DNA of 64,000 bases from Sporosarcina koreensis (lineage in GTDB: Bacteria; Bacillota; Bacilli; Bacillales_A; Planococcaceae), in NCBI RefSeq assembly GCF_000826145.2, contig NZ_LN651334.1, forward strand, positions 1,080-65,079, given 5' to 3'. Shown here one piece after another: positions 1 to 64,000 of this stretch (positions are counted from its first letter, which is position 1; each line of letters starts with the position of its first letter). Under the pieces are notes generated by a model. It did not search any database and was not told the DNA's origin. It saw nothing but the letters and a program-made list of their open reading frames with translations. Position numbers and translations under genes: made by a program.

Positions 1-9
1 ACACAGAAG

Positions 10-46
10 CACGAGCCGAGACGATATGTCTCAGCTCGTGTTTTTT
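10..46 (+). terminator. Intrinsic terminator of an upstream gene
   Basis: A GC-rich stem (CACGAGC...GCTCGTG, extended by GAGAC/GTCTC) is followed by TTTTTTATTT. It must end a plus-strand gene that lies before the window. Confidence 0.8.
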
Positions 47-148
47 ATTTGCTGACTGTGCTGAAGTGCAAGGTGCCCTTAAAAAAGGCGGAGCCCACCA
101 TTCATCTCTTGGTCTTGCTCCTTGAGGACCACCTGCAAATTGTGCGGC

Positions 149-183
149 CTCATAACCGGTCGCGTCAGCAGGCCGGTTATGAG
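149..183. repeat. 11-bp inverted repeat next to a tandem array
   Basis: CTCATAACCGG and CCGGTTATGAG form a perfect 11-bp stem with a 13-nt loop. There is no T-run, so it is not an obvious terminator. Its right arm runs into the first unit of the tandem array. Confidence 0.6.
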
Positions 184-280
184 CGGAAATCAAGTTTTAT
201 GAGCGGAAATCAAGTTTTATGAGCGGAAATCAAGTTTTATGAGCGGAAATCAAGTTTTATGAGCGGAAATCAAGGTTTAT
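181..280. repeat. Five-copy 20-bp tandem repeat
   Basis: The unit gagcggaaatcaagttttat occurs five times in direct tandem. The last copy has one change (caaggtttat), and a sixth starts as GAGCG before diverging. There are no spacers, so this is a minisatellite and not a CRISPR. The rest of 47-397 holds no gene I can support. Confidence 0.9.
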
Positions 281-397
281 GAGCGTCAGCCCCCAGCAGT
301 GCCTGTCTCACCGTGTAAACAGCCCAGGACGTCTTCTTTGCGCTCTGAAACCCTTTGCATTATGGTTAAACTACTACAAACGAGGGAGAGGGAGCAG

Positions 398-874
398 ATG
401 GAATCCATTTACGACTTTACGATGAAGAAGCCGGACGGCACGGAAGAATCGCTCGCGGCCTATGAAGGTAAGCCGATGCTGATTGTGAATACGGCGAGCA
501 AGTGCGGTTTCGTCAAACAGTTCGATGAGCTCGAAGAAGTGTATGACACCTACAAGGACCAAGGTCTCGTAGTGCTCGGTTTCCCGTCGGATAACTTCAG
601 CAACCAGGAGTTCGGCAGCAGTGAGGAAGCGGAGGAGTTCTGCCGTATGAATTATGGTGTCACCTTCCCGGTCTCTGCCAAAGTGGATGTGAAGGGGGAC
701 CAGGCTGAGCCGCTGTTCAAGTACCTGGCCTCCCAGAAGAAGGGGATGCTGACGGAAGGGATCAAGTGGAACTTCACGAAGTTCCTCATCGACCGGGAAG
801 GCCATGTCGTTGACCGCTTTGCTCCGCAGACGGGTCCGCTTAATATGAAAGATGCCATTGAAAAGCTTATTTAA
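398..874 (+). CDS. bsaA: Glutathione peroxidase-like thiol peroxidase
   Basis: This is a 158-residue protein of the thioredoxin-fold glutathione peroxidase family, which reduces peroxides in the cytoplasm. In bacilli such enzymes use Cys and usually thioredoxin as donor. The active-site segment NTASKCGF carries the peroxidatic Cys36 (not Sec), and the family motif WNFTKF is near the C-terminus. The start was chosen at the ATG preceded by GGGAGAGGGAGCAG; an upstream in-frame extension to about 299 lacks a ribosome site and family similarity. It stands alone between the repeat array and guaB. Family assignment is firm; the symbol is by analogy with B. subtilis. Confidence 0.9.
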   Translation: MESIYDFTMKKPDGTEESLAAYEGKPMLIVNTASKCGFVKQFDELEEVYDTYKDQGLVVLGFPSDNFSNQEFGSSEEAEEFCRMNYGVTFPVSAKVDVKGDQAEPLFKYLASQKKGMLTEGIKWNFTKFLIDREGHVVDRFAPQTGPLNMKDAIEKLI

Positions 875-915
875 CCGAAAAGCGGCAATACTTTTACTTG
901 TCGGGGCTTCCTTGA

Positions 916-2448
<1,533 letters not shown>

Positions 2449-2462
2449 GCATCAGGAACTTC

Positions 2463-2508
2463 AGCACCTTTCCGGACGTCCCATATGGGCGGAAAGGTGC
2501 TTTTTTTG
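2463..2508 (+). terminator. guaB terminator
   Basis: A 12-bp perfect stem AGCACCTTTCCG/CGGAAAGGTGCT is followed by seven T residues. Confidence 0.93.
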
Positions 2509-2578
2509 TTATACACTCCCCGCCCTCTTTGAGGTATGATAAACTATGGGAGTAAATTGCAGTAACGGGGGTAGAAAT

Positions 2579-3922
2579 GTGAAGAAAATGAAGAACAGAT
2601 GGCTGTCTGTCCTGTGTTCAGCAGTGCTGCTGATCACGTTGTTCGGTGCATCCACCGCACAGGCGGACACATCACTCGGTCTGCACGTGGACGGAGCGAT
2701 TTTGATTGACGCGGACAGTGGAAAGATCTTGTATGAACAAAATGCCGACGCACCGCTTGGCCTTGCGAGCATGTCCAAGATGATGGTGGAGTACCTTCTG
2801 TTCGAAGCGATCGATGAAGGCAAGATCAAGTGGGATCAGCAGTACAAAGTGACCGATTATACATATGCTGTTTCACAGGACGGCAGTCTGAGCAACGTGC
2901 CGCTCCGCCGTGACGGCTCGTATTCCATCAAGGAACTGTACGAAGCATTGGCGATCTATTCGGCGAATGCTGCGACGATCGGGATTGCGGAAACGATTGC
3001 CGGCACGGAAACGGAATTTGTGAAAATGATGAACGAAAAGGCGAAGGAACTCGGTCTGACCGACTATAAATTCGTCAACTCGACAGGTTTGAACAATGCC
3101 AACCTGCACGGCATGCATCCGGAAGGGACAGGCCCGAATGATGAGAATGTCATGCCTGCCAAGTCCGTCGCAAAGCTTGCGTATTCGCTGCTGCGCGATT
3201 ATCCGCAAGTACTCGATACGACGAAGATCACGACGGAGTATTTCCGGAAAGGCACGGACGATGAAACGAAGATGGACAACTGGAACTTCATGCTTCCTGG
3301 TTTCGTGTATGCCTATGAAGGTGTTGACGGCCTGAAGACCGGAACGACTGAATTTGCCGGCTACTGCTTCACCGGGACTGCGATGCGCGACGGCAAGCGG
3401 GTCATCGCGGTTGTCATGAATGCGGTCGATAAGAACGGCAAAGGGTCATACGGAGCCCGTTTTGAAGCGGCGCGCTCGATGTTCGATTATGGGTTCAGCC
3501 AGTTCTCCGAAGTGGAATTCGTGCCGGAAGGGTACCAGTTCAAAGGCAAGGAAACCCTCCCTGTCCTGAAAGGGAAAGAGAAAGAAGCTGCAATTGAAGT
3601 GAAGGAACCGATCACAATGATGGTGAAAACGAGTGAGAAGGATCAGTATGAACCGAAGCTCGTCATCGACAAGAAAAAGCTGAAAGATGGTTCACTGGAA
3701 GCCCCTGTCAAGAAAGGCACGGTCATCGGTCATGTGGAACTCGTGAAGAAAGACGGTTCCGAAGACTATGGCTATGTCGACGGCACGGATGCAGGCGCTG
3801 AAGTCGTCACGAAAGAGGCGGTCGAGAAGGCCGGCTGGTTCTCCCTTGCGATGGGCGGAATCGGGCATTTCTTCTCGGGTCTCTGGGACAGTGCCAGCGG
3901 GTTCGTCAAAGGCCTGTTTTAA
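2579..3922 (+). CDS. dacA: D-alanyl-D-alanine carboxypeptidase (PBP5-type)
   Basis: This is a 447-residue secreted low-molecular-weight penicillin-binding protein that trims the terminal D-Ala from peptidoglycan stem peptides. A signal peptide (KK-MKNRW, hydrophobic stretch, cleavage near AQA) leads into the peptidase S11 domain. The active-site motifs are S64-M-S-K67, SAN near 128 and KTG near 252. A PBP5 C-terminal beta domain and a terminal amphipathic anchor (GLWDSASGFVKGLF) follow. GTG is taken as start because AACGGGGGTAG precedes it; the longer ATG start lacks a site. guaB-dacA adjacency is conserved in Bacilli. Confidence 0.95.
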   Translation: MKKMKNRWLSVLCSAVLLITLFGASTAQADTSLGLHVDGAILIDADSGKILYEQNADAPLGLASMSKMMVEYLLFEAIDEGKIKWDQQYKVTDYTYAVSQDGSLSNVPLRRDGSYSIKELYEALAIYSANAATIGIAETIAGTETEFVKMMNEKAKELGLTDYKFVNSTGLNNANLHGMHPEGTGPNDENVMPAKSVAKLAYSLLRDYPQVLDTTKITTEYFRKGTDDETKMDNWNFMLPGFVYAYEGVDGLKTGTTEFAGYCFTGTAMRDGKRVIAVVMNAVDKNGKGSYGARFEAARSMFDYGFSQFSEVEFVPEGYQFKGKETLPVLKGKEKEAAIEVKEPITMMVKTSEKDQYEPKLVIDKKKLKDGSLEAPVKKGTVIGHVELVKKDGSEDYGYVDGTDAGAEVVTKEAVEKAGWFSLAMGGIGHFFSGLWDSASGFVKGLF

Positions 3923-3928
3923 CAGATG

Positions 3929-3972
3929 AAAAAGGAACAGCTGCAGAGTCATTCTGCGCTGTTCCTTTTTTT
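3929..3972. terminator. Bidirectional terminator between dacA and the MocR gene
   Basis: AAAAAGGAACAGC...GCTGTTCCTTTTTTT has an A-run on the left and a T-run on the right, so it can end both convergent genes. The MocR stop codon lies in the loop. Confidence 0.88.
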
Positions 3973-5361
3973 GATGGTCCAGGCGGCCATGAGCCGCCGG
4001 ACACCTTCTGTGATCTGTTGATCCGTCAAACCGCCGAATCCGAGCAGGAAGGCGGGAGATCCAGAGGATGCGCCCGACCGGTAGCTGTCCAGGCGGTAGA
4101 CCCGCACATCGGCCTGCAGTGCAGCTTCGGCAAGTTCCTCTTCCGACCGATCGAGTGCAAGTGTGACAATGATATGCATGCCGGCCTCATCCCCTGAATA
4201 GGTGACTGCCGGTTGATAGGGGGCAAGCTGCTCGAGCAGCAGCTGCAGCTTTTTCCGATACAGCTTCCGCATGCGGTTCAGATGCCGGGCGAACTGTCCG
4301 TCCGCCATGAACCGGGCGAGCATATGCTGATCGATCCGCGGGACGGTGGATGCATAATGGATGAACGCGCCGCGGTACCGGTCGAGGAGCGGTTTTGGCA
4401 GCACCATATAGGCGATCCGCAGTGAGGGCATAAGAGACTTCGAAAACGTACTCAGATAGATGACATGGTCCCCGCGGTCCATACCATGAAGGGCTGGGAT
4501 CGGCCGTCCGGCATAGCGGAATTCCCCATCGTAATCGTCCTCGATGATGTACCGGTCCGGATGCCCTGCCGCCCAGTTCAGCAATGCTGCCCGGCGTGGC
4601 GCTGACAGCACAGTGCCTGTTGGGAACTGATGTGACGGCGTGACATACGCCGCAGTCGCCGGCGACTGAAGGAGACGGTCCGTGTCCATCCCTTCCGCGT
4701 CTACGGGAATGGGGATGGCCCTTCGCTGCCCCTGGTCGAACACATGGTGGCTGAGCGGGTAGCCCGGGTCCTCGACGGCATAGACAGCGCCGTCCCCGAG
4801 GATCCGGATGATGAGCGGGATGAGCTGCTCGGTTCCGGAACCGACGATGATCTGATCCGGGTCACAGATGACCCCACGGGAGTGATATAAGTAGGTCGCA
4901 ATTTCGGCACGCAGTTCGGCGTCACCGTGCGGGTCGCCGAGCTGCAGCAGGTGCGCCGCCTGCTCATCGATGACATCTTTTGCGGCTTTGCGCCATTTTT
5001 TGAACGGGAACGACTCGGTGTCCACCATTCCGGGAGAGAAATCAATTTCCGCCTTCCGCGACATCGAGACCGGTGTCCCGGTATAAGCGGCGGGCTCGGT
5101 ATACGCCAGTTCTTCGATATCCTGGACGTAATAGCCGCTGCGCGGGACGGCGGTGATATAGCCTTCGGCAGTCAGCTGGCCGTATGCCAGTTCGATGGTC
5201 GTCTGACTGACCGCGAGAAATTCGCTCAGCTTGCGTTTTGACGGCAGTTTCTTTCCGACCGGTACACGCTGTTCCGTAATATCGCGCTTCATCTGCCGGT
5301 AAATCTGTTCATACAGCGGCAGTTCGTGTGATTTGTCCAAGGCAATCAGCCATTCTTCCAT
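3949..5361 (-). CDS. MocR/PdxR-type regulator (GntR helix-turn-helix plus aminotransferase domain)
   Basis: This 470-residue regulator has an N-terminal GntR winged helix (about 10-80, LPSKRKLSEFLAVSQTTIELAYGQL) and a fold-type I aminotransferase domain (about 110-460). The PLP lysine sits in STFSKSLMPSLR. MocR proteins sense PLP or amino compounds; PdxR activates pdxST. In B. subtilis the pdxST genes lie between dacA and serS, and this gene occupies that position while pdxST is absent from the window. A PdxR role is therefore plausible but unproven. It is transcribed away from serS; GGAGGGG precedes the ATG. Confidence 0.85.
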   Translation of the reverse strand: MEEWLIALDKSHELPLYEQIYRQMKRDITEQRVPVGKKLPSKRKLSEFLAVSQTTIELAYGQLTAEGYITAVPRSGYYVQDIEELAYTEPAAYTGTPVSMSRKAEIDFSPGMVDTESFPFKKWRKAAKDVIDEQAAHLLQLGDPHGDAELRAEIATYLYHSRGVICDPDQIIVGSGTEQLIPLIIRILGDGAVYAVEDPGYPLSHHVFDQGQRRAIPIPVDAEGMDTDRLLQSPATAAYVTPSHQFPTGTVLSAPRRAALLNWAAGHPDRYIIEDDYDGEFRYAGRPIPALHGMDRGDHVIYLSTFSKSLMPSLRIAYMVLPKPLLDRYRGAFIHYASTVPRIDQHMLARFMADGQFARHLNRMRKLYRKKLQLLLEQLAPYQPAVTYSGDEAGMHIIVTLALDRSEEELAEAALQADVRVYRLDSYRSGASSGSPAFLLGFGGLTDQQITEGVRRLMAAWTIKKRNSAE

Positions 5362-5475
5362 CGGTCCCCTCCGTTTCTGACCTGCATCAGGAGTGTAGAA
5401 AATCGATAACAGGACAGGTCATAGGGCCAGTATACCGCAAGCGGTCCAGACGTCCAGGAGGAACCGTCAGTGCAC

Positions 5476-5504
5476 TTGCCAAACAGGCGGCCTTATAGTA
5501 CAGT
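5476..5504 (+). promoter_or_regulatory. Sigma-A promoter of the serS leader
   Basis: TTGCCA, a 17-bp spacer and TACAGT sit just before the T-box leader; initiation is expected near 5511. Confidence 0.65.
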
Positions 5505-5510
5505 AAAGGT

Positions 5511-5760
5511 ACTTTCATACACTAAACACGATGAGGGGAAGCAGTAGCAGATCTGTTTTCGACCAGAGAGCCGGCGGGTGGTGCAAGCCGGCGGAAACGA
5601 CTGTGAATCCGTCCCTGAGCAGCCGGGCTGAACTTGAAGTAGGCCTGCGCCGGCACCGGAGCCGTTACCGTCCTGGAGTGGATCAGCTTTGTGCTGGTTA
5701 AACTGGGTGGTACCGCGGGTAGTTCTCGTCCCTGATGTCAGGGGATGGAGGGCTTTTTTT
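5511..5760 (+). promoter_or_regulatory. T-box riboswitch controlling serS
   Basis: The leader carries the T-box core (GGGTGGTACCGCGGG at 5705-5719) followed by a terminator hairpin (CGTCCCTGATGTCAGGGGATGG) and seven T. Upstream lie Stem I elements, including a GC-rich arm (GCCGGCGGGTGGTGCAAGCCGGC at 5570-5592) and a probable specifier UCC (Ser) in GTGAATCCG. Uncharged tRNA-Ser is expected to stabilise the antiterminator and allow serS transcription. The specifier assignment was made by eye. Confidence 0.93.
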
Positions 5761-5806
5761 ATGCCCGGAAACCGGGGAATCGTGACCAATCGAAGGAGGA
5801 ATTCAA

Positions 5807-7090
5807 ATGCTGGACAGGAAAGTATTGCGGACGGATTTTGAAGGTGTGAAACAGAAATTAGCGAAACGCGGGGAGGATATTTCGGAACTGGACCGGTTCC
5901 CGGAGCTCGATGAAAAACGCCGCGAGCTGCTGGCGAAAGTGGAAGCACTGAAGGCGGAGCGCAACGAAGTATCCCAGCAGGTCGCGGAGATGAAGCGCAA
6001 CAAGCAGGACGCTGATGAGCTCGTACTGAGGATGCGGAAGGTCGGCGAGGACATCAAAGCGTACGACAACGAACTGCATGAGATCGAAGAGCAGCTTGAC
6101 TATGTGCTCATGCGCATCCCGAACATCCCGCATGAAAGCGTCCCGATGGGCGACAGCGAAGACGACAACGTGGAAGTGCGCAAGTGGGGCGAGACACCGG
6201 AGTTCAGCTTCGAACCGAAACCGCACTGGGAAATCGGGACAGGACTCCAGATCCTCGATTTTGAACGGGCTGCGAAAGTGACAGGCAGCCGGTTCGTCTT
6301 CTATCGCGGACTTGGTGCACGTCTCGAGCGTGCCCTCATCAACTTCATGATGGATCTGCATCAGGAGGAGCACGGCTATGAGGAGATGCTGCCGCCGTAC
6401 CTCGTGAACCGTGCGAGCCTGACGGGAACGGGCCAGCTGCCGAAATTCGAGGAGGATGCATTTCTGATTCCGGAAGAAGATTATTTCCTCATCCCGACGT
6501 CTGAAGTGCCGGTGACGAACTTCTACCGCGATGAAATCCTGCCGGCGGACATGCTGCCGAAGGCGTTCGCTGCGTACAGCACGAACTTCCGCTCGGAAGC
6601 GGGTTCAGCGGGACGTGACACACGCGGGCTCATCCGTCAGCACCAGTTCAACAAAGTGGAACTGGTGCGTTTCGTCAACCCTGACAACTCGTATGATGAA
6701 CTCGAGAAACTTACAGGGCATGCGGAGAAAGTTCTGCAGCTTCTGGAACTGCCATACCGTGTGCTGAAGATGTGCACAGCGGACCTCGGCTTCACTGCGG
6801 CGAAGAAGTACGACATCGAAGTATGGATCCCGACGCAGAACGTGTATCGCGAGATCTCGTCTTGTTCGAACTTCGAGGACTTCCAGGCGCGCCGGGCGAA
6901 CATCCGGTTCCGCCGCGAAAAAGGCGGCAAGCCGGAGTACGTCCATACGCTGAACGGCAGCGGGCTGGCAGTCGGCCGAACCGTTGCGGCATTGCTTGAA
7001 AACAACCAGCAGGAAGACGGCTCGGTCCGGATTCCGGAAGTGCTGCGTCCGTATATGGGCGGCCGGGAATTCATCACACCGGCAGAATAA
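5807..7090 (+). CDS. serS: Seryl-tRNA synthetase
   Basis: This 427-residue class II synthetase charges tRNA-Ser. It has the N-terminal long coiled-coil arm (about 30-100) that grips the tRNA-Ser variable arm, then the catalytic core. Motif 2 is around [15 protein letters not shown] and motif 3 is [21 protein letters not shown] lies 7 nt before the ATG. It is controlled by the upstream T-box and ends at a hairpin shared with the convergent tadA. Confidence 0.98.
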
Positions 7091-7099
7091 GACAACTGG

Positions 7100-7633
<534 letters not shown>

Positions 7634-7755
7634 TTACCTTCAGTGTAGCACGGACAGGTGAAAATGTTCCACGTGGAAAAAATGTCACACCCTGTTCCCA
7701 TCCGCTTGTGATACACTGAAAGGACGACAGTAACTGAAAGACAGGAGCGTTAGTC

Positions 7756-8394
7756 ATGACCATTCCGTTCATCGCGGTGGAAGGGCCGATCGGTGTCGGC
7801 AAGTCCACGTTATCGAAGGCGATTTCCGATACACAGCAGTTCCATCTGCTCATGGAGATTGTAGACGAAAACCCGTTTCTCAATAAATTCTACGACGATA
7901 TAGCAGAGTGGAGCTTCCAGACGGAAATGTTCTTCCTCTGCAACCGGTACAAGCAGCTCGGCGACATCCAGAAGCATTACTTGGCGGCCGGAAAACCGGT
8001 TGTCGCCGATTATCATATCTTCAAGAACCTTATTTTTGCAAAACGCAGTCTCTCCGACAGCGATTATGCGAAATACGAACAGATCTACAGCATCCTGACA
8101 GCAGGGATGCCGGTGCCGAATGTCATCGTCTATCTGCATGCGAGTCTCGAGACACTTATGAAGCGTATCGCCATGCGTGGCCGCGACTACGAGCGCGGCA
8201 TGGACCCGGCCTACCTGCGCCGGCTGTCCGCGGACTATGAGACGTTCATCGATGAATTCGAACAGCAGCATCCGGACATCCCCGTACTCCGTTTCAATGG
8301 CGATGAACTCGATTTCGTCGCCAATTCCCGTGACCGTGACTATATCCTGAACGCTGTACAGGCAGCAATCCAGAAAGAAGGCGTCAACCCATGA
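7756..8394 (+). CDS. dgk: Deoxyguanosine kinase-type deoxynucleoside kinase
   Basis: This 212-residue salvage kinase phosphorylates purine deoxynucleosides in the cytoplasm. It has a P-loop (GPIGVGKST), the dNK-family ENPFLNKFYDD segment and a lid with RIAMRGRDYERG. AGGAGCG precedes the ATG. Its stop overlaps the next kinase start by 4 bp (ATGA), the usual coupled pair. The split of specificities between the two kinases is inferred from B. subtilis dgk/dck. Confidence 0.9.
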   Translation: MTIPFIAVEGPIGVGKSTLSKAISDTQQFHLLMEIVDENPFLNKFYDDIAEWSFQTEMFFLCNRYKQLGDIQKHYLAAGKPVVADYHIFKNLIFAKRSLSDSDYAKYEQIYSILTAGMPVPNVIVYLHASLETLMKRIAMRGRDYERGMDPAYLRRLSADYETFIDEFEQQHPDIPVLRFNGDELDFVANSRDRDYILNAVQAAIQKEGVNP

Positions 8395-9059
8395 ACCTAC
8401 GAGAAAAATACGGCATTCCGCAAAATGCGGTCATCACGATCGCCGGGACAGTCGGCGTCGGCAAATCGACGATGACCACCGCGCTTGCGGAAGCGCTCGG
8501 TTTCCGGACTTCATTCGAAAAGGTCGATCAGAACCCATACTTGGACAAGTTCTACGAGGACTTCAAGAAGTGGAGTTTCCACCTGCAGATCTATTTCCTT
8601 GCCGAGCGGTTCAAGGAACAGAAACGTATCTTCGAATACGGCGGCGGCTTCATACAGGACCGTTCCATCTACGAAGACACGGGCATCTTCGCCCGCATGC
8701 ATATGGAAGAAGGCACGATGGATCCGGTCGATTACGAGACGTATACGAACCTGTTCGACGCGATGGTGATGACACCGTACTTCCCACACCCCGATCTGCT
8801 CATCTACCTGGAAGGGCCGATCGACTGCATCATCGACCGCATCCATGAGCGCGGCCGGGAAATGGAGCAGGAGACACCGACCAGCTACTGGGAGGAGATG
8901 CACGCCCGCTACGAGACGTGGATCGATTCCTTCAGCGCCTGCCCGGTACTGCGTCTTGACATCAACGACTACGACCTGCTGACCAATGCGCACGAAGTGG
9001 AACTGATCGTCGAGAAGATCGGCGGCATCCTGACGAAAACAGCAGCTCTGCGCGGCTGA
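8391..9059 (+). CDS. dck: Deoxyadenosine/deoxycytidine kinase
   Basis: This is the 222-residue paralogue of the preceding kinase, translationally coupled to it. It has the P-loop GTVGVGKST, the QNPYLDKFYEDFKKWSFHLQ segment and the ERGREMEQ lid. It probably supplies dAMP and dCMP by salvage. It is the last syntenic backbone gene before the large non-syntenic region. Confidence 0.92.
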   Translation: MNLREKYGIPQNAVITIAGTVGVGKSTMTTALAEALGFRTSFEKVDQNPYLDKFYEDFKKWSFHLQIYFLAERFKEQKRIFEYGGGFIQDRSIYEDTGIFARMHMEEGTMDPVDYETYTNLFDAMVMTPYFPHPDLLIYLEGPIDCIIDRIHERGREMEQETPTSYWEEMHARYETWIDSFSACPVLRLDINDYDLLTNAHEVELIVEKIGGILTKTAALRG

Positions 9060-9065
9060 TCAAAG

Positions 9066-9105
9066 CCCTTTCCCTCCAGCTTTCGAGCTGCCGGGAAAGG
9101 GTTTT
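9066..9105 (+). terminator. dck terminator
   Basis: CCCTTTCCC and GGGAAAGGG form a 9-bp stem followed by TTTT. Confidence 0.85.
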
Positions 9106-9182
9106 CCCGTTCTCCGGCGAAAGAAAGAAGAGTGCAACTGTACTGGACATCATGAATTCTGCAAACAAAGGAGCGGATCATT

Positions 9183-10466
9183 ATGACAACATCGACTCTC
9201 AATACACCTGACTACGCGGCCCAGCTGGAGGCGCGCTATGCCGCCGCCAGCCGGCGGGACGAATTTTACATACAGGACGGCACCATCTATTTCGACGGCA
9301 ACTCCCTCGGCCTGTTGTCCAAGCGGGCGGAATCTTCACTGCTTGCGGTGCTCGACACATGGAAGCGGCATGGCATCGACGGCTGGACGCAGGGGGAGCG
9401 GCCGTGGTTCCATCTGTCTGAACAGATCGGCGCGATGATGGCCCCATTAATCGGCGCAAATCCGTCCTCGGTCATTGCGACAGGCTCGACAACGTCCAAC
9501 CTTCACCAGCTGCTCGCGACGTTCTTCAAGCCGGCGGACGGGCGTACGAAGATCCTGGCCGATGAACTGAACTTCCCGACGGATCTGTACGCGATCCAGA
9601 GCCAGCTGCGGCTGCATGGGCTCGATCCGGAGGAACACCTCATCCGCGTGGAAAGCCGGGACGGCCAGACACTGAAGACGGAGGACATCATCGAGACGAT
9701 GACGGACGACACGGCGATCGTCATCCTGTCAGGTGTACTGTACCGAAGCGGTCAGGTGCTCGACATGGAACGCATCACAAAAGCGGCCCATGACCGCGGC
9801 ATCCTCGCCGGCTATGACCTGTGCCACTCGATCGGCTCGGTGCCGCATCACCTCGACGACTGGAATGCGGACTTCGCCTTCTGGTGTAATTACAAACATC
9901 TGAACGGCGGACCGGGCGCAACGGGCGGCTTGTACGTCAACGAACGCCATTTCGGCACAGCGCCGGGTCTCGCCGGCTGGTTCGGTTCCGACAAGGAGCG
10001 GCAGTTCGACATGGAGCATACGTTCACACCCGCCGCGGACGCCGGCGCGCTCCAGATGGGGACCCCGCATCTGCTCAGTTCAGCGCCGCTCATCGGCTCT
10101 TTGGAACTTCTAGATGAAGTGGGGATTCCGGCGATCCGGGAACGGTCGCTCGCCCTGACAGGCTACCTGCTGGATCTCGTGAATACGGAACTCGGAGATC
10201 ACGGGTTCACCGCAGCGAGTCCGGCTGACGCAGCGGAACGGGGAGGGCATGTGTTCCTCGTCCACCCGGAAGCAGCACGCATCTGCAAGGCACTGAAAGC
10301 GAACGGACTCATCCCGGACTTCCGGGCGCCGAACGGCATCCGGCTCGCACCGGTCGCTTTGTATAACACGTTCGAAGAGGTCCGGCAGGCGGTCTTGCTG
10401 CTGAAACGGATCATGGTTGAAGAACAGTACAAGCAGTTCGAAAACAAACGGGACGTGGTCGCATGA
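9183..10466 (+). CDS. kynU: Kynureninase
   Basis: This 427-residue PLP enzyme cleaves kynurenine to anthranilate and alanine. The PLP lysine is in [20 protein letters not shown], and family motifs include GNSLGL and LCHSIGS. AAAGGAGCGGATC precedes the ATG. It heads the operon kynU-kynA-transporter-kynB for tryptophan-to-anthranilate catabolism. Its stop overlaps the first possible kynA start (ATGA). The enzyme is intact although the dioxygenase that feeds the pathway is split. Confidence 0.96.
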
Positions 10467-10639
10467 CGGAAAGGGGTGCAGGGATGAACAAAGGGATATC
10501 CGATCTGAATCTCGACCATGAAGCGATCCATACGGACTTCAAGAAGGACATGACCTACGGGGAATACTTGAATCTCGACAAGATCCTGTCGGCGCAGGAA
10601 CGGCTGTCAGGCCACCACGACGAAATGCTATTTATATAA
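10463..10639 (+). pseudogene. kynA: kynA 5' fragment (tryptophan 2,3-dioxygenase), cut by the mobile element
   Basis: The fragment encodes the N-terminal 57 residues of tryptophan 2,3-dioxygenase, with the family segments [19 protein letters not shown] and HHDEMLF. At the attachment core it reads into element DNA and stops two codons later (ATA TAA). Two starts are possible: the ATG overlapping the kynU stop, or the ATG at 10484, which has AAAGGGG 7 nt upstream and is favoured. Joining at CTATTTAT to the downstream fragment gives [15 protein letters not shown], the normal family sequence. The gene is therefore interrupted rather than decayed. Confidence 0.93.
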
Positions 10640-10652
10640 CTTCGGCTATTTT
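10628..10652. promoter_or_regulatory. attL (core plus element-side arm)
   Basis: The core CTATTTAT is followed after 2 nt by the arm AACTTCGGCTATTTT. Its reverse complement matches the arm at the other end (AAATTAGTCGTAGCT) at 11 of 15 positions. This gives the imperfect dyad around a central core expected of a serine-integrase attP. Confidence 0.85.
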
Positions 10653-10667
10653 GGTACAGTATAGCAC

Positions 10668-10694
10668 AAAAAAAGACGACCTAATTAGGCCGTC
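10668..10694 (-). terminator. Terminator at the left end of the element
   Basis: Read on the minus strand, GACGGCCTAATTAGGTCGTC is followed by seven T. It ends the restriction-enzyme operon and overlaps the stop codon of the 30-aa gene. Confidence 0.85.
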
Positions 10695-10777
10695 CTCAAA
10701 AGGTATTCTGCTATATGTGTAGGATTCAGTTCTTGTTTGATAACTACTTTTACTTTGAGCTCTTTTTTCTTAGCCAT
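10685..10777 (-). CDS. Small basic protein of 30 aa, function unknown
   Basis: The peptide starts MAKKKELKVKVVIKQ and ends in AEYLLRTA. GAGGTGACAG gives a good ribosome site before ATG. It lies downstream of the restriction-modification gene and ends inside the terminator. The lysine-rich N-terminus suggests a nucleic-acid or membrane contact, but I do not recognise a family. It was found by reading the intergenic DNA. Confidence 0.6.
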   Translation of the reverse strand: MAKKKELKVKVVIKQELNPTHIAEYLLRTA

Positions 10778-10847
10778 ATCTGTCACCTCGATGAAGTTAT
10801 ATCGAGGAAATTTCATTTGTAAATTTAATTGTGAGTTAGAAGTTGCT

Positions 10848-13577
10848 TTATTTTTTATTTGAATTTATTTTTTTAGTAATTTCTCTTTGGTATAGCTTTA
10901 TTAAGTGTTTAATTCTCTCATCAACTGAATCAAACGGTTCTTTTCTGTAAAGTGTATCAATTAGTTTATCTAATTTTTGATGAGATACTTGTAAGTCTGT
11001 CGGAAGTATTTTCCCATATAAATCTCGAAGACTGTTCCCTTCATTAAAGTACTTTTCTCTGATGTCTAGAATCTGTTGAGACAAAGATTCAACTTTTCTT
11101 TCTTCCTCCTTATTCAGCCTAGGAAATGGAAAAGTATTATAGCAAAGTGTATTAGAGTACCTAAAGTCGTCTTTGAGTTTTCCAGAAACAAGATTAATCC
11201 ATGCAGTATGCATCTTAGACTCGAGAAAACCGAACAAAACTAAAGATGCGTCTGCAATTTGAAAAGCGGCATCACTGACAATTACATCAGGACCAAAATA
11301 GCCCATCGGTACATATTCCCTAGCACCTGAGCTAGTTCTAGGAATAATTAACACATCTTTGCGCCAATATCTGTCTCGTTTAAAAAGCAATGGTGTATTG
11401 CTTAATTTTTGATCTTCTTTAGCTACTGTTAATCGAAACTTTTTAACATTTTCTACTCGTTGTTGAATCTCAGGCATTTTAATCAACATGTTAAACGGAA
11501 TGTCTTTAACGTAGATTATATACCTTTCATACTTATTAGGTTCTAATAACTCTTGGCTTCCGTAATAAGGATGAATATAGTCTTCCATAATGTTGTATTT
11601 AGTGAGTATTTCTTTCTTTTCCTCCACCGAAATAATATATTGTTGGTTTTCTAAAGGAAGACTTCCCAAGGTCATTGGGGGATAACCCGAAATCTGCTTC
11701 CTAGTGTTAGGATCAATTAAAAGAAATGGTTCATCTATAAGATATTCATTAATTGAATTTGTAGTTTGCATTGTTGGCAAGTCTTTAACATTTGCATAAC
11801 TAAATAGTTGTTTCTTCTGCACATTTTGTCGTGTAAAGCCAATTATGACCACCATTACATTCGCCTCGTTATCCCAAGCAAAAGTTTGATGTGCAAAATG
11901 AATACTAATATCCATAGCTCTTAGCTTTCTCCAAAGAATAGTGGCTTGAATTCCTTGAGAAATTGAGTTAGTAGAAACTAATGCAGTTTTCATTTGAGGA
12001 TTAATCATCATCATCTCAGAAGCCTTAATAAACCATCCACCTACAAAGTCTAAATTTAATATTCCTTTCATTTTTGGTGATACAGATTTTAATTGCGCCT
12101 TATGGGTCGGTGTCATTTTTTTTGCTCCTATAAATGGAGGATTGCCAAAGATAAAATTCAAGTCTTTTGCCGAAATTACTTCTTCCCAATCAATTTCTAA
12201 AGCATTTGCATTAACTATATTTGCACCTGCATGTAGAGGAAGCCTTAAGAACAGCCTTCCGAATAACTCACTAGCTTCGACATTCATTAAGTGATCCATT
12301 AACCATAAACCAACTTTTGATATGGATACCGCGTACGGTACAATTTCAATTCCATAAAATTGCGATACCTCAACCTTAATCAGTTCTAAAACATCAAAAA
12401 CTACTTGTCCTTCGTTTATTTCGTCAATTACTTCATGTTCTAATCTTCGTAACTCGCGATATGCAACAATCAAGAAATTCCCTGAACCACATGCAGGATC
12501 TAGGAATTTCAAATTTGAAAGTTTGTGATGAAACTCATTTAACCTTCCGCTTCTACCATGTTTTAAAGTACAAATGTGGTCAAATTCATTTCTTAAATCT
12601 TCTAAAAACAAGCTATTAACAACCTTCATGATGTTAATTTCAGATGTATAATGTGCACCTAAATTCGATCTACGGGTATCATCCATCGCAGCTTCGAACA
12701 TTGAACCAAAAATTACAGGAGAAATACGACTCCAATCTAGAGTTGAAGCTTGGATTAGATGCGACCGGATTTCCGTAGTTAATGGTAGTCCAATTTTTTG
12801 AGGGCGTTCAAATAACCCCCCGTTTATATAGGGAAACTCTTTTAATATGTCTGATTGATACCGATCTTTCTCTGGAGTGTTTAATACTTCGAATAAGGCA
12901 CCAAGTTTGTCAACAAGATCAGTTCCATCTTCTTTAGTTTCATCTTTTAAATACTTTCTGAATAAGCCTTTCTTAAAAATACCGCTATCATCTGAAAATA
13001 AACAAAATACCACTCGTGTCATAAGTAAATCAGAGTAATTTCTCGGATAATTAGAATCTAACAATTGTTTATGGAGCTGTTCCATCATTCTAGCAGCATC
13101 TTCGTTTACAGGATTCTTGGGAACTGAGGCCTCAATGTGTTTTCCAACTAAAAAACCAAAGTGATCAATGTATTTTGGTAAGTCAGTTACAAGAAAGTCC
13201 CATATACCTTCATTGGCCAGATCATATAAACGTATGCGTTCAAAATTACAGATCAATATATACCTTGGTAAATCCTCATTAGATAAGTTCATAACATAAC
13301 GGTATGCTTGTGACTTAGCCTTCTCTAAGTTTTTTCCTCTAGACTTCATTTCTATAAGTAATGTTCCATTTAACAAGTGATCCACAAAGTTAGTAGAACC
13401 ATCAATATTTACACGCCATTCAAAACCTATTTTAATTTTTTGGTATGGAACACCGAAAAGTTCAAGGAAGTCTCGAACCCACATTTGACTCTGCTGCTTT
13501 TCATCACTATCATTCTCATGTTCCTTAACAAATTGTAATGATTTATTCAATAATTCATTACGACTTTCTATTAACAT
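10848..13577 (-). CDS. MmeI/YeeA-type single-chain restriction-modification enzyme
   Basis: This 909-residue protein fuses nuclease and adenine-N6 methyltransferase. The N-terminus has a PD-(D/E)xK-like site (D66, E76-M-K78) as in MmeI-family Type IIL enzymes. A helical spacer follows, then the methyltransferase with DPACGSGNF (motif I, about 359) and NPPF (motif IV, about 478), then a target-recognition and C-terminal region. Such enzymes methylate host sites on one strand and cut unmodified DNA without a separate subunit. It probably protects the element or its host against other phages. All key motifs are intact. Specificity cannot be read from sequence. Confidence 0.85.
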   Translation of the reverse strand: MLIESRNELLNKSLQFVKEHENDSDEKQQSQMWVRDFLELFGVPYQKIKIGFEWRVNIDGSTNFVDHLLNGTLLIEMKSRGKNLEKAKSQAYRYVMNLSNEDLPRYILICNFERIRLYDLANEGIWDFLVTDLPKYIDHFGFLVGKHIEASVPKNPVNEDAARMMEQLHKQLLDSNYPRNYSDLLMTRVVFCLFSDDSGIFKKGLFRKYLKDETKEDGTDLVDKLGALFEVLNTPEKDRYQSDILKEFPYINGGLFERPQKIGLPLTTEIRSHLIQASTLDWSRISPVIFGSMFEAAMDDTRRSNLGAHYTSEINIMKVVNSLFLEDLRNEFDHICTLKHGRSGRLNEFHHKLSNLKFLDPACGSGNFLIVAYRELRRLEHEVIDEINEGQVVFDVLELIKVEVSQFYGIEIVPYAVSISKVGLWLMDHLMNVEASELFGRLFLRLPLHAGANIVNANALEIDWEEVISAKDLNFIFGNPPFIGAKKMTPTHKAQLKSVSPKMKGILNLDFVGGWFIKASEMMMINPQMKTALVSTNSISQGIQATILWRKLRAMDISIHFAHQTFAWDNEANVMVVIIGFTRQNVQKKQLFSYANVKDLPTMQTTNSINEYLIDEPFLLIDPNTRKQISGYPPMTLGSLPLENQQYIISVEEKKEILTKYNIMEDYIHPYYGSQELLEPNKYERYIIYVKDIPFNMLIKMPEIQQRVENVKKFRLTVAKEDQKLSNTPLLFKRDRYWRKDVLIIPRTSSGAREYVPMGYFGPDVIVSDAAFQIADASLVLFGFLESKMHTAWINLVSGKLKDDFRYSNTLCYNTFPFPRLNKEEERKVESLSQQILDIREKYFNEGNSLRDLYGKILPTDLQVSHQKLDKLIDTLYRKEPFDSVDERIKHLIKLYQREITKKINSNKK

Positions 13578-13720
13578 TTGAACTCCCCCTATATAGCTAT
13601 AAGTTCTATATAGATCTATAATACCATGAAAATATAGTCAAAAATATGTCTCTACTGTATATTTCCTGAAAAAAGAAAAAGTAAAAAGAAGTATTATCGC
13701 TCTTATGTTAGATAAATAAA

Positions 13721-13747
13721 AAAAACGCTCAAATTGAGCGTTTTTAA
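13721..13747. terminator. Bidirectional hairpin terminator
   Basis: AAAAACGCTCAAATTGAGCGTTTTT has A- and T-runs on the two sides. It separates the RadC/50-aa transcript from the restriction gene. Confidence 0.85.
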
Positions 13748-13767
13748 CTGAGTTTAAGTAGTGATAG

Positions 13768-13920
13768 TCAAGAGTACTTGTTTATGACTCTAAGCTGCTC
13801 AATAGCAGTATGAGCTTGCAGTATTTCTTTATTGAACTCTGCTGATTGCAAGATGCCAGCGACTTTGAATACTAACTCCGACATTGTATTCTTGCCTAAT
13901 TTGATTTTCTTAATTGTCAT
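13768..13920 (-). CDS. Small protein of 50 aa, function unknown
   Basis: The protein begins MTIKKIKLGKNTMSELVFKV and ends in EQLRVINKYS; it is probably helical. AGGAAGTGTAAC precedes the ATG. It lies between radC and a terminator and is likely co-transcribed with radC. No family is recognised; short conserved genes beside radC are common in mobile elements. Confidence 0.55.
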   Translation of the reverse strand: MTIKKIKLGKNTMSELVFKVAGILQSAEFNKEILQAHTAIEQLRVINKYS

Positions 13921-13977
13921 ATGTTACACTTCCTTTATAGTTAGTAGTTGGACACCTTTGTGATTCGTTGGTAGCGA

Positions 13978-14613
13978 TCAAAGGTGTCCTTTGTCTTTAA
14001 AGCTAAGAAAGCTTGTACCATTTACAATTAAATGGTCTAACAGCTCAATCCCCATTATTTCCCCTACGTCTCTCAATCTTCTCGTTACTTCAATATCTTC
14101 ACTGCTCGGATTCAAATCTGAACTTGGATGATTATGAGCAATAATTATTGAAGCTGCATTATACTTCAAAGCCATTCTGTACAACTCTCTAGGATGCACA
14201 ATACTTGTATTCAAAGTTCCCTTGAAGATTTCCTCATAGTGAAGGATTCGATTTTTCGTGTCCAAGAATACAGCAGCAAATACCTCACGTTGCTCGTAGC
14301 TGATCTTTAGAAAAGGAATGACCGCATCTTTCGGAGATTTTATCTGGAACGTCTTTTCAATACGTTCGTCTGCAAGCTGTCTAACTAAAGAGAGGGCAGC
14401 AACTACTCTTTTTGAAGATACTGGACTGATACCAAGCTCAACAAAATCAGCTACTGAAAAATCAAGAAGCTGCTGTAAACGATATTTAGAGATTTTGTTG
14501 ATCTCTTCTTTTTCTGCTTTTGGACCAACAAGCATCGTCAGAGAATCCTCAACGCTAATACTTTCCTTGCTGTACTGACTGAACTTTTCCTTAACTTCAC
14601 TGTAAATCGTCAT
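13978..14613 (-). CDS. radC: RadC-like JAB/MPN-domain protein
   Basis: This protein of about 211 residues has the C-terminal RadC domain (JAB metalloprotease fold) with the metal motif AHNHPSSDLNPSSEDIEVTRRL. The N-terminal part (about 1-95) is the usual helical RadC region but diverged. RadC homologues are typical cargo of integrative elements; a direct repair role was withdrawn for E. coli RadC, so its function is open. AGGAGG lies one base before the first ATG (14619) and 7 nt before the second, so the second was chosen. Confidence 0.85.
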   Translation of the reverse strand: MTIYSEVKEKFSQYSKESISVEDSLTMLVGPKAEKEEINKISKYRLQQLLDFSVADFVELGISPVSSKRVVAALSLVRQLADERIEKTFQIKSPKDAVIPFLKISYEQREVFAAVFLDTKNRILHYEEIFKGTLNTSIVHPRELYRMALKYNAASIIIAHNHPSSDLNPSSEDIEVTRRLRDVGEIMGIELLDHLIVNGTSFLSFKDKGHL

Positions 14614-15029
14614 TTTCATTCCTCCTAATCAATAATGCGAGAAATCAATTTGAGGATTAAAGAGGCTTCCAAACGAGGAATCAAGTCTACTTCATAAAAT
14701 CGAAAGAGTTTAAAACGTGGTATTAAATTTCTCACTAAATCAATTATATATCGAACATTTGTTCGAGTACACTCTTTTATGTAACTATATATTTCGGAAT
14801 TAGATGAGAATAGCTTTCTGAGGCCACACAAAGCTCTCTACTCAGTGAAAACACCCTCTCTAATATAAATACTCATTCAAGTGATAAAACGTCGTGTAAA
14901 GCCTTGTATGAGATTTTAAAAAATAAGCTAAGAATATTCCCAGTAAATACAGTGATTTAACTAATCATTTGTGAAACAGGAATAAATTTGGTAGTGTTAG
15001 AAATAAGCTAAAATTTGGAGGAATTGAAA

Positions 15030-15755
15030 ATGAAAAAAGCAGCTATGGTATTAGGATCAGTGGTAATCGGAGGAACCCTTTTGACAAGCTTCACAGGATT
15101 GGGAAATCTTGATTTGAATGCAAACGCTAGTGAAACGTTGAAGAACCCACTTGATGAAACTACTAATTTAGTGGATGAACAAGGACGAGAATTTGTTTAT
15201 GACATCAATGGGATAAAGTACTATATAGACACCGAGAAGAATAAAAACGATGAAGAAGAAACGACAAACATTGATTCATTAACTATGGATGGTGAAGAAT
15301 CTTCAGAAGTAAGTAAGACTTCTCATGTATCCACTTTATCCGATGAGATTTATCGTAACGATCAAGAAGCATATGATGAAGTCCGAGGAGATCTGTTTAA
15401 GATTCAAGAGAACAATGTCATCACAAAAGAAAACGCTGAATACGACAGCTTCATTGATGTATTAGAAGATATATATCCATTGATCGATCCTTGGAAAAAC
15501 CCTAGTGGATATGATGAATCTGTTATTGGACCAGAAGAAGAAAACGAATATTATGATGCAGCAATTAAATACATTGCTTATGCTAAATACTTCGAAGATG
15601 AAATTGAAGAAAACGGATGGTCTGATGAAGTAAAGAAATCGATGCGCTATAATGTTCAAGTTGTAAACCAAGATCATCAGACTGATTATGGAACTCGTCT
15701 TCATTTTGGATCTGGAGTATTTGGAGTGCTCGCTCTTCATGACATGGGAAAATGA
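15030..15755 (+). CDS. Secreted acidic protein, function unknown
   Basis: This 241-residue protein has a signal peptide (MKKAAMVLGSVVIGGTLL, cleavage near ANA-SE). The mature chain is Glu/Asp-rich with a segment of low complexity (NKNDEEETTNIDS). TTTGGAGG lies 9 nt upstream of the ATG. It is one of only two plus-strand genes in the element besides the ends, has its own terminator, and is followed by an unusual G-free tract. It could be a lysogenic-conversion surface or exported factor. No family is recognised. Confidence 0.75.
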   Translation: MKKAAMVLGSVVIGGTLLTSFTGLGNLDLNANASETLKNPLDETTNLVDEQGREFVYDINGIKYYIDTEKNKNDEEETTNIDSLTMDGEESSEVSKTSHVSTLSDEIYRNDQEAYDEVRGDLFKIQENNVITKENAEYDSFIDVLEDIYPLIDPWKNPSGYDESVIGPEEENEYYDAAIKYIAYAKYFEDEIEENGWSDEVKKSMRYNVQVVNQDHQTDYGTRLHFGSGVFGVLALHDMGK

Positions 15756-15797
15756 TTTAGCTTATGACTACAATCAAAACTGAATACCAACTCTTGA

Positions 15798-15824
15798 GGT
15801 TCATTCGTACAGAATGAGCCTTTT
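15798..15824 (+). terminator. Terminator of the secreted-protein gene
   Basis: GGTTCATTC and GAATGAGCC form a 9-bp stem with one G-T pair, followed by TTTT. Confidence 0.7.
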
Positions 15825-15986
15825 ACCTTTCAACACCATTTGGGTCATTTGGTCCCGACAATAAAACCTCACCTCCCAGTGTTATTTAGGTATCTCTCCA
15901 CTTTTTTATTTTTTTATATAGGCGATACTTATACCACCACCAACTCTATTCACATTCACACCACTCTCAATCCTCATTGACCCTTG

Positions 15987-16114
15987 AACAACAACCCTTA
16001 CTACTACTACCACTTCCTCAACCAACATCAATCACCATCCCATCTACTATCATCTACTACCTACAACACCTATCATCAACTCCTACTACATACTACTACC
16101 AACATACACCAACT
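15987..16114. other. 128-nt tract without any G on the plus strand
   Basis: The tract consists only of C, A and T, with CTA and CAT/CAC repeats. It is the centre of a G-poor stretch of about 15930-16180 inside an 849-bp gap between genes. The rest of the gap (to 16604) is AT-rich and shows no gene. A C-rich, G-poor, unstructured transcript is typical of a Rho-loading site; a strand-biased origin or transfer site is the other option. Confidence 0.75.
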
Positions 16115-16604
16115 GAGTTATGATCTCTCCAACTCACATCACCATCTCACTTATGATACTCTCCTGTGAACATCATCTAAACAATATCAATCGTGGATGC
16201 ATCTACATCATATGCTCTATGCTTACTATCAAAAGTTATTTATATAATGAGAATGATGAATCCCCCCATAACTAACCATCACAACTCAATATGATGTGCT
16301 ATCCTATGCTCATATCTGCAATACAGACAAGCTCTTTAAACTGGTATATCAGTAAGCTTATTAAACGGTATTAACTATAATTTTAGCTGCATAAAATATT
16401 CGATTGTTTTCTATATGAGCGTAAGCATTATATCTGTAAGTCTGTAATATGTAAGGCAGCAAATTATCGTTATTATAAGTTTCTGCTACTGATTTACAAA
16501 TTCAAAAAGTAATATAGAATAGGATCGAATAGCTATGAAGGATATGTGTGTATGGAAGTTTAAACTGCCATGCAAATAAATCTGTATGTATAAAATCTGC
16601 ATTA

Positions 16605-16847
16605 TTAGCATGCAGATTTATACTTAGAAGCAACCTTTCTAACAAAGCTATGACTAATAGGCTGAATACCATTGCTCTCCAAAGAAAAATTGATTCGCTC
16701 TGTAACTTTCAATAAAGCCAAATTTCGATCGTTTTGTTTCAAATAATCTAAGCAATATTTCACCAAATTGGTTGCAACAATGGATCGCAACTGATTACGA
16801 GTGATTTTGTCTTTCAAATCTAATAGTTCGTCTATTTTTTGTTTCAT
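16605..16847 (-). CDS. Hypothetical protein of 80 aa in the structural-gene cluster
   Basis: The protein starts MKQKIDELLDLKDKITRNQL, is helical, basic and has no membrane segment. CGGAGGTAAGATC gives a good ribosome site. It lies just downstream of the tail tube gene, where phages place tail assembly chaperones, but I do not recognise it as one. Confidence 0.6.
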   Translation of the reverse strand: MKQKIDELLDLKDKITRNQLRSIVATNLVKYCLDYLKQNDRNLALLKVTERINFSLESNGIQPISHSFVRKVASKYKSAC

Positions 16848-16905
16848 GATCTTACCTCCGATTTACTTAGTATTAAGAGACTAGCCAAAGCTAATCTCTA
16901 ATTTG

Positions 16906-17331
16906 TCATACTCCTGGTACAACTGGTGCAGCTGTAGTAGTAAGAGCTCCATTTCCTTGAAGAGCGATGGACCAAGTAACGAGGTCATCGTATGGTGCTT
17001 CAAGTGAGAAGTCGGTAATCGTTGCGTTTCCTTCGTATTTAGTACCGGAAGGAAGCTCAAGATATACATCTACGTTCTCAGAAGCTAGGAACGCTGTTTC
17101 GAGAATTTTGTACGCTTCATCAGATTCAATAAACGCTCCATCGCAGTCGATAGACCATTCTTTAAATCCTTGAATCGATTCTTTCCAGAACCCTTCAGTG
17201 TCTTTCGATGTTGCATCAATCGATTCGGCAGATCGGTTCAATGTAGCATTTCGCTGACCAGCAAGAACCTTTCCACTCATTGCTTCCTTGATAAACAATT
17301 TAACTTTCATACCTGAAACTTTTCCAGACAT
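16906..17331 (-). CDS. Phage major tail (tube) protein, TP901-1 family
   Basis: This 141-residue protein matches the TP901-1 major tail protein type. Characteristic parts are KVLAGQRNATLNRSAESID at the N-terminus, WSIDCDGAF in the middle and the C-terminal YDDLVTWSIALQGNGAL. In siphophages it forms the tail tube. A ribosome site (AAGGAGGAATC) precedes it. It directly follows the capsid gene; the portal, connectors, tape measure and tail tip that normally surround it are missing. Confidence 0.85.
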   Translation of the reverse strand: MSGKVSGMKVKLFIKEAMSGKVLAGQRNATLNRSAESIDATSKDTEGFWKESIQGFKEWSIDCDGAFIESDEAYKILETAFLASENVDVYLELPSGTKYEGNATITDFSLEAPYDDLVTWSIALQGNGALTTTAAPVVPGV

Positions 17332-17394
17332 TCAAGATTCCTCCTTAATAAAGTAAAAAGAGACCAGAGTTTATCTGGCCTCAACTAACAATTC

Positions 17395-18942
17395 TTATGC
17401 GGTTACGACTAGCTTGGTAAGAGCATCAGAGTTATAAACTGCTCCATCCATATATGCTTCAACTAAGAAGCCTACAGAGCCATTGAGCGCTTTCTCGGTG
17501 TCTTGAATTTGAATCAGTTCTACTCCCTTTTTAAGAGAAATAGCATATCCATCAAAGAGACTGCCAACAATACAAGGAGTTTCACCAATAGCCATACCAG
17601 CTTCAAGAGAAGAAGTAATCACTACTGGCAAACCGAAGAGTGTGTAAGTTGGTTTCCCATTAACGATACCATTCTGTACATAGTAATGACCCGCAGCGTC
17701 ACGTAGCTTTGCAACACGATTGAAGAATGGACGAGACATGATGTATTGAGAGTTTTGAAGATATTCTGGATGAATATTCAAATTCATATCTAATAGAAGA
17801 TCTTGCAGTTCATCATCTGTCGAAGCAGCGGAGAGCTCGATCTTATTTACCGTTTGATCTGGCACAATTCCTTTAAATTCATCTGTACGTGTTCCTCGTA
17901 AAATGGACTGCTCAATTGCTTTGAATGTACGCTTAGCAAGTTGAGAAGGAATATACGATGCCATATTGACAGCAGAATCGTGAATAAACTGCCTAGAGAT
18001 AGTAATAAGAGCGCCTACTCGTTTTTGATCTAATTCTACATGTCCAAGATGAAGCTGGCCTTCAACTAAGTTTTTACCTTCACCAACAAAGGCTCCATCT
18101 TCAGTAGCTGTTTCTCGTGGAATCTTTAGACTTCCAGCTGATGTAGGAAACTTCCGAGCCAATGAAAAGACGGTTGAGCTTTCATCTAGTTTCTCTACAA
18201 TCACGTCTGCTACCGATTCAGGAATAACAGAAACATTTCCTGCAGTTGTATTCATTTCACGATTTTCAACATTAAATTTCAGCCGTTCATTGAACTCACG
18301 TGTTTCTTGCTCTTTCTTAGATTCAGCTACCTTGTAGTTGTTGTATGTGTGGACAGTTTTCATTTTGTTTTCTCTCTCCTCTTTAGTAGTTGTATTATTC
18401 AGCTCAGGAATTTTGACGTTTTCAATAAGGTTAATTCCTCGAGCAGCAATTGTCGATTGAGAGTAAGCAGGATTCTTCACTACGCTTACTTCGAAAAGTT
18501 CTAGCTCTTCAATTGTCCTTTCTTTAAGATCTCGAGAAATTTTTTTCCAAGAATCTTTAATCGTTCTAAAGCCAAACGACATATTTTTAAAAAGACCAGA
18601 CTTGATCATTGTGTAAGCATCTTTGCCCCATGAAGTTGGAGTAATAGTAGCTTCCATGTATAGACCTTTCTCGTCCTCTCGAAGAATTAGCGACGAGTTT
18701 TTCGTCGATGCAAGTAGCTGTCTATTGTCATGTTCAGCCAAGAAATCAATATCTCGATTAGCGTGTTGAGAGTTTTTGATAGCACGAGAGAATGCTCCTT
18801 TTGAGATTTTTTCTTTGAATTTATTTGCTGATCCAAGTACTTCACTATGCATGTCAGTTAGATTCACATAGCCAGAAACTTTCATATTTCCATCCGACTC
18901 AGAAGTAAAGTATGTTTCAGCAGTTCTTAATTCCATTTTCAT
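17395..18942 (-). CDS. Fused HK97-type prohead protease and major capsid protein
   Basis: The single 515-residue chain joins two proteins that are usually separate. Residues about 1-175 are a prohead protease (GAFSRAIKN, FLAEHDNRQLLAS with the catalytic His, and later ELFEVSVVKNPAY). From about 194 follows an HK97-fold capsid protein (VSVIPESVADVIVEKL, then GALITISRQFIHDS, then YTLFGLPVVI). An internal ATG at 18363 begins the capsid half but its GAGGAG is 12 nt away, so separate translation is possible. The ATG at 18942 follows GAAGGAG; the track's longer TTG start lacks support. Confidence 0.88.
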   Translation of the reverse strand: MKMELRTAETYFTSESDGNMKVSGYVNLTDMHSEVLGSANKFKEKISKGAFSRAIKNSQHANRDIDFLAEHDNRQLLASTKNSSLILREDEKGLYMEATITPTSWGKDAYTMIKSGLFKNMSFGFRTIKDSWKKISRDLKERTIEELELFEVSVVKNPAYSQSTIAARGINLIENVKIPELNNTTTKEERENKMKTVHTYNNYKVAESKKEQETREFNERLKFNVENREMNTTAGNVSVIPESVADVIVEKLDESSTVFSLARKFPTSAGSLKIPRETATEDGAFVGEGKNLVEGQLHLGHVELDQKRVGALITISRQFIHDSAVNMASYIPSQLAKRTFKAIEQSILRGTRTDEFKGIVPDQTVNKIELSAASTDDELQDLLLDMNLNIHPEYLQNSQYIMSRPFFNRVAKLRDAAGHYYVQNGIVNGKPTYTLFGLPVVITSSLEAGMAIGETPCIVGSLFDGYAISLKKGVELIQIQDTEKALNGSVGFLVEAYMDGAVYNSDALTKLVVTA

Positions 18943-19046
18943 GATTTCAATATCTCCTTCAGAATAGTTTTCTAAGATTTTGCTGATATTCAGCAAAAAA
19001 AATAAGCATCCAGAAAGGATACTTATCGATAAAATATTTGTTTCGA

Positions 19047-19117
19047 TGGACTCTATAGGAATCGAACCTATGACAACATTATTGAAACTTTGCAGCTAAC
19101 CATTTAGCTATAAGTCC
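19047..19117 (-). tRNA. tRNA-like gene with degenerate anticodon arm
   Basis: On the minus strand there is an acceptor-like pairing (GGACTT with GAGTCC, one G-T), a D arm (GCTA/TAGC with AATGGT loop) and a perfect T arm (ATAGG-TTCGATT-CCTAT). The anticodon arm pairs poorly: spacing gives a loop GTTTCAA (anticodon TTC, Glu) without a stem, or a shifted loop TTCAATA. No isotype can be assigned. It may be a decayed or unusual phage tRNA. The remainder of 18943-19343 shows no gene. Confidence 0.55.
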
Positions 19118-19343
19118 GTATATGGAGGTAACCTAGAAACTGTGACTTCAATCTCGTATAAGGATAGAAGAATAAAATCATAGTTTCTAAGTTCAATGTT
19201 CAACTCTGCATTGCTGAACACAGTCTATGGAAAACAACAAAGAAAAAAGAAATCGAACAAACAAATATGTTAGAGAGAGACAATGGATTATATTTTACCT
19301 CTCTCTAATAATATATATATGTGAACGCTGACAAATGTACGTA

Positions 19344-19679
19344 TTATTGGCACTTTTGTGCTAATATTTTTTCTTTTTCTTTTCTATACTGCATTATCAG
19401 TTCAATCAATTGATCAGACTTCATTTTCGGAAAACGATACCAGTTCTTTGATAGTGCTCTGTCAAACTTACTAGATATTTTGTGCTGTCTAAAGTGTCGA
19501 TAGAAGGAAGAGACTTCACTGTCTAAATCATCAACAGAGAACATCATTAAGCAACTGAGGCCAGTACATTCAATGTCAAAAAATTCTTCTTTCCAATTCT
19601 CATAGTCTAAAGCAGCTAAAGCTATTTCACTTTTCCATTGATGCTTAAAAACACATATAACGCCTTGTCTCTTGAACAC
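19344..19679 (-). CDS. Hypothetical protein of 111 aa
   Basis: The protein starts with GTG (MFKRQGVICVFKHQWKSEIA) after AGGAAAGGATT. It is soluble and mixed charge with a helical Lys/Glu-rich C-terminus (MQYRKEKEKILAQKCQ). It is flanked by the tRNA-like gene and a palindrome-rich intergenic region. No family recognised. Confidence 0.6.
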   Translation of the reverse strand: MFKRQGVICVFKHQWKSEIALAALDYENWKEEFFDIECTGLSCLMMFSVDDLDSEVSSFYRHFRQHKISSKFDRALSKNWYRFPKMKSDQLIELIMQYRKEKEKILAQKCQ

Positions 19680-19858
19680 AATAAGAATCCTTTCCTAGAT
19701 TACTCTCACCACAAAAGCATTATATCTGCACGATTTAAAACGTAAACTATTTTATGTAAAAAGAAAAAGCTGCTCTTCAGCGACTCTAATAAACTGATCG
19801 TATTTAAGCTGCTTGTTTACAAGCGTTAAATAAAACTTACTATTACTAAGTCAATTGT

Positions 19859-20009
19859 TTGCGTAAAACACGCCGTGTTTTTGCGCAATAAATATATTTA
19901 TTTATTTTATATTATATTATTTAGTGTATCAATTTAGCTCATACGGAACCCTTTTGATATATCAAAAAGGATCATATGGAGCCATTTTGTACAAGCTAAA
20001 ATTTTAGCT
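19859..20009. other. AT-rich region with three palindromes, candidate replication origin
   Basis: This lies within a 365-bp gene-free stretch. TTGCGTAAAACACG pairs with CGTGTTTTTGCGCAA (one bulge), then comes a pure A/T run (about 19889-19922), a 22-bp palindrome centred on TTTTGATATATCAAAA, and the perfect 16-bp palindrome AGCTAAAATTTTAGCT. AT-rich DNA with dyads beside a winged-helix protein gene resembles origins of phage satellites and plasmids. A regulatory role is equally possible. Confidence 0.5.
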
Positions 20010-20015
20010 ATAATG

Positions 20016-20044
20016 CAAAAAAAATAGGAGCAATTACGCTCCTA
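20016..20044 (-). terminator. Terminator of the downstream replication-like gene
   Basis: On the minus strand TAGGAGCGTAATTGCTCCTA is followed by eight T. Confidence 0.85.
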
Positions 20045-20650
20045 TCAACGAATATCGTAGCTTTTTAAGATCTCATACTCAGTAGTTTGTTCTTTTAAGT
20101 TATTGCCTTTGTCAGTGATCCTTATCCATCCTTTTTCTTGTAAAGAATCAATGCATTTCGTTAGAGTGTTAAAGTTTTTTACGCCACTATAATGAGCTAT
20201 TGTTGAACGACCAATTCTTAGTCGCTTTAAATTCTTTTGTTTATAGATAGTAGAATTTTTAATGAAACTAAACAAAATCAAAAATACACGAATTTCATTT
20301 GAATCAAGTTGAAGAAGCTCGTCTATCTCAAATTCGTACAAGAAAGAGAAGTTAGTTAGATCATAAGGAAACTGTATGACAAACCTCTCATTAGATGAAT
20401 ACTCTGCTGGAATAAAATCGATAGCTAAATGATTCTCCATGCTTTCATCTATCATCTTATAAACTGTTGATTTGGCGACTTTCTTGCTTACATTGCTTGT
20501 TGTAGCGAGTTCATTAATAGTAAATGAAGACCGACGATTTCCATTCATTAATTTAATGATTCCTAAAACAACTTTACTGTCGTAGTTTTTTATTAGTGTT
20601 TTACCATAATAGAATTTGTAATCGTTTAGATATGATAGTTGTCCATTCAT
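20045..20650 (-). CDS. Winged-helix DNA-binding protein, probably replication or regulation
   Basis: This 201-residue protein has two helix-turn-helix-like segments: INELATTSNVSKKVAKSTVY (about 45-65) and a second near SLQEKGWIRITDKG at the C-terminus. It is diverged from known initiators but has the tandem winged-helix style of Gram-positive plasmid and phage replication proteins. GGAG lies about 7 nt before the chosen ATG; the upstream GTG overlaps that site and is less likely. It is next to the palindrome-rich candidate origin. Confidence 0.6.
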   Translation of the reverse strand: MNGQLSYLNDYKFYYGKTLIKNYDSKVVLGIIKLMNGNRRSSFTINELATTSNVSKKVAKSTVYKMIDESMENHLAIDFIPAEYSSNERFVIQFPYDLTNFSFLYEFEIDELLQLDSNEIRVFLILFSFIKNSTIYKQKNLKRLRIGRSTIAHYSGVKNFNTLTKCIDSLQEKGWIRITDKGNNLKEQTTEYEILKSYDIR

Positions 20651-20824
20651 TCTGTTCACTCCATTTGATTTATTTGAATCTATTATTTCTGCTCAATGAA
20701 AAACGTAAATGGAATGAAGTGAATTTTTTAAAATATTTCTGGACAGAGTAATGTGAAAACATATTTTCCTTCTACCAACCCTAAAATGGTATACTTGCGC
20801 TACAAACTTCCTAGGAGAATCACA

Positions 20825-21622
20825 ATGTCAAATACGAAAAGAAAATTAAGCAAGAGAAAAAGGGTGCTCACGGAATTAAACAGGTTAGATGAACACGCAT
20901 CAAAGCTTTTATTTGTACACTATTCTTGCGAGAGCTTCTATGACTTAGTAGATACTGGACGGTCGGCTCGAATTACTTCGATTGCAGCAAGATATTTCGA
21001 AACAGGACAATCAGTGAGTTTTTCAATTCATACAACTGCTGAAAAAGAAAATAAATTAGACAGTATTGAATCACACTATGATGAACTAGAGAAAATAATG
21101 TTAGAAGACTTCTTTGACTTTGTTTGTCGACATGATAACTACTACTGGATTCATTGGAATATGAGAGATATAAGCTATGGCTTTCAAGCAATAAATCATC
21201 GTTTTGAGGTATTAGGAGGGACACCGAAGATCATTGCCGATGACAAGAAATTTGATTTAGCTGATAAATTAAAAGTCGTCTTTGGTAGCAGCTATATTGG
21301 TCATCCTCGCTTTGAAATGTTAATTAAGATGAACGAGATATCAGACAAAGATTTTTTGAAGGGCAAAGAAGAAGCGGATGCATTTGAGAATAGAGAATAT
21401 ATCAAATTACATCATTCTACTTTGAGAAAAGTAAATGTAATGCATGAAATTTTTGATAAGGTGCTAGACAAAAATCTAAAAACAAATTCAAAGAAAAGAG
21501 AAGTTTATGGGCTTTCCCTTCAAGGAAGATATGAAATGGTCAGGGAGCACTGGTTATTTAACTTGTTCCTTCTTGTCTTGGGCGGAATAATCTCACAAGT
21601 AATTACATGGTTATGGAAGTAA
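20825..21622 (+). CDS. Orphan protein with C-terminal membrane anchor, possible defence gene
   Basis: This 265-residue protein has a soluble body and one C-terminal hydrophobic segment (LFNLFLLVLGGIISQVITWLW). Distinct segments are LFVHYSCESFYDL, ITSIAARYF, IHWNMRD and HPRFEMLIKMNEI. CTAGGAGAATCAC supports the ATG; an upstream GTG does not have a site. It has its own plus-strand transcription in an element otherwise transcribed leftward, which is how accessory cargo is often placed. I recall similar hypothetical proteins but no established function; the defence idea is inference. Confidence 0.7.
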   Translation: MSNTKRKLSKRKRVLTELNRLDEHASKLLFVHYSCESFYDLVDTGRSARITSIAARYFETGQSVSFSIHTTAEKENKLDSIESHYDELEKIMLEDFFDFVCRHDNYYWIHWNMRDISYGFQAINHRFEVLGGTPKIIADDKKFDLADKLKVVFGSSYIGHPRFEMLIKMNEISDKDFLKGKEEADAFENREYIKLHHSTLRKVNVMHEIFDKVLDKNLKTNSKKREVYGLSLQGRYEMVREHWLFNLFLLVLGGIISQVITWLWK

Positions 21623-21673
21623 TTAAAATTAGAAGAGGAAGCTTAATCGATAAAAAAGACCAAGCAATTAAGC

Positions 21674-21862
21674 TTAGTCTAGTTCGAATAGTATTCCTTC
21701 AATTTCAACTGCAGAAGTTAAATAACCACCAATCCTTTTTAGCTCCCAATAAATTTCATAATCAAGTTCTTCTGCATAAGTTATAAAATCTACATCTCCG
21801 TTTAACATTGCGTACTCCATTAAACTTTCTTTAGCTGATAACATACCGATTAAGTACCCCAT
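21674..21862 (-). CDS. Hypothetical acidic protein of 62 aa
   Basis: The protein starts MGYLIGMLSAKESLMEYAML and is very acidic, ending IEGILFELD. AAAGGAGCTG lies 8 nt before ATG. It is convergent with the membrane-anchored protein; a 9-bp inverted repeat AAGCTTAAT/ATTAAGCTT sits between them. Small acidic phage proteins sometimes mimic DNA or inhibit host enzymes; nothing specific can be claimed. Confidence 0.6.
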   Translation of the reverse strand: MGYLIGMLSAKESLMEYAMLNGDVDFITYAEELDYEIYWELKRIGGYLTSAVEIEGILFELD

Positions 21863-22038
21863 AATACAACAGCTCCTTTTCTAAGCTGTTATATCCTTAT
21901 CTGTGAATTTGTAAAGAGAAATAAAATATCAATTTTATGACTCTGCGTTGTCTTTTAAGAGCTGTGAAAGAGCGAAATGAGGATATATATTAAAACTCGT
22001 TTAAAGACTCATACAGAGCCTTCTGGAGCTTTCTAAAG

Positions 22039-22830
22039 TTACTCCTGATCCTCTAGCCAATCATAAATAGGAACACCTCTCTTTTGTGCACGTTTTATCA
22101 GGAGATCTTTCTTTCGGAGTGAACCATTTCTAACCATACTGTTATCAAGAGCATTTTGAAGAGCTGCTTTAAAATATCCACCGAAGTTTTGGATATCTGG
22201 ATTCAAATTTACTTCATTAAGCACTCGTAAGCACACTTCTTTGCTAAGTCCTTTTTTCATGAACTCAAAAATTAACGAGTCAATTGTCTTTTGCTTTGTT
22301 AACAAATTGTTGTCAACATAAGTATTTATTTCTTTTTCATTTTTTTCTTTTTTGTTTTTTTTAATAGAGGAACCTTTTTGTACATACTTGCCTTGCTCAT
22401 TTGTATATTCAAGTTTTGCTCTTTTGTCATAACTAGGAGACTCCGACCTATTATTATCAATACGTTGCAGATCTGACATTTTGTCAGAACTAGGATTGCA
22501 AATCATTTCTTGAATCTTGCTCGTTAAATGAAAATGTTTCTTTGCAGGAACCCCTCTTATGACGGTAGTAATAAGTCCGAATGACTCAAGTTCCTTGATA
22601 GCTTTAGTTTGCTGCCTATAAGTCAATGAGGTCTCTTCTTGTATAACATCTGCAGTTAAAAAGAAGTAATCATCACCTTCAATATGAATTAGCATATTCT
22701 TGCTCCCAAAACTCTCATAAGAGCTTGCAAGTTGACCATACAGTATAGCTGCATTAGTCGATACTTCTCTGGCAATCAGTTTAGAGTACATAACAAATCC
22801 TTTACCAGATATTAAACTAAGCAATTCCAC
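22039..22830 (-). CDS. Plasmid/phage-type replication protein with N-terminal winged helix
   Basis: This 263-residue protein has an N-terminal winged-helix domain (about 20-105) with the pattern seen in RepA_N or DnaD-like initiators: ILYGQLASSYES, DDYFFLTADVIQEETSLTYRQ, then KELESFGLITT. A Lys/Glu-rich linker (IKKNKKEKNEKEIN) leads to a C-terminal domain (KGLSKEVCLRVLNEVNLNP, FGGYFKAALQNALDNS). GTG follows AAAGGAG by 9 nt; an internal ATG 39 nt later also has AAAGGA. The leader is overlapped by a candidate antisense RNA whose -35 lies on this ribosome site, the layout of plasmid copy control. Confidence 0.7.
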   Translation of the reverse strand: MELLSLISGKGFVMYSKLIAREVSTNAAILYGQLASSYESFGSKNMLIHIEGDDYFFLTADVIQEETSLTYRQQTKAIKELESFGLITTVIRGVPAKKHFHLTSKIQEMICNPSSDKMSDLQRIDNNRSESPSYDKRAKLEYTNEQGKYVQKGSSIKKNKKEKNEKEINTYVDNNLLTKQKTIDSLIFEFMKKGLSKEVCLRVLNEVNLNPDIQNFGGYFKAALQNALDNSMVRNGSLRKKDLLIKRAQKRGVPIYDWLEDQE

Positions 22831-22843
22831 CAGACTCTTCTCC

Positions 22844-22872
22844 TTTAAAGACAGAGAAAATTCTGCTACAAT
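22844..22872 (+). promoter_or_regulatory. Promoter of the antisense RNA
   Basis: TTTAAA, a 17-bp spacer and TACAAT point away from the replication gene. The -35 overlaps the reverse complement of that gene's ribosome site AAAGGAG. Confidence 0.6.
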
Positions 22873-22878
22873 AAAAAA

Positions 22879-22957
22879 ATAGCAGAAGAATCTCTGCTTG
22901 TTGTATTAAGAGATGGCTGAGCCGCGAAACTCTGTTGCCATCTCTTATTTTTATTTT
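22879..22957 (+). ncRNA. Candidate antisense (countertranscribed) RNA to the replication-gene leader
   Basis: The predicted transcript of about 77 nt has a 5' hairpin (AGCAGA/TCTGCT) and a 3' intrinsic terminator: AAGAGATGGC and GCCATCTCTT pair perfectly and are followed by ATTTTTATTTT. It is fully complementary to the 5' leader of the divergently read replication mRNA. Short two-hairpin RNAs of this kind set copy number in Gram-positive plasmids. No plus-strand gene exists here to explain the terminator otherwise. Confidence 0.6.
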
Positions 22958-22981
22958 AACAAAGTCTGAATATTTCGTAAA
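22953..22981 (-). promoter_or_regulatory. Promoter of the replication gene
   Basis: On the minus strand TTTACG, a 17-bp spacer and TAAAAT lie just after the recombinase stop codon. Initiation near 22946 would give a leader of about 115 nt. Confidence 0.55.
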
Positions 22982-22986
22982 CTTTA

Positions 22987-24423
22987 TTATTCTTTGAAGA
23001 AAATATCGATCTCAAGTTCATCTTCTGTCCGGAAGTATTCGATACGTTCAATTATATTGAGAAGTATTCTGTTCTGTTCATCAGTAGGTTTGTTTTGCAA
23101 GTCAGTAAGCTGTTCGAGCATCTTTTCAATTCTCTCAGTATCGTTAGAAACTGACCTCTGAATCAAAATTTCTTCAATATCAGATAGTCTTTGTTCAATT
23201 GCTTTTATTTGAGTTGCAAGATCAGTGTCTTTTTCTTTGAATGCTAATTCATTAATCGTTTCGTTTAGCAGTAGATCAAGCAAACGCTCTTTTTGCTTGA
23301 TAGTGGACTGTAAATTCTTATCGAGAACTTTCTTTTCAGACCGGAGTTTCTCAGAGCTGCCATCGACTCCGCCTGTATATAATTCACTAAGCTTATTTTG
23401 TATGACAGGAATATGCTTTTCGATCTCCGTATATATAGAAGGAAGGACAAGACTCAGAGCACTTCCTTTATTTGGGCAAGGTTCTCCTTCTACATAATGC
23501 CTACACTTGTTGATGTTAGTATATCGCTTAGTTTTAACACTGCTACCTCTCGTTATCTGCATTTTTCTTTTGCAGTACTTGCAGTACACAAGTTTATCGA
23601 CTGGAGATAATACTTTCGATATTCTTTCGTTAAACCTTTTTCTCTTGTCTAAGATTTCTCTAACTTTATAGAAGTCTTCGTAGGAAATAATAGCAGGATG
23701 AGCATTCTTAACATATACTTCTTCATCGAATTTGTTGCTCTTGAAGTTTACTTCACCTAAGTAAGCTCGATAATCAAACATCATAGATATCGTTCTATCA
23801 TGAAAGACCTTACCGTTTCTTGTACGTATACCTTCTTGGTACACCTTTCTGTAGATCTGAGTTAATGAAAATCCTTCGATAACCATATCAAACATTTTAC
23901 GTACTACAGCTGCTTCTTCTTCAACAATCTCTAGTTTGAGCGTCTCAGGATTTTTTCGATATCCATAAGGAGTGGAGTTCAGCCATTTACCCTGGCGAGC
24001 TGATTGAAGTCTGCCTAAGTGCATTTTCTTCGCAGTTTCTTTATAAGCAAGCTGATTAAACGTACCTTTAAAGATGCTCATCATTTCGTTCATCTGATTA
24101 GAAGGATCAATAATATCGTTGTCCAATACAGCATGGATAACGACCTGATTTTCTGTTAAGATTTCAAAGAGTTCGAGCTGCTGCTTTAGATTACGAGTTA
24201 AACGAGAGAGCTCCATGATAACTATTGCATCATATTGACCAGTTTTTACATAGCTGATCAACTCTATGTAGCCTTTTCTTTCATCGTCAACAGAGCTGCC
24301 GATCTCTTCAAGATACCTGTAAGTAAAGTCGTTTTTTGTACAGTAATCAATCATTTCAGTCTTGTTCTTTTGAAGTTCTTCTTCTGTACCTCTTGATTTA
24401 CGATTGTAGATTATTGCATTCAT
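22987..24423 (-). CDS. Large serine recombinase (integrase) of the element
   Basis: This 478-residue recombinase has the resolvase catalytic domain with nucleophile Ser10 in YNRKS and the ELSRLTRN segment, then the recombinase domain (TPYGYRKNPETLKLEIVEEE). A zinc ribbon follows with CKYC and a second Cys pair in CRHYVEGEPC, and then a C-terminal coiled coil. Such enzymes perform directional attP x attB recombination; excision needs a small directionality factor, not identified here. AGGAGG precedes the ATG. Location at the element end next to attR is typical. Confidence 0.95.
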   Translation of the reverse strand: MNAIIYNRKSRGTEEELQKNKTEMIDYCTKNDFTYRYLEEIGSSVDDERKGYIELISYVKTGQYDAIVIMELSRLTRNLKQQLELFEILTENQVVIHAVLDNDIIDPSNQMNEMMSIFKGTFNQLAYKETAKKMHLGRLQSARQGKWLNSTPYGYRKNPETLKLEIVEEEAAVVRKMFDMVIEGFSLTQIYRKVYQEGIRTRNGKVFHDRTISMMFDYRAYLGEVNFKSNKFDEEVYVKNAHPAIISYEDFYKVREILDKRKRFNERISKVLSPVDKLVYCKYCKRKMQITRGSSVKTKRYTNINKCRHYVEGEPCPNKGSALSLVLPSIYTEIEKHIPVIQNKLSELYTGGVDGSSEKLRSEKKVLDKNLQSTIKQKERLLDLLLNETINELAFKEKDTDLATQIKAIEQRLSDIEEILIQRSVSNDTERIEKMLEQLTDLQNKPTDEQNRILLNIIERIEYFRTEDELEIDIFFKE

Positions 24424-24446
24424 GCCGATTCCTCCTACTAACTATT

Positions 24447-24461
24447 ATACAATTTTTGTAT
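24447..24461. promoter_or_regulatory. Recombinase promoter with palindromic operator-like site
   Basis: On the minus strand ATACAAAAATTGTATAAT combines a 6-bp inverted repeat (ATACAA/TTGTAT) with a consensus -10 TATAAT. This suggests repressor control of the recombinase. Confidence 0.5.
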
Positions 24462-24520
24462 CTAAATAGCCGGTAGTTTGTTCATATAACTACGGTTAAG
24501 TTGATAATCAACTAACTATC

Positions 24521-24543
24521 AAATTAGTCGTAGCTCTATTTAT
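24521..24543. promoter_or_regulatory. attR (element-side arm plus core)
   Basis: The arm AAATTAGTCGTAGCT abuts the core CTATTTAT, after which the kynA reading frame resumes. It mirrors the arm at the other end. Confidence 0.85.
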
Positions 24544-25237
24544 TATTATCCATCAAGTAAGCGAGCTGTGGATGAAGCTCACGCTGCACGAACTGACGGC
24601 AGCCATCTCGGCGATCGATGCCGGGGAGATGCAGTCGGCGTTCAAGAAACTCGCGCGCGTGACGAAGATCCAGTCGCAGATCATCCAGGCATGGGATGTG
24701 CTGTCGACGATGACACCGGCAGAGTACCTCGAATTCCGGGACGATCTCGGCAAAGCCTCCGGGTTCCAGTCGTACCAATATCGGCTCATCGAGTTCGCCC
24801 TCGGGTACAAGTCGCCGCATATCCTGAAAATCTATGAAAAGGATCCGGACGTGCATGCGATGCTCGAAACGGCGCTCGCCCAGCCGAGCCTGTATGACGT
24901 CGCCATCCGGGCGCTCAGCCGGGCCGGTCTGCCGATCAACCCCGAGCTGCTCGACCGGGACTTCCGTAAGACGTACGAGGGGGATCCAACGGTGGCGGCC
25001 GCCTGGGAGACGGTGTACCGGGACGTCGAGACCTACTGGGACCTGTACCAGCTCGCGGAGAAGCTCGTCGACGTGGAGGACTGGCTGCAGCAGTGGCGGT
25101 TCCGTCACATGAAGACCGTCGAGCGGATCATCGGCTTCAAGACAGGCACCGGGGGTTCGTCCGGCGTGAACTACTTGCGCCACGTCCTCGACCACCGGTT
25201 CTTCCCGGAGCTGTGGGAGCTGCGGACATCTTTGTAA
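24536..25237 (+). pseudogene. kynA: kynA 3' fragment (tryptophan 2,3-dioxygenase)
   Basis: The fragment encodes the C-terminal 231 residues of the heme dioxygenase that opens the indole ring of tryptophan. It starts at the core in frame ([13 protein letters not shown]) and includes [16 protein letters not shown] and the C-terminal [24 protein letters not shown]. No internal stop or frameshift is visible, so the gene would be functional after excision. In the present state the ATG at 24572 has no ribosome site, so the fragment is probably silent. Confidence 0.93.
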
Positions 25238-25262
25238 CTGGTAAATGAAAAGGAGGCGGACT

Positions 25263-26615
25263 ATGGAAACACGCAAGAAAACCGACCAGTGGTCATCGAA
25301 ACTCGGATTCATCCTATCTTCCGCCGGTGCGGCGATCGGCCTCGGCGCCATCTGGAAGTTTCCGTACGTGACAGGCATGAGCGGCGGGGGCGCGTTCTTC
25401 CTGCTGTTCGTCCTCTTCACGCTCGTCATCGGGCTGCCGATGCTGCTGTCGGAGTTCATCATCGGGCGGGGGACCGGCAAAGAAGCCATCAGTGCCTATA
25501 AACAGCTCGCCCCGCGCAGCTGGTGGGTCTGGACGGGCCGGCTCGGCGTGCTTGGATGCTTCCTGCTGCTGTCGTTCTACAGTGTCGTCGGCGGCTGGGT
25601 GCTCGTCTACAGCGGACTGTCCATTCCGGGGCGCATCATCGGCGAAGGCGCGGATTACGGTGCGCTGTTCGGCTCGGTCACCGGCTCCGCCGCCATCACC
25701 CTCATCGGCCTGCTGCTGTTCACGCTCATCAATGTGCTCGTCGTTTCGACAGGCATCCAGAACGGCATCGAGCGGGCGAACAAATTCATGATGCCGCTGC
25801 TGTTCCTGTTCTTCCTCATCCTTGTCGTGCGGTCGCTGACACTCGACGGGGCGATGGAAGGCGTGAAATTCTTCCTGTCGCCCGATTTCTCGAAACTGAA
25901 TGCGGAAGCCGTACTGTATGCCCTCGGGCAGTCGTTCTTCTCACTTGCGGTCGGCTTCTCGTGCATGGTGACGTACAGTTCGTATTTGAAGAAGGACGTC
26001 AGCCTGCGGTCGTCCGCCGGCTCCGTCGTCGGCATGAACATCTTCGTCTCACTGCTCGCGGGTCTTGCGATTTTCCCGGTCGTGTTCTCGTTCGGCATGC
26101 AGCCGGACGAAGGACCGGGGCTGCTGTTCATGGTGCTTCCGGAAGTGTTCGGGCAGATGCCCTTCGGCGAACTGTTCCTCGCACTGTTCCTCGCACTGTT
26201 CCTGTTCGCGACGCTGACGTCGTCGTTCAGCCTGTTCGAAATCATAGTTGCAGCGCTGACAGCGAACGGCAGACGCACAAGGAAGGCCGTCACCTGGCTG
26301 ACCGGGCTGATCGTCTTCCTTGCGGCAATTCCATCCGCACTGTCGTCGAGTGCGCTGTCGTGGTTCACGCTGTTCGGCAAAAGTGTCTTCGACAATACGG
26401 ATTATCTCGTCAGCAACATCATGCTGCCGCTCGGCAACCTGCTGATCGCGCTGTTCATCATCCACCGCATGGACCGGGCGCTCGTCGAGAGGGAGTTCAA
26501 TCTGAGTGCAACCGCCTCTCCCGGCCTGTTCAAGCTGTGGAAGGTGCTCATGACGATCGTTGTGCCGCTCGTCATTGCTGTCGTGTTTCTGACCGGCCTG
26601 TCGGTGGAAGGATAA
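25263..26615 (+). CDS. Neurotransmitter:sodium symporter family transporter, probably for tryptophan
   Basis: This membrane protein of 450 residues has about 11-12 transmembrane segments. The NSS signature AAIGLGAIWKFPY, including the unwound TM1 region, is at the N-terminus. The start was set at the ATG behind AAAAGGAGG; the earlier ATG would place that site inside the gene. It lies between kynA and kynB, so tryptophan or kynurenine uptake is the likely role (compare TnaT). The substrate is inferred from context only. Confidence 0.88.
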   Translation: METRKKTDQWSSKLGFILSSAGAAIGLGAIWKFPYVTGMSGGGAFFLLFVLFTLVIGLPMLLSEFIIGRGTGKEAISAYKQLAPRSWWVWTGRLGVLGCFLLLSFYSVVGGWVLVYSGLSIPGRIIGEGADYGALFGSVTGSAAITLIGLLLFTLINVLVVSTGIQNGIERANKFMMPLLFLFFLILVVRSLTLDGAMEGVKFFLSPDFSKLNAEAVLYALGQSFFSLAVGFSCMVTYSSYLKKDVSLRSSAGSVVGMNIFVSLLAGLAIFPVVFSFGMQPDEGPGLLFMVLPEVFGQMPFGELFLALFLALFLFATLTSSFSLFEIIVAALTANGRRTRKAVTWLTGLIVFLAAIPSALSSSALSWFTLFGKSVFDNTDYLVSNIMLPLGNLLIALFIIHRMDRALVEREFNLSATASPGLFKLWKVLMTIVVPLVIAVVFLTGLSVEG

Positions 26616-26636
26616 GAGAAGGAGAGGGTGAAATGA

Positions 26637-27284
26637 ATGAACGTCAAAGAATGGATCGATATCACGCAGCCGCTCAGCAATGACATCGCCGAGTGGCCGG
26701 GCGATACGCCGTTTCACTACGAGCTGTCGTTCACGAAAGAACAGACAGGCTCCGTCAATATCGGCCAGCTGACGATGAGCGTCCATACCGGCACGCACAT
26801 CGATGCCCCGTTCCATTACGATGAACACGGCAAGAAGGTGCATGAGCTCGACCTCGGCCTGTACATGGGGCCGGCGGTTGTCGTCGATACGGGCGGCCAC
26901 GCGGAAATCGGCCGGGCGGAACTTGAAGGGACCGACTTCAAAGGGGCCGAGCGGATGCTGCTGAAGACCGGCGGCCATCCAGATCCCACCGTGTTCCCGG
27001 AACACTATCCGGTGCTGAAGCCGGATATCGGGCCGTTTTTGTCCGAACACGGCATCCGGCTCATCGGCGTGGACGTGCCGTCGGTGGACGCCGTCGACAG
27101 CAAGACGATGGACGCCCACCATGCGCTGTATGACAATGGCGTCCACATACTGGAGAACATCGTGCTGACCGAAGCGGAGCCGGGGCTGTACGAACTGATC
27201 GCCCTGCCGCTGAAACTTGTCGGCTCCGACGGCAGTCCGGTACGGGCCGTGCTCCGTCCTGCGGGCGGCATCATCATCGAATAA
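26637..27284 (+). CDS. kynB: Kynurenine formamidase
   Basis: This 215-residue metal-dependent hydrolase of the cyclase-like fold hydrolyses N-formylkynurenine. The motif HTGTHIDAPFH carries the metal ligands, and GVDVPSVD is typical of KynB. GGAGAGGG lies upstream; a second ATG 4 bases earlier is out of frame. It is the last gene of the kyn operon and supplies kynureninase once tryptophan dioxygenase is active. Confidence 0.95.
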   Translation: MNVKEWIDITQPLSNDIAEWPGDTPFHYELSFTKEQTGSVNIGQLTMSVHTGTHIDAPFHYDEHGKKVHELDLGLYMGPAVVVDTGGHAEIGRAELEGTDFKGAERMLLKTGGHPDPTVFPEHYPVLKPDIGPFLSEHGIRLIGVDVPSVDAVDSKTMDAHHALYDNGVHILENIVLTEAEPGLYELIALPLKLVGSDGSPVRAVLRPAGGIIIE

Positions 27285-27317
27285 CGGAAAAAGAGTCTTG
27301 GAATGAACATAGAAAAT

Positions 27318-27349
27318 GCGCAGAGGAGTTTCCTTCTCTGCGCCTTTCT
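27318..27349 (+). terminator. kyn operon terminator
   Basis: GCGCAGAG and CTCTGCGC form an 8-bp stem followed by CTTTCTTTG. Confidence 0.7.
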
Positions 27350-27471
27350 TTGTTATGGGTGACATTGGTTTGGAAAATGAAGTATACCGAAGCGGAGAAT
27401 TAAAATTGGCGCCCCGCGGAAAGCGTGCCTTTTGCAGCGCAGGGGAACGGTCCTTAATGCAGTCTGGTTCA

Positions 27472-28839
27472 TCAGGTATGGACCGCTTCGCTCGCAAAGA
27501 ACTCTTCATACAGCGCGCGGAGTACCCCCGTCTCATCCTGCTTATGGACTCCGAAGACGAGGCTCACTTCGGTGGAGCCCTGGTTGATCATCTGGATGCT
27601 GACACCGGCTTTCCGGATGGCGTCCGCTGCACGGGCGGTCAGGCCGACGGTGTCCCGCATCCGTTCCCCGACGAGTACAACCATCGAGTAGCCTTTCCGG
27701 AAGTAGGCATCATCCGCCTCCAGTTCCTCCATGACCCGTTCCAGGATGCGGGCTTCCGCTTCCGGCGTGAGGAACGACTCACGGATGATGACGGACATGT
27801 TGTCGATGCCGGACGGCGTATGCTCGAACGGGATCTCTTCGTCCTCGAGGATCTGCAGCAGCCTCCGTCCGAAGCCGATTTCAATGTTCATGAGGTACTT
27901 GTCGACGAACAGTGTGGTGAACCCGTCATCTGCCGCGATGCCGACGACCGGACGCGTGCCGCAGTCCCGTTCTTTGACGATCATCGTACCGGGCGCTTCC
28001 GGATTGTTCGTGTTCTTGATGCACACCGGAATCGATTTCAGGAATGCAGGCCGCAGTGCTTCGTCGTGGAAGACGGAGAAGCCGGCATAGGACAGCTCCC
28101 GCATTTCCCGGTAGGTCAGCGTGTGGATGCCGCACGGCTTGTCGATGACGGCCGGATTCGCAACAAACACGGAATCGACATCCGTGAAGTTTTCATACAG
28201 ATCGGCGCCTATTGCTGCAGCGAGAAGGGATCCGGTGATATCCGAACCGCCGCGGTTGAACGTCCGGAGCGTCCCGTCTTGGGTGAATCCGAAGAATCCA
28301 GGGAAGACGACAATCCCCGGCTGGTCGGCCAGCCTTGCAAGCAGGGCTTCGCCTTCCGGCAGTGCCTGCACCCGTTTCGGCCGTTCGTTGACGAGCAGGC
28401 CGGCTTCAAGCGGGCTGATGTAGACCGCTTCGGTGCCGATGGACTGCAAGTACGCGGCGATCAGCTTCGCATTATTGTCCTCACCGGACGCTTTCAGGGT
28501 GTCCATGAACAGGACGGGGTCTTCCATGTCTCCGTCCAGCCGGCTCCGTAAATCCTCTTCGATAAGAGACAGTACATCATTTCCGAGAGCCAGGTCCGCT
28601 GCGATGTCCCGGTAGCGGGTGAGCACGGACTGCAGCTGCTCTTCCGCGTCCTGCCCCATCAGCGTCCGTTCTGCCAGGATGATGAGCAGGTCTGTCACTT
28701 TGGTGTCATCTGAATGCCGCTTGCCGGGTGCGGAGACGACGGCAATCTTGCGGGAGGGGTCGGCTTGGAGGATAGCGGCTACTTTTTTAATCTGCTTTGC
28801 GGTGGCGACAGACGTCCCGCCGAATTTACAAACCTTCAT
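27472..28839 (-). CDS. Aspartate kinase, YclM type
   Basis: This 455-residue enzyme phosphorylates aspartate, the entry to Lys/Thr/Met synthesis. It has the kinase domain with KFGGTSVA at the N-terminus and FNRGGSDITGSLLAAA, and tandem ACT domains at the C-terminus (VSIQMINQGSTEVSLVFGV). The single-chain form resembles B. subtilis aspartokinase III (YclM/ThrD). It is divergent from hom-thrC-thrB with a 157-bp shared promoter region, suggesting coordinated threonine supply. Confidence 0.92.
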   Translation of the reverse strand: MKVCKFGGTSVATAKQIKKVAAILQADPSRKIAVVSAPGKRHSDDTKVTDLLIILAERTLMGQDAEEQLQSVLTRYRDIAADLALGNDVLSLIEEDLRSRLDGDMEDPVLFMDTLKASGEDNNAKLIAAYLQSIGTEAVYISPLEAGLLVNERPKRVQALPEGEALLARLADQPGIVVFPGFFGFTQDGTLRTFNRGGSDITGSLLAAAIGADLYENFTDVDSVFVANPAVIDKPCGIHTLTYREMRELSYAGFSVFHDEALRPAFLKSIPVCIKNTNNPEAPGTMIVKERDCGTRPVVGIAADDGFTTLFVDKYLMNIEIGFGRRLLQILEDEEIPFEHTPSGIDNMSVIIRESFLTPEAEARILERVMEELEADDAYFRKGYSMVVLVGERMRDTVGLTARAADAIRKAGVSIQMINQGSTEVSLVFGVHKQDETGVLRALYEEFFASEAVHT

Positions 28840-28907
28840 GGCACCAGATCCAATCTTTAATATAGTATGAGTAGTGTGATATATTGAATAACAATAGCAT
28901 GTACCGG

Positions 28908-28936
28908 TTGTTCTGTGAAGACTTTATCTTTATAAT
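28908..28936 (+). promoter_or_regulatory. Promoter of the hom-thrC-thrB operon
   Basis: TTGTTC, a 17-bp spacer and a consensus TATAAT lie 60 bp before hom. Confidence 0.65.
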
Positions 28937-28996
28937 GTCTGTATGCCAAGGACAATTGTTTCTGCATAGTGTACATACGGTTAGGAGACTCGTCAA

Positions 28997-30289
28997 ATGA
29001 AAAAAGAGATAGGGATCGGCCTGCTCGGCTTCGGCACTGTCGGCAGCGGAGTGGCCAGCGTATTACAGCAGCATCAGGAAGATCTGACCTACAAACTCGG
29101 CGTGCCGGTGAAGATCCGGCGCGTCCTCGTTCGGAACCTGCACAAGGAGCGGAATACGGACCTGCCGCAGGAGTTGTTCACCGATTCGCTGGACGATTTG
29201 CTGAACGATGAATCGATCGATATCATGGTCGAAGTGTTCGGCGGCATGGAAGAAGCGAGAGTTGCGATTGAACAGGCGCTGCAGGCGGGCAAAGGGGTCG
29301 TCACCGCGAACAAGGATGTCATGGCGGTGCACGGCCGGGACCTGCTGGTGCTCGCGGACCGGAACGGCTGTGACCTGTTCTACGAAGCGAGTGTCGGCGG
29401 CGGCATCCCGCTCATCCGGACACTCGAGGACGGACTCGCTTCCGACCGCATCACCTCACTGCTCGGCATCATCAACGGCACGACGAACTTCATCCTCACG
29501 AAGATGAAGCATGAGAAGAAGACGTACGCGGAGGCACTCGAGGAAGCGACTGCACTCGGATTCGCAGAAGCGGATCCGACGGCGGATGTCGGCGGTATCG
29601 ATGCTGCGCGCAAGATGGCGATCCTTGCGTCGCTGTCGTTCTCCGAGGAGGTGCAGCTCGATGACGTGTACGTACGGGGCATGGAAGCCATCGAGGACGG
29701 CGACCTGGAACTCGCCGAACAGTTCGGCTATACGGTCAAGATGGCAGGCTCCGCGAAGAAGGACGAGCAGGGTGTCGAAGTGGCGGTCGAGCCGGTCTTC
29801 TTCCCGAACGCGCACCCGCTCGCTTCGGTCAACAACGAATTCAACGCAGTGTATGTGCGTGGCGCAGCAGTCGGGGAGACGATGTTCTACGGTCCGGGCG
29901 CCGGCTCGCTGCCGACCGCGACGTCCGTCACGTCGGATATCGTGGCGGCCTGCCGCAACCTGCTGCTCGGCGTAAACGGCAAGCGGGTCCACTCATACCA
30001 GTACGAACGCAAAACGAAAACGGACGAGCAGAAATCCGCCCGGTATTTCCACCGGATTGCCGTGCGTGATGAAATCGGTGTGCTGGCAAGGCTGTCCGCG
30101 ATCTACAGCAAGAACGGCGCGAGTCTTGCCACGGTGATCCAGCATCCGAACCCGGCGCGGGAAGACGCAGATCTGATCTTCATCACACACACGATCTCAC
30201 GCAAGCAGCATCTCGACGTACTCGAAGAACTGACAACCGCACCAGAGGTCAATGGCGTCTTGAGCCATTACCGGATTGAGGGGGACTGA
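28997..30289 (+). CDS. hom: Homoserine dehydrogenase
   Basis: This 430-residue enzyme reduces aspartate semialdehyde to homoserine. It has an NAD(P)-binding motif ([12 protein letters not shown]), the catalytic and substrate region ([40 protein letters not shown]) and a C-terminal ACT domain ([21 protein letters not shown]). First gene of the threonine operon; it overlaps the possible thrC upstream start region and ends 4 bp before thrC. Confidence 0.96.
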
Positions 30290-30293
30290 ACTG

Positions 30294-31352
30294 ATGAGAC
30301 GATGGAACGGACTGATCGAAGAATATAAGGAATGGCTGCCTGTTACGGAGAATACACCGGAACTGACACTGCAGGAAGGCAACACGCCGTTCATCCATCT
30401 GAAAAACCTGTCGAAGCAGTGGGGGGTCAACCTGTACGTGAAGACGGAAGGGGCGAATCCGACCGGCTCCTTCAAGGACCGCGGCATGGTGATGGCAGTC
30501 GCCAAAGCGAAGGAAGAGGGCAAGACGACGCTCATCTGTGCATCGACCGGCAATACGTCGGCATCCGCTGCCGCTTACGGCGCACGGGCCGGCATGCGGA
30601 CGATCGTCGTCATCCCGGAAGGCCGGATCGCCCTCGGCAAACTCGCCCAGGCGAAAATGTACGGAGCGGAAATCCTTGAGATCGAGGGCAATTTCGATGA
30701 AGCACTGCAAATGGTGCGGGAAGCGGGCGGCGGGGACATCGCGCTCGTCAACTCGGTGAATCCGTACCGCCTGGAAGGGCAGAAGACGATCGCCTTCGAG
30801 ACGATCGAACAGCTCGGGGCCGTTCCGGACATCTTCGCACTGCCCGTCGGCAACGCCGGCAACATCTCCGCTGCTTGGAAAGGGTTCACGGAATACGCAG
30901 AGAAGAAAGGCGGCAGCCGGCCCGAACTGCTCGGCGTGCAGGCGGATGGAGCCGCACCGATCGTCTATGGCCGTGTGTTCGAAGAGCCGGAAACGGTCGC
31001 GACTGCAATCCGCATCGGAAACCCAGCAAGCTGGAAACTCGCGGAGAACGCGCTGAAACAGTCCGGCGGCCATATCCTGTCGGTGACCGACGACGAAATC
31101 TTGGAAGCATACAGCCTGCTCGCCGCAACAGACGGCGTCTTCGCCGAACCGGCGTCCTGCGCCACGATTGCCGGCCTGAAGAAACGGATTGAAGCCGGGG
31201 AGATCAAAAAAGGCGCGACGATCGTCGGCGTCCTGACCGGCAACGGCCTGAAAGACCCGGAAACGGCGATCCGCGTCAACGACGGCAAGCCGTTCATGAC
31301 CCGTGCGGAATTCGAAGCGTTCGCCGCGGAATTGAAGAAGGAGGCGGAATAA
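30294..31352 (+). CDS. thrC: Threonine synthase
   Basis: This 352-residue PLP enzyme converts O-phosphohomoserine to threonine. The PLP lysine is in [10 protein letters not shown], with [13 protein letters not shown] and the glycine-rich phosphate loop [11 protein letters not shown] following. GAGGGGGAC precedes the ATG; the earlier TTG was rejected because the ribosome site would be inside. It abuts thrB (TAA directly followed by the thrB TTG). Confidence 0.96.
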
Positions 31353-32246
31353 TTGGGGATGTCACGAATCACCGTCACCGTACCCGCAACGACCGCCAAC
31401 CTCGGCCCCGGTTTCGACAGCATTGGCATGGCGCTGTCGCTCAGCATGACAGTTGAAGCGGAACCGGCGGAGGCATGGTCGGTCCAGTACGAAAGCGAGA
31501 ACACAGAAGGCCTGCCTGTGAACGAAGACAGCCTGATCATCCAGACGATGGGCAGAGTGACCCGCCGTGCAGGACGGAAGGAAATCCCCTGTGCGCTGCG
31601 TGTCCATTCCGACATCCCGCTCGGCAAAGGGCTCGGCAGCAGTGCTGCGGCCATTGCAGCAGGCATCGAGATCGCCGACCGTCTGCACGAGCTGAAATTG
31701 AACCGGAAAGAGAAGATGTGGTTCGGCGCAAGCATCGAAGGCCACGCGGACAACGTCACCGCCGCCATAGCAGGCGGCGTCACCGTGTCGTTCTACGACG
31801 GCACGTCCCTCGAAGTGATGACGTTCGACCCGCCAGATATCGGCGGTGTGCTGCTCGTACCGGAAGAAAAGCTGAGAACCGATCATTCGCGCGGCTTACT
31901 GCCGCATCAGCTGGATTACAAAAAAGCGACGGAAGGCAGCGCCGCCAGCAGCCTCATGGCAGCCGCGCTTGCAACAGGGGACTGGAATCTCGTCGGCCGA
32001 ATGATGGACCGGGATATCTTCCACGAACCCTACCGGAAAAAACTGTTCCCGGACTTCGATAACATCCGGGAAGCCAGCCACAAGCACGGCGCCTACGGCA
32101 TGACGCTAAGCGGCGCGGGTCCGTCCCTGTTTATCGCCGTCCATACAGGCCAAGAAGAAGAAGCGGCCCGTGCACTCGAGACGGCGTTCCCGTACTACAA
32201 GGCAATTGCTGTGCGGCCGGCAGCTGAGGGTGCCGGCAGTAACTGA
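31353..32246 (+). CDS. thrB: Homoserine kinase
   Basis: This 297-residue GHMP kinase phosphorylates homoserine. It has the N-terminal PATTANLGPGFDS motif, the ATP loop PLGKGLGSSAAA and the C-terminal GMTLSGAGPSLF. AAGGAGG lies 8 nt before the TTG chosen here; the ATG two codons later is 14 nt away. It shares 248 bp of exact identity with the partial second copy 11 kb downstream, so the gene has taken part in a recent recombination. Confidence 0.95.
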   Translation: MGMSRITVTVPATTANLGPGFDSIGMALSLSMTVEAEPAEAWSVQYESENTEGLPVNEDSLIIQTMGRVTRRAGRKEIPCALRVHSDIPLGKGLGSSAAAIAAGIEIADRLHELKLNRKEKMWFGASIEGHADNVTAAIAGGVTVSFYDGTSLEVMTFDPPDIGGVLLVPEEKLRTDHSRGLLPHQLDYKKATEGSAASSLMAAALATGDWNLVGRMMDRDIFHEPYRKKLFPDFDNIREASHKHGAYGMTLSGAGPSLFIAVHTGQEEEAARALETAFPYYKAIAVRPAAEGAGSN

Positions 32247-32264
32247 TCCGATGACAGAGGTAAG

Positions 32265-32331
32265 GCATCCCGGCAGCATCCATCCTTGTCCGCTGGAAGG
32301 GCATGGATGGGCATGCGGGATGTCTTTTTTA
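32265..32331 (+). terminator. thr operon terminator
   Basis: Nested stems CATCCCG/CGGGATG and CATCCAT/ATGGATG are followed by TCTTTTTT. Confidence 0.8.
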
Positions 32332-32447
32332 CGCATCAAAGGCAGTAGCGGACAGACGGATACTTGGAACGTTCATCGCAACCCCTTGATATGCAAATTG
32401 AATTTATGGATCGATCAGGTGAAAAACAGATCTTTGAAGCTATCCGT

Positions 32448-32494
32448 TTGACACTCTAGAAAAGGGCATGTAGAATTAGTATGAATTCGAGATA
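32448..32494 (+). promoter_or_regulatory. mhqR promoter with operator candidate
   Basis: TTGACA, an 18-bp spacer and TAGAAT are followed by AGTATGAATTCGAGAT. The reverse complement of its end, ATCTCGAATT, recurs before the first dioxygenase gene, fitting autoregulation by the MarR protein. Confidence 0.6.
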
Positions 32495-32522
32495 ACTGAA
32501 ATTGAGGTAAGAAGGAGAAATC

Positions 32523-32978
32523 ATGAACGGGAAAGATAGTGAATTTCACGAAGAAGAATTGTCTCTGAAATTATTTGTGGTGTTGACTCGGGCGCTGCAG
32601 TCCATTAAAACCCGTGTAGAGGAGGATATCAGAAAGTCAGGGTTGAATCTCACCGAATTTGCCGTGTTGGAATTGGTATACAGCAAAGGTGACCAGCCGA
32701 TACAGAAAATAGGGGAAAAGGTCTTGATTGCGAGCAGCAGCATCACCTATGTGGTAGACAAACTGGAAAAGAAACAATTGCTGAAACGAGTGCCCTGCCC
32801 AAAAGACCGTCGTGTAACCCATGCCTCTTTAACAGCAGAGGGCAGTGAGTTAATGGACCGGCTCTTTCCAGTCCACAGAACAGCAATAAAAGAAATAGTC
32901 AACGGATTGAATAACGAGGAAAAAGAACATATGATTGAGCAATTGAAAAAACTGGGGATGTATGCAAGGGACTTGTAA
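32523..32978 (+). CDS. mhqR: MarR-family repressor, MhqR type
   Basis: This 151-residue winged-helix dimer closely follows MhqR/YkvE of B. subtilis (KLFVVLTRALQSI, LTEFAVLELVYSKGDQPIQK, SSSITYVVDKLEKK, DRRVTHASLT). MhqR represses genes for quinone and diamide stress. The gene leads a cluster of two VOC dioxygenases, an esterase and a reductase that matches the known regulon. Operator-like sites precede both this gene and the next. Confidence 0.85.
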   Translation: MNGKDSEFHEEELSLKLFVVLTRALQSIKTRVEEDIRKSGLNLTEFAVLELVYSKGDQPIQKIGEKVLIASSSITYVVDKLEKKQLLKRVPCPKDRRVTHASLTAEGSELMDRLFPVHRTAIKEIVNGLNNEEKEHMIEQLKKLGMYARDL

Positions 32979-32993
32979 TCTCCCAGGCTAAAT

Positions 32994-33015
32994 ATCTCGA
33001 ATTAGTATTATACGA
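32994..33015 (+). promoter_or_regulatory. Candidate MhqR operator before the dioxygenase genes
   Basis: ATCTCGAATTAGTATTATACGAATT contains the decamer ATCTCGAATT that is inverted in front of mhqR, overlapping a possible -10 TATTAT. Confidence 0.5.
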
Positions 33016-33041
33016 ATTAAACATAAGGAGAGCTGCAAATC

Positions 33042-33998
33042 ATGACAAACAACTTATTGGGAATCCACCACGTGACAGCCATGACGGATGATGCAATGAG
33101 AAACTATAAGTTTTTCACAGAGGTGCTTGGCATGCGATTGGTTAAGAAAACTGTGAACCAAGATGATATCCATACGTATCACACATTTTTTGCCGATGAT
33201 ATCGGTTCACCCGGGACGGACGTGACATTCTTCGATTTTCCGAACAACCCGAAAGGAACGCCGGGAACGAACTCCATTTCCAGAACAGGGTTAAGGGTGC
33301 CTGACGATGCTGCAGTAGATTATTATGCAGAGCGTTTCAATGAGTTTGGTGTAAAGAATGATGGCATACAGGAGCTGTTCGGTAAAAAGGTGTTGCCTTT
33401 TCAAGAATCGGACGGCCAGAACTATCAATTGTTCTCCGATGAGAAGAACGAAGGCGTAGCGCCGGGAACACCTTGGAAGAATGGACCGGTTCCTGAAGAC
33501 AAAGCGATCTACGGACTGGGTCCCGTAGAAATCACGGTAAGTTACTTCGATGATTTCAAAAAAATGCTCACTGACGTCTATGGCATGAAACCGATCATCG
33601 AAGAGGAGAACGTGACACTGTTTGATGTAGGGGAAGGCGGCAACGGAGGACAGGTCATTTTAAGAAAAGAGGATACGACGCCCGGACGCCAAGGCTATGG
33701 TCAAGTACACCATGTTTCGTTCCGAGTGAAAGATCACGAGGCCATCAAGGAATGGGAAGCCAAGTATAACAAATTGGGAATTCAGCATTCCGGTATTGTC
33801 GATCGTTTCTACTTCGAAGCACTCTATACACGTGTCGGTCATATCCTGATTGAAATTTCAACGGACGGGCCGGGATTCATGGGGGATGAACCCTATGAAA
33901 CACTGGGCGAAAAGCTGTCCCTTCCGCCATTCCTTGAATCGAAACGTGACTATATTGAATCGCAGATCCGTCCGTTCGACACCACACGTGCAAAATGA
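33042..33998 (+). CDS. VOC-family ring-cleaving dioxygenase (MhqA/MhqO type)
   Basis: This 318-residue protein has two vicinal-oxygen-chelate halves. Metal-ligand segments are IHHVTAMTDD (His10 region) and QVHHVSFRVKD in the second half, with a Glu near HILIEISTDGPGFMGDEPYE. Relatives in B. subtilis protect against methylhydroquinone and catechols by extradiol cleavage. AAGGAGAG precedes the ATG. It is followed after 19 bp by a paralogue. Confidence 0.88.
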   Translation: MTNNLLGIHHVTAMTDDAMRNYKFFTEVLGMRLVKKTVNQDDIHTYHTFFADDIGSPGTDVTFFDFPNNPKGTPGTNSISRTGLRVPDDAAVDYYAERFNEFGVKNDGIQELFGKKVLPFQESDGQNYQLFSDEKNEGVAPGTPWKNGPVPEDKAIYGLGPVEITVSYFDDFKKMLTDVYGMKPIIEEENVTLFDVGEGGNGGQVILRKEDTTPGRQGYGQVHHVSFRVKDHEAIKEWEAKYNKLGIQHSGIVDRFYFEALYTRVGHILIEISTDGPGFMGDEPYETLGEKLSLPPFLESKRDYIESQIRPFDTTRAK

Positions 33999-34017
33999 CA
34001 GGGGAGGGAAGTTTGAA

Positions 34018-34911
34018 ATGGATGCTATTCAAAGAATCCACCATATCTCAGCTATTGCAGGCGACCCCAATGAAAACCTGAAGTTTTATCGGGATGTATT
34101 AGGACTCCGTCTCATTAAACAGACAGTGAATTTTGATGACCCGGGTGTTTACCATTTATACTTCAGTGATCACCATGTGACGCCCGGCACAGTCATCACC
34201 TTCTTTCCCTGGACGAACAAAAACTATGGCCGGAAAGGAAGCGGCCAAGTGGGAAGGATCGCTTTCAGAATACCCAAAGGCAGTATGGATCATTGGAAAG
34301 GACACTTGACTGCCCACAATATCCAATTGGAAAGCACTTATCTGTTTCGCAAAGAGACACTGGAGTTCGATGATATCCACGGTCTGGAGTTCGCACTGGT
34401 CGAAGGCGAAACGGCCGCTGAATCTCACGACATCCTGGGTTTCCACGGATCCGTGCTGTTATCCGCTGATCCCGAAGGTACGAAAGAAATGCTCACGGCT
34501 ATCATGGGCTTGGGGCAACTGGAAAGGGACGGGGAGAATTACCATTTTGAAACACAAGGACCAGAAAAGCATCATATGATCACACCCATCTCCCCGCAGC
34601 CAGCCGGTCGATTCGGTATCGGCACTGTCCATCACATTGCCTGGTCTGTCCCCGACGTTGAGACATTGAAAAAGTGGCAGTCCGCGCTTCAGAATAAGGG
34701 ATTCGGCGTCACGGTCGTGAAAGACAGGAATTACTTCAACTCGATCTATATGGGTGAAAAGGGAAATATCGTATTTGAATTTGCGACAGACGGCCCGGGG
34801 TTCGATATAGACGAGAGCTTGGAATCACTTGGCACGACGCTCCAGCTGCCTGAACAGTATGAACAGAAACGACAAGAATATGAAACACGGCTGCCGAAAC
34901 TGGATCTATGA
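34018..34911 (+). CDS. VOC-family ring-cleaving dioxygenase (MhqO type), second copy
   Basis: This 297-residue paralogue of the preceding gene has RIHHISAIAGDPNENLKFY at the N-terminus, TVHHIAWSVPD in the second half and VFEFATDGPGFDIDE at the end. GGGGAGGGAAG sets the ATG; a longer reading into the previous gene is spurious. Two dioxygenases in tandem suggest different aromatic substrates. Confidence 0.88.
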   Translation: MDAIQRIHHISAIAGDPNENLKFYRDVLGLRLIKQTVNFDDPGVYHLYFSDHHVTPGTVITFFPWTNKNYGRKGSGQVGRIAFRIPKGSMDHWKGHLTAHNIQLESTYLFRKETLEFDDIHGLEFALVEGETAAESHDILGFHGSVLLSADPEGTKEMLTAIMGLGQLERDGENYHFETQGPEKHHMITPISPQPAGRFGIGTVHHIAWSVPDVETLKKWQSALQNKGFGVTVVKDRNYFNSIYMGEKGNIVFEFATDGPGFDIDESLESLGTTLQLPEQYEQKRQEYETRLPKLDL

Positions 34912-35001
34912 TCTCTGCCTGCACGGTCATCTTTTTTTCGGAAATCAGCTGGAGATTAAAAATCAGGCGTCCGGGTGAATAATAAGAGAGGCGTGAAAAA
35001 A

Positions 35002-35598
35002 GTGAACTACATTTACAAGGAAAAGAAAAAAGACGCGCCGGTGTTTGTGCTGCTTCATGGCACAGGCGGAACGGAAACAGACTTGATATCCCTCGCTGAG
35101 TTCATGAATCCTGACTTTAACATTTTGGGTATCCGAGCAAATGTACAGGAAAACGGAATGAACCGATATTTCAAACGTCATGGGGAAGGCCAGTATGACT
35201 GGGAAGATCTCGAATTCCGTGGGAATGAACTGTATGAATTCATCACGGAAAAGGCAAAAGAATTCAAGTTCAAAATGGAAGATGTGGTGCTCGTCGGATT
35301 TTCGAACGGGTCGAATATTGCCATACAAATGATGCTGCAGCAGCCTGATTCGTTCAAAAAGGCGGCATTGTTCGCACCGTTATACCCGGCGGATGTCTCC
35401 GAGAGACAGGACTTCAATGAGGTGGATGTCTTTCTCTCACTCGGCAAAGGAGATCCGATTGTACCTGAATCAGAGAGCTTGCGGGTCATCGACCTCTTTA
35501 AAGAAAGAGGTGCGGACCTGACCACAGTCTGGGTGACTGGACACAGCCTCACGCAGGAAGCCGCCGGGCAGGCAAAAAATTGGCTGGGCAGCGAGTGA
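35002..35598 (+). CDS. mhqD: Alpha/beta hydrolase, MhqD-like carboxylesterase
   Basis: This 198-residue esterase has the oxyanion segment VLLHGTGGTETDL, the nucleophile elbow GFSNGSNIA (Ser), an Asp in SLGKGDPIVP and a His in VTGHSLTQEA. MhqD is part of the quinone-stress regulon in B. subtilis. GTG at 35002 has GAGAGGCG at good distance; two upstream in-frame GTG codons are weaker. Confidence 0.85.
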   Translation: MNYIYKEKKKDAPVFVLLHGTGGTETDLISLAEFMNPDFNILGIRANVQENGMNRYFKRHGEGQYDWEDLEFRGNELYEFITEKAKEFKFKMEDVVLVGFSNGSNIAIQMMLQQPDSFKKAALFAPLYPADVSERQDFNEVDVFLSLGKGDPIVPESESLRVIDLFKERGADLTTVWVTGHSLTQEAAGQAKNWLGSE

Positions 35599-35717
35599 AG
35601 AAAAGTTCATCAGACGGCTCGGGTCATTCCATAAAAGGTATTGCGTTGCGAAAAAAGGGAACAGGACCGAAATGATTGATCTGATTTAAAAAATAAAAAA
35701 CAGAGGAGAGTGTAATT

Positions 35718-36329
35718 ATGAAAAATGTAAAATTAGCTGTCATCTTTCATAGTATGGGCGGAACAAATTTCCAAATGGCAAAATAGACAAAGGAAGCAGC
35801 AGAAGCAGCGGGCGCTGAAGTCAGATTACTGAAAGTGGAAGAGCTTGCACCACAGTCAGTCGTCGATGCGAATGAAGGCTGGAAGGCTACGCAGGAAGCG
35901 ACGAAAGATGTGCCGCAGGCGGGGTCTGACGACATCGAGTGGGCAGACGCGATCATTTTCAATGTGCCGACCCGGTTTGGAAATATGCCGTCACAGCTCA
36001 AGCAGTTCATTGACAAACAAGGCGGTATCTGGGCGCAAGGGAAGACTGTCAATAAGGTGGTCAGCGCCACTTCAAGTGCACAGAACATGCACGGAGGCCA
36101 GGAGGCAACCATTCTGAGCCTGTATACGTCCATGATGCACTGGGGAGCAATTATCGTACCGCCGGGATACAGTGATGCCGTACTATTCGGCGCAGGTGGC
36201 AACCCTTATGGGACAAGTGTGACTGTCGGACAGGACGGGAAGATGATCGAAGACGTCGAGGAATCGGTGAAATACCAGGCGACACGAACAGTGAATATTG
36301 CCAAGCAGCTGATCAACGGACAAGAGTAA
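35718..36329 (+). pseudogene. WrbA-like NAD(P)H:quinone oxidoreductase with an amber codon
   Basis: The reading frame of 203 sense codons after an AGAGGAGAG site encodes a flavodoxin-fold quinone reductase (VPTRFGNMPSQLKQFID, then HGGQEATILSLYTSMMHWG). Codon 23 is TAG in FQMAK-stop-TKEAAEAAG, where the family has Trp, so a single TGG to TAG change explains it. Everything downstream is intact. It would complete the mhq cluster by two-electron quinone reduction. It is either newly inactivated, restarted internally, suppressed, or a sequence error. Confidence 0.85.
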
Positions 36330-36498
36330 TGTCTGCCGAGCCGGCGGGCTGGGTGGCATCGCCGCCAGGCAGTGGAATCAGAACAATCGGTTGTTCGTTC
36401 GCTGCTCCACTAACCAGGAAAAAACGGAACGAATGACTCCCAATCCTGACGTTTCCGGTAAGCACGTCAGAAGAAGCATCCCGTCAGGCAGTGCATTA

Positions 36499-36538
36499 AT
36501 AGCCCTTTCCTTCGAAGTTTGAAGGGAAGGGCTATTTT
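36499..36538 (+). terminator. Terminator after the mhq cluster
   Basis: ATAGCCCTTTCCTTC pairs with GAAGGGAAGGGCTAT and is followed by TTTTC. The remainder of 36330-36687 carries an inverted repeat CTGACGT/ACGTCAG (36446-36470) and no gene. Confidence 0.85.
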
Positions 36539-36687
36539 CATGTGTGCGGCACGGGGACTCGGCAAGCTCCCCACATCCGCGTGCGAATGAGTTTGTATCC
36601 ACGCCAAACTTTTTGCTGAGGCTGCCCGTCAAAAGAGTAGGACGTGATCGCGACATGTTTAAAATTGAAGAAGGTGGATCTTTTGTC

Positions 36688-37179
36688 ATGACAAAAAAGG
36701 AAAAGTTCAAACGGGTCGAACAGTTCTTGATTGAAAACCAAAATGCCCATTACCGGCTTGCTTATAGCTATGTAAAGAACAAAGAAGATGCACTTGATAT
36801 TGTGCAGGATTCCATATTCAAAGCCCTTCGATCCATAGACCGTCTGGATGATCTCAAGTATTTAAAGACTTGGTTTTACCGGATATTGGTGAACACGTCC
36901 ATCGATTTCATACGGAAACACCAGCGCATGATGGTGATGGACGAAGAGACTCTGGATGGATATTTACCTTCGACGGAAGACGCACAAGCGGATATGGATT
37001 TACGCAGGGCATTGGATGCACTCACGGCTTATGAAAAGTCGTTACTACTCCTGCGTTTTTTTGAAGACTTGAAGATTGACGAGGTGGCGGCTGTCTTAGG
37101 GGAAAATGTCAACACAGTCAAAACGAAACTGTACCGGACAGTAAAAAAATTGCGTATCGAAATTGGAGAGGGGACTTAG
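36688..37179 (+). CDS. sigV: ECF sigma factor, SigV-like
   Basis: This 163-residue ECF sigma factor has region 2 (HYRLAYSYVKNKEDALDIVQ, then WFYRILVNTSIDFIRKH) and region 4 (KIDEVAAVLGENVNTVKTKLY). The gene pair with an RsiV-type anti-sigma identifies the group. SigV of Firmicutes responds to lysozyme. The start behind GAAGGTGG was chosen because the longer frame has no homology. Confidence 0.85.
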   Translation: MTKKEKFKRVEQFLIENQNAHYRLAYSYVKNKEDALDIVQDSIFKALRSIDRLDDLKYLKTWFYRILVNTSIDFIRKHQRMMVMDEETLDGYLPSTEDAQADMDLRRALDALTAYEKSLLLLRFFEDLKIDEVAAVLGENVNTVKTKLYRTVKKLRIEIGEGT

Positions 37180-37180
37180 G

Positions 37181-38053
37181 ATGAAACAGATCAAAACCCT
37201 AAAGAAGGAATATGATGATATTGAGATCCCTGCTGAATTGGATGAAATAGTGAGACAATCCATCCGGAAAGCTGCAGGTGAAAAAAAGAACCGTTCGTTT
37301 GTAAAGCGGTATGTCCTCAGTTCAGCGGCGGCGGCAGCTCTGTTCGTTGGCAGTATCAATGCAAGCCCCGCATTGGCCAATTCGTTAGTGAAGATCCCTG
37401 TTCTCGGTCCCTTCGTGGAAGTGCTCACAGTGCAGACGCTAACGATGGACGAAGAGACGTACCAGGCCAATTTGGAAACCCCGGCAATCAGCGGCTTGGA
37501 AAATGAAGGGCTGCAATCCGCATTGAATGACAAATATATTGAAGAAAACAAAGAGCTCTTTAAACAATTTAAGGAGGACGTGGGGGATATGGAGGAAGCC
37601 GGGTCAGGCCACTTGGGCATCGATACGGGGTATGAAGTGAAAACCGACACAGCGCAGCTCCTTTCGATTGCCCGTTACGAAGTCATTACAGCCGGCTCAT
37701 CCTCTGTCGTCATGCAATACGATACGATTGATAAACAAAACAATATCTTAATTACACTGCCGAGCCTGTTTAAAGATGACTCCTACATGGCCGTCATCAA
37801 TTCTTACATTCAGGACGAGATGAAGCGGCAGATGGCGCGTGACGGAAACACGGTATATTTCTCCACAGAAGAAGAGGGTCTTGCGTTCAGTTCCATTCAG
37901 CCCGATCAAAGCTTCTACATTACCGCAGATCATAAACTTGTCATTTCTTTTGATGAATATGAAATAGCACCTGGATACATGGGTGTCGTCACATTTGAAA
38001 TCCCTTCAGATATCTTGAGTGATGTCCTGGTAGGAGACACCTATATCCGTTAA
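37181..38053 (+). CDS. rsiV: Anti-sigma factor RsiV, lysozyme sensor
   Basis: This 290-residue protein has a short cytoplasmic sigma-binding N-terminus, one membrane segment (YVLSSAAAAALFVGSINA), and an extracellular DUF4163/DUF3298 region ending in GYMGVVTFEIPSDI. RsiV binds lysozyme directly and is then cut by signal peptidase and RasP, releasing SigV. GGAGAGGGGAC sets the ATG, one base after the sigV stop. Confidence 0.87.
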   Translation: MKQIKTLKKEYDDIEIPAELDEIVRQSIRKAAGEKKNRSFVKRYVLSSAAAAALFVGSINASPALANSLVKIPVLGPFVEVLTVQTLTMDEETYQANLETPAISGLENEGLQSALNDKYIEENKELFKQFKEDVGDMEEAGSGHLGIDTGYEVKTDTAQLLSIARYEVITAGSSSVVMQYDTIDKQNNILITLPSLFKDDSYMAVINSYIQDEMKRQMARDGNTVYFSTEEEGLAFSSIQPDQSFYITADHKLVISFDEYEIAPGYMGVVTFEIPSDILSDVLVGDTYIR

Positions 38054-38060
38054 GTTTTTC

Positions 38061-38089
38061 AGCAGCAGATGACTAAATCATCTGCTGCT
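38061..38089 (+). other. Perfect 12-bp hairpin between rsiV and the deacetylase gene
   Basis: AGCAGCAGATGA and TCATCTGCTGCT flank CTAAA. There is no T-run, so it may be a processing or attenuation site rather than a full terminator. Confidence 0.6.
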
Positions 38090-38181
38090 CTGCCATGTGA
38101 TGAAGGAAGTCCCGAGCATACATAAGAGCGGAACGTGAACAACCTATCGTGAAACGATTCACAAATGGACAGGAGGAGATG

Positions 38182-39138
38182 ATGACTATGAACACACTAC
38201 ATCAAAAAAAGGCAGGGAGGAGAAGGAGGCTGAAAAAACAGTACCTCGTACTTCTTCTTCTCGTCCTGTTTGGAATCGGTTTCTTTGTCGGTAAATCGTA
38301 TTCAGCAGGCGAACTGCTCAGTGCCTCCGAAGGCTCGTCAACTGTATCGGAAGCAGCCGAGCAACCAGAAAAACCTCCCCGTACAGCGGAAGAGGCCGAA
38401 AAAACAGAAGAGCCTTCCGCTGTACCGGAAGCAGTCGACAGACCGGGAGAATCAGCTCCCACGTCAGACGAACCGCCTATAACGGAAACCGGCAAAACGG
38501 AACCAATCGCCGAAGAACAATCACCGAAAAAAGTAGTCTATATAACGTTCGACGATGGCCCCAGCAAGTGGACCGGTCAATTCTTGGATGTCCTGCAGGC
38601 GCACGGGGTGAATGCGACGTTCTTTATGCAAGGGAGCAACTTAAAGAAGGAAAACCTGCAGGAGAATGTGAGACGTGCAGTCCAAGAAGGTCATTACGTA
38701 GGCGGCCATAGTATAACACATAACTTCAGGACGCTTTACACAGACAAGCAATTTGTACCTGAGATGATCGCAACACTGGACATGATCCATGACATTACAG
38801 GATCGACCCCTCACTTAGTCCGTCCGCCGTATGGGTCAGCTCCAGGATTGAAAGACGAACAGGTGAGGGAACAGCTTACCAACGCGCATATTAAAGTTTG
38901 GGACTGGACCATCGATTCGCAAGACTGGAAACTAGCGGGCAACCCCTCTCAAATCGTCCGGAACATTAAACAGGGGACCACGTCCGACAGGGAGATTGTC
39001 TTGATGCATGAAAAGCCGCAGACGCTGAAGGTGCTCCCCGAGATTCTGCAGTTTTTCAAAGACCAAGGGTACGAATTCAGGGTCTATGAAGAGGCAGACC
39101 ACTTCATGCTCAATTTCCAAAACGATAGCAGACTATAA
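38182..39138 (+). CDS. Membrane-anchored peptidoglycan polysaccharide deacetylase
   Basis: This protein of about 318 residues has one N-terminal membrane anchor (YLVLLLLVLFGIGFFVG), a Glu/Pro/Ser/Thr-rich linker of about 85 residues and an NodB-type CE4 domain. The motifs are TFDDGPS, GGHSITH and RPPYGSAPG. It probably removes N-acetyl groups from cell-wall sugars, which blocks lysozyme. Linkage to sigV-rsiV fits; B. subtilis has oatA in this place. Three ATGs lie behind AGGAGG; the middle one was taken. Confidence 0.87.
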   Translation: MTMNTLHQKKAGRRRRLKKQYLVLLLLVLFGIGFFVGKSYSAGELLSASEGSSTVSEAAEQPEKPPRTAEEAEKTEEPSAVPEAVDRPGESAPTSDEPPITETGKTEPIAEEQSPKKVVYITFDDGPSKWTGQFLDVLQAHGVNATFFMQGSNLKKENLQENVRRAVQEGHYVGGHSITHNFRTLYTDKQFVPEMIATLDMIHDITGSTPHLVRPPYGSAPGLKDEQVREQLTNAHIKVWDWTIDSQDWKLAGNPSQIVRNIKQGTTSDREIVLMHEKPQTLKVLPEILQFFKDQGYEFRVYEEADHFMLNFQNDSRL

Positions 39139-39143
39139 AAAGA

Positions 39144-39187
39144 CTGCAGGCCCCTCCGAAATGTCAGAGGGGGGCTGCAGCCTTATT
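39144..39187 (+). terminator. Terminator of the sigV operon
   Basis: CTGCAGGCCCCTC pairs with GAGGGGGGCTGCAG and is followed by CCTTATTTTG. The rest of the AT-rich gap to 39542 shows no gene. Confidence 0.8.
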
Positions 39188-39542
39188 TTGGGATCGGATC
39201 ACTGGGCTGTTAGTTTCATGCTTTTATTTCTTGATAAAATGTAATACAACAAAACGGGCGCGATAATCGTATAACGTGCAGAATTGGACCATATAAGTGA
39301 ACAACATTTTTATGATGTAGCATCAGAAAGATGCAGATTTATAACGATAAGAAATATAAAATAAGAAAGCACCAAGGAAATACAAACACCGCTGCATCAA
39401 CGGTTTGACTGCTCTATATAAAAAATGTATAAATAATGTTCATACAAAAAGGCACGAAACGTTGATTTAACAACATTTGTTCCTTTTAAAGTGTCCCCGA
39501 AATTACATTTAGTGACGTTATTTTTTATATTTTTTTATAAAA

Positions 39543-40379
39543 TTAGGATATCAAATTTCGAACTTTTCTATTTGTCTTTTTTATTTTTCTATATAAGAAG
39601 AATGAACAAAGTGAGGCAGCCATAGCTATCAGTGCAGGAATCAATAACTGTAAAGTAGTTGGACTGTAATGCTTTGTTTGAAAGGCTCTTTCAACTTCAT
39701 CTAAATAATGTCCAGCATATTCAAATTGAACAATATATCCATCTTTCTCCATCACCATCGTGCCAATGTCATAATCAGAAGGTGTTATACTTTCTGTTAG
39801 TAACTGTCCATTTTCATAAACAGCTATTGCTTTTTCGTATGGTAGAGGATAAATTGCTTTTGGCTTGGCATAATCTTTAGCTAGAGGTTCTACATCGGCA
39901 GCATCAAAAACAGCAATGTATTTAATCTTATTCTGATAATCAGTTGAAACCTTCTCTAGTCCAGTCGCTCCTTCACTGGAAATTTTTTCAAAAGAAGTGT
40001 TCATAATGTTTTGTTGTTCCTGCTGGATATTTTCTTGATGTTTTATAACTGCTTTCAACCCTTGTATATCTATAAAACCTTTCCCTAGAAGGATAATCGT
40101 AATAACAACAGCAAGCACTGTCAGCCATTCTAACAGTTTTGAAAAATCCCCATAAGATTTAAAAATGTTATTCAATTTTTCAAATGGTTGTTTTTGTTGT
40201 ATTGCTATTGTATTCAAGTCGATTTGTTCAACCTCAAATTCATTTAGCATTTGCTCATAAATTTGTTTACAGTGTGAACAAGTAGAAAGATGTTGTTTTA
40301 CTAATTTATTGCTTGTATCGCTACATAAACCATCTATATACATTGGTAATAAATCTTTAACGATTTCACAATTATTCAT
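39543..40379 (-). CDS. Anti-sigma factor with zinc-finger (zf-HC2) N-terminus
   Basis: This 278-residue membrane protein has a ZAS-type domain (NCEIVKDLLPMY, then HLSTCSHCKQIYEQ with the His-x3-Cys-x2-Cys ligands). One membrane segment is near 85-105 (WLTVLAVVITIILLGKGF) and another near the C-terminus (LIPALIAMAASLCSFFLY). It overlaps the upstream sigma gene by 8 bp. The base composition is clearly more AT-rich than the neighbours, pointing to transfer. Confidence 0.82.
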   Translation of the reverse strand: MNNCEIVKDLLPMYIDGLCSDTSNKLVKQHLSTCSHCKQIYEQMLNEFEVEQIDLNTIAIQQKQPFEKLNNIFKSYGDFSKLLEWLTVLAVVITIILLGKGFIDIQGLKAVIKHQENIQQEQQNIMNTSFEKISSEGATGLEKVSTDYQNKIKYIAVFDAADVEPLAKDYAKPKAIYPLPYEKAIAVYENGQLLTESITPSDYDIGTMVMEKDGYIVQFEYAGHYLDEVERAFQTKHYSPTTLQLLIPALIAMAASLCSFFLYRKIKKTNRKVRNLIS

Positions 40380-40848
40380 TTTGTTTTACCTCCTCTTGTA
40401 GTTTCACTTTAGCTCTATAAAAAGTGACTCTTGCCCAGTTTTCATTTTTTCCTAAAATACCACCTATTTCTTTAAAGCTAAGTCCACCTAATAGCCGTAA
40501 AAGAAAAATTTCTCTATACGGTTCTTTTAGTCGGTGAATATGACGATATAGCTCTATTTTGTCCTCTTGAGCGATTAATAGCTGCTCAATCGAAGGACCG
40601 TCTTGTAGTTCTGCGAGTTCTGGTTGTTTTACTTGCTTATCAACGTATTGATAATATGTATGTTTTGCGATTTGACATAACCAAACAGATATTTTACAAG
40701 TACCGTTAAAGCGTTCTATAGAATGAATCGCTTTATAAAGTGTCTCTTGCGTTAATTCTTCTGCTATATCAGTGTTCCTACATAAAGTTATCAAATATTT
40801 GAAAACAAGTTCAAAATTTTCCTCATATATTTTAGTTAAATGCCCCAC
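40372..40848 (-). CDS. ECF sigma factor, AT-rich module
   Basis: This 158-residue sigma factor has region 2 (NFELVFKYLITLCRNTDIAEELTQ, in parts) and region 4 (LSFKEIGGILGKNENWARVTFYRAK). It is translationally coupled to its zinc-finger anti-sigma. The target genes are not visible. AGGAGGAACGGTGTG precedes the start. Confidence 0.87.
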   Translation of the reverse strand: MGHLTKIYEENFELVFKYLITLCRNTDIAEELTQETLYKAIHSIERFNGTCKISVWLCQIAKHTYYQYVDKQVKQPELAELQDGPSIEQLLIAQEDKIELYRHIHRLKEPYREIFLLRLLGGLSFKEIGGILGKNENWARVTFYRAKVKLQEEVKQNE

Positions 40849-41105
40849 ACCGTTCCTCCTTTCACTTATACATCTAAAAATAAAGATGAACGTTACAGCT
40901 TTTTAAAAAAATTTATCATTAATTGCAAAAGAATTAATTTTAGTATATTAAGATGCTGTTTTGTTACCAAAATCGTTTTTGGAATATTTAAATTGTTTAA
41001 TGTTGAAAATCCTTATAAGAATGACGCTACCCCTTATACAACTAACAGGCGCGATTGTAGCATAGAACGCCTATCAATTCCCACTTCACCCAAACACCAA
41101 AAGCA

Positions 41106-41150
41106 AAACCGGCCGGACAGCGCATTCCCACTGTTCCGGCCGGTTTTTTA
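41106..41150 (+). terminator. Strong hairpin terminator without an assignable gene
   Basis: AAAACCGGCCGGACAG pairs with CTGTTCCGGCCGGTTTTTT. No plus-strand gene lies upstream (40849-41100 is gene-free), so it may be a remnant of a lost gene. Confidence 0.8.
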
Positions 41151-41273
41151 GGTCGGTATAAATCACTTTGATCATTGGTTGGCCCCTGCTAATCTCCCAT
41201 ATCCAAGTGAAATCCAAAAAATTAAATCCTTTTCATCCCCAGGCGTGTTATATAGAAGTATGGAGGTTGGATC

Positions 41274-41804
41274 ATGGTTGAGGATGACGCGGTGTTGATC
41301 AGCGCAATACAGCAGGGGGACGAGGACGCAATGGCGCAGCTGGTGCGGCGTTATTACGATGAGATCCTCCGTTATATTTACCGTCTTGGGAGTCCGTACG
41401 AAGAAGCGAAGGATCTGACGCAGGAAACGTTTGTTGCGATGTTGCAGGCCTTGCCTGCTTATAAGGAGCAAGGGACGTTCAAAGCGTGGCTGTACAGGAT
41501 CGCGCGGAACCGGGCGATGATTTACGTCACGAGAACGAGGCGTTCCGTTGAATTCACGGACGAGCATGACTCGCTGCATCAGGTGTCTGACCTGGAGGAC
41601 CAGTTCTCCGATCGCTCCGACGTGCAGGAGCTGCTTGCGTCACTGCCTGCGAAACAACGGGATGCCCTGATTTTGAAGTATTATCATGGCTTCACGGCCA
41701 AAGAAATTGCAACGATTACGAAGACGACTGTGCCGGCAGTGAAATCGAGACTGTTCCAAGGGCTGCAGAAACTGCGGAAACGAGCGAAGGGGGTTATGGA
41801 GTGA
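41274..41804 (+). CDS. ECF sigma factor (third module)
   Basis: This 176-residue ECF sigma factor has region 2 (YYDEILRYIYRLGSPYEEAKDLTQETF) split as usual into core and -10 contacts, WLYRIARNRAMIY, and region 4 (GFTAKEIATITKTTVPAVKSRL). TGGAGG precedes the ATG. Its last 4 bases overlap the next gene (GTGA). The module resembles sigY/yxl-type operons that end with ABC transporters. Confidence 0.9.
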   Translation: MVEDDAVLISAIQQGDEDAMAQLVRRYYDEILRYIYRLGSPYEEAKDLTQETFVAMLQALPAYKEQGTFKAWLYRIARNRAMIYVTRTRRSVEFTDEHDSLHQVSDLEDQFSDRSDVQELLASLPAKQRDALILKYYHGFTAKEIATITKTTVPAVKSRLFQGLQKLRKRAKGVME

Positions 41805-42571
41805 AACAAGGGAAACTTGAGGAAGATCAAATGCGCAGCTGGCTGCACGGGGACATTCCCCCTGCCATTGACGAACAGGACAGGGAGAGAACCATTGACT
41901 ACTTGAGGTCTTACATGCCTGTTCCGCAGGAAACTACAGCGGTTGTCATGAAACAGCTTGTCCGGCAATCCTTCAAAGAACTTTGGGGGCACTTTGCGGT
42001 ACAGCTGATCCTTCTGGTGATCGTGTTGGTGGGGGCTGTCACCATCCTTTCCGGCACCACTGATCAATGGATTCTATTCATCCTCTCTGCACCGGCTCCC
42101 GTATTTTTAGCAGGGTGGCATCTTGTCCATACACAGACCAAGGACATGGTGGAATTGGAACAGACATTTACCTACTCGTTTCAGCAGGTTCTGTTTTCGA
42201 AATTGGTGGCGATTTGTCTGTGGAGTCTAGTCTTATACGGCGGGGCCTTGCTGTATGCGGCGTCCATTCAGAAAGCGGGTCTCTTCTCGCTGACGTTCCA
42301 TATTGCGGTAGCAGGAATCACGCCGATTCTGCTGTTCTGTGTCATTCTGCTGGCAATCAGTACGAAGTACCGGAATCCGCTGTCGTGGACAGTCATCCTG
42401 TTAGTATGGGTCTCGTTCCTCTTACTGTCCATCTACACACCGTTCGGCTCATGGCTGCTGTCGGTCCATACCCTGATTTTCTTGGCTGCTAATAGTGGAC
42501 TGGCTGCTGTCTTCATACGACAACTGACTAAACTTTGGAGAATGGAGCGAGTACCGTATGGGATTCAGTAA
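41801..42571 (+). CDS. Polytopic membrane protein, probable regulator partner of the sigma factor
   Basis: This 256-residue protein has a cytoplasmic N-terminus of about 60 residues (DQMRSWLHGDIPPAIDEQD) and about six transmembrane segments. It starts at a GTG overlapping the sigma stop. Position suggests an anti-sigma or sensor function; there is no zinc-finger motif. It overlaps the following permease start by 14 bp. Confidence 0.7.
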   Translation: MKQGKLEEDQMRSWLHGDIPPAIDEQDRERTIDYLRSYMPVPQETTAVVMKQLVRQSFKELWGHFAVQLILLVIVLVGAVTILSGTTDQWILFILSAPAPVFLAGWHLVHTQTKDMVELEQTFTYSFQQVLFSKLVAICLWSLVLYGGALLYAASIQKAGLFSLTFHIAVAGITPILLFCVILLAISTKYRNPLSWTVILLVWVSFLLLSIYTPFGSWLLSVHTLIFLAANSGLAAVFIRQLTKLWRMERVPYGIQ

Positions 42572-42800
42572 ACTAGCGTGGGTGGAAGGAAAAAAATTAT
42601 TCTCACAGCGTGAGCTCTATATCGTCCTTTTCCTATGCACCGTTCTATATGTGATGAACCTGAACGCAGTGACCGACTCTTCACAATCGGTCGTATTCTG
42701 GCAAGAGATGGCGTCCGTCATGCCCTATATCGGTTATATGCTCATTGCGGTAACCGTAGTCGTCGGTGTTTCCCGGTGTCTGCCCATTGAGCGAGAACAC
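42558..42800 (+). pseudogene. ABC-2 type permease, truncated by thrB fusion
   Basis: The first about 78 residues of an ABC-2 permease remain (GFSKLAWVEGKKLFSQRELY, then two membrane segments and SRCLPIEREH). At that point the sequence switches to thrB inside an 11-nt shared stretch AGCGAGAACAC. The frame then continues out of frame through thrB as nonsense. The rest of the permease and any ATPase are missing. Confidence 0.8.
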
Positions 42801-43542
42801 AGAAGGCCTGCCTGTGAACGAAGACAGCCTGATCATCCAGACGATGGGCAGAGTGACCCGCCGTGCAGGACGGAAGGAAATCCCCTGTGCGCTGCGTGTC
42901 CATTCCGACATCCCGCTCGGCAAAGGGCTCGGCAGCAGTGCTGCGGCCATTGCAGCAGGCATCGAGATCGCCGACCGTCTGCACGAGCTGAAATTGAACC
43001 GGAAAGAGAAGATGTGGTTCGGCGCAAGCATCGAAGGGCACGCCGACAACGTCACCGCCGCGATTGCAGGCGGCGTCACCGTGTCGTTCTACGACGGCAC
43101 GTCCCTTGAAGTGATGACATTCGAGGCACCTGACATCGGCGGCGTCGTCCTCGTCCCGCCCGTCATGATGAAAACCGGCGACTCCCGCGGCCTGCTGCCG
43201 GCCCAGCTCGATCATAAGAAAGCGACGGAAGGCAGCGCCGCCAGCAGCCTCATGGCAGCCGCACTCGCCACCGGCAACTGGCCGCTCGTCGGCCGCATGA
43301 TGGACCGCGACATCTTCCACGAACCGTACCGGAAAGACCGGTTCCCGGACTTCGATAACATCCGGGAAGCCAGCCACAAGCACGGAGCTTATGGCATGAC
43401 GCTGAGCGGCGCCGGCCCTTCCCTGTTCGTCGCCGTACCAGCCGGCCGCGAGCAGGAGATCGCCCAGGCACTGGAAACCGCTTTTCCGTACTACAAGGCG
43501 ATTGCTGTGCAGCCTGTGGCGGTGGGTTCGAGCGGTAATTGA
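42790..43542 (+). pseudogene. thrB: Second, 5'-truncated homoserine kinase copy
   Basis: The copy encodes the last about 250 residues of ThrB but lacks the first about 48, including PATTANLGPGFDS. The first 248 bp (42790-43037) are identical to thrB 31494-31741 by eye; beyond that the copies are diverged but homologous to the end (GMTLSGAGPSLFVAV). The ATP loop PLGKGLGSSAAA is present. No start with a ribosome site is in frame and it is out of frame with the permease. It is most likely non-functional. Confidence 0.88.
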
Positions 43543-43915
43543 TATGTTGAAATTGAAAAGACATCCTGGCACTGTCCAGTCTCCGTCGTTTTTACGCCAG
43601 GAGACCTGGAGGGGCGGGGTGTTTTTTATCATTTTGGATTGAGTGTGGAGAGCAGTCTAGCAGTGATGCAGGGAAACAGGAAGTAGCTCTTCAGATAGCA
43701 GTTAAATAAAATTAAAAGTTTTTTAATTAACAAGGATACAATGCAAGCTTTATATTGAAAACAAAAAGCTAACAAATTGTATGACAACCTGTATATTGCG
43801 CAATATAGAAGCAATTCTTTGATTTAAAGTTGGTTTGAGGACTAGCTAAAGCCATCATATAGTCATGATTCTAAGGAAAAAAATCAATACACACTACGAA
43901 TAACTCTCTGTTAGC

Positions 43916-43929
43916 AGTCATTTACGACT
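43916..43929 (+). promoter_or_regulatory. Rgg-box candidate before the bacteriocin-like gene
   Basis: AGTCATTTACGACT is identical to the site between rgg and the short peptide gene. It is a near-palindrome (AGTC...GACT). The remainder of the gap 43543-44063 is AT-rich and shows no other supported feature. Confidence 0.65.
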
Positions 43930-44063
43930 ATTTTACTTCTTTTTAATAGATGAGTAGTATGCTTACAAAGAATAGAATGGTTGATACACAAACAGGAGGT
44001 GACAAAGGCATTAAGGAGACTAAATAGTTTTTCACAGTAAAAAATAAAGGAAAGTGAAGTGAA

Positions 44064-44975
44064 ATGAAAAAGTATTTCATCGTTTGTTTAATCTTAGTAT
44101 TATTAAACCTTAATCTGACGAATGTGAATGCTAACGAATCTCTAGAAGTAAAAAGTGATAAAGACAGATTTACGACTCCTATACTAGATAAGTACTCAGG
44201 AGAAATTGTTGGTGAGAGATTATACAAAGTAGAAAAGGTTAGTGAATACTTAGAGGACGATGTAAAAATAATAAAGATTAAGGCACGTGTTGAGAGTACC
44301 AAATTTGAAAAAGATGAGACGGAAGTAAGCACTGTGACTGATATATTAGAATTTAGGGATGGAAATCTTACTAAGTTAAATGAAGATGCAATAACCGAAG
44401 AGACAAATGAACCACTTGTTTCACTGAGTGTATTTCAAAGCAAAAGAGTATTAATGCTTGGCAACATATATAAACAAGGTGAAATATCTATGGAGGAATA
44501 TAGAAAGGCAGCTAAAGAAATAGCAACTACAATTATGATTGAAAATGATAACATTGATGGTTTTTATGACGCTTTTCATTCAAAAAAGCTCCATAATGCA
44601 ATAGGGTATGAAAAACGCGCAAGTGGCTATTATGTATATGCAGGTAAAATGCTGAGAAGGGATAATTTAAATTCATTCATGTTAGATCCCAAAGGTGTGC
44701 AAGCTAATTCAAAGACATCTAGAATAGTATACGATTCTAGTTTCATTAATTCTTTTGTGGACAAGGCAGACGATGTTTGGAATGCTAGAACTGAGCTGCT
44801 TGCAGAGGGTGTTGTGTTAATGGGAATATTAGGTGTGACAGCTTTGACGTTTGCTACTATAGTTGGTGCCCTTGGAGGAGCCGGTTCTGCCGCTGTAGTG
44901 GCAGTGAGAATGAATGTAATATCTTCGGGAGCACACGTTAAAATTCAGAGTGCCTATGCACAACTGTGGAGATAG
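44064..44975 (+). CDS. Secreted protein with hydrophobic glycine-rich C-terminus, bacteriocin-like
   Basis: This 303-residue protein has a signal peptide (MKKYFIVCLILVLLNLN, cleavage near VNA-NE). A charged middle domain follows, and a C-terminal hydrophobic Gly/Ala-rich stretch near 250-290 (VLMGILGVTALTFATIVGAL) could insert into membranes. AAGGAAAGTGAAGTGAA precedes the ATG. It is followed by a small two-helix membrane protein and preceded by an Rgg-box candidate, the arrangement of a regulated bacteriocin with immunity. Large geobacillin-26-type bacteriocins are one possible comparison, which I could not test. Confidence 0.6.
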   Translation: MKKYFIVCLILVLLNLNLTNVNANESLEVKSDKDRFTTPILDKYSGEIVGERLYKVEKVSEYLEDDVKIIKIKARVESTKFEKDETEVSTVTDILEFRDGNLTKLNEDAITEETNEPLVSLSVFQSKRVLMLGNIYKQGEISMEEYRKAAKEIATTIMIENDNIDGFYDAFHSKKLHNAIGYEKRASGYYVYAGKMLRRDNLNSFMLDPKGVQANSKTSRIVYDSSFINSFVDKADDVWNARTELLAEGVVLMGILGVTALTFATIVGALGGAGSAAVVAVRMNVISSGAHVKIQSAYAQLWR

Positions 44976-45012
44976 GAATAATTAGTTTCTGAAGGGGTAA
45001 AAAGAGGAGGTA

Positions 45013-45168
45013 ATGTGCATTAATTTCATGATAGATGTAATGGTAGTAATACTCATTACGGGATCTTTATTTGCATTAATAGAAAAGAAAAGTATCAATA
45101 AATCCGACAAATTCATTTTCTACTTGATAATTCTTGGCGGGTTACTTGCTTTGAAGTATTGGACTTAA
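45013..45168 (+). CDS. Small two-helix membrane protein of 51 aa, possible immunity protein
   Basis: The protein has two hydrophobic helices (VMVVILITGSLFALI and FIFYLIILGGLLAL) joined by a Lys/Asp loop (EKKSINKSDK). AAGAGGAGG precedes the ATG closely; an alternative ATG five codons later is further away. It begins 37 bp after the secreted protein, in the place where bacteriocin immunity proteins occur. Function inferred from size and position only. Confidence 0.55.
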   Translation: MCINFMIDVMVVILITGSLFALIEKKSINKSDKFIFYLIILGGLLALKYWT

Positions 45169-45195
45169 GTAGAATGCCTGAGCAACTTAGTGTAG

Positions 45196-45294
45196 GGTGC
45201 CTGTGCATTAAACTTTCATGTTTGTTTAAACATTCACGATAGTTTTTCGCACAGGCACCATTCATTGGCACCATTCATTTTTCGCACAGGCACC
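45196..45294. repeat. Inverted and direct copies of GGTGCCTGTGC
   Basis: GGTGCCTGTGC occurs once forward (45196-45206) and twice as its complement GCACAGGCACC (45249-45259 and 45284-45294). Both complement copies are followed by ATTCAT. The first and second can form an 11-bp stem with a 42-nt loop. Confidence 0.75.
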
Positions 45295-45310
45295 ATTCAT
45301 CATTGGTACC

Positions 45311-45331
45311 GTCCGCCAGAAACTGGCGGAC
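45311..45331. other. Perfect 9-bp hairpin
   Basis: GTCCGCCAG-AAA-CTGGCGGAC directly follows the repeat cluster. No T-run; a structural repeat or RNA element. Confidence 0.5.
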
Positions 45332-45415
45332 GTCTCAAAAGCCCCATTCACCTCTTGAAAGCGCTCCCTTGCCGGCAGGAAAAAACATCAAAGGAGTAAC
45401 CGCTTTTTTCAGCAA

Positions 45416-45646
45416 TCACTTGTCGGTTGTGAAATTACTCTTTACCGAAGTGGTTTCTTTCATCTTATCTAGGTTAATGACCCAAAAGACGCTAACGATT
45501 AGATAATAAAATATGATAATTGGAAGAGATGATTCGAATGCGCTCCAAACGTCATTGCTTCTCGATATCATTTTAAACACTGTCAGTAACGTTATGGAAA
45601 TGATCGGTACCAACAAAAAGAAAACGCTGAATATCTTTTTCTCCAT
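45416..45646 (-). CDS. Small membrane protein of 76 aa
   Basis: The protein has two hydrophobic segments (FSVFFLLVPIISITLLTVF and IIIFYYLIVSVFWVI) and a charged C-terminal tail. AGAGGACTG precedes the ATG. It lies next to rgg on the same strand. Its size would fit an immunity or peptide-handling protein, but nothing identifies it. Confidence 0.65.
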   Translation of the reverse strand: MEKKIFSVFFLLVPIISITLLTVFKMISRSNDVWSAFESSLPIIIFYYLIVSVFWVINLDKMKETTSVKSNFTTDK

Positions 45647-45823
45647 AATCAGTCCTCTTTTCTTTTCAAGTTAATTTTAGGACCTCTTTCTAATTGTATC
45701 TATTCAATACTGACTTGAAAAGGGAAAGGATATATATAAAAGTAAAATTAATTTCACTATGAATTAATTATTTTCTTCTATGTGATGCATCGACAAATTC
45801 TCCTGACAGCACCATCACCTGCA

Positions 45824-46684
45824 TTACAAACGCACCGTATACCGAGCGACCTCTCCATCCGCCATCCGCAGCAGCCCCTCTTCGTCCAACACCTCCAGTA
45901 TCGTCATCCCTTTATCAATCCAACATTGGCCGCCTTCCTTCATCACCTGCAGGCAGATCCCTTTCCGCACATAACAGACCGCCAGCTGCAGGAAGGCTTT
46001 ATGTTGTTTGGCAAGAGGAATGGCCGCTTCCGCCTCCTCCAGCGCCTCGGCGAATCGATTCTCTTTCATCAGCAGCAGCGAGATATTGACACTGAAGTTC
46101 AAATGCAGTCTGGGCGCTTTTGGAAACTGGCTGTAGCGGGCCAGACTGTACTCTGCCAGCTTGCGCACCTCGAGCATCGTTTCCAAAGGAAAGAGATAAA
46201 AGATAGCATTCAGCAAATACAAATCCGTAAGATACAGCTGATTTTTGCCAGACAGCCGTTCCCACACATTGGTGACAGAGGCTTTGAGCGATTCCTCATT
46301 GCTTGTATGGACAAACAAAAGCAACCCTTCAAACAAAGCTTGGATATCTCTGACTAACAGATCGTCCTCGCTGTCCAAATAGGCGTCTGCCCAACATACC
46401 AACTCGTTCAATTGTTCTTCATCATTATAGGAAATCGAGGTGAATGCGCTAATAATCCGGTTCTTTGCAGACGGACAGAAGCCGTTATGGATATAGAGAA
46501 ACTCATCCATCGAGACCTCTAAATTCTCCAGGATTTTGGCTAACGAGAAAAACGAAATGTCCGTCTTATTCAGCTCGAACTTTGAATACGCACTTTGTGT
46601 CATGATGCCGTCGGTCACATAGCGCTGTGAATAATTTTTGTCCGTTCTGATCTTCCGTATCGTGGAACCGATCGTCCTCTCCAC
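45824..46684 (-). CDS. rgg: Rgg/GadR/MutR-family peptide-responsive regulator
   Basis: This 286-residue regulator has an N-terminal XRE helix-turn-helix (GSTIRKIRTDKNYSQ, GIMTQSAYSKFELNKTDIS) and a long helical repeat domain (about 75-280) of the RRNPP type that binds signal peptides. GTG start follows GGAGGAATAGG. Rgg proteins bind imported short hydrophobic peptides and control adjacent genes. Here a divergent 17-codon peptide gene lies 105 bp away, with a dyad site in between. Confidence 0.87.
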   Translation of the reverse strand: MERTIGSTIRKIRTDKNYSQRYVTDGIMTQSAYSKFELNKTDISFFSLAKILENLEVSMDEFLYIHNGFCPSAKNRIISAFTSISYNDEEQLNELVCWADAYLDSEDDLLVRDIQALFEGLLLFVHTSNEESLKASVTNVWERLSGKNQLYLTDLYLLNAIFYLFPLETMLEVRKLAEYSLARYSQFPKAPRLHLNFSVNISLLLMKENRFAEALEEAEAAIPLAKQHKAFLQLAVCYVRKGICLQVMKEGGQCWIDKGMTILEVLDEEGLLRMADGEVARYTVRL

Positions 46685-46703
46685 TCCCTATTCCTCCATT
46701 TGT

Positions 46704-46717
46704 AGTCATTTACGACT
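46704..46717. promoter_or_regulatory. Rgg-box candidate in the rgg-shp intergenic region
   Basis: AGTCATTTACGACT is a 14-bp near-palindrome located 13 bp before a -10-like TATAAA in the shp direction. It is the same sequence as at the bacteriocin-like gene. Confidence 0.65.
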
Positions 46718-46789
46718 TTTTTAATCTATTATAAACTTTTTGGAGTATTATGACAATGAACGATAATATAGGAACAGGTGGTGATCCTC

Positions 46790-46843
46790 ATGCTGGATAT
46801 CGTTATCTCGTTGCTGGATATTTGGTTTATTGGAGGGGGTTGA
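46790..46843 (+). CDS. SHP-like short hydrophobic signal peptide
   Basis: The ORF encodes MLDIVISLLDIWFIGGG. Its C-terminus DIWFIGGG resembles the mature streptococcal Rgg pheromones DILIIVGG and DIIIIVGG (Asp, Ile, Ile, Gly, Gly at matching positions). The ribosome site GGTGGTGATC is nearly the full anti-16S complement and lies 3 nt before ATG. It is divergent from rgg as shp genes are. It lacks the basic N-terminus of known SHPs. An overlapping 38-codon frame from 46751 (GGAG site) is the alternative. Confidence 0.7.
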   Translation: MLDIVISLLDIWFIGGG

Positions 46844-46950
46844 GTCAGGGAGTAGCAGGTAAATGAAAGTGCCCGTGCCATGGGAAAGCTTTTAGGAAAT
46901 TGATAACCTCATTGTCTAAAGGAATTCGTATGCCATCGCGTGACGGAGTA

Positions 46951-46964
46951 TGTAAATTACGACT
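46951..46964 (+). promoter_or_regulatory. Diverged Rgg-box candidate before the NlpC-like gene
   Basis: TGTAAATTACGACT matches the 14-bp box at 11 positions, with the right half TTACGACT exact. Confidence 0.45.
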
Positions 46965-47012
46965 AGCTTGTACCAATCCACTCTACTAAATACACTACGA
47001 GGAGTGCTGAAC

Positions 47013-47735
47013 GTGAAAAAAACGATTTTAGCTCTTTCTTTAACGACCACTATGTTATTTAGCCAAGCGGGTACTGCAGATGCTAGTTCAACGTTGCGTG
47101 AGATACTGACTCTCCAGCCGGATGTCTCGAAAAATGAGTTATTACAAGATGTTCGAACGATCGCTGCGAACACGGGGCAATCCGAAGAGAGCGTACTCAA
47201 CCAAATTTACGAAGAGTTATCAGCCAACGAAGAAAAGGGGAAGGCAGAGAAGTTAGCCAGGGCTGATATCTCCGACTATGGATCTTCGGGAGGAACGGTC
47301 AGTGTTGGCTCGAGCACGAAAGGCAACTTTTACTACACGCCGTCTCAAACCGCTTATTTAGATCATGGTCACGTGGGCATGTATTACTCCTCCACCACCA
47401 TTGTAGAATCTGTGCCTTCTGATGGGGTTCGGACCATTTCCACGACGGCCCGAAAAGTGGATAGCTCTGGAGCCATGGTGAAGTCGGTCACCACTACCGC
47501 GACGAATCGGAACAAGGCGGCAGATTGGGCAAAGACTCAAGTCGGACAGTCCTATTCGTATAACTTTGCAACCAATCGGAAAACCAGTCACACGGGAGCA
47601 AAAAACTGTTCCAAGTTGATCTGGTCAGCGTATAAGCTGAATGGCTCGCTCGATCTGGATGTGGATGGCGGATTAGGGGTCTACCCGCGCGATGTCCGGG
47701 ATGCCAAAGCCACGAAGCTCGTTAGAAATATTTAA
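47013..47735 (+). CDS. Secreted permuted NlpC/P60-like (YiiX/YaeF type) protein
   Basis: This 240-residue protein starts at GTG behind ACGAGGAGTG. It has a signal peptide (VKKTILALSLTTTMLFSQ, cleavage near ADA-SS) and a helical N-terminal part. The C-terminal domain has His first (LDHGHVGMYYS) and the Cys later (AKNCSKLIWSAYK), the order of permuted papain-fold amidases. It may cleave cell-wall peptides or act as an effector. A diverged Rgg box lies upstream, linking it to the peptide system. Confidence 0.72.
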   Translation: MKKTILALSLTTTMLFSQAGTADASSTLREILTLQPDVSKNELLQDVRTIAANTGQSEESVLNQIYEELSANEEKGKAEKLARADISDYGSSGGTVSVGSSTKGNFYYTPSQTAYLDHGHVGMYYSSTTIVESVPSDGVRTISTTARKVDSSGAMVKSVTTTATNRNKAADWAKTQVGQSYSYNFATNRKTSHTGAKNCSKLIWSAYKLNGSLDLDVDGGLGVYPRDVRDAKATKLVRNI

Positions 47736-47746
47736 CCTATCAGAAG

Positions 47747-47778
47747 GGCCGTCTACCTTATCCAAGACGGCCTTTTTT
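47747..47778 (+). terminator. Terminator of the NlpC-like gene
   Basis: GGCCGTCT and AGACGGCC are followed by six T. Confidence 0.88.
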
Positions 47779-47798
47779 CAAAGTGGGAGGGGATTCAC

Positions 47799-48986
47799 AT
47801 GAAGAGAAAAGCGTGGATGAGCGCTGTTGTGATCACAGTATGTTTCGTTGCCCTTGCCTTCATTCTCACGAGGAGCAAAGACGCTCCTGCAAAATCGATT
47901 GTTTCGCTGGAGACGATCCCTGATTCGGAACTGTTGGATAAGACAAAAGCGGTTCTGTATGTGTCGACGACCGCCGACCAGGACATTGACAATAAGGGGG
48001 TCAGTTATGCCGTTTTCATACAAGAGGATCACTCCGTCCAAGCGTTGTCCATGAACGGGTTGGAACTGGGAGGTGTGGCGGTAGGCGGCAGGGACGTATT
48101 GTTGGAAGACAAAGACACCATCCATATTGTCAGCGATCACACTAAAAGTTTTAAGATGGATGCCTCCCAATATACGGGGGAGCGGACCGGGTACCTTCCA
48201 GGTAAGGAGCTGTTTTTCAGTATTTACAACAGCGGGTTTGTTGAAGATGGATATCGTTCCGATGTTCGTTTCGGAGATTCCCAGGGGTTCCGCACAGACA
48301 GCATCCCGTATTACATAGCTGCCTCGGGGACCACTGATGAGACAGTGACAATTCTTACGCAAGATTTGGAAGAAAACAAGTTCTACTTGAAGGAAGTTGT
48401 GTTTGATAAAGAACTGAAAGTGAACGATCTCACGACCATCCAGTCCGGTACGACTGAAAATATGCAAGTCCTTGCGCCGGTACTGGCAGATGACACGTAC
48501 TACTATTTGACATTGTCGACCATTCACGATGATACGAATGAGACGGTATCGATCCACAGAGTGAACAAAAAGACGTTACAGCAAGACTCCTTTGAATTGG
48601 TGGACTATAAAAATGAAGACCTGACGGCGACCATTCCGTACAACTACAAAAATTCTGCAGCGCTGCATAACTAGAAATTATATTACGTAAACGGGTTAGG
48701 GCAGGTGTATTCATTTAGCACCGAGTCAACAGCAGTATCACAAGAGTTTACCCTGAAGAACGTCGATGCTTCGAAAATCCGCCACAATGAAGAGACGTAT
48801 TTCAAAGAGGGCGATCTGTACGTATTGCGCTACAGCCCGGATAAACAGGAGCATTACTACTTGGAAACGTACGCGCTGGACAGTGGCGATCTGACAGATT
48901 CCTTCGATATCGAAGGGCTCGATGCAATCATCCAGAGCAACAAGAGCAAGAACGTCTACTCGTATGATTTAAAAGTGCTGGAGTAG
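47799..48986 (+). pseudogene. Membrane-anchored extracytoplasmic protein with an in-frame amber codon
   Basis: A 395-sense-codon frame follows GGGAGGGGATTCAC. It has an N-terminal anchor (MSAVVITVCFVALAFILT) and an extracellular beta-rich domain of propeller-like repeats. Codon 292 is TAG (AALHN-stop-KLYYVNG), after which the same frame continues for about 103 codons to YSYDLKVLE. The protein family is not recognised. A CAG to TAG change would explain the stop. The 5' part alone could still be made. Confidence 0.7.
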
Positions 48987-49033
48987 TAGGTGTACGGCTT
49001 GTGAAGGCAGGAGGAATTTCAGCTGCGACCACG

Positions 49034-49072
49034 AAAAAAGCTGCCCGTCGGAATTCTCCGGCTGGACAGCTT
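49034..49072 (-). terminator. tRNA-Ser terminator
   Basis: On the minus strand AAGCTGTCCAGCCGGAG pairs imperfectly with the following arm ending GGGCAGCTT and runs into TTTTTT. Confidence 0.7.
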
Positions 49073-49103
49073 GTTCTATGATATAAAAGTTCGTGCTTAT
49101 GTA

Positions 49104-49196
49104 TGGAGGAGGTAGAGGGATTCGAACCCCCGCGGGTTTTGACACCCCTGTCGGTTTTCAAGACCGATCCCTTCAGCCAGACTTGGGTATACCTCC
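49104..49196 (-). tRNA. tRNA-Ser (anticodon UGA)
   Basis: The 93-nt gene has acceptor GGAGGTA/TACCTCC, a long variable arm and anticodon loop CTTGAAA (UGA). The T arm is GGGGG-TTCGAAT-CCCTC and CCA is encoded. The discriminator base reads as T rather than the usual G of serine tRNAs. The place before the scRNA matches B. subtilis. Confidence 0.95.
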
Positions 49197-49286
49197 GTAA
49201 TCGGACAAGAACTACTATAGCAAGCGGAAAAACGGAAGTCAACAGATTTTCGAAAAAAGGGGTCCTGTTGACTCTGGCGCTCCGAG

Positions 49287-49315
49287 TTGATTTTTCCGCA
49301 CCCACCCTCTATAAT
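49287..49315 (+). promoter_or_regulatory. scRNA promoter
   Basis: TTGATT, a 17-bp spacer and consensus TATAAT lie 8 bp before the RNA. Confidence 0.85.
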
Positions 49316-49322
49316 GGAGGAT

Positions 49323-49593
49323 GCCGTGCTAGGTGGGGAGGTAGCGGTGCCCTGTCACTTGCAATCCGCTCTAGCAAGACTGAATCCCTTTCCTGAGGCC
49401 GTCCGTATTGTAGGGCCTGCCTCTTGCACGTAGTGTTGACATCTGGGTCCTGCGCAATGGGAACCCATGAACCATGTCAGGTCCGGAAGGAAGCAGCATT
49501 AAGTGGACTCTCTCATGTGCCGCGGGGTCGCCTAGATCGAGCCAACGACAAGAGTAACGCTTATGTGCGGCGGTCGAAGGAAGGTGCACGGTA
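49323..49593 (+). ncRNA. scr: Signal recognition particle RNA (scRNA, large bacterial type)
   Basis: The RNA of about 271 nt begins GCCGTGCTAGGTGGGGAGG and ends AAGGTGCACGG, which pair to close the molecule. The Ffh-binding domain contains GTCAGGTCCGGAAGGAAGC near 49478. The large form with an Alu domain is typical of Bacillales. It works with Ffh in co-translational membrane targeting. Confidence 0.97.
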
Positions 49594-49603
49594 TACATAC
49601 GCG

Positions 49604-49640
49604 AACGCCCCCCATCCCTTTTTCGGGTGGGGGGCGTTTG
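49604..49640 (+). terminator. scRNA terminator
   Basis: AACGCCCCCCA pairs with TGGGGGGCGTT around a loop with TTTTT. Confidence 0.85.
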
Positions 49641-49768
49641 CATGCCTGCGGGGATGCGTGTCGGTTGTTTTCATCGGACAGCGGCTGCGTATTCCGCAGG
49701 CGTTTTTTCTGCCCGGCTGTGCTATAATGGAAGGAACGGACGTAACAGACAGAAAGGGGAGCGGACGG

Positions 49769-51550
49769 TTGGGTTATCAAGCTTTCTACCGGGTGTACCG
49801 GCCTCAGACATTCGACGAGATGTCAGGACAGCGGCATGTCAAACAGACACTTCAAAACGCTCTCCTCCACAACAAAACCACTCATGCCTATCTGTTTTCA
49901 GGACCCCGCGGCACCGGGAAGACGAGTGCCGCCAAGATCTTCGCGAAAGCGCTGAACTGTGAGAACGGGCCGGCCAAGGAACCGTGCAATGCGTGCGACA
50001 CGTGCCGGACGATCACGGAAGGCTCGAACACGGATGTCATCGAGTTTGACGCCGCCTCCAATTCCCGCGTGGAGGAGATGCGCGATATCATCGAAAAGGT
50101 TCGGTATGCGCCGGCCTCCTCCAAGTACAAAGTCTACATCATCGATGAAGTGCATATGCTGTCCAACTCGGCGTTCAACGCGCTGTTGAAGACACTTGAG
50201 GAGCCGCCTGCCCATGCGGTGTTCATCCTCGCGACGACGGAACCGCACAAACTGCCGCTGACGATCATCTCCCGCTGCCAGCGGTTCGACTTCAAGCCGA
50301 TCACCGCAGCGGAGATCACGGAGCGGATGGCGTACGTGCTCGACGAAGCGGGTATTGAAGCTGACAACAGTGCCTTGAAAGTCATCGCGCAGGCAGCGTC
50401 AGGCGGGATGCGGGATGCGCTCAGCATGCTCGACCAGGTCGTGTCGTTCAGCGGGGAGCGGGTGACGGCAGAAGAAGCCCTGCTCGTGACGGGCTCGGTC
50501 GGTGAGGACATCTTTTACGAGCTCGCTTGTGCCTTGCAGTCGAAAGACGCCGGCACCGCACTCACGCTGCTGAACCGGCTCATCGCAGAAGGCAAGGATG
50601 TCTCGCGGCTGGCGGAAGATCTGATCACGTTCTTCCGGGATCTGCTGCTGCTGCATACGGCGCCGAACCTGACCGACCTGCTGGAAGCGATCTCCGGGGA
50701 TGACCGGTTCGTTGCGCTCGCCGCGGACTTCGATCCCGATCTGCTCTATGCGTATATCGATATACTAGGAGACACCCAGGCGGAGATGCGGTTTTCGAAC
50801 CATGCGAAAGTGTACATCGAATCCGCGCTGCTGAAAATGATCCAGACGAAAGGTGCGGTGACCGGCGCCGCCGGAGCTGCTGCCGTCCCGGCTGAACTGG
50901 AACAGAAGATCGCGAGTCTCGAACGGCTCGTCGGCGACCTGCAGAAACAGCTCGCTGACGGGGTTCCGGCCGGGACGCCTGCGGCCCAGGCACCCGCCGC
51001 ACGCAAGAACTCATCCAACAATGCCCGGGCGTACAAGATTCCGACGGGCAAAGTCCATCAGGTGCTGAGTGCTGCGACGAAGCAGGACATCCAGGTGATC
51101 CGGGAGGAATGGGCGCGCATGATGCAGACGATGCAGCGGTCGCATTCGGCGCTCCTCGAAGAAACCGAACCGGTTGCGGCATCGGACAGCGCCTTTGTGT
51201 TAAAATTCAAATATGAAATTCACTGCCTGATGGCGTCCGAGAATGCGTCGCTCCGCTCGGGGCTTGCCGAGGCGCTGCGTCAGCAGACCGGCAAGGCCTA
51301 TGACGTGGTCTATGTGCCAGAAGAAGGCTGGCTGAAAGTCAGGGAGGATTTCATCCGCAAGAACGGGCTGGCGAAACAGCCGTCTTCCGGGGAGTCCCGT
51401 CCTGAAGATGAGGGAGCATCTGCTGAACCTGCAGGGCAGGAAGAGCTGCCTGCGTTCCTGGAAGGCGCGGAGCTGACGGAAGAGGACGGCCTCGTGTCCG
51501 AAGCGGAAAAACTGTTCGGCAAGGAATTCATTACCGTCCATGACGAGTAA
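49769..51550 (+). CDS. dnaX: DNA polymerase III subunits gamma/tau
   Basis: This 593-residue clamp-loader subunit has a P-loop (FSGPRGTGKTSAAK), a zinc site (C-x8-C with CNACDTC), the DExH-like DEVHMLS and sensor 1 (ILATTEPHK). A variable C-terminal tau region follows with an Ala/Pro-rich linker. The TTG start follows AAAGGGGAGCG and matches the family start (GYQAFYRVYRPQTF). An in-frame extension back to about 49424 overlaps the scRNA and is rejected. Confidence 0.96.
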   Translation: MGYQAFYRVYRPQTFDEMSGQRHVKQTLQNALLHNKTTHAYLFSGPRGTGKTSAAKIFAKALNCENGPAKEPCNACDTCRTITEGSNTDVIEFDAASNSRVEEMRDIIEKVRYAPASSKYKVYIIDEVHMLSNSAFNALLKTLEEPPAHAVFILATTEPHKLPLTIISRCQRFDFKPITAAEITERMAYVLDEAGIEADNSALKVIAQAASGGMRDALSMLDQVVSFSGERVTAEEALLVTGSVGEDIFYELACALQSKDAGTALTLLNRLIAEGKDVSRLAEDLITFFRDLLLLHTAPNLTDLLEAISGDDRFVALAADFDPDLLYAYIDILGDTQAEMRFSNHAKVYIESALLKMIQTKGAVTGAAGAAAVPAELEQKIASLERLVGDLQKQLADGVPAGTPAAQAPAARKNSSNNARAYKIPTGKVHQVLSAATKQDIQVIREEWARMMQTMQRSHSALLEETEPVAASDSAFVLKFKYEIHCLMASENASLRSGLAEALRQQTGKAYDVVYVPEEGWLKVREDFIRKNGLAKQPSSGESRPEDEGASAEPAGQEELPAFLEGAELTEEDGLVSEAEKLFGKEFITVHDE

Positions 51551-51574
51551 GACAACTGACAAGGAGGAATTCAC

Positions 51575-51895
51575 ATGCGTGGTATGGGAAATATGCAAGG
51601 TATGATGAAACAGATGCAGAAGATGCAGAAACAGATGGCGGAGGCTCAGGAGAAACTGGGGGACGAGCGCCTTGAAGGTACAGCTGGCGGCGGAATGGTG
51701 AAAGTCATCGTCTCCGGCGATAAGAAAGTCGTCGATGTCGTTGTCGATCCGTCCGTGATCGATCCGGAAGATGCGGAAATGCTGCAGGACCTGATTCTCG
51801 TGGCGACGAACAACGCGATGGAACAAGCGGATGAATTAACGAACTCCACTATGGGACAATTCACGAAAGGATTGAACCTGCCGGGGATGTTCTAG
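51575..51895 (+). CDS. ybaB: YbaB/EbfC nucleoid-associated protein
   Basis: This 106-residue dimeric DNA-binding protein has a Met/Gln-rich N-terminal helix ([18 protein letters not shown]) and the core [26 protein letters not shown] precedes the ATG. dnaX-ybaB-recR is conserved across bacteria. Confidence 0.96.
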
Positions 51896-51906
51896 GAGGC
51901 AGACCT

Positions 51907-52503
51907 ATGCATTATCCAGAACCGATCTCGAAACTGATCGACAGTTTTATGAAACTGCCAGGTATCGGCCCGAAAACCGCGGGCCGTCTGGCGTTTTTTG
52001 TGTTAAGCATGAAAGAGGACACCGTGCTCGACTTCGCGAAAGCGCTCGTCGATGCGAAGCGGAATCTTCGGTTCTGCAGTGTGTGCGGCCATATCACCGA
52101 TATCGACCCGTGTCACATCTGCCAGGATACGTCGCGCGACCGTTCGCTGATCTGCGTCGTACAGGATCCGAAAGACGTCATCGCCATGGAGAAGATGCGC
52201 GATTACAACGGGCTCTATCACGTACTGCACGGGGCGATCTCCCCGATGGACGGCATCGGCCCGGAGGATATCAACGTGCCCGACTTGCTGAAGCGCCTGC
52301 AGGATGACGAAGTGCAGGAGCTGATCCTCGCAACGAATCCAACCATCGAAGGGGAGGCGACCGCGATGTACATCTCCCGGCTCGTCAAGCCGTCGGGCAT
52401 CACGACGACGCGGATCGCCCACGGCCTGCCGGTCGGCGGCGATCTGGAGTACGCGGACGAAGTGACCTTGTCAAAAGCGCTGGAAGGGCGGCGTGAACTG
52501 TGA
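51907..52503 (+). CDS. recR: Recombination mediator RecR
   Basis: This 198-residue protein of the RecFOR pathway has a helix-hairpin-helix ([14 protein letters not shown]), a zinc finger ([16 protein letters not shown]) and a Toprim domain ([15 protein letters not shown], then [15 protein letters not shown]). It loads RecA at gaps. It overlaps the next gene by 4 bp (GTGA). Confidence 0.97.
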
Positions 52504-52730
52504 GGCGGTCGGCCGGCCTGTTCCGCCGCAAGCACAAAATGAAGCGGGAGTACGATGACAAGCTGCGCACGCTTATGATGGAGACGCGCCAGGAATGGGA
52601 GCATGCGAAACAGATCGAGAAGTATGCCGATGACCTGGATGCGGAAGTGCTTATCCGGCGGAAAATCGCCGAATGCAGCCATTTCTATCTGTATAAAGAA
52701 GCCAAGCAGCGCAACCTCGGCCTGGAATGA
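52500..52730 (+). CDS. yaaL: DUF2508 protein YaaL
   Basis: This 76-residue basic helical protein ([20 protein letters not shown]) of unknown function sits between recR and bofA as in B. subtilis. GTG start overlaps the recR stop; translation is probably coupled. Confidence 0.85.
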
Positions 52731-52823
52731 CTGTGCACGCCTCTGCATATACTGGTGACGGGCTGAGTGGAGCGGAAGGCTCCGCTTCTGCTGAGATCCT
52801 GGACATGCAAAGGGGGAGTCTGC

Positions 52824-53087
52824 ATGAAAGCGGCGATCATTCTGGCGCTCGGTGTGCTGTTTCTTTTCATTCTGCGGCTGACCAAGCCTCAGCTGCAGCA
52901 GGCGGCTGAAAAGATATCGGTCTTCTGGTTCCGTATCGCCTTTTCGTTCCTGGTTTTGTTTTTACTGAATATCGCAGGAGGATTTGTCGGCCTGTATGTG
53001 CCGATCAATCTCGGATCAGGCCTGCTGCTCGCCATTCTCGGTCTGCCCGGGGCGGCGTCGCTGCTCGTGCTGGCCGTTTTCCTGTAA
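52824..53087 (+). CDS. bofA: Pro-sigmaK processing inhibitor BofA
   Basis: This 87-residue membrane protein has about two hydrophobic segments and the C-terminal GLPGAASLLVLAVFL typical of BofA. In sporulation it inhibits SpoIVFB until the checkpoint is passed. AAAGGGGGAG sets the ATG. Its presence supports a spore-forming lineage. Confidence 0.88.
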   Translation: MKAAIILALGVLFLFILRLTKPQLQQAAEKISVFWFRIAFSFLVLFLLNIAGGFVGLYVPINLGSGLLLAILGLPGAASLLVLAVFL

Positions 53088-53178
53088 GGGCGGTGTACCG
53101 CCGACCGCAGTACTGCCAGCCGACTGTCGCGCTGGCTTTTTTACATAGAAGACTACCAGTTTAGAAGGAGGATTCGAT

Positions 53179-54627
53179 ATGGATCAGCAAAAACGGCCGA
53201 TCGTGGAAGCACTGGAAGCGTTCCAGGCGGCGGATCCGGTCTCGTTCCACGTGCCGGGTCACAAAACCGGCCGGCTGTCCGGACTGCCGGACGGCCTGCG
53301 TGCGGCGATGCGTTATGACGCCACCGAACTGACGGGACTTGACGATCTGCACGCCCCGATCGGTGCCATCCGGGAAGCCGAAGAGCTGCTTGCAGACGCG
53401 TACGGGGCGGATCGCAGTTTCCTGCTCGTCAATGGTTCCACTGCAGGCAATCTCGCAATGGTCCGTGCTGTCTGCACACCCGGCGACGTGCTGCTCGTCC
53501 AGCGGAATGCCCACAAATCCGTGTTCCATGCGGTTGAACTGGCAGGAGCCCAGGCGGTCTTCCTGAATCCCGAGTGGGACGGGATGACTTGTACCGCGGG
53601 AGCGGTCTCTGTCGACACGGTCCGGGAGGCGCTCGACCGGCATCCGGAAGCGAAAGGGATTTTTGTGACGTATCCGACCTATTACGGAACCGCCGGAGAG
53701 ACCCTCTCCGACATCATTTCCTGTGCACATGGGCACGGCATTCCGGTGCTCGCCGATGAAGCGCACGGCGCTCATCTGCTGGCGGGCCCGCCGTTTCCGC
53801 CGTCTGCCCTCGCGCTCGGTGCGGACGCAGTCGTACAGTCCGCGCACAAAACACTGAGTGCGATGACGCAAGGATCGTTCCTGCACGTGAATTCGAGCCT
53901 GGTCGACGCCGACCGGATCGCCCGCGGACTGTCCATGCTGCAGACGAGCAGTCCATCTTATGTACTGCTCGCCTCACTCGACGATGCCCGTGCACGGATT
54001 GCGGCCTATTCGGAAGCGGACAAGCACGCATTCCTCGAGTGGCGCCGGCAGTTCATCGACCGATGCCGGAAGCTGGCAAAACTCGACATCATCGAGCCGG
54101 ACGATCCACTGAAAGTGCTCGTACGGCACAAACACGTATCCGGGTATGCCCTGCAGCAGGCGCTTGAACAGCAGGGGATCTACACGGAACTCGCGGACGA
54201 GCGTCAGGTGCTGTTCATCCTGCCGCTGCTCACCGAAGGGGCGGACTATCCGGCCGAGCGGGTGGCAAGCGCACTTGCGAAAGCCATCCGGACGCTCGAA
54301 TCCGAGGACGAAGAGAAGAAACCTGAACCGGGGCCTGCGCTGCCGGCGGATCGTCCCGCTATCCGGATATCAGGCGGACCCGCCGGCAGTCCATCCGAAT
54401 GGGTGCCTGTCGACGAGGCGGCAGGCCGTTCTGCTGCTGGAGCGATCATTCCGTATCCGCCAGGCATCCCGCTCATCCTGGAGGACGAACCGTTATCCGG
54501 TGAAACGATTGACACCGTCTGCCGGATGGCGGCTTCGGGCGCCGCTTTCCAGGGAGCGGTGCGGACGAGCGATGGAAGGGTCGAATTCGAAGTGAAAACA
54601 GAACAGGGAGGCGACGGAAATGGCTGA
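53179..54627 (+). CDS. yaaO: Orn/Lys/Arg-type amino acid decarboxylase
   Basis: This 482-residue PLP enzyme has the N-terminal [21 protein letters not shown], the substrate region [19 protein letters not shown] and the PLP lysine in [15 protein letters not shown]. The C-terminal domain is extended by a Pro/Glu-rich linker (about 375-400). It probably decarboxylates arginine, lysine or ornithine for polyamine synthesis; the exact substrate is not certain. It overlaps tmk by 8 bp. Confidence 0.9.
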
Positions 54628-55249
54628 CGGCGTATTCATATCATTCGAAGGTCCGGAAGGCGCTGGCAAAACGACGGTGATCCGCGAGATCCACAGGCGG
54701 CTGACGGAAGAAGGACGGGCTGTCGTGCTGACACGGGAGCCGGGCGGCATCCGGATCGCAGAGAAGATCCGGAGCATCATCCTGGATAACGACCATGCAG
54801 AGATGGACGGACGGACGGAAGCGCTGCTGTATGCGGCTGCGCGCCGCCAGCACCTCGTCGAAAAAGTGCTGCCGGCCCTTGCACAAGGGGCGATTGTGCT
54901 GTGCGACCGGTTCGTCGACAGTTCGCTTGCGTACCAAGGCTACGCCCGCGGTCTCGGTATCGATCAAGTGCTCGCCATCAACGAGTTCGCCATCCAGGGG
55001 ATCATGCCCGACCATACGATCTTCTTTGACATCCCCCCCACGGCAGGGCTTGCCCGGATTGCCGCAAACAGCAATCGGGAACAGAACCGGCTGGACAATG
55101 AGACACTTGCGTTCCATGAATCCGTCTATGAAGGCTACCGTCTCGTCCGCGAGCGGTTTTCGGATCGGATCACTGCAGTGGATGCGTCGGAATCATTGGA
55201 AACCGTTACGGAGACTGTATGGGGGCAGATTGCATCATTCATATCCTGA
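54620..55249 (+). CDS. tmk: Thymidylate kinase
   Basis: This 209-residue kinase makes dTDP from dTMP. It has the P-loop [12 protein letters not shown], the DR(F/Y) segment [17 protein letters not shown] and the lid region. AGGGAGGCG precedes the ATG. The order yaaO-tmk-yaaQ-yaaR-holB follows B. subtilis. Confidence 0.96.
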
Positions 55250-55269
55250 GCCATTTCATGGTATACTAA

Positions 55270-55626
<357 letters not shown>

Positions 55627-55647
55627 TGACGCTCGGAGTGAACGCAT

Positions 55648-56088
55648 ATGAAAGTGAATAATGAGGTCCGGACGGGTCTCGATAAACTGAGGAACGATCC
55701 GCTGAAAGCGCCGCAGGGCGGGGACCGGTTCGGCCAGATGGTGCAGAAACAGGAATCCCGCCTGCATGGTGAGCAGATCACCCGCCTGCTCGGTGACATT
55801 TCATCGGCAGGCGATCGGCTGGCCCGTTCTCGGAACTTGCGCGACATGGCGAAATTCAAAATGCTTGTGAAACGGTTCTTGAAAGAGTCCGTCGAAGGCG
55901 GTCTCGGCTTGAAACAGTCCCATACATGGAACCAGTTCGGCGAAGGGCGCCGGCTCAAACTGGTGGAAACGATCGATCAGAAACTGGTCGAACTGGCGGA
56001 ACAGCTCTTGCAGGATGAGGAATCGTCCGTCGATCTCCTTGCCAGAATCGGGGAAATCAAAGGACTGCTCATCAACCTATATACATGA
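55648..56088 (+). CDS. yaaR: YaaR family protein (DUF327)
   Basis: This 146-residue helical protein (FKMLVKRFLKESVEGGLGLKQ) of unknown function is conserved between darA and holB. The typical C-terminal RIGEIKGLLINLYT is present. A terminator follows. Confidence 0.88.
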   Translation: MKVNNEVRTGLDKLRNDPLKAPQGGDRFGQMVQKQESRLHGEQITRLLGDISSAGDRLARSRNLRDMAKFKMLVKRFLKESVEGGLGLKQSHTWNQFGEGRRLKLVETIDQKLVELAEQLLQDEESSVDLLARIGEIKGLLINLYT

Positions 56089-56123
56089 GGGCGTTTTCTG
56101 CAGTTACGGGAAAACGCCTTTTT
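56089..56123 (+). terminator. yaaR terminator
   Basis: GGCGTTTTC and GAAAACGCC are followed by five T; holB begins just beyond. Confidence 0.8.
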
Positions 56124-56143
56124 CAACGAAAGGGGGCAGCGGG

Positions 56144-57151
56144 ATGGACCAGCAGCCTGCACAGCGTTTACAGACAGAACAGCCGCGGATTGCTGCAACC
56201 TTGCGTGCTGCCTTCCGCAATAACCGGATTGCACATGCTTATATTTTCGACGGTGAAACGGGGGTTGGAAAGAAAAACGCCGCCCTGTACTTTGCACAGC
56301 TGCTGCTTTGTGAGAATCCTGTCGAAAATGTTCCATGTGAAACATGCCGGGCGTGCAAACGTGTCGAATCGGGGAATCATCCGAACATACTGACCGTCGA
56401 GCCGGATGGCCAGGACATCAAAAAGGATCAGATGACACAGCTGCTGAACGTCATGACGAAGAAAGGCTACGAAAGCGGGCGACGCATCTACATCATCGAG
56501 CAGGCGCACCGGCTGAATACCGCTGCCGCCAATGCGCTGCTGAAATTCCTGGAGGAACCGGATGGCGACATTACAGCCATCCTGCTGACGGATGCCTATC
56601 ATATGATGCTGCCGACCATTCAGTCGCGCTGTCAGCGGATATCCTTCCTGCCTCCCCAGCGCGAACAGATCATCCAGATGCTGACAGAGGAAGGGATTTC
56701 CCCTTCGCTTGCAGCGACGGTAACCTGCCTGACAGCAGACAGAAGCCGGGCAGCCGAACTGGCCGCAGATGAGCAGTTTGTCAATCTGCGAAAGACAGTG
56801 GTAAAATTAGTGCAGGCCATCGATCTGCATGTGACCGATGCGCTGATGCTGATCCAGACCGAGTGGGGTCCCTTCCTGAAAGAGAAGGACGACACCGAGA
56901 CAGGCCTGGACTTGCTTCTCTATATGTACCGTGATATCGTGGCGAAGAAAGCGGGATTGACCGCAATAGCCGCCTATCCGGATCTGGAGGAGTTCACTGC
57001 CGGTCTTGCCATGAAACTGACCTATGAGCAGCTGGCCGCCAATCTGGAAGCGATATTGCAGGCGAAAAAACAATTGCATCGCAATATGCACCGAACGCTT
57101 TTATTGGAACAACTGGTGCTTAGTATGCAGGAGGGGTTATCCGTTGTATAA
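56144..57151 (+). CDS. holB: DNA polymerase III subunit delta prime
   Basis: This 335-residue clamp-loader AAA+ subunit has FDGETGVGKKNAA in place of a fully canonical P-loop, a zinc site (CENP..CETCRACKRV), IEQAHRLNTAAANALLKFLEEP and sensor 1 TDAYHMML. AAAGGGGGCAGCGGG sets the ATG. It overlaps ricT by 8 bp. Confidence 0.94.
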   Translation: MDQQPAQRLQTEQPRIAATLRAAFRNNRIAHAYIFDGETGVGKKNAALYFAQLLLCENPVENVPCETCRACKRVESGNHPNILTVEPDGQDIKKDQMTQLLNVMTKKGYESGRRIYIIEQAHRLNTAAANALLKFLEEPDGDITAILLTDAYHMMLPTIQSRCQRISFLPPQREQIIQMLTEEGISPSLAATVTCLTADRSRAAELAADEQFVNLRKTVVKLVQAIDLHVTDALMLIQTEWGPFLKEKDDTETGLDLLLYMYRDIVAKKAGLTAIAAYPDLEEFTAGLAMKLTYEQLAANLEAILQAKKQLHRNMHRTLLLEQLVLSMQEGLSVV

Positions 57152-57962
57152 CGTAGCAGGAATCCGCTTTAAAAAAGCGGGTAAAATACAGTATTTCGAC
57201 CCTATGGCTTATGAGCTGAAGGCAGATGATTATGTAATCGTCGAGTCTGCCCGCGGCACGGAATTCGGCAAAGTCGTCAACGTCCGGGAAGGGGTGGATG
57301 CCGCCGACCTGGTCCTGCCTCTGAAGAAAGTGATCCGGCCGGCAAGCCCGGAAGATCTGGAGCAGGTGAACGAGAACCGGCTTGACGCCGAGAAAGCGTT
57401 TGATACGTGTGTGAAGAAAGTCCGCGAGCATAAGCTGGACATGAAAGTGGTCGATGTGGAGTACACGTTCGACCGCAATAAAGTGATCTTCTATTTCACG
57501 GCGGAAGGACGAGTCGATTTCCGGAATTTAGTGAAAGACTTGGCGTCCATCTTCAGGACACGCATCGAACTCCGTCAGATCGGTGTGCGGGACGAAGCGA
57601 AAATGCTAGGCGGAATCGGTCCTTGCGGCAGGATGCTCTGCTGCTCGACGTTCCTCGGGGATTTCGAACCGGTCTCCATCAAAATGGCGAAGGACCAGAA
57701 CTTGTCCCTCAACCCATCCAAGATTTCGGGATTGTGCGGCCGCCTCATGTGCTGCCTGAAATATGAGAACGATGAGTATGAGGAAGCGAAAGCCCTGATG
57801 CCCGACATCGGTTCACGTATCGAGACGCCCGACGGACCGGGCAAAGTGGTCGGCCTGAACTTGCTGGAACGCCTGCTGAAAGTCAGGCTGCAGGATCAGG
57901 ACCAGACACTGGAATATGCGTGGGAAGAACTTTCGAAGAGGGCGGGACAGCCCGTCAATTGA
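57144..57962 (+). CDS. ricT: RicT/YaaT, PSP1-domain component of the Y-complex
   Basis: This 272-residue protein has the PSP1 domain and a cysteine-rich cluster (GGIGPCGRMLCCSTF and ISGLCGRLMCCLKYE) that binds an iron-sulfur cluster in the RicAFT complex. That complex affects RNase Y-dependent processing, competence, sporulation and biofilm. TTG start follows CAGGAGGGG and matches the family N-terminus (YNVAGIRFKKAGK). Confidence 0.94.
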   Translation: MYNVAGIRFKKAGKIQYFDPMAYELKADDYVIVESARGTEFGKVVNVREGVDAADLVLPLKKVIRPASPEDLEQVNENRLDAEKAFDTCVKKVREHKLDMKVVDVEYTFDRNKVIFYFTAEGRVDFRNLVKDLASIFRTRIELRQIGVRDEAKMLGGIGPCGRMLCCSTFLGDFEPVSIKMAKDQNLSLNPSKISGLCGRLMCCLKYENDEYEEAKALMPDIGSRIETPDGPGKVVGLNLLERLLKVRLQDQDQTLEYAWEELSKRAGQPVN

Positions 57963-57974
57963 TGAAGCGGTGAG

Positions 57975-58343
57975 GTGAAAAAGTTGAAAGAAGGGAACTT
58001 TCTCGACAAGGTAATCGAATACGAACAGCAACTCGACTCCATGCACAAGCAATTCCGGGAAATCATCGGTTTTGTTGCCAAGATGACAGAAGAGAACCAT
58101 TCACTTCAACTTGAAAATCATCATCTGCGTACGCGGCTGAACGAACTCGACCTGGAGGCGAAAGCGGCAGCTGACAAGAAACAGTCCGAGCGGCTCCAGC
58201 GGGCGGATGTGGGCGAAGGGGTCGATAACCTCGCCCGCCTCTATAACGAAGGGTTCCATGTGTGCAATGTCCATTACGGCAGCACGCGCAAAGGGGAAGA
58301 CTGCCTGTTCTGCCTGTCGTTTTTAAGTAAACAGAATCTGTAA
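57975..58343 (+). CDS. yabA: Replication initiation control protein YabA
   Basis: This 122-residue protein has an N-terminal coiled coil ([20 protein letters not shown]) and a C-terminal zinc domain ([19 protein letters not shown]). It binds DnaA and the sliding clamp DnaN and limits initiation. A TTG nine bases later with GAGGTG is an alternative start. Confidence 0.93.
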
Positions 58344-58348
58344 CAGAG

Positions 58349-58385
58349 AACCGATCCCTACAACCCATAGGAATCGGTTTTTCTT
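58349..58385 (+). terminator. yabA terminator
   Basis: AACCGAT and ATCGGTT pair around CCCTACAACCCATAGGA and are followed by TTTC. Confidence 0.7.
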
Positions 58386-58411
58386 TATCATCATCGAGTG
58401 AGGAGTCCATT

Positions 58412-59185
58412 ATGGAAACAAATTTACTGCGGGGCGATGAGCGCCTCGATTATTTGCTGGCGGAGGACTTGCGGATCATCCAAAGCCCGTCCGTGTTCTC
58501 GTTTTCCCTGGATGCGGTGCTGCTGGCGCGTTTTGCATACATGCCCATCCGGAAAGGGAAGGTCGTGGATCTATGTGCGGGCAACGGGGCGATCCCGTTG
58601 TTTCTGAGTGCCCGGACGAACGCCCATATCACGGCTGTCGAACTGCAGGAACAGCTTGCGGATATGGCGGAACGCAGTATCGCCTTCAATGGGCTCAGCG
58701 GACAGATCGGCGTCATGTGTGACGATGTGATCGGCATTGCCGCGAAGATCGGCTATGAGAAGTACGATACCGTTACGTGCAATCCGCCCTATTTCAAGGC
58801 CCATGAAAAGAGTGAGCAGAATTTGAAGGAACCGCTGACGATCGCCCGGCACGAGGTGAAGCTGACGCTGGAGCAGGCGGTACGATCGGCGAGTGAGCTG
58901 CTGAAACAGGGCGGGAAGGCGGCATTCGTCCACCGGCCGGGCCGGCTGCTGGATATCGTCACGGCCATGCGGGCGAACCGGCTGGAACCGAAACGGATCC
59001 GGTTTGTCTATCCGAAGGAAGGGAAAGAGGCGAACACTCTGCTGATCGAGGGCACGAAAGACGGGAAGCCTGATTTGAAGATCCTGCCGCCGCTGATCGT
59101 CTATCAGGCGGACGGTACGTATACGGAGGAAGTGAGGGAGCTGCTGTATGGAGCCGAAGACGGGCCATCTGTTCTACGTCCTTGA
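58412..59185 (+). CDS. trmN6: tRNA1(Val) adenine-N6 methyltransferase (YabB)
   Basis: This 257-residue Rossmann methyltransferase has the SAM loop [15 protein letters not shown] and the catalytic [11 protein letters not shown] motif of N6-adenine enzymes. It is predicted to modify A37 of tRNA-Val. It overlaps yazA by 38 bp. Confidence 0.9.
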
Positions 59186-59417
59186 ATGCAGCGATGGCTC
59201 CTATTACGGCGGCTATACAACAGATCTTAACCGTCGGGTGGATCTGCACAATGCAGGGAAAGGCGCAAAATACACGAGGGCGAAAGGTCCCGTCCGCTGC
59301 ATCCATTCCGAGCCGTTCACAACGAAGCGGGAGGCCATGCAGGCGGAATACCGGTTCAAACAGCTTACCCGGGCCGCCAAAGAGCGGTATTTACGACAAC
59401 AGGAGGCGGAGCAATGA
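59148..59417 (+). CDS. yazA: GIY-YIG domain protein YazA
   Basis: This 89-residue UPF0213-type single-domain nuclease has [16 protein letters not shown] (GIY-YIG variant), the [16 protein letters not shown] segment and a Glu near [10 protein letters not shown]. The cellular role is unknown. It overlaps rsmI by 4 bp. Confidence 0.92.
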
Positions 59418-60286
59418 TCACACAAAAAAGTGCCGAGGCTGCCGGCGGGGTGCTCTACCTGGTCGGAACGCCGATCGGCAATCTGGAAGACATGAGCTAC
59501 CGCGCGATCCGCATTCTGCAGGAAGCGGACCTGATTGCAGCGGAGGATACACGGAACACCGTCAAGCTGTCGAACCATTTCAAGATCGATACGCCGTTCA
59601 TGAGCTATCACGAGCACAATCTCGAAGCCGGCGGACGCAAGATCTTGGACCTGCTGACGGACGGGAAGACGGTCGCCCTCGTCAGTGATGCCGGCATGCC
59701 GTGCATCTCGGATCCGGGAGCGGACATCGCTGAAAAGGCGATTGCGGCAGGAATTGCTGTCGTTCCGGTGCCTGGTCCGAATGCAGCGATCAGCGCACTG
59801 GTCGCATCCGGGCTGCCGTCACAGCCGTTCCTGTTCTTCGGCTTCCTGGACCGGCAAAAGAAGAAACGCCGTCAGCAACTGGACCTGCTGGCCCGCCGGC
59901 AGGAGACGCTGCTGTTCTACGAAGCGCCCCACCGTCTGAAAGAGACGCTGCGTGCCCTGTCCGAGCAATTTGGCGCAGACCGGCGCATCACACTGGCCCG
60001 CGAGCTGACGAAACGCTATGAGGAATTCATCCGGGGGACGGTTGAAGAGGTTCTCCAATGGGCAGAATCGACAGAGATCCGCGGAGAATTCTGCCTGGTT
60101 GTCGAAGGTGCCGGAGAACTGGAAGAGCAGGCCGCAGACGCCTGGTGGACCGGACTGTCAGCGGCTGAGCACGTCACCCGTCTCATGGAAGAGGAAGGGT
60201 GTTCCTCCAAGGAGGCTATCAAGAAAGCAGCGGCAGACCGTGGAATGAGCAAGCGGGATGTCTATCAGGCGTATCATGTCGAATGA
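59414..60286 (+). CDS. rsmI: 16S rRNA (cytidine1402-2'-O)-methyltransferase
   Basis: This 290-residue tetrapyrrole-methylase-fold enzyme has LYLVGTPIGNLEDMSYRAI, EDTRNT, SDAGMPCISDPG and FYEAPHRL. It methylates C1402 of 16S rRNA. ACAGGAGGCGG precedes the ATG. Confidence 0.95.
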   Translation: MITQKSAEAAGGVLYLVGTPIGNLEDMSYRAIRILQEADLIAAEDTRNTVKLSNHFKIDTPFMSYHEHNLEAGGRKILDLLTDGKTVALVSDAGMPCISDPGADIAEKAIAAGIAVVPVPGPNAAISALVASGLPSQPFLFFGFLDRQKKKRRQQLDLLARRQETLLFYEAPHRLKETLRALSEQFGADRRITLARELTKRYEEFIRGTVEEVLQWAESTEIRGEFCLVVEGAGELEEQAADAWWTGLSAAEHVTRLMEEEGCSSKEAIKKAAADRGMSKRDVYQAYHVE

Positions 60287-60287
60287 A

Positions 60288-60325
60288 AAAAACACTTATT
60301 TCCCGTAATAAGGAAATAAGTGTTA
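60288..60325 (-). terminator. abrB/rsmI terminator
   Basis: AACACTTATTTCC and GGAAATAAGTGTT form a perfect 13-bp stem, with the A-run on the left giving the T-run for abrB. Confidence 0.88.
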
Positions 60326-60344
60326 TGTAAATAAAAGTATTAAA

Positions 60345-60620
60345 TCAAGACATCTTGTTTTCGATTTCAGCGATCAGCTGTTTTGCGCCTTCAGGGCTGA
60401 GAATGAGCTTTCCGTCGATGAGAGAGAGGTTATCGTCGGACACTTCGCCTGTTACGGAACAAGTCATGTTCGGCATATATTTCTTCAGGATGATTTTGTC
60501 GTCATCCACGTAAATTTCCAAAGCGTCTTTCTGGGCGATGCCGAGTGTTCTGCGCAGTTCGATCGGAATGACAACACGGCCAAGCTCGTCGACTTTACGT
60601 ACGATTCCAGTGGATTTCAT
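60345..60620 (-). CDS. abrB: Transition-state regulator AbrB
   Basis: This 91-residue tetrameric DNA-binding protein has the N-terminal swapped-hairpin fold (GIVRKVDELGRVVIPIELRR) and a C-terminal domain. It represses many stationary-phase and sporulation genes during growth. AGGAGGCACG precedes the ATG. It is divergent from metG as in B. subtilis. Confidence 0.96.
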   Translation of the reverse strand: MKSTGIVRKVDELGRVVIPIELRRTLGIAQKDALEIYVDDDKIILKKYMPNMTCSVTGEVSDDNLSLIDGKLILSPEGAKQLIAEIENKMS

Positions 60621-60842
60621 AAGATCGTGCCTCCTAAAATGGGTTTGTATTCGTCAAAAATCGACATTTTTCTCTTGTCTGCTTATCATCATACCAACTC
60701 TTCCAATTAACGTCAATAGAGAAACCCGTAAACTATGAAATGAATAACAAATACATGAAAAACTCACAATCAAATGAAATAAAAATACAATATGCAGCAC
60801 TGTGGATGATTGGTCATAGCGTAAAACGGAAAAGTCCGCTAA

Positions 60843-62846
<2,004 letters not shown>

Positions 62847-62849
62847 TAT

Positions 62850-62889
62850 AGGGCAGCGGACTCAAGAAAAGGTCCGCTGTCCTATTTTT
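62850..62889 (+). terminator. metG terminator
   Basis: AGGGCAGCGGAC pairs with GTCCGCTGTCCT and is followed by ATTTTTG. Confidence 0.88.
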
Positions 62890-62969
62890 GTTGTCATCGT
62901 TTTGTAATGTAATTGCGATATCCGTGTAAAGAGGATGCTTTAGACTATAACCATTGTGAGGCGATAGAG

Positions 62970-63737
62970 ATGTTGATCGATACCCATGTCCACTTGAATG
63001 CAGACCAATATGAAGATGATATAGACGAGGTCATCCAGCGTGCACTGGACGCTGGCGTGGAACGTATGGTCGTGGTCGGTTTCGACCGTCCCACCATTAC
63101 GAAAGCCATGGAACTCGCAGAAGTGCATGAGTTCATCTACGCAGTGGTCGGCTGGCATCCGGTTGATGCCATCGACTGCACAGAGGAGGATCTGAAATGG
63201 ATCGAGGAGCTGGCAGCCCATCCGAAAGTCGTCGGCATCGGAGAGACCGGTCTCGACTACCACTGGGATAAGTCCCCGAAGGATGTCCAGCAGGCGCTGT
63301 TCCGGAAGCAGATCCGGCTGGCGCAGAAAGTGAAGCTGCCGGTCATTATCCATAATCGTGATGCCACTGGTGACGTGGTCCGGATCCTGCAGGAAGAGGA
63401 GGCGCACCTCACCGGCGGCATCATGCACTGCTACAGCGGCAGCGTGGAGACTGCACACCAATGCATCGACATGAATTTCATGATCTCGCTCGGCGGTCCG
63501 GTGACCTTCAAAAATGCCCGGATGCCGAAAGAGGTGGCGGCTGAAATACCGCTCGAGCATCTGCTGGTCGAGACCGATGCGCCGTACCTTGCGCCGCATC
63601 CGCACCGCGGAAAACGGAACGAACCCGCCTACGTAGCACTCGTTGCCGACCAGATTGCGGAACTGAAAGGAATCTCGGCTGAGGAAGTCGCGGAAACAAC
63701 GACCCGGAATGCCATGAACCTGTTCGCCATCGACTGA
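62970..63737 (+). CDS. tatD: TatD-family DNase/metal hydrolase (YabD)
   Basis: This 255-residue TIM-barrel enzyme has the metal ligands DTHVHLN near the start, GIGETGLDYH, VIIHNRDA, GIMHCYSG and ETDAPYLAP. It probably acts as 3'-5' nuclease or deacylase. The ATG behind GTGAGGCG was preferred over a longer frame without homology. Confidence 0.93.
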   Translation: MLIDTHVHLNADQYEDDIDEVIQRALDAGVERMVVVGFDRPTITKAMELAEVHEFIYAVVGWHPVDAIDCTEEDLKWIEELAAHPKVVGIGETGLDYHWDKSPKDVQQALFRKQIRLAQKVKLPVIIHNRDATGDVVRILQEEEAHLTGGIMHCYSGSVETAHQCIDMNFMISLGGPVTFKNARMPKEVAAEIPLEHLLVETDAPYLAPHPHRGKRNEPAYVALVADQIAELKGISAEEVAETTTRNAMNLFAID

Positions 63738-63745
63738 CCGTACGA

Positions 63746-63790
63746 GCCGGAAGCCTGCACAGCCTGACTGCAGCAGCCTTCCGGCGTTCT
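63746..63790 (+). terminator. tatD hairpin
   Basis: GCCGGAAG and CTTCCGGC pair around an inner TGCA-rich loop; the T-run is weak. Confidence 0.6.
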
Positions 63791-63811
63791 CATGCAGGAA
63801 AGGTCGATCGG

Positions 63812-63840
63812 TTGACAGTGCAAAAGAGGGTCTATATAAT
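63812..63840 (+). promoter_or_regulatory. yabE promoter
   Basis: Perfect TTGACA, a 17-bp spacer and perfect TATAAT. Confidence 0.85.
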
Positions 63841-63870
63841 CAGCCGAGTGATTAAGGAGGAGAAACGTTA

Positions 63871-64000
63871 ATGACGAAAAGAACCACAGGCAATCGATTC
63901 TTTCAATCATTGAGAATACAGAAAATCGCAGCCGGCATAGCAGTGCTTGCGGTTTTCGTGACTGTTCTTTCTCTTGTCCTGTATGAGGGCACGAAGAAAA
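63871..64000 (+). CDS. yabE: YabE-like cell-wall protein, cut by the window end
   Basis: The first 43 residues are visible: a basic start (MTKRTTGNRFFQSLRIQK), a membrane segment and LVLYEGTKK, the known beginning of YabE-type proteins (DUF348, G5 and 3D domains, Rpf/Sps-like muralytic factors). TAAGGAGGAG precedes the ATG. The position after tatD matches B. subtilis. The domains themselves lie outside the window. Confidence 0.8.
   Translation, partial: MTKRTTGNRFFQSLRIQKIAAGIAVLAVFVTVLSLVLYEGTKK

Follow-up and report, generated by a model that had tools for sequence, protein, structure and literature searches.

In Sporosarcina koreensis, the tryptophan dioxygenase gene kynA is cut in two by a stretch of low-GC DNA, which raises the question of whether this insert is a reversible switch of tryptophan catabolism or whether the gene was lost as a by-product of the site at which a mobile element integrated. 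We addressed this question in the window, i.e., the whole 64,000-nucleotide stretch of contig NZ_LN651334.1 that was analysed.

Boundaries of the island and state of kynA

The island (10636..24543) splits kynA between two copies of the octamer CTATTTAT on the + strand, at attL (10628-10635; identified by repeat search and empty-site alignment) and at attR (24536-24543, with the predicted crossover TT at 24540-24541). It measures 13,900 bp between the cores, or 13,908 bp with one core counted, and its GC content is 34.6% vs. 52.8% in the remaining window. Joining the flanks over one core copy yielded an 846-nt frame encoding 281 amino acids from the ATG at 10484, with zero internal stops. An earlier note on this locus had described the rejoined frame as 288 codons without stops; the frame is indeed stop-free, while 288 codons are reached from the ATG at 10463, seven codons upstream of 10484. 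Moreover, the check for an empty site in related strains, which the same note had proposed, was run and revealed a natural one in a genome of the same species (G061), which carries a single-site, intact kynA. The alignments to G061 showed 99.8% identity up to window position 10635 and 99.3% from 24536, and overlap in G061 by exactly 8 bases, the length of the core. At the DNA level the rejoined kynA and that of G061 differ at 1 of 846 positions, with proteins 100% identical over residues 1-281, and both kynA fragments, checked for decay, are therefore undecayed.

The interruption of kynA by an exactly bounded site-specific island is thus confirmed, and the claim that exact removal of an element of about 13.9 kb restores the gene stands. 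The case for insertion is built on the rejoined open frame and the empty site of G061, and not on the rarity of the octamer. As stand-alone evidence the octamer repeat was discarded, with three occurrences in the window against a mean of 1.37 expected, and at least three in 15 of 100 shuffles.

The 5' fragment of kynA (10484..10635, +) comprises codons 1-50 and two bases of codon 51, and when read into the island it ends L-F-I, with a stop at 10637-10639; the 3' fragment (24544..25237, +) was assigned from the rejoined frame and a family match. The core spans L49, F50 and two bases of I51, and the insertion point lies four codons ahead of the codon for H54, which aligns to residue 55 of structure 2nw7 (counted on the alignment) and which we take to be the catalytic histidine. 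The remaining kyn operon, earlier described as intact, is open: kynU (kynureninase; 9183..10466, +; TIGR01814) and kynB (arylformamidase; 26637..27284, +; TIGR03035) read without interruption and match their families above the cut-off, as does the open frame for a sodium-dependent transporter (25245..26615, +; NF037979) lies between kynA and kynB.

Three promoter-like sites were found in 24380-25300 vs. 0.6 expected; since the site at 24481-24508 (9/12) is directed outward to the 3' part of kynA, the transporter and kynB, an outward promoter from the island is possible. At the left end of the island, a pattern search found no promoter-like sites. Terminator-like sites in 10300-11000 numbered three vs. 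0.5 expected, and a terminator-like hairpin (10672..10697, -; pattern match only) marks the left end of the island.

The use of kynA as a target was surveyed in 68 genomes of the genus (64 kynA-positive) and in a class sample of 398 genomes (159 matched). Among the matches listed in both samples, only the window's gene is insert-split, with no sign of kynA as a recurrent integration target. Several candidates were rejected as split genes, namely two genomes with adjacent and overlapping, frameshift-like pieces (G060, G573), eight genomes with two kynA matches, which are distant homologues each in one frame, and two genomes with one weak match each (G580, G449), also distant homologues. A literature search on kynA with prophage and integrase turned up no description of such an insert.

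Integrase and attachment sites

Adjoining attR, a full-length large serine integrase of 478 amino acids is encoded (22987..24423, -; PF00239, 6.8e-20; PF07508, 4.3e-21; phrog_95, 4.3e-86), with resolvase and recombinase domains above the cut-off and the zinc ribbon under it. Around core bases 5|6, attP forms a dyad with 17 of 25 matches, a value reached in 2 of 5000 dinucleotide shuffles, and the dyad is centred at positions 2 and 3 of the Phe50 codon. The imperfect 11/15 dyad of the arms was recovered, at a two-base offset between them, and the attP-like dyad next to the integrase gene agrees with the earlier expectation of a serine-integrase attP. The attB dyad was not significant (12/25, equalled in 42% of single-base shuffles). 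At the predicted crossover, the Phe50 codon carries TT in 18 of 62 genus genes and TC in 44. The AT-rich patch at attB was also considered as the scar of an earlier visit and rejected; since 21 of 7036 control windows are equally AT-rich, site choice is the simpler explanation.

Relatives of the integrase were sought in 261 genomes of the family, where none was inserted in kynA, and none was detected in viral_contigs. The nearest ones are present in G027 as two pieces at contig ends and in G028 as a truncated copy, both at other loci, and kynA is in one piece in both genomes. Identity was 41-61% to these copies and otherwise at most 27% over most of the length, among the matches listed; furthermore, in the G027 and G028 stretches (L077-L079) the integrase was the sole island protein matching. 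No directionality factor was recognised among the ORFs of 30, 50 and 62 amino acids by Pfam, PHROGs and tblastn, which does not imply its absence, since such factors are diverse.

Gene content of the island

The defence cargo is an MmeI-type IIG restriction-modification enzyme (10848..13577, -; PADLOC REase_MTase_IIG, 1.2e-292), assigned from all five MmeI Pfam domains within one protein. It is preceded by a 30-aa lysine-rich ORF adjoining attL (10685..10777, -; searches of Pfam, PHROGs and phages negative) and followed by a 50-aa ORF from the ORF list (13768..13920, -; without PHROGs or Pfam match) with no assigned function, a RadC-like JAB-domain protein (13978..14619, -; PF04002, 1e-42) and a 246-aa ORF (15015..15755, +; ORF list) with a signal-peptide-like N-terminus, as judged by eye, and no assigned function.

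The virion genes encode a major tail tube protein (16906..17331, -; PF06199, 2.2e-29; phrog_1407, 4.4e-47), 82.7% identical to that of Geobacillus phage GR1, and a fused HK97 prohead protease (S78) and major capsid protein (17395..18996, -; Pfam, PHROGs), in which H89 and S140, presumably the catalytic pair of the S78 protease, are conserved and invariant in 14 of 14 proteins. An 80-aa protein (16605..16847, -) belongs to a small family whose genes follow the capsid gene in the related islands. No portal or terminase was recognised in the island by Pfam and PHROGs, and tblastn with the portals and terminases of GR1, pBS32 and the relatives was likewise negative.

The remaining part comprises a tRNA-like sequence (19047..19117, -; Rfam RF00005, 34.7 bits; not called by ARAGORN), a 111-aa ORF of no assigned function (19344..19679, -; ORF list), a Rep3-like winged-helix protein (20045..20659, -; PF01051, 7e-05; phrog_8102, 4.9e-05), a 289-aa protein of phrog_8766 with no assigned function (20753..21622, +; 4.1e-79), a 62-aa acidic ORF (21674..21862, -; 13 D/E, 3 K/R), which is a putative candidate for a directionality factor, and a replication-initiator/DnaD-like protein (22039..22830, -; PHROGs) common to related islands.

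Related islands

The comparison set consisted of the window's island and 10 distinct relatives, L053 being contained letter for letter in L052. The capsid-protease is one frame in all 11 islands, by construction, since the relatives were found through the capsid. The rep gene cluster of the window's island is shared by 7 of the 10 relatives, so that rep and capsid genes co-occur in these 7, in several genera. Strong defence-gene matches were detected in five relatives (L051, L053, L054, L072, L073), and among the ORFs tested such matches were weak or missing in L055, L074, L075, L076 and L081. In the stretches compared by tblastn, a large terminase of GR1 or pBS32 type is missing from 10 of 11 islands and the portal from 5 of 11, i.e., the window's and four relatives; these four group with the window's capsid with support of 85/89, which falls short of what the tool counts as a firm branch. 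The genome itself has no match to Phage_portal (PF04860), and hence no resident helper prophage of the PF04860-portal kind is visible.

The window's island also departs from its relatives: nine of the 10 relatives carry a tyrosine-type integrase (PF00589) vs. the serine integrase found here, no member of the relatives' HNH cluster is present, and the clustered genes located ahead of the relatives' capsids are all missing. These differences in integrase class, HNH cluster and genes ahead of the capsid weigh against a satellite.

Nature of the island

In this context, we regard as fairly likely that the insert is a mobile, satellite-like defence island, integrated by its own large serine integrase into an attB inside kynA. 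The integrase would have converted attP and attB into attL and attR, and excision would need a directionality factor, its own or supplied by a phage, after which kynA would be restored exactly. Mobility would involve a helper phage supplying the portal, the terminase and most of the tail, and the island itself would contribute the capsid-protease, the tail-tube protein and the restriction enzyme. As long as the island stays, the cell has no intact tryptophan dioxygenase gene; on this reading the loss of kynA is incidental and probably reversible, a by-product of site choice and of no known regulatory device. If the satellite reading is true, satellites with a capsid of their own would include forms that have neither portal nor terminase, the defence gene would be an exchangeable module, and even the integrase class would be exchanged. 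A bolder version appears rather improbable: a satellite lineage keeping the fused protease-capsid without portal or terminase, here plus a tail-tube gene, that builds or poisons the heads of GR1-like phages and carries exchangeable defence genes, acting here also as a reversible off-switch of kynA, permitted only where Phe50 is TTT.

It is unlikely, albeit worth weighing, that the island is a decayed prophage remnant unable to leave, with kynA permanently lost in the strain. A virion module reduced to capsid-protease and tail tube, with no portal or terminase recognised, would suit such a remnant, as would the long gene-poor stretches and the lack of a recognised directionality factor; the tail tube, the two Rep-like genes, the tRNA-like stretch and the ORFs of no assigned function would also fit it, at the expense of a satellite. 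However, the capsid, tail tube, integrase, restriction-modification and RadC genes are long open frames with H89/S140 kept, and the four islands that group with the window's capsid, albeit short of a firm branch, are also without portal, which favours a maintained form over private decay.

The earlier note had further proposed active lysogeny, with tryptophan catabolism switched on only after excision; in this reading the island would leave when the pathway is needed, and kynA would be restored in some cells. This control of tryptophan catabolism was not supported, and we consider it very doubtful. Exact restoration of the frame, an open integrase frame, undecayed kynA halves (1/846 nucleotides, no amino-acid differences vs. 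the empty-site strain) and the precedents of spsM, sigK and yabG (PMC4191935, PMC10747680) are in its favour; however, any conservative site-specific insertion gives precise restorability, and undecayed halves are equally explained by recent insertion, the flanks being 99.3-99.8% identical to G061. Furthermore, the insertion is a singleton (1/64 kynA-positive genus genomes, the same-species G061 being empty), the class sample holds no second insert-split kynA among the matches listed, and Pfam, PHROGs and tblastn recognised no directionality factor. Singleton status alone does not exclude a switch, since the yin element in yabG is likewise described as unique to one strain (PMC10747680). Regulated excision, if true, would provide a clean test of lysogenic switches reaching ordinary catabolic genes.

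Still less probable is an integrative element of plasmid or phage-plasmid type with acquired phage genes; the Rep3-like and DnaD-like proteins and the capsid relatives, which include the B. subtilis NCIB 3610 84-kb plasmid (48.5%) and phage GR1 (54.9%), point to it, and the joint presence of rep and capsid genes in most relatives, with strong defence matches in five, speaks against it. An assembly chimera, conceivable in a 5-contig assembly that is 93% complete, is negligible, as the boundaries match the site shared with G061 exactly and the attP dyad adjoins the integrase gene. If neither the satellite reading nor regulated excision were true, the locus would still define exactly the attB and attP of a serine integrase whose identity, bar G027/G028, is at most 27% over most of its length among the matches listed.

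Comparison with known systems

Among satellites, capsid-forming PICIs (cf-PICIs) encode portal and packaging genes. They average about 14 kb, carry their own capsid and have been reported in Bacillaceae among others (PMC10803314), sharing with the island an integrated state, a size of about 14 kb, an own integrase and an own capsid; helper dependence, which we infer for the window's island, would be a further likeness. The island differs in that no portal or terminase was recognised by Pfam, PHROGs and tblastn, and by its tail-tube gene and its serine integrase, and portal-less capsid-carrying satellites were not found in titles and abstract openings of the satellite literature.

Like the island, SPbeta in spsM, skin in sigK and yin in yabG lie within a reading frame, use a serine-type recombinase and restore the gene exactly (PMC4191935, PMC10747680), and the timing of SPbeta is described as residing in sprB, a likely directionality factor (PMC4191935). 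Unlike them, the island, known from sequence alone, targets a metabolic gene and has no recognised directionality factor. Restoration of metabolic genes by excision is already a known idea from the cyanobacterial nifD, fdxN and hupL elements. XisF, the recombinase of the fdxN element, which comes from an excised element, is the best NCBIfam match of the island integrase, whose 85 bits vs. a cut-off of 375 denote that it is not a member.

Finally, judging by protein identity, phage GR1 (tail tube 82.7%, capsid 54.9%) and the NCIB 3610 84-kb plasmid (capsid 48.5%) likely represent the kind of source from which the virion genes of the island came. In both, protease and capsid are two genes beside terminase, portal, connector and tail genes, whereas in the island they are fused.

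kynA and its empty site

The earlier note described kynA as two pieces flanking an insert, with one copy of CTATTTAT at each junction, and both the pieces and the copies lie where it had placed them; the pieces are the only kynA sequences recovered by a whole-genome search of the strain's own assembly. When a single CTATTTAT copy is kept, the rejoined gene is free of stops, as had been claimed, with 281 codons from the ATG at 10484 and 288 from that at 10463. The octamer by itself has no rarity, and the observation is settled by a conspecific genome, G061, with the empty site for which the earlier note proposed to check related strains. Its alignment to the window runs up to 10635 and resumes at 24536, with exactly eight G061 bases common to both parts, and over 281 residues its KynA does not differ from the rejoined protein (1 difference in 846 at the DNA level). 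The island thus delimited (10636-24543) has a GC content of 34.6%, against 52.8% for the rest of the window. In another genome (G060:C1:678018-678832) kynA appears as two overlapping, frameshift-like frames; this may be a sequencing error, or else the genus has lost KynA a second time, independently.

Integration site

The core covers kynA codons 49 and 50 and two bases of codon 51, within a motif of 12 residues. The histidine of the HQ pair in this motif corresponds to residue 55 of structure 2nw7 (counted by hand on the alignment), which we take to be the catalytic histidine of the enzyme, and it is absent from both fragment ORFs, the 5' one ending after L-F-I and the 3' one beginning at 24572. 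Joining the island ends yields an attP with a 17/25 dyad whose centre falls between bases 5 and 6 of the core; only 2 dinucleotide shuffles out of 5000 scored as high. The 11/15 arm dyad reported previously was reproduced outside the core, with arms offset by two bases, and no significant dyad was found in attB. The predicted crossover dinucleotide, TT, represents bases 2 and 3 of the Phe50 codon. Among 63 fetched kynA loci of the genus, the 12-residue motif was located in 62 (L094 was dropped), with TT at this position in 18 and TC in 44, and the exact core only in G061.

An AT-rich synonymous patch starting at the core was also observed in codons 49-56 (10628-10635 and 24544-24559), where GC3 is 1/8 versus 0.82 for the gene; the window's strain shares it with G061, whereas G045 lacks it.

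Gene content of the island

Read leftwards from attR, the island begins with a large serine integrase (open frame) and a DnaD-like rep protein. Next come a 62-aa ORF, a 289-aa phrog_8766 protein encoded on the opposite strand, a Rep3-like protein and a 111-aa ORF. A tRNA-like stretch (19047-19117, minus strand; Rfam match, no ARAGORN call) lies just upstream of the gene for a fused prohead protease-capsid, which is followed by a tail tube protein and an 80-aa protein. The remaining part holds a 246-aa ORF (opposite strand), a RadC-like protein, a 50-aa ORF, an MmeI-type IIG enzyme and a 30-aa ORF. Domain matches, on which the assignments are based, do not bear on activity. Portal, terminase, tape measure and lysis genes were not recognised among the island proteins, and Pfam Phage_portal gave zero matches across the strain's whole genome (control positive in 4 of 14 genomes).

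In G027 (L078, 7027-9801), a stretch at a contig end holds the N-terminal piece of an integrase relative, beside an exonuclease III-like ORF, seemingly truncated, and a TnpB-like ORF, both judged by eye. Outside the island, two sigma-70-family genes lie about 4 kb apart (36544-41804) with a zinc-finger anti-sigma-like ORF between them (39543-40379, minus strand), and GC3 in the neighbouring genes is below that of the rest of the window.

Relatives and the nature of the island

The capsid-protease search matched 5 of 261 family genomes at 1e-30, own genome counted, besides 2 loci in genome_contigs and 10 in viral_contigs. Eleven elements were compared (the window, L051, L052, L054, L055, L072-L076 and L081; L053 lies wholly inside L052), L056-L062 (capsid in two pieces, or short or partial loci) and L070 (second G089 locus) being excluded. 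A tyrosine-type integrase (PF00589) occurs in 9 of the 10 relatives (in the 12-kb contig L076 none was noticed), and a rep cluster is common to seven (not L074, L075 or L076). Strong defence matches comprised Lamassu LmuB (L051, L072), HEC-05 (L053), DRT (L054), type I/IIG (L073) and type IIG (window); weaker ones were a PD-DExK nuclease model in L055 (8e-12) and candidate PDC-S11 in L074 (2.5e-13), and for L075, L076 and L081 the tested ORFs gave marginal matches or none. L081 encodes a large terminase and may be an ordinary prophage.

By clustering and tblastn, a portal was found in six of the 11 elements and undetected in five (window, L051, L054, L055, L072). These five grouped together in a midpoint-rooted tree of 14 capsids with support of 85/89, under the tool's firm-branch mark, the window capsid having a branch length of 0.52 versus a median of 0.31. 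L051, L054, L055 and L072 were further seen to carry the fused protease-capsid with neither a detectable portal nor a GR1-like terminase; the large ORFs preceding the capsid are helicase-like in the last three and without assignment in L051.

Since the portal-less layout is shared, the open frames are long, and the protease His and Ser are conserved, there is moderate evidence that the island is a form of satellite that has been maintained, and not a prophage in decay. Such a satellite would have been integrated by its own integrase, would excise with the help of a directionality factor and would depend on a helper for packaging, restriction being its probable benefit.

Excision and comparison with known systems

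That the island leaves when kynA is needed, as an adaptive switch of tryptophan catabolism, is very improbable. Nothing speaks against excision happening, but hallmarks specific to a switch were not seen, the insert being a single case within the genus, with no second insert-split kynA seen in the class sample and no directionality factor recognised in the island. The insertion is too recent for a verdict on kynA decay. A promoter-like site at the island's right end (24481-24508, plus strand; pattern match only) faces the 3' part of kynA and the downstream kyn genes, so that the insert may, but need not, prevent expression of the latter.

In SPbeta, the timing of excision is set by sprB (PMC4191935), which makes a directionality factor the component to seek. 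Among free phages, the closest is Geobacillus phage GR1, whose tail tube and capsid are 82.7% and 54.9% identical to those of the island, and in which protease and capsid are two genes, whereas they are fused in the island.
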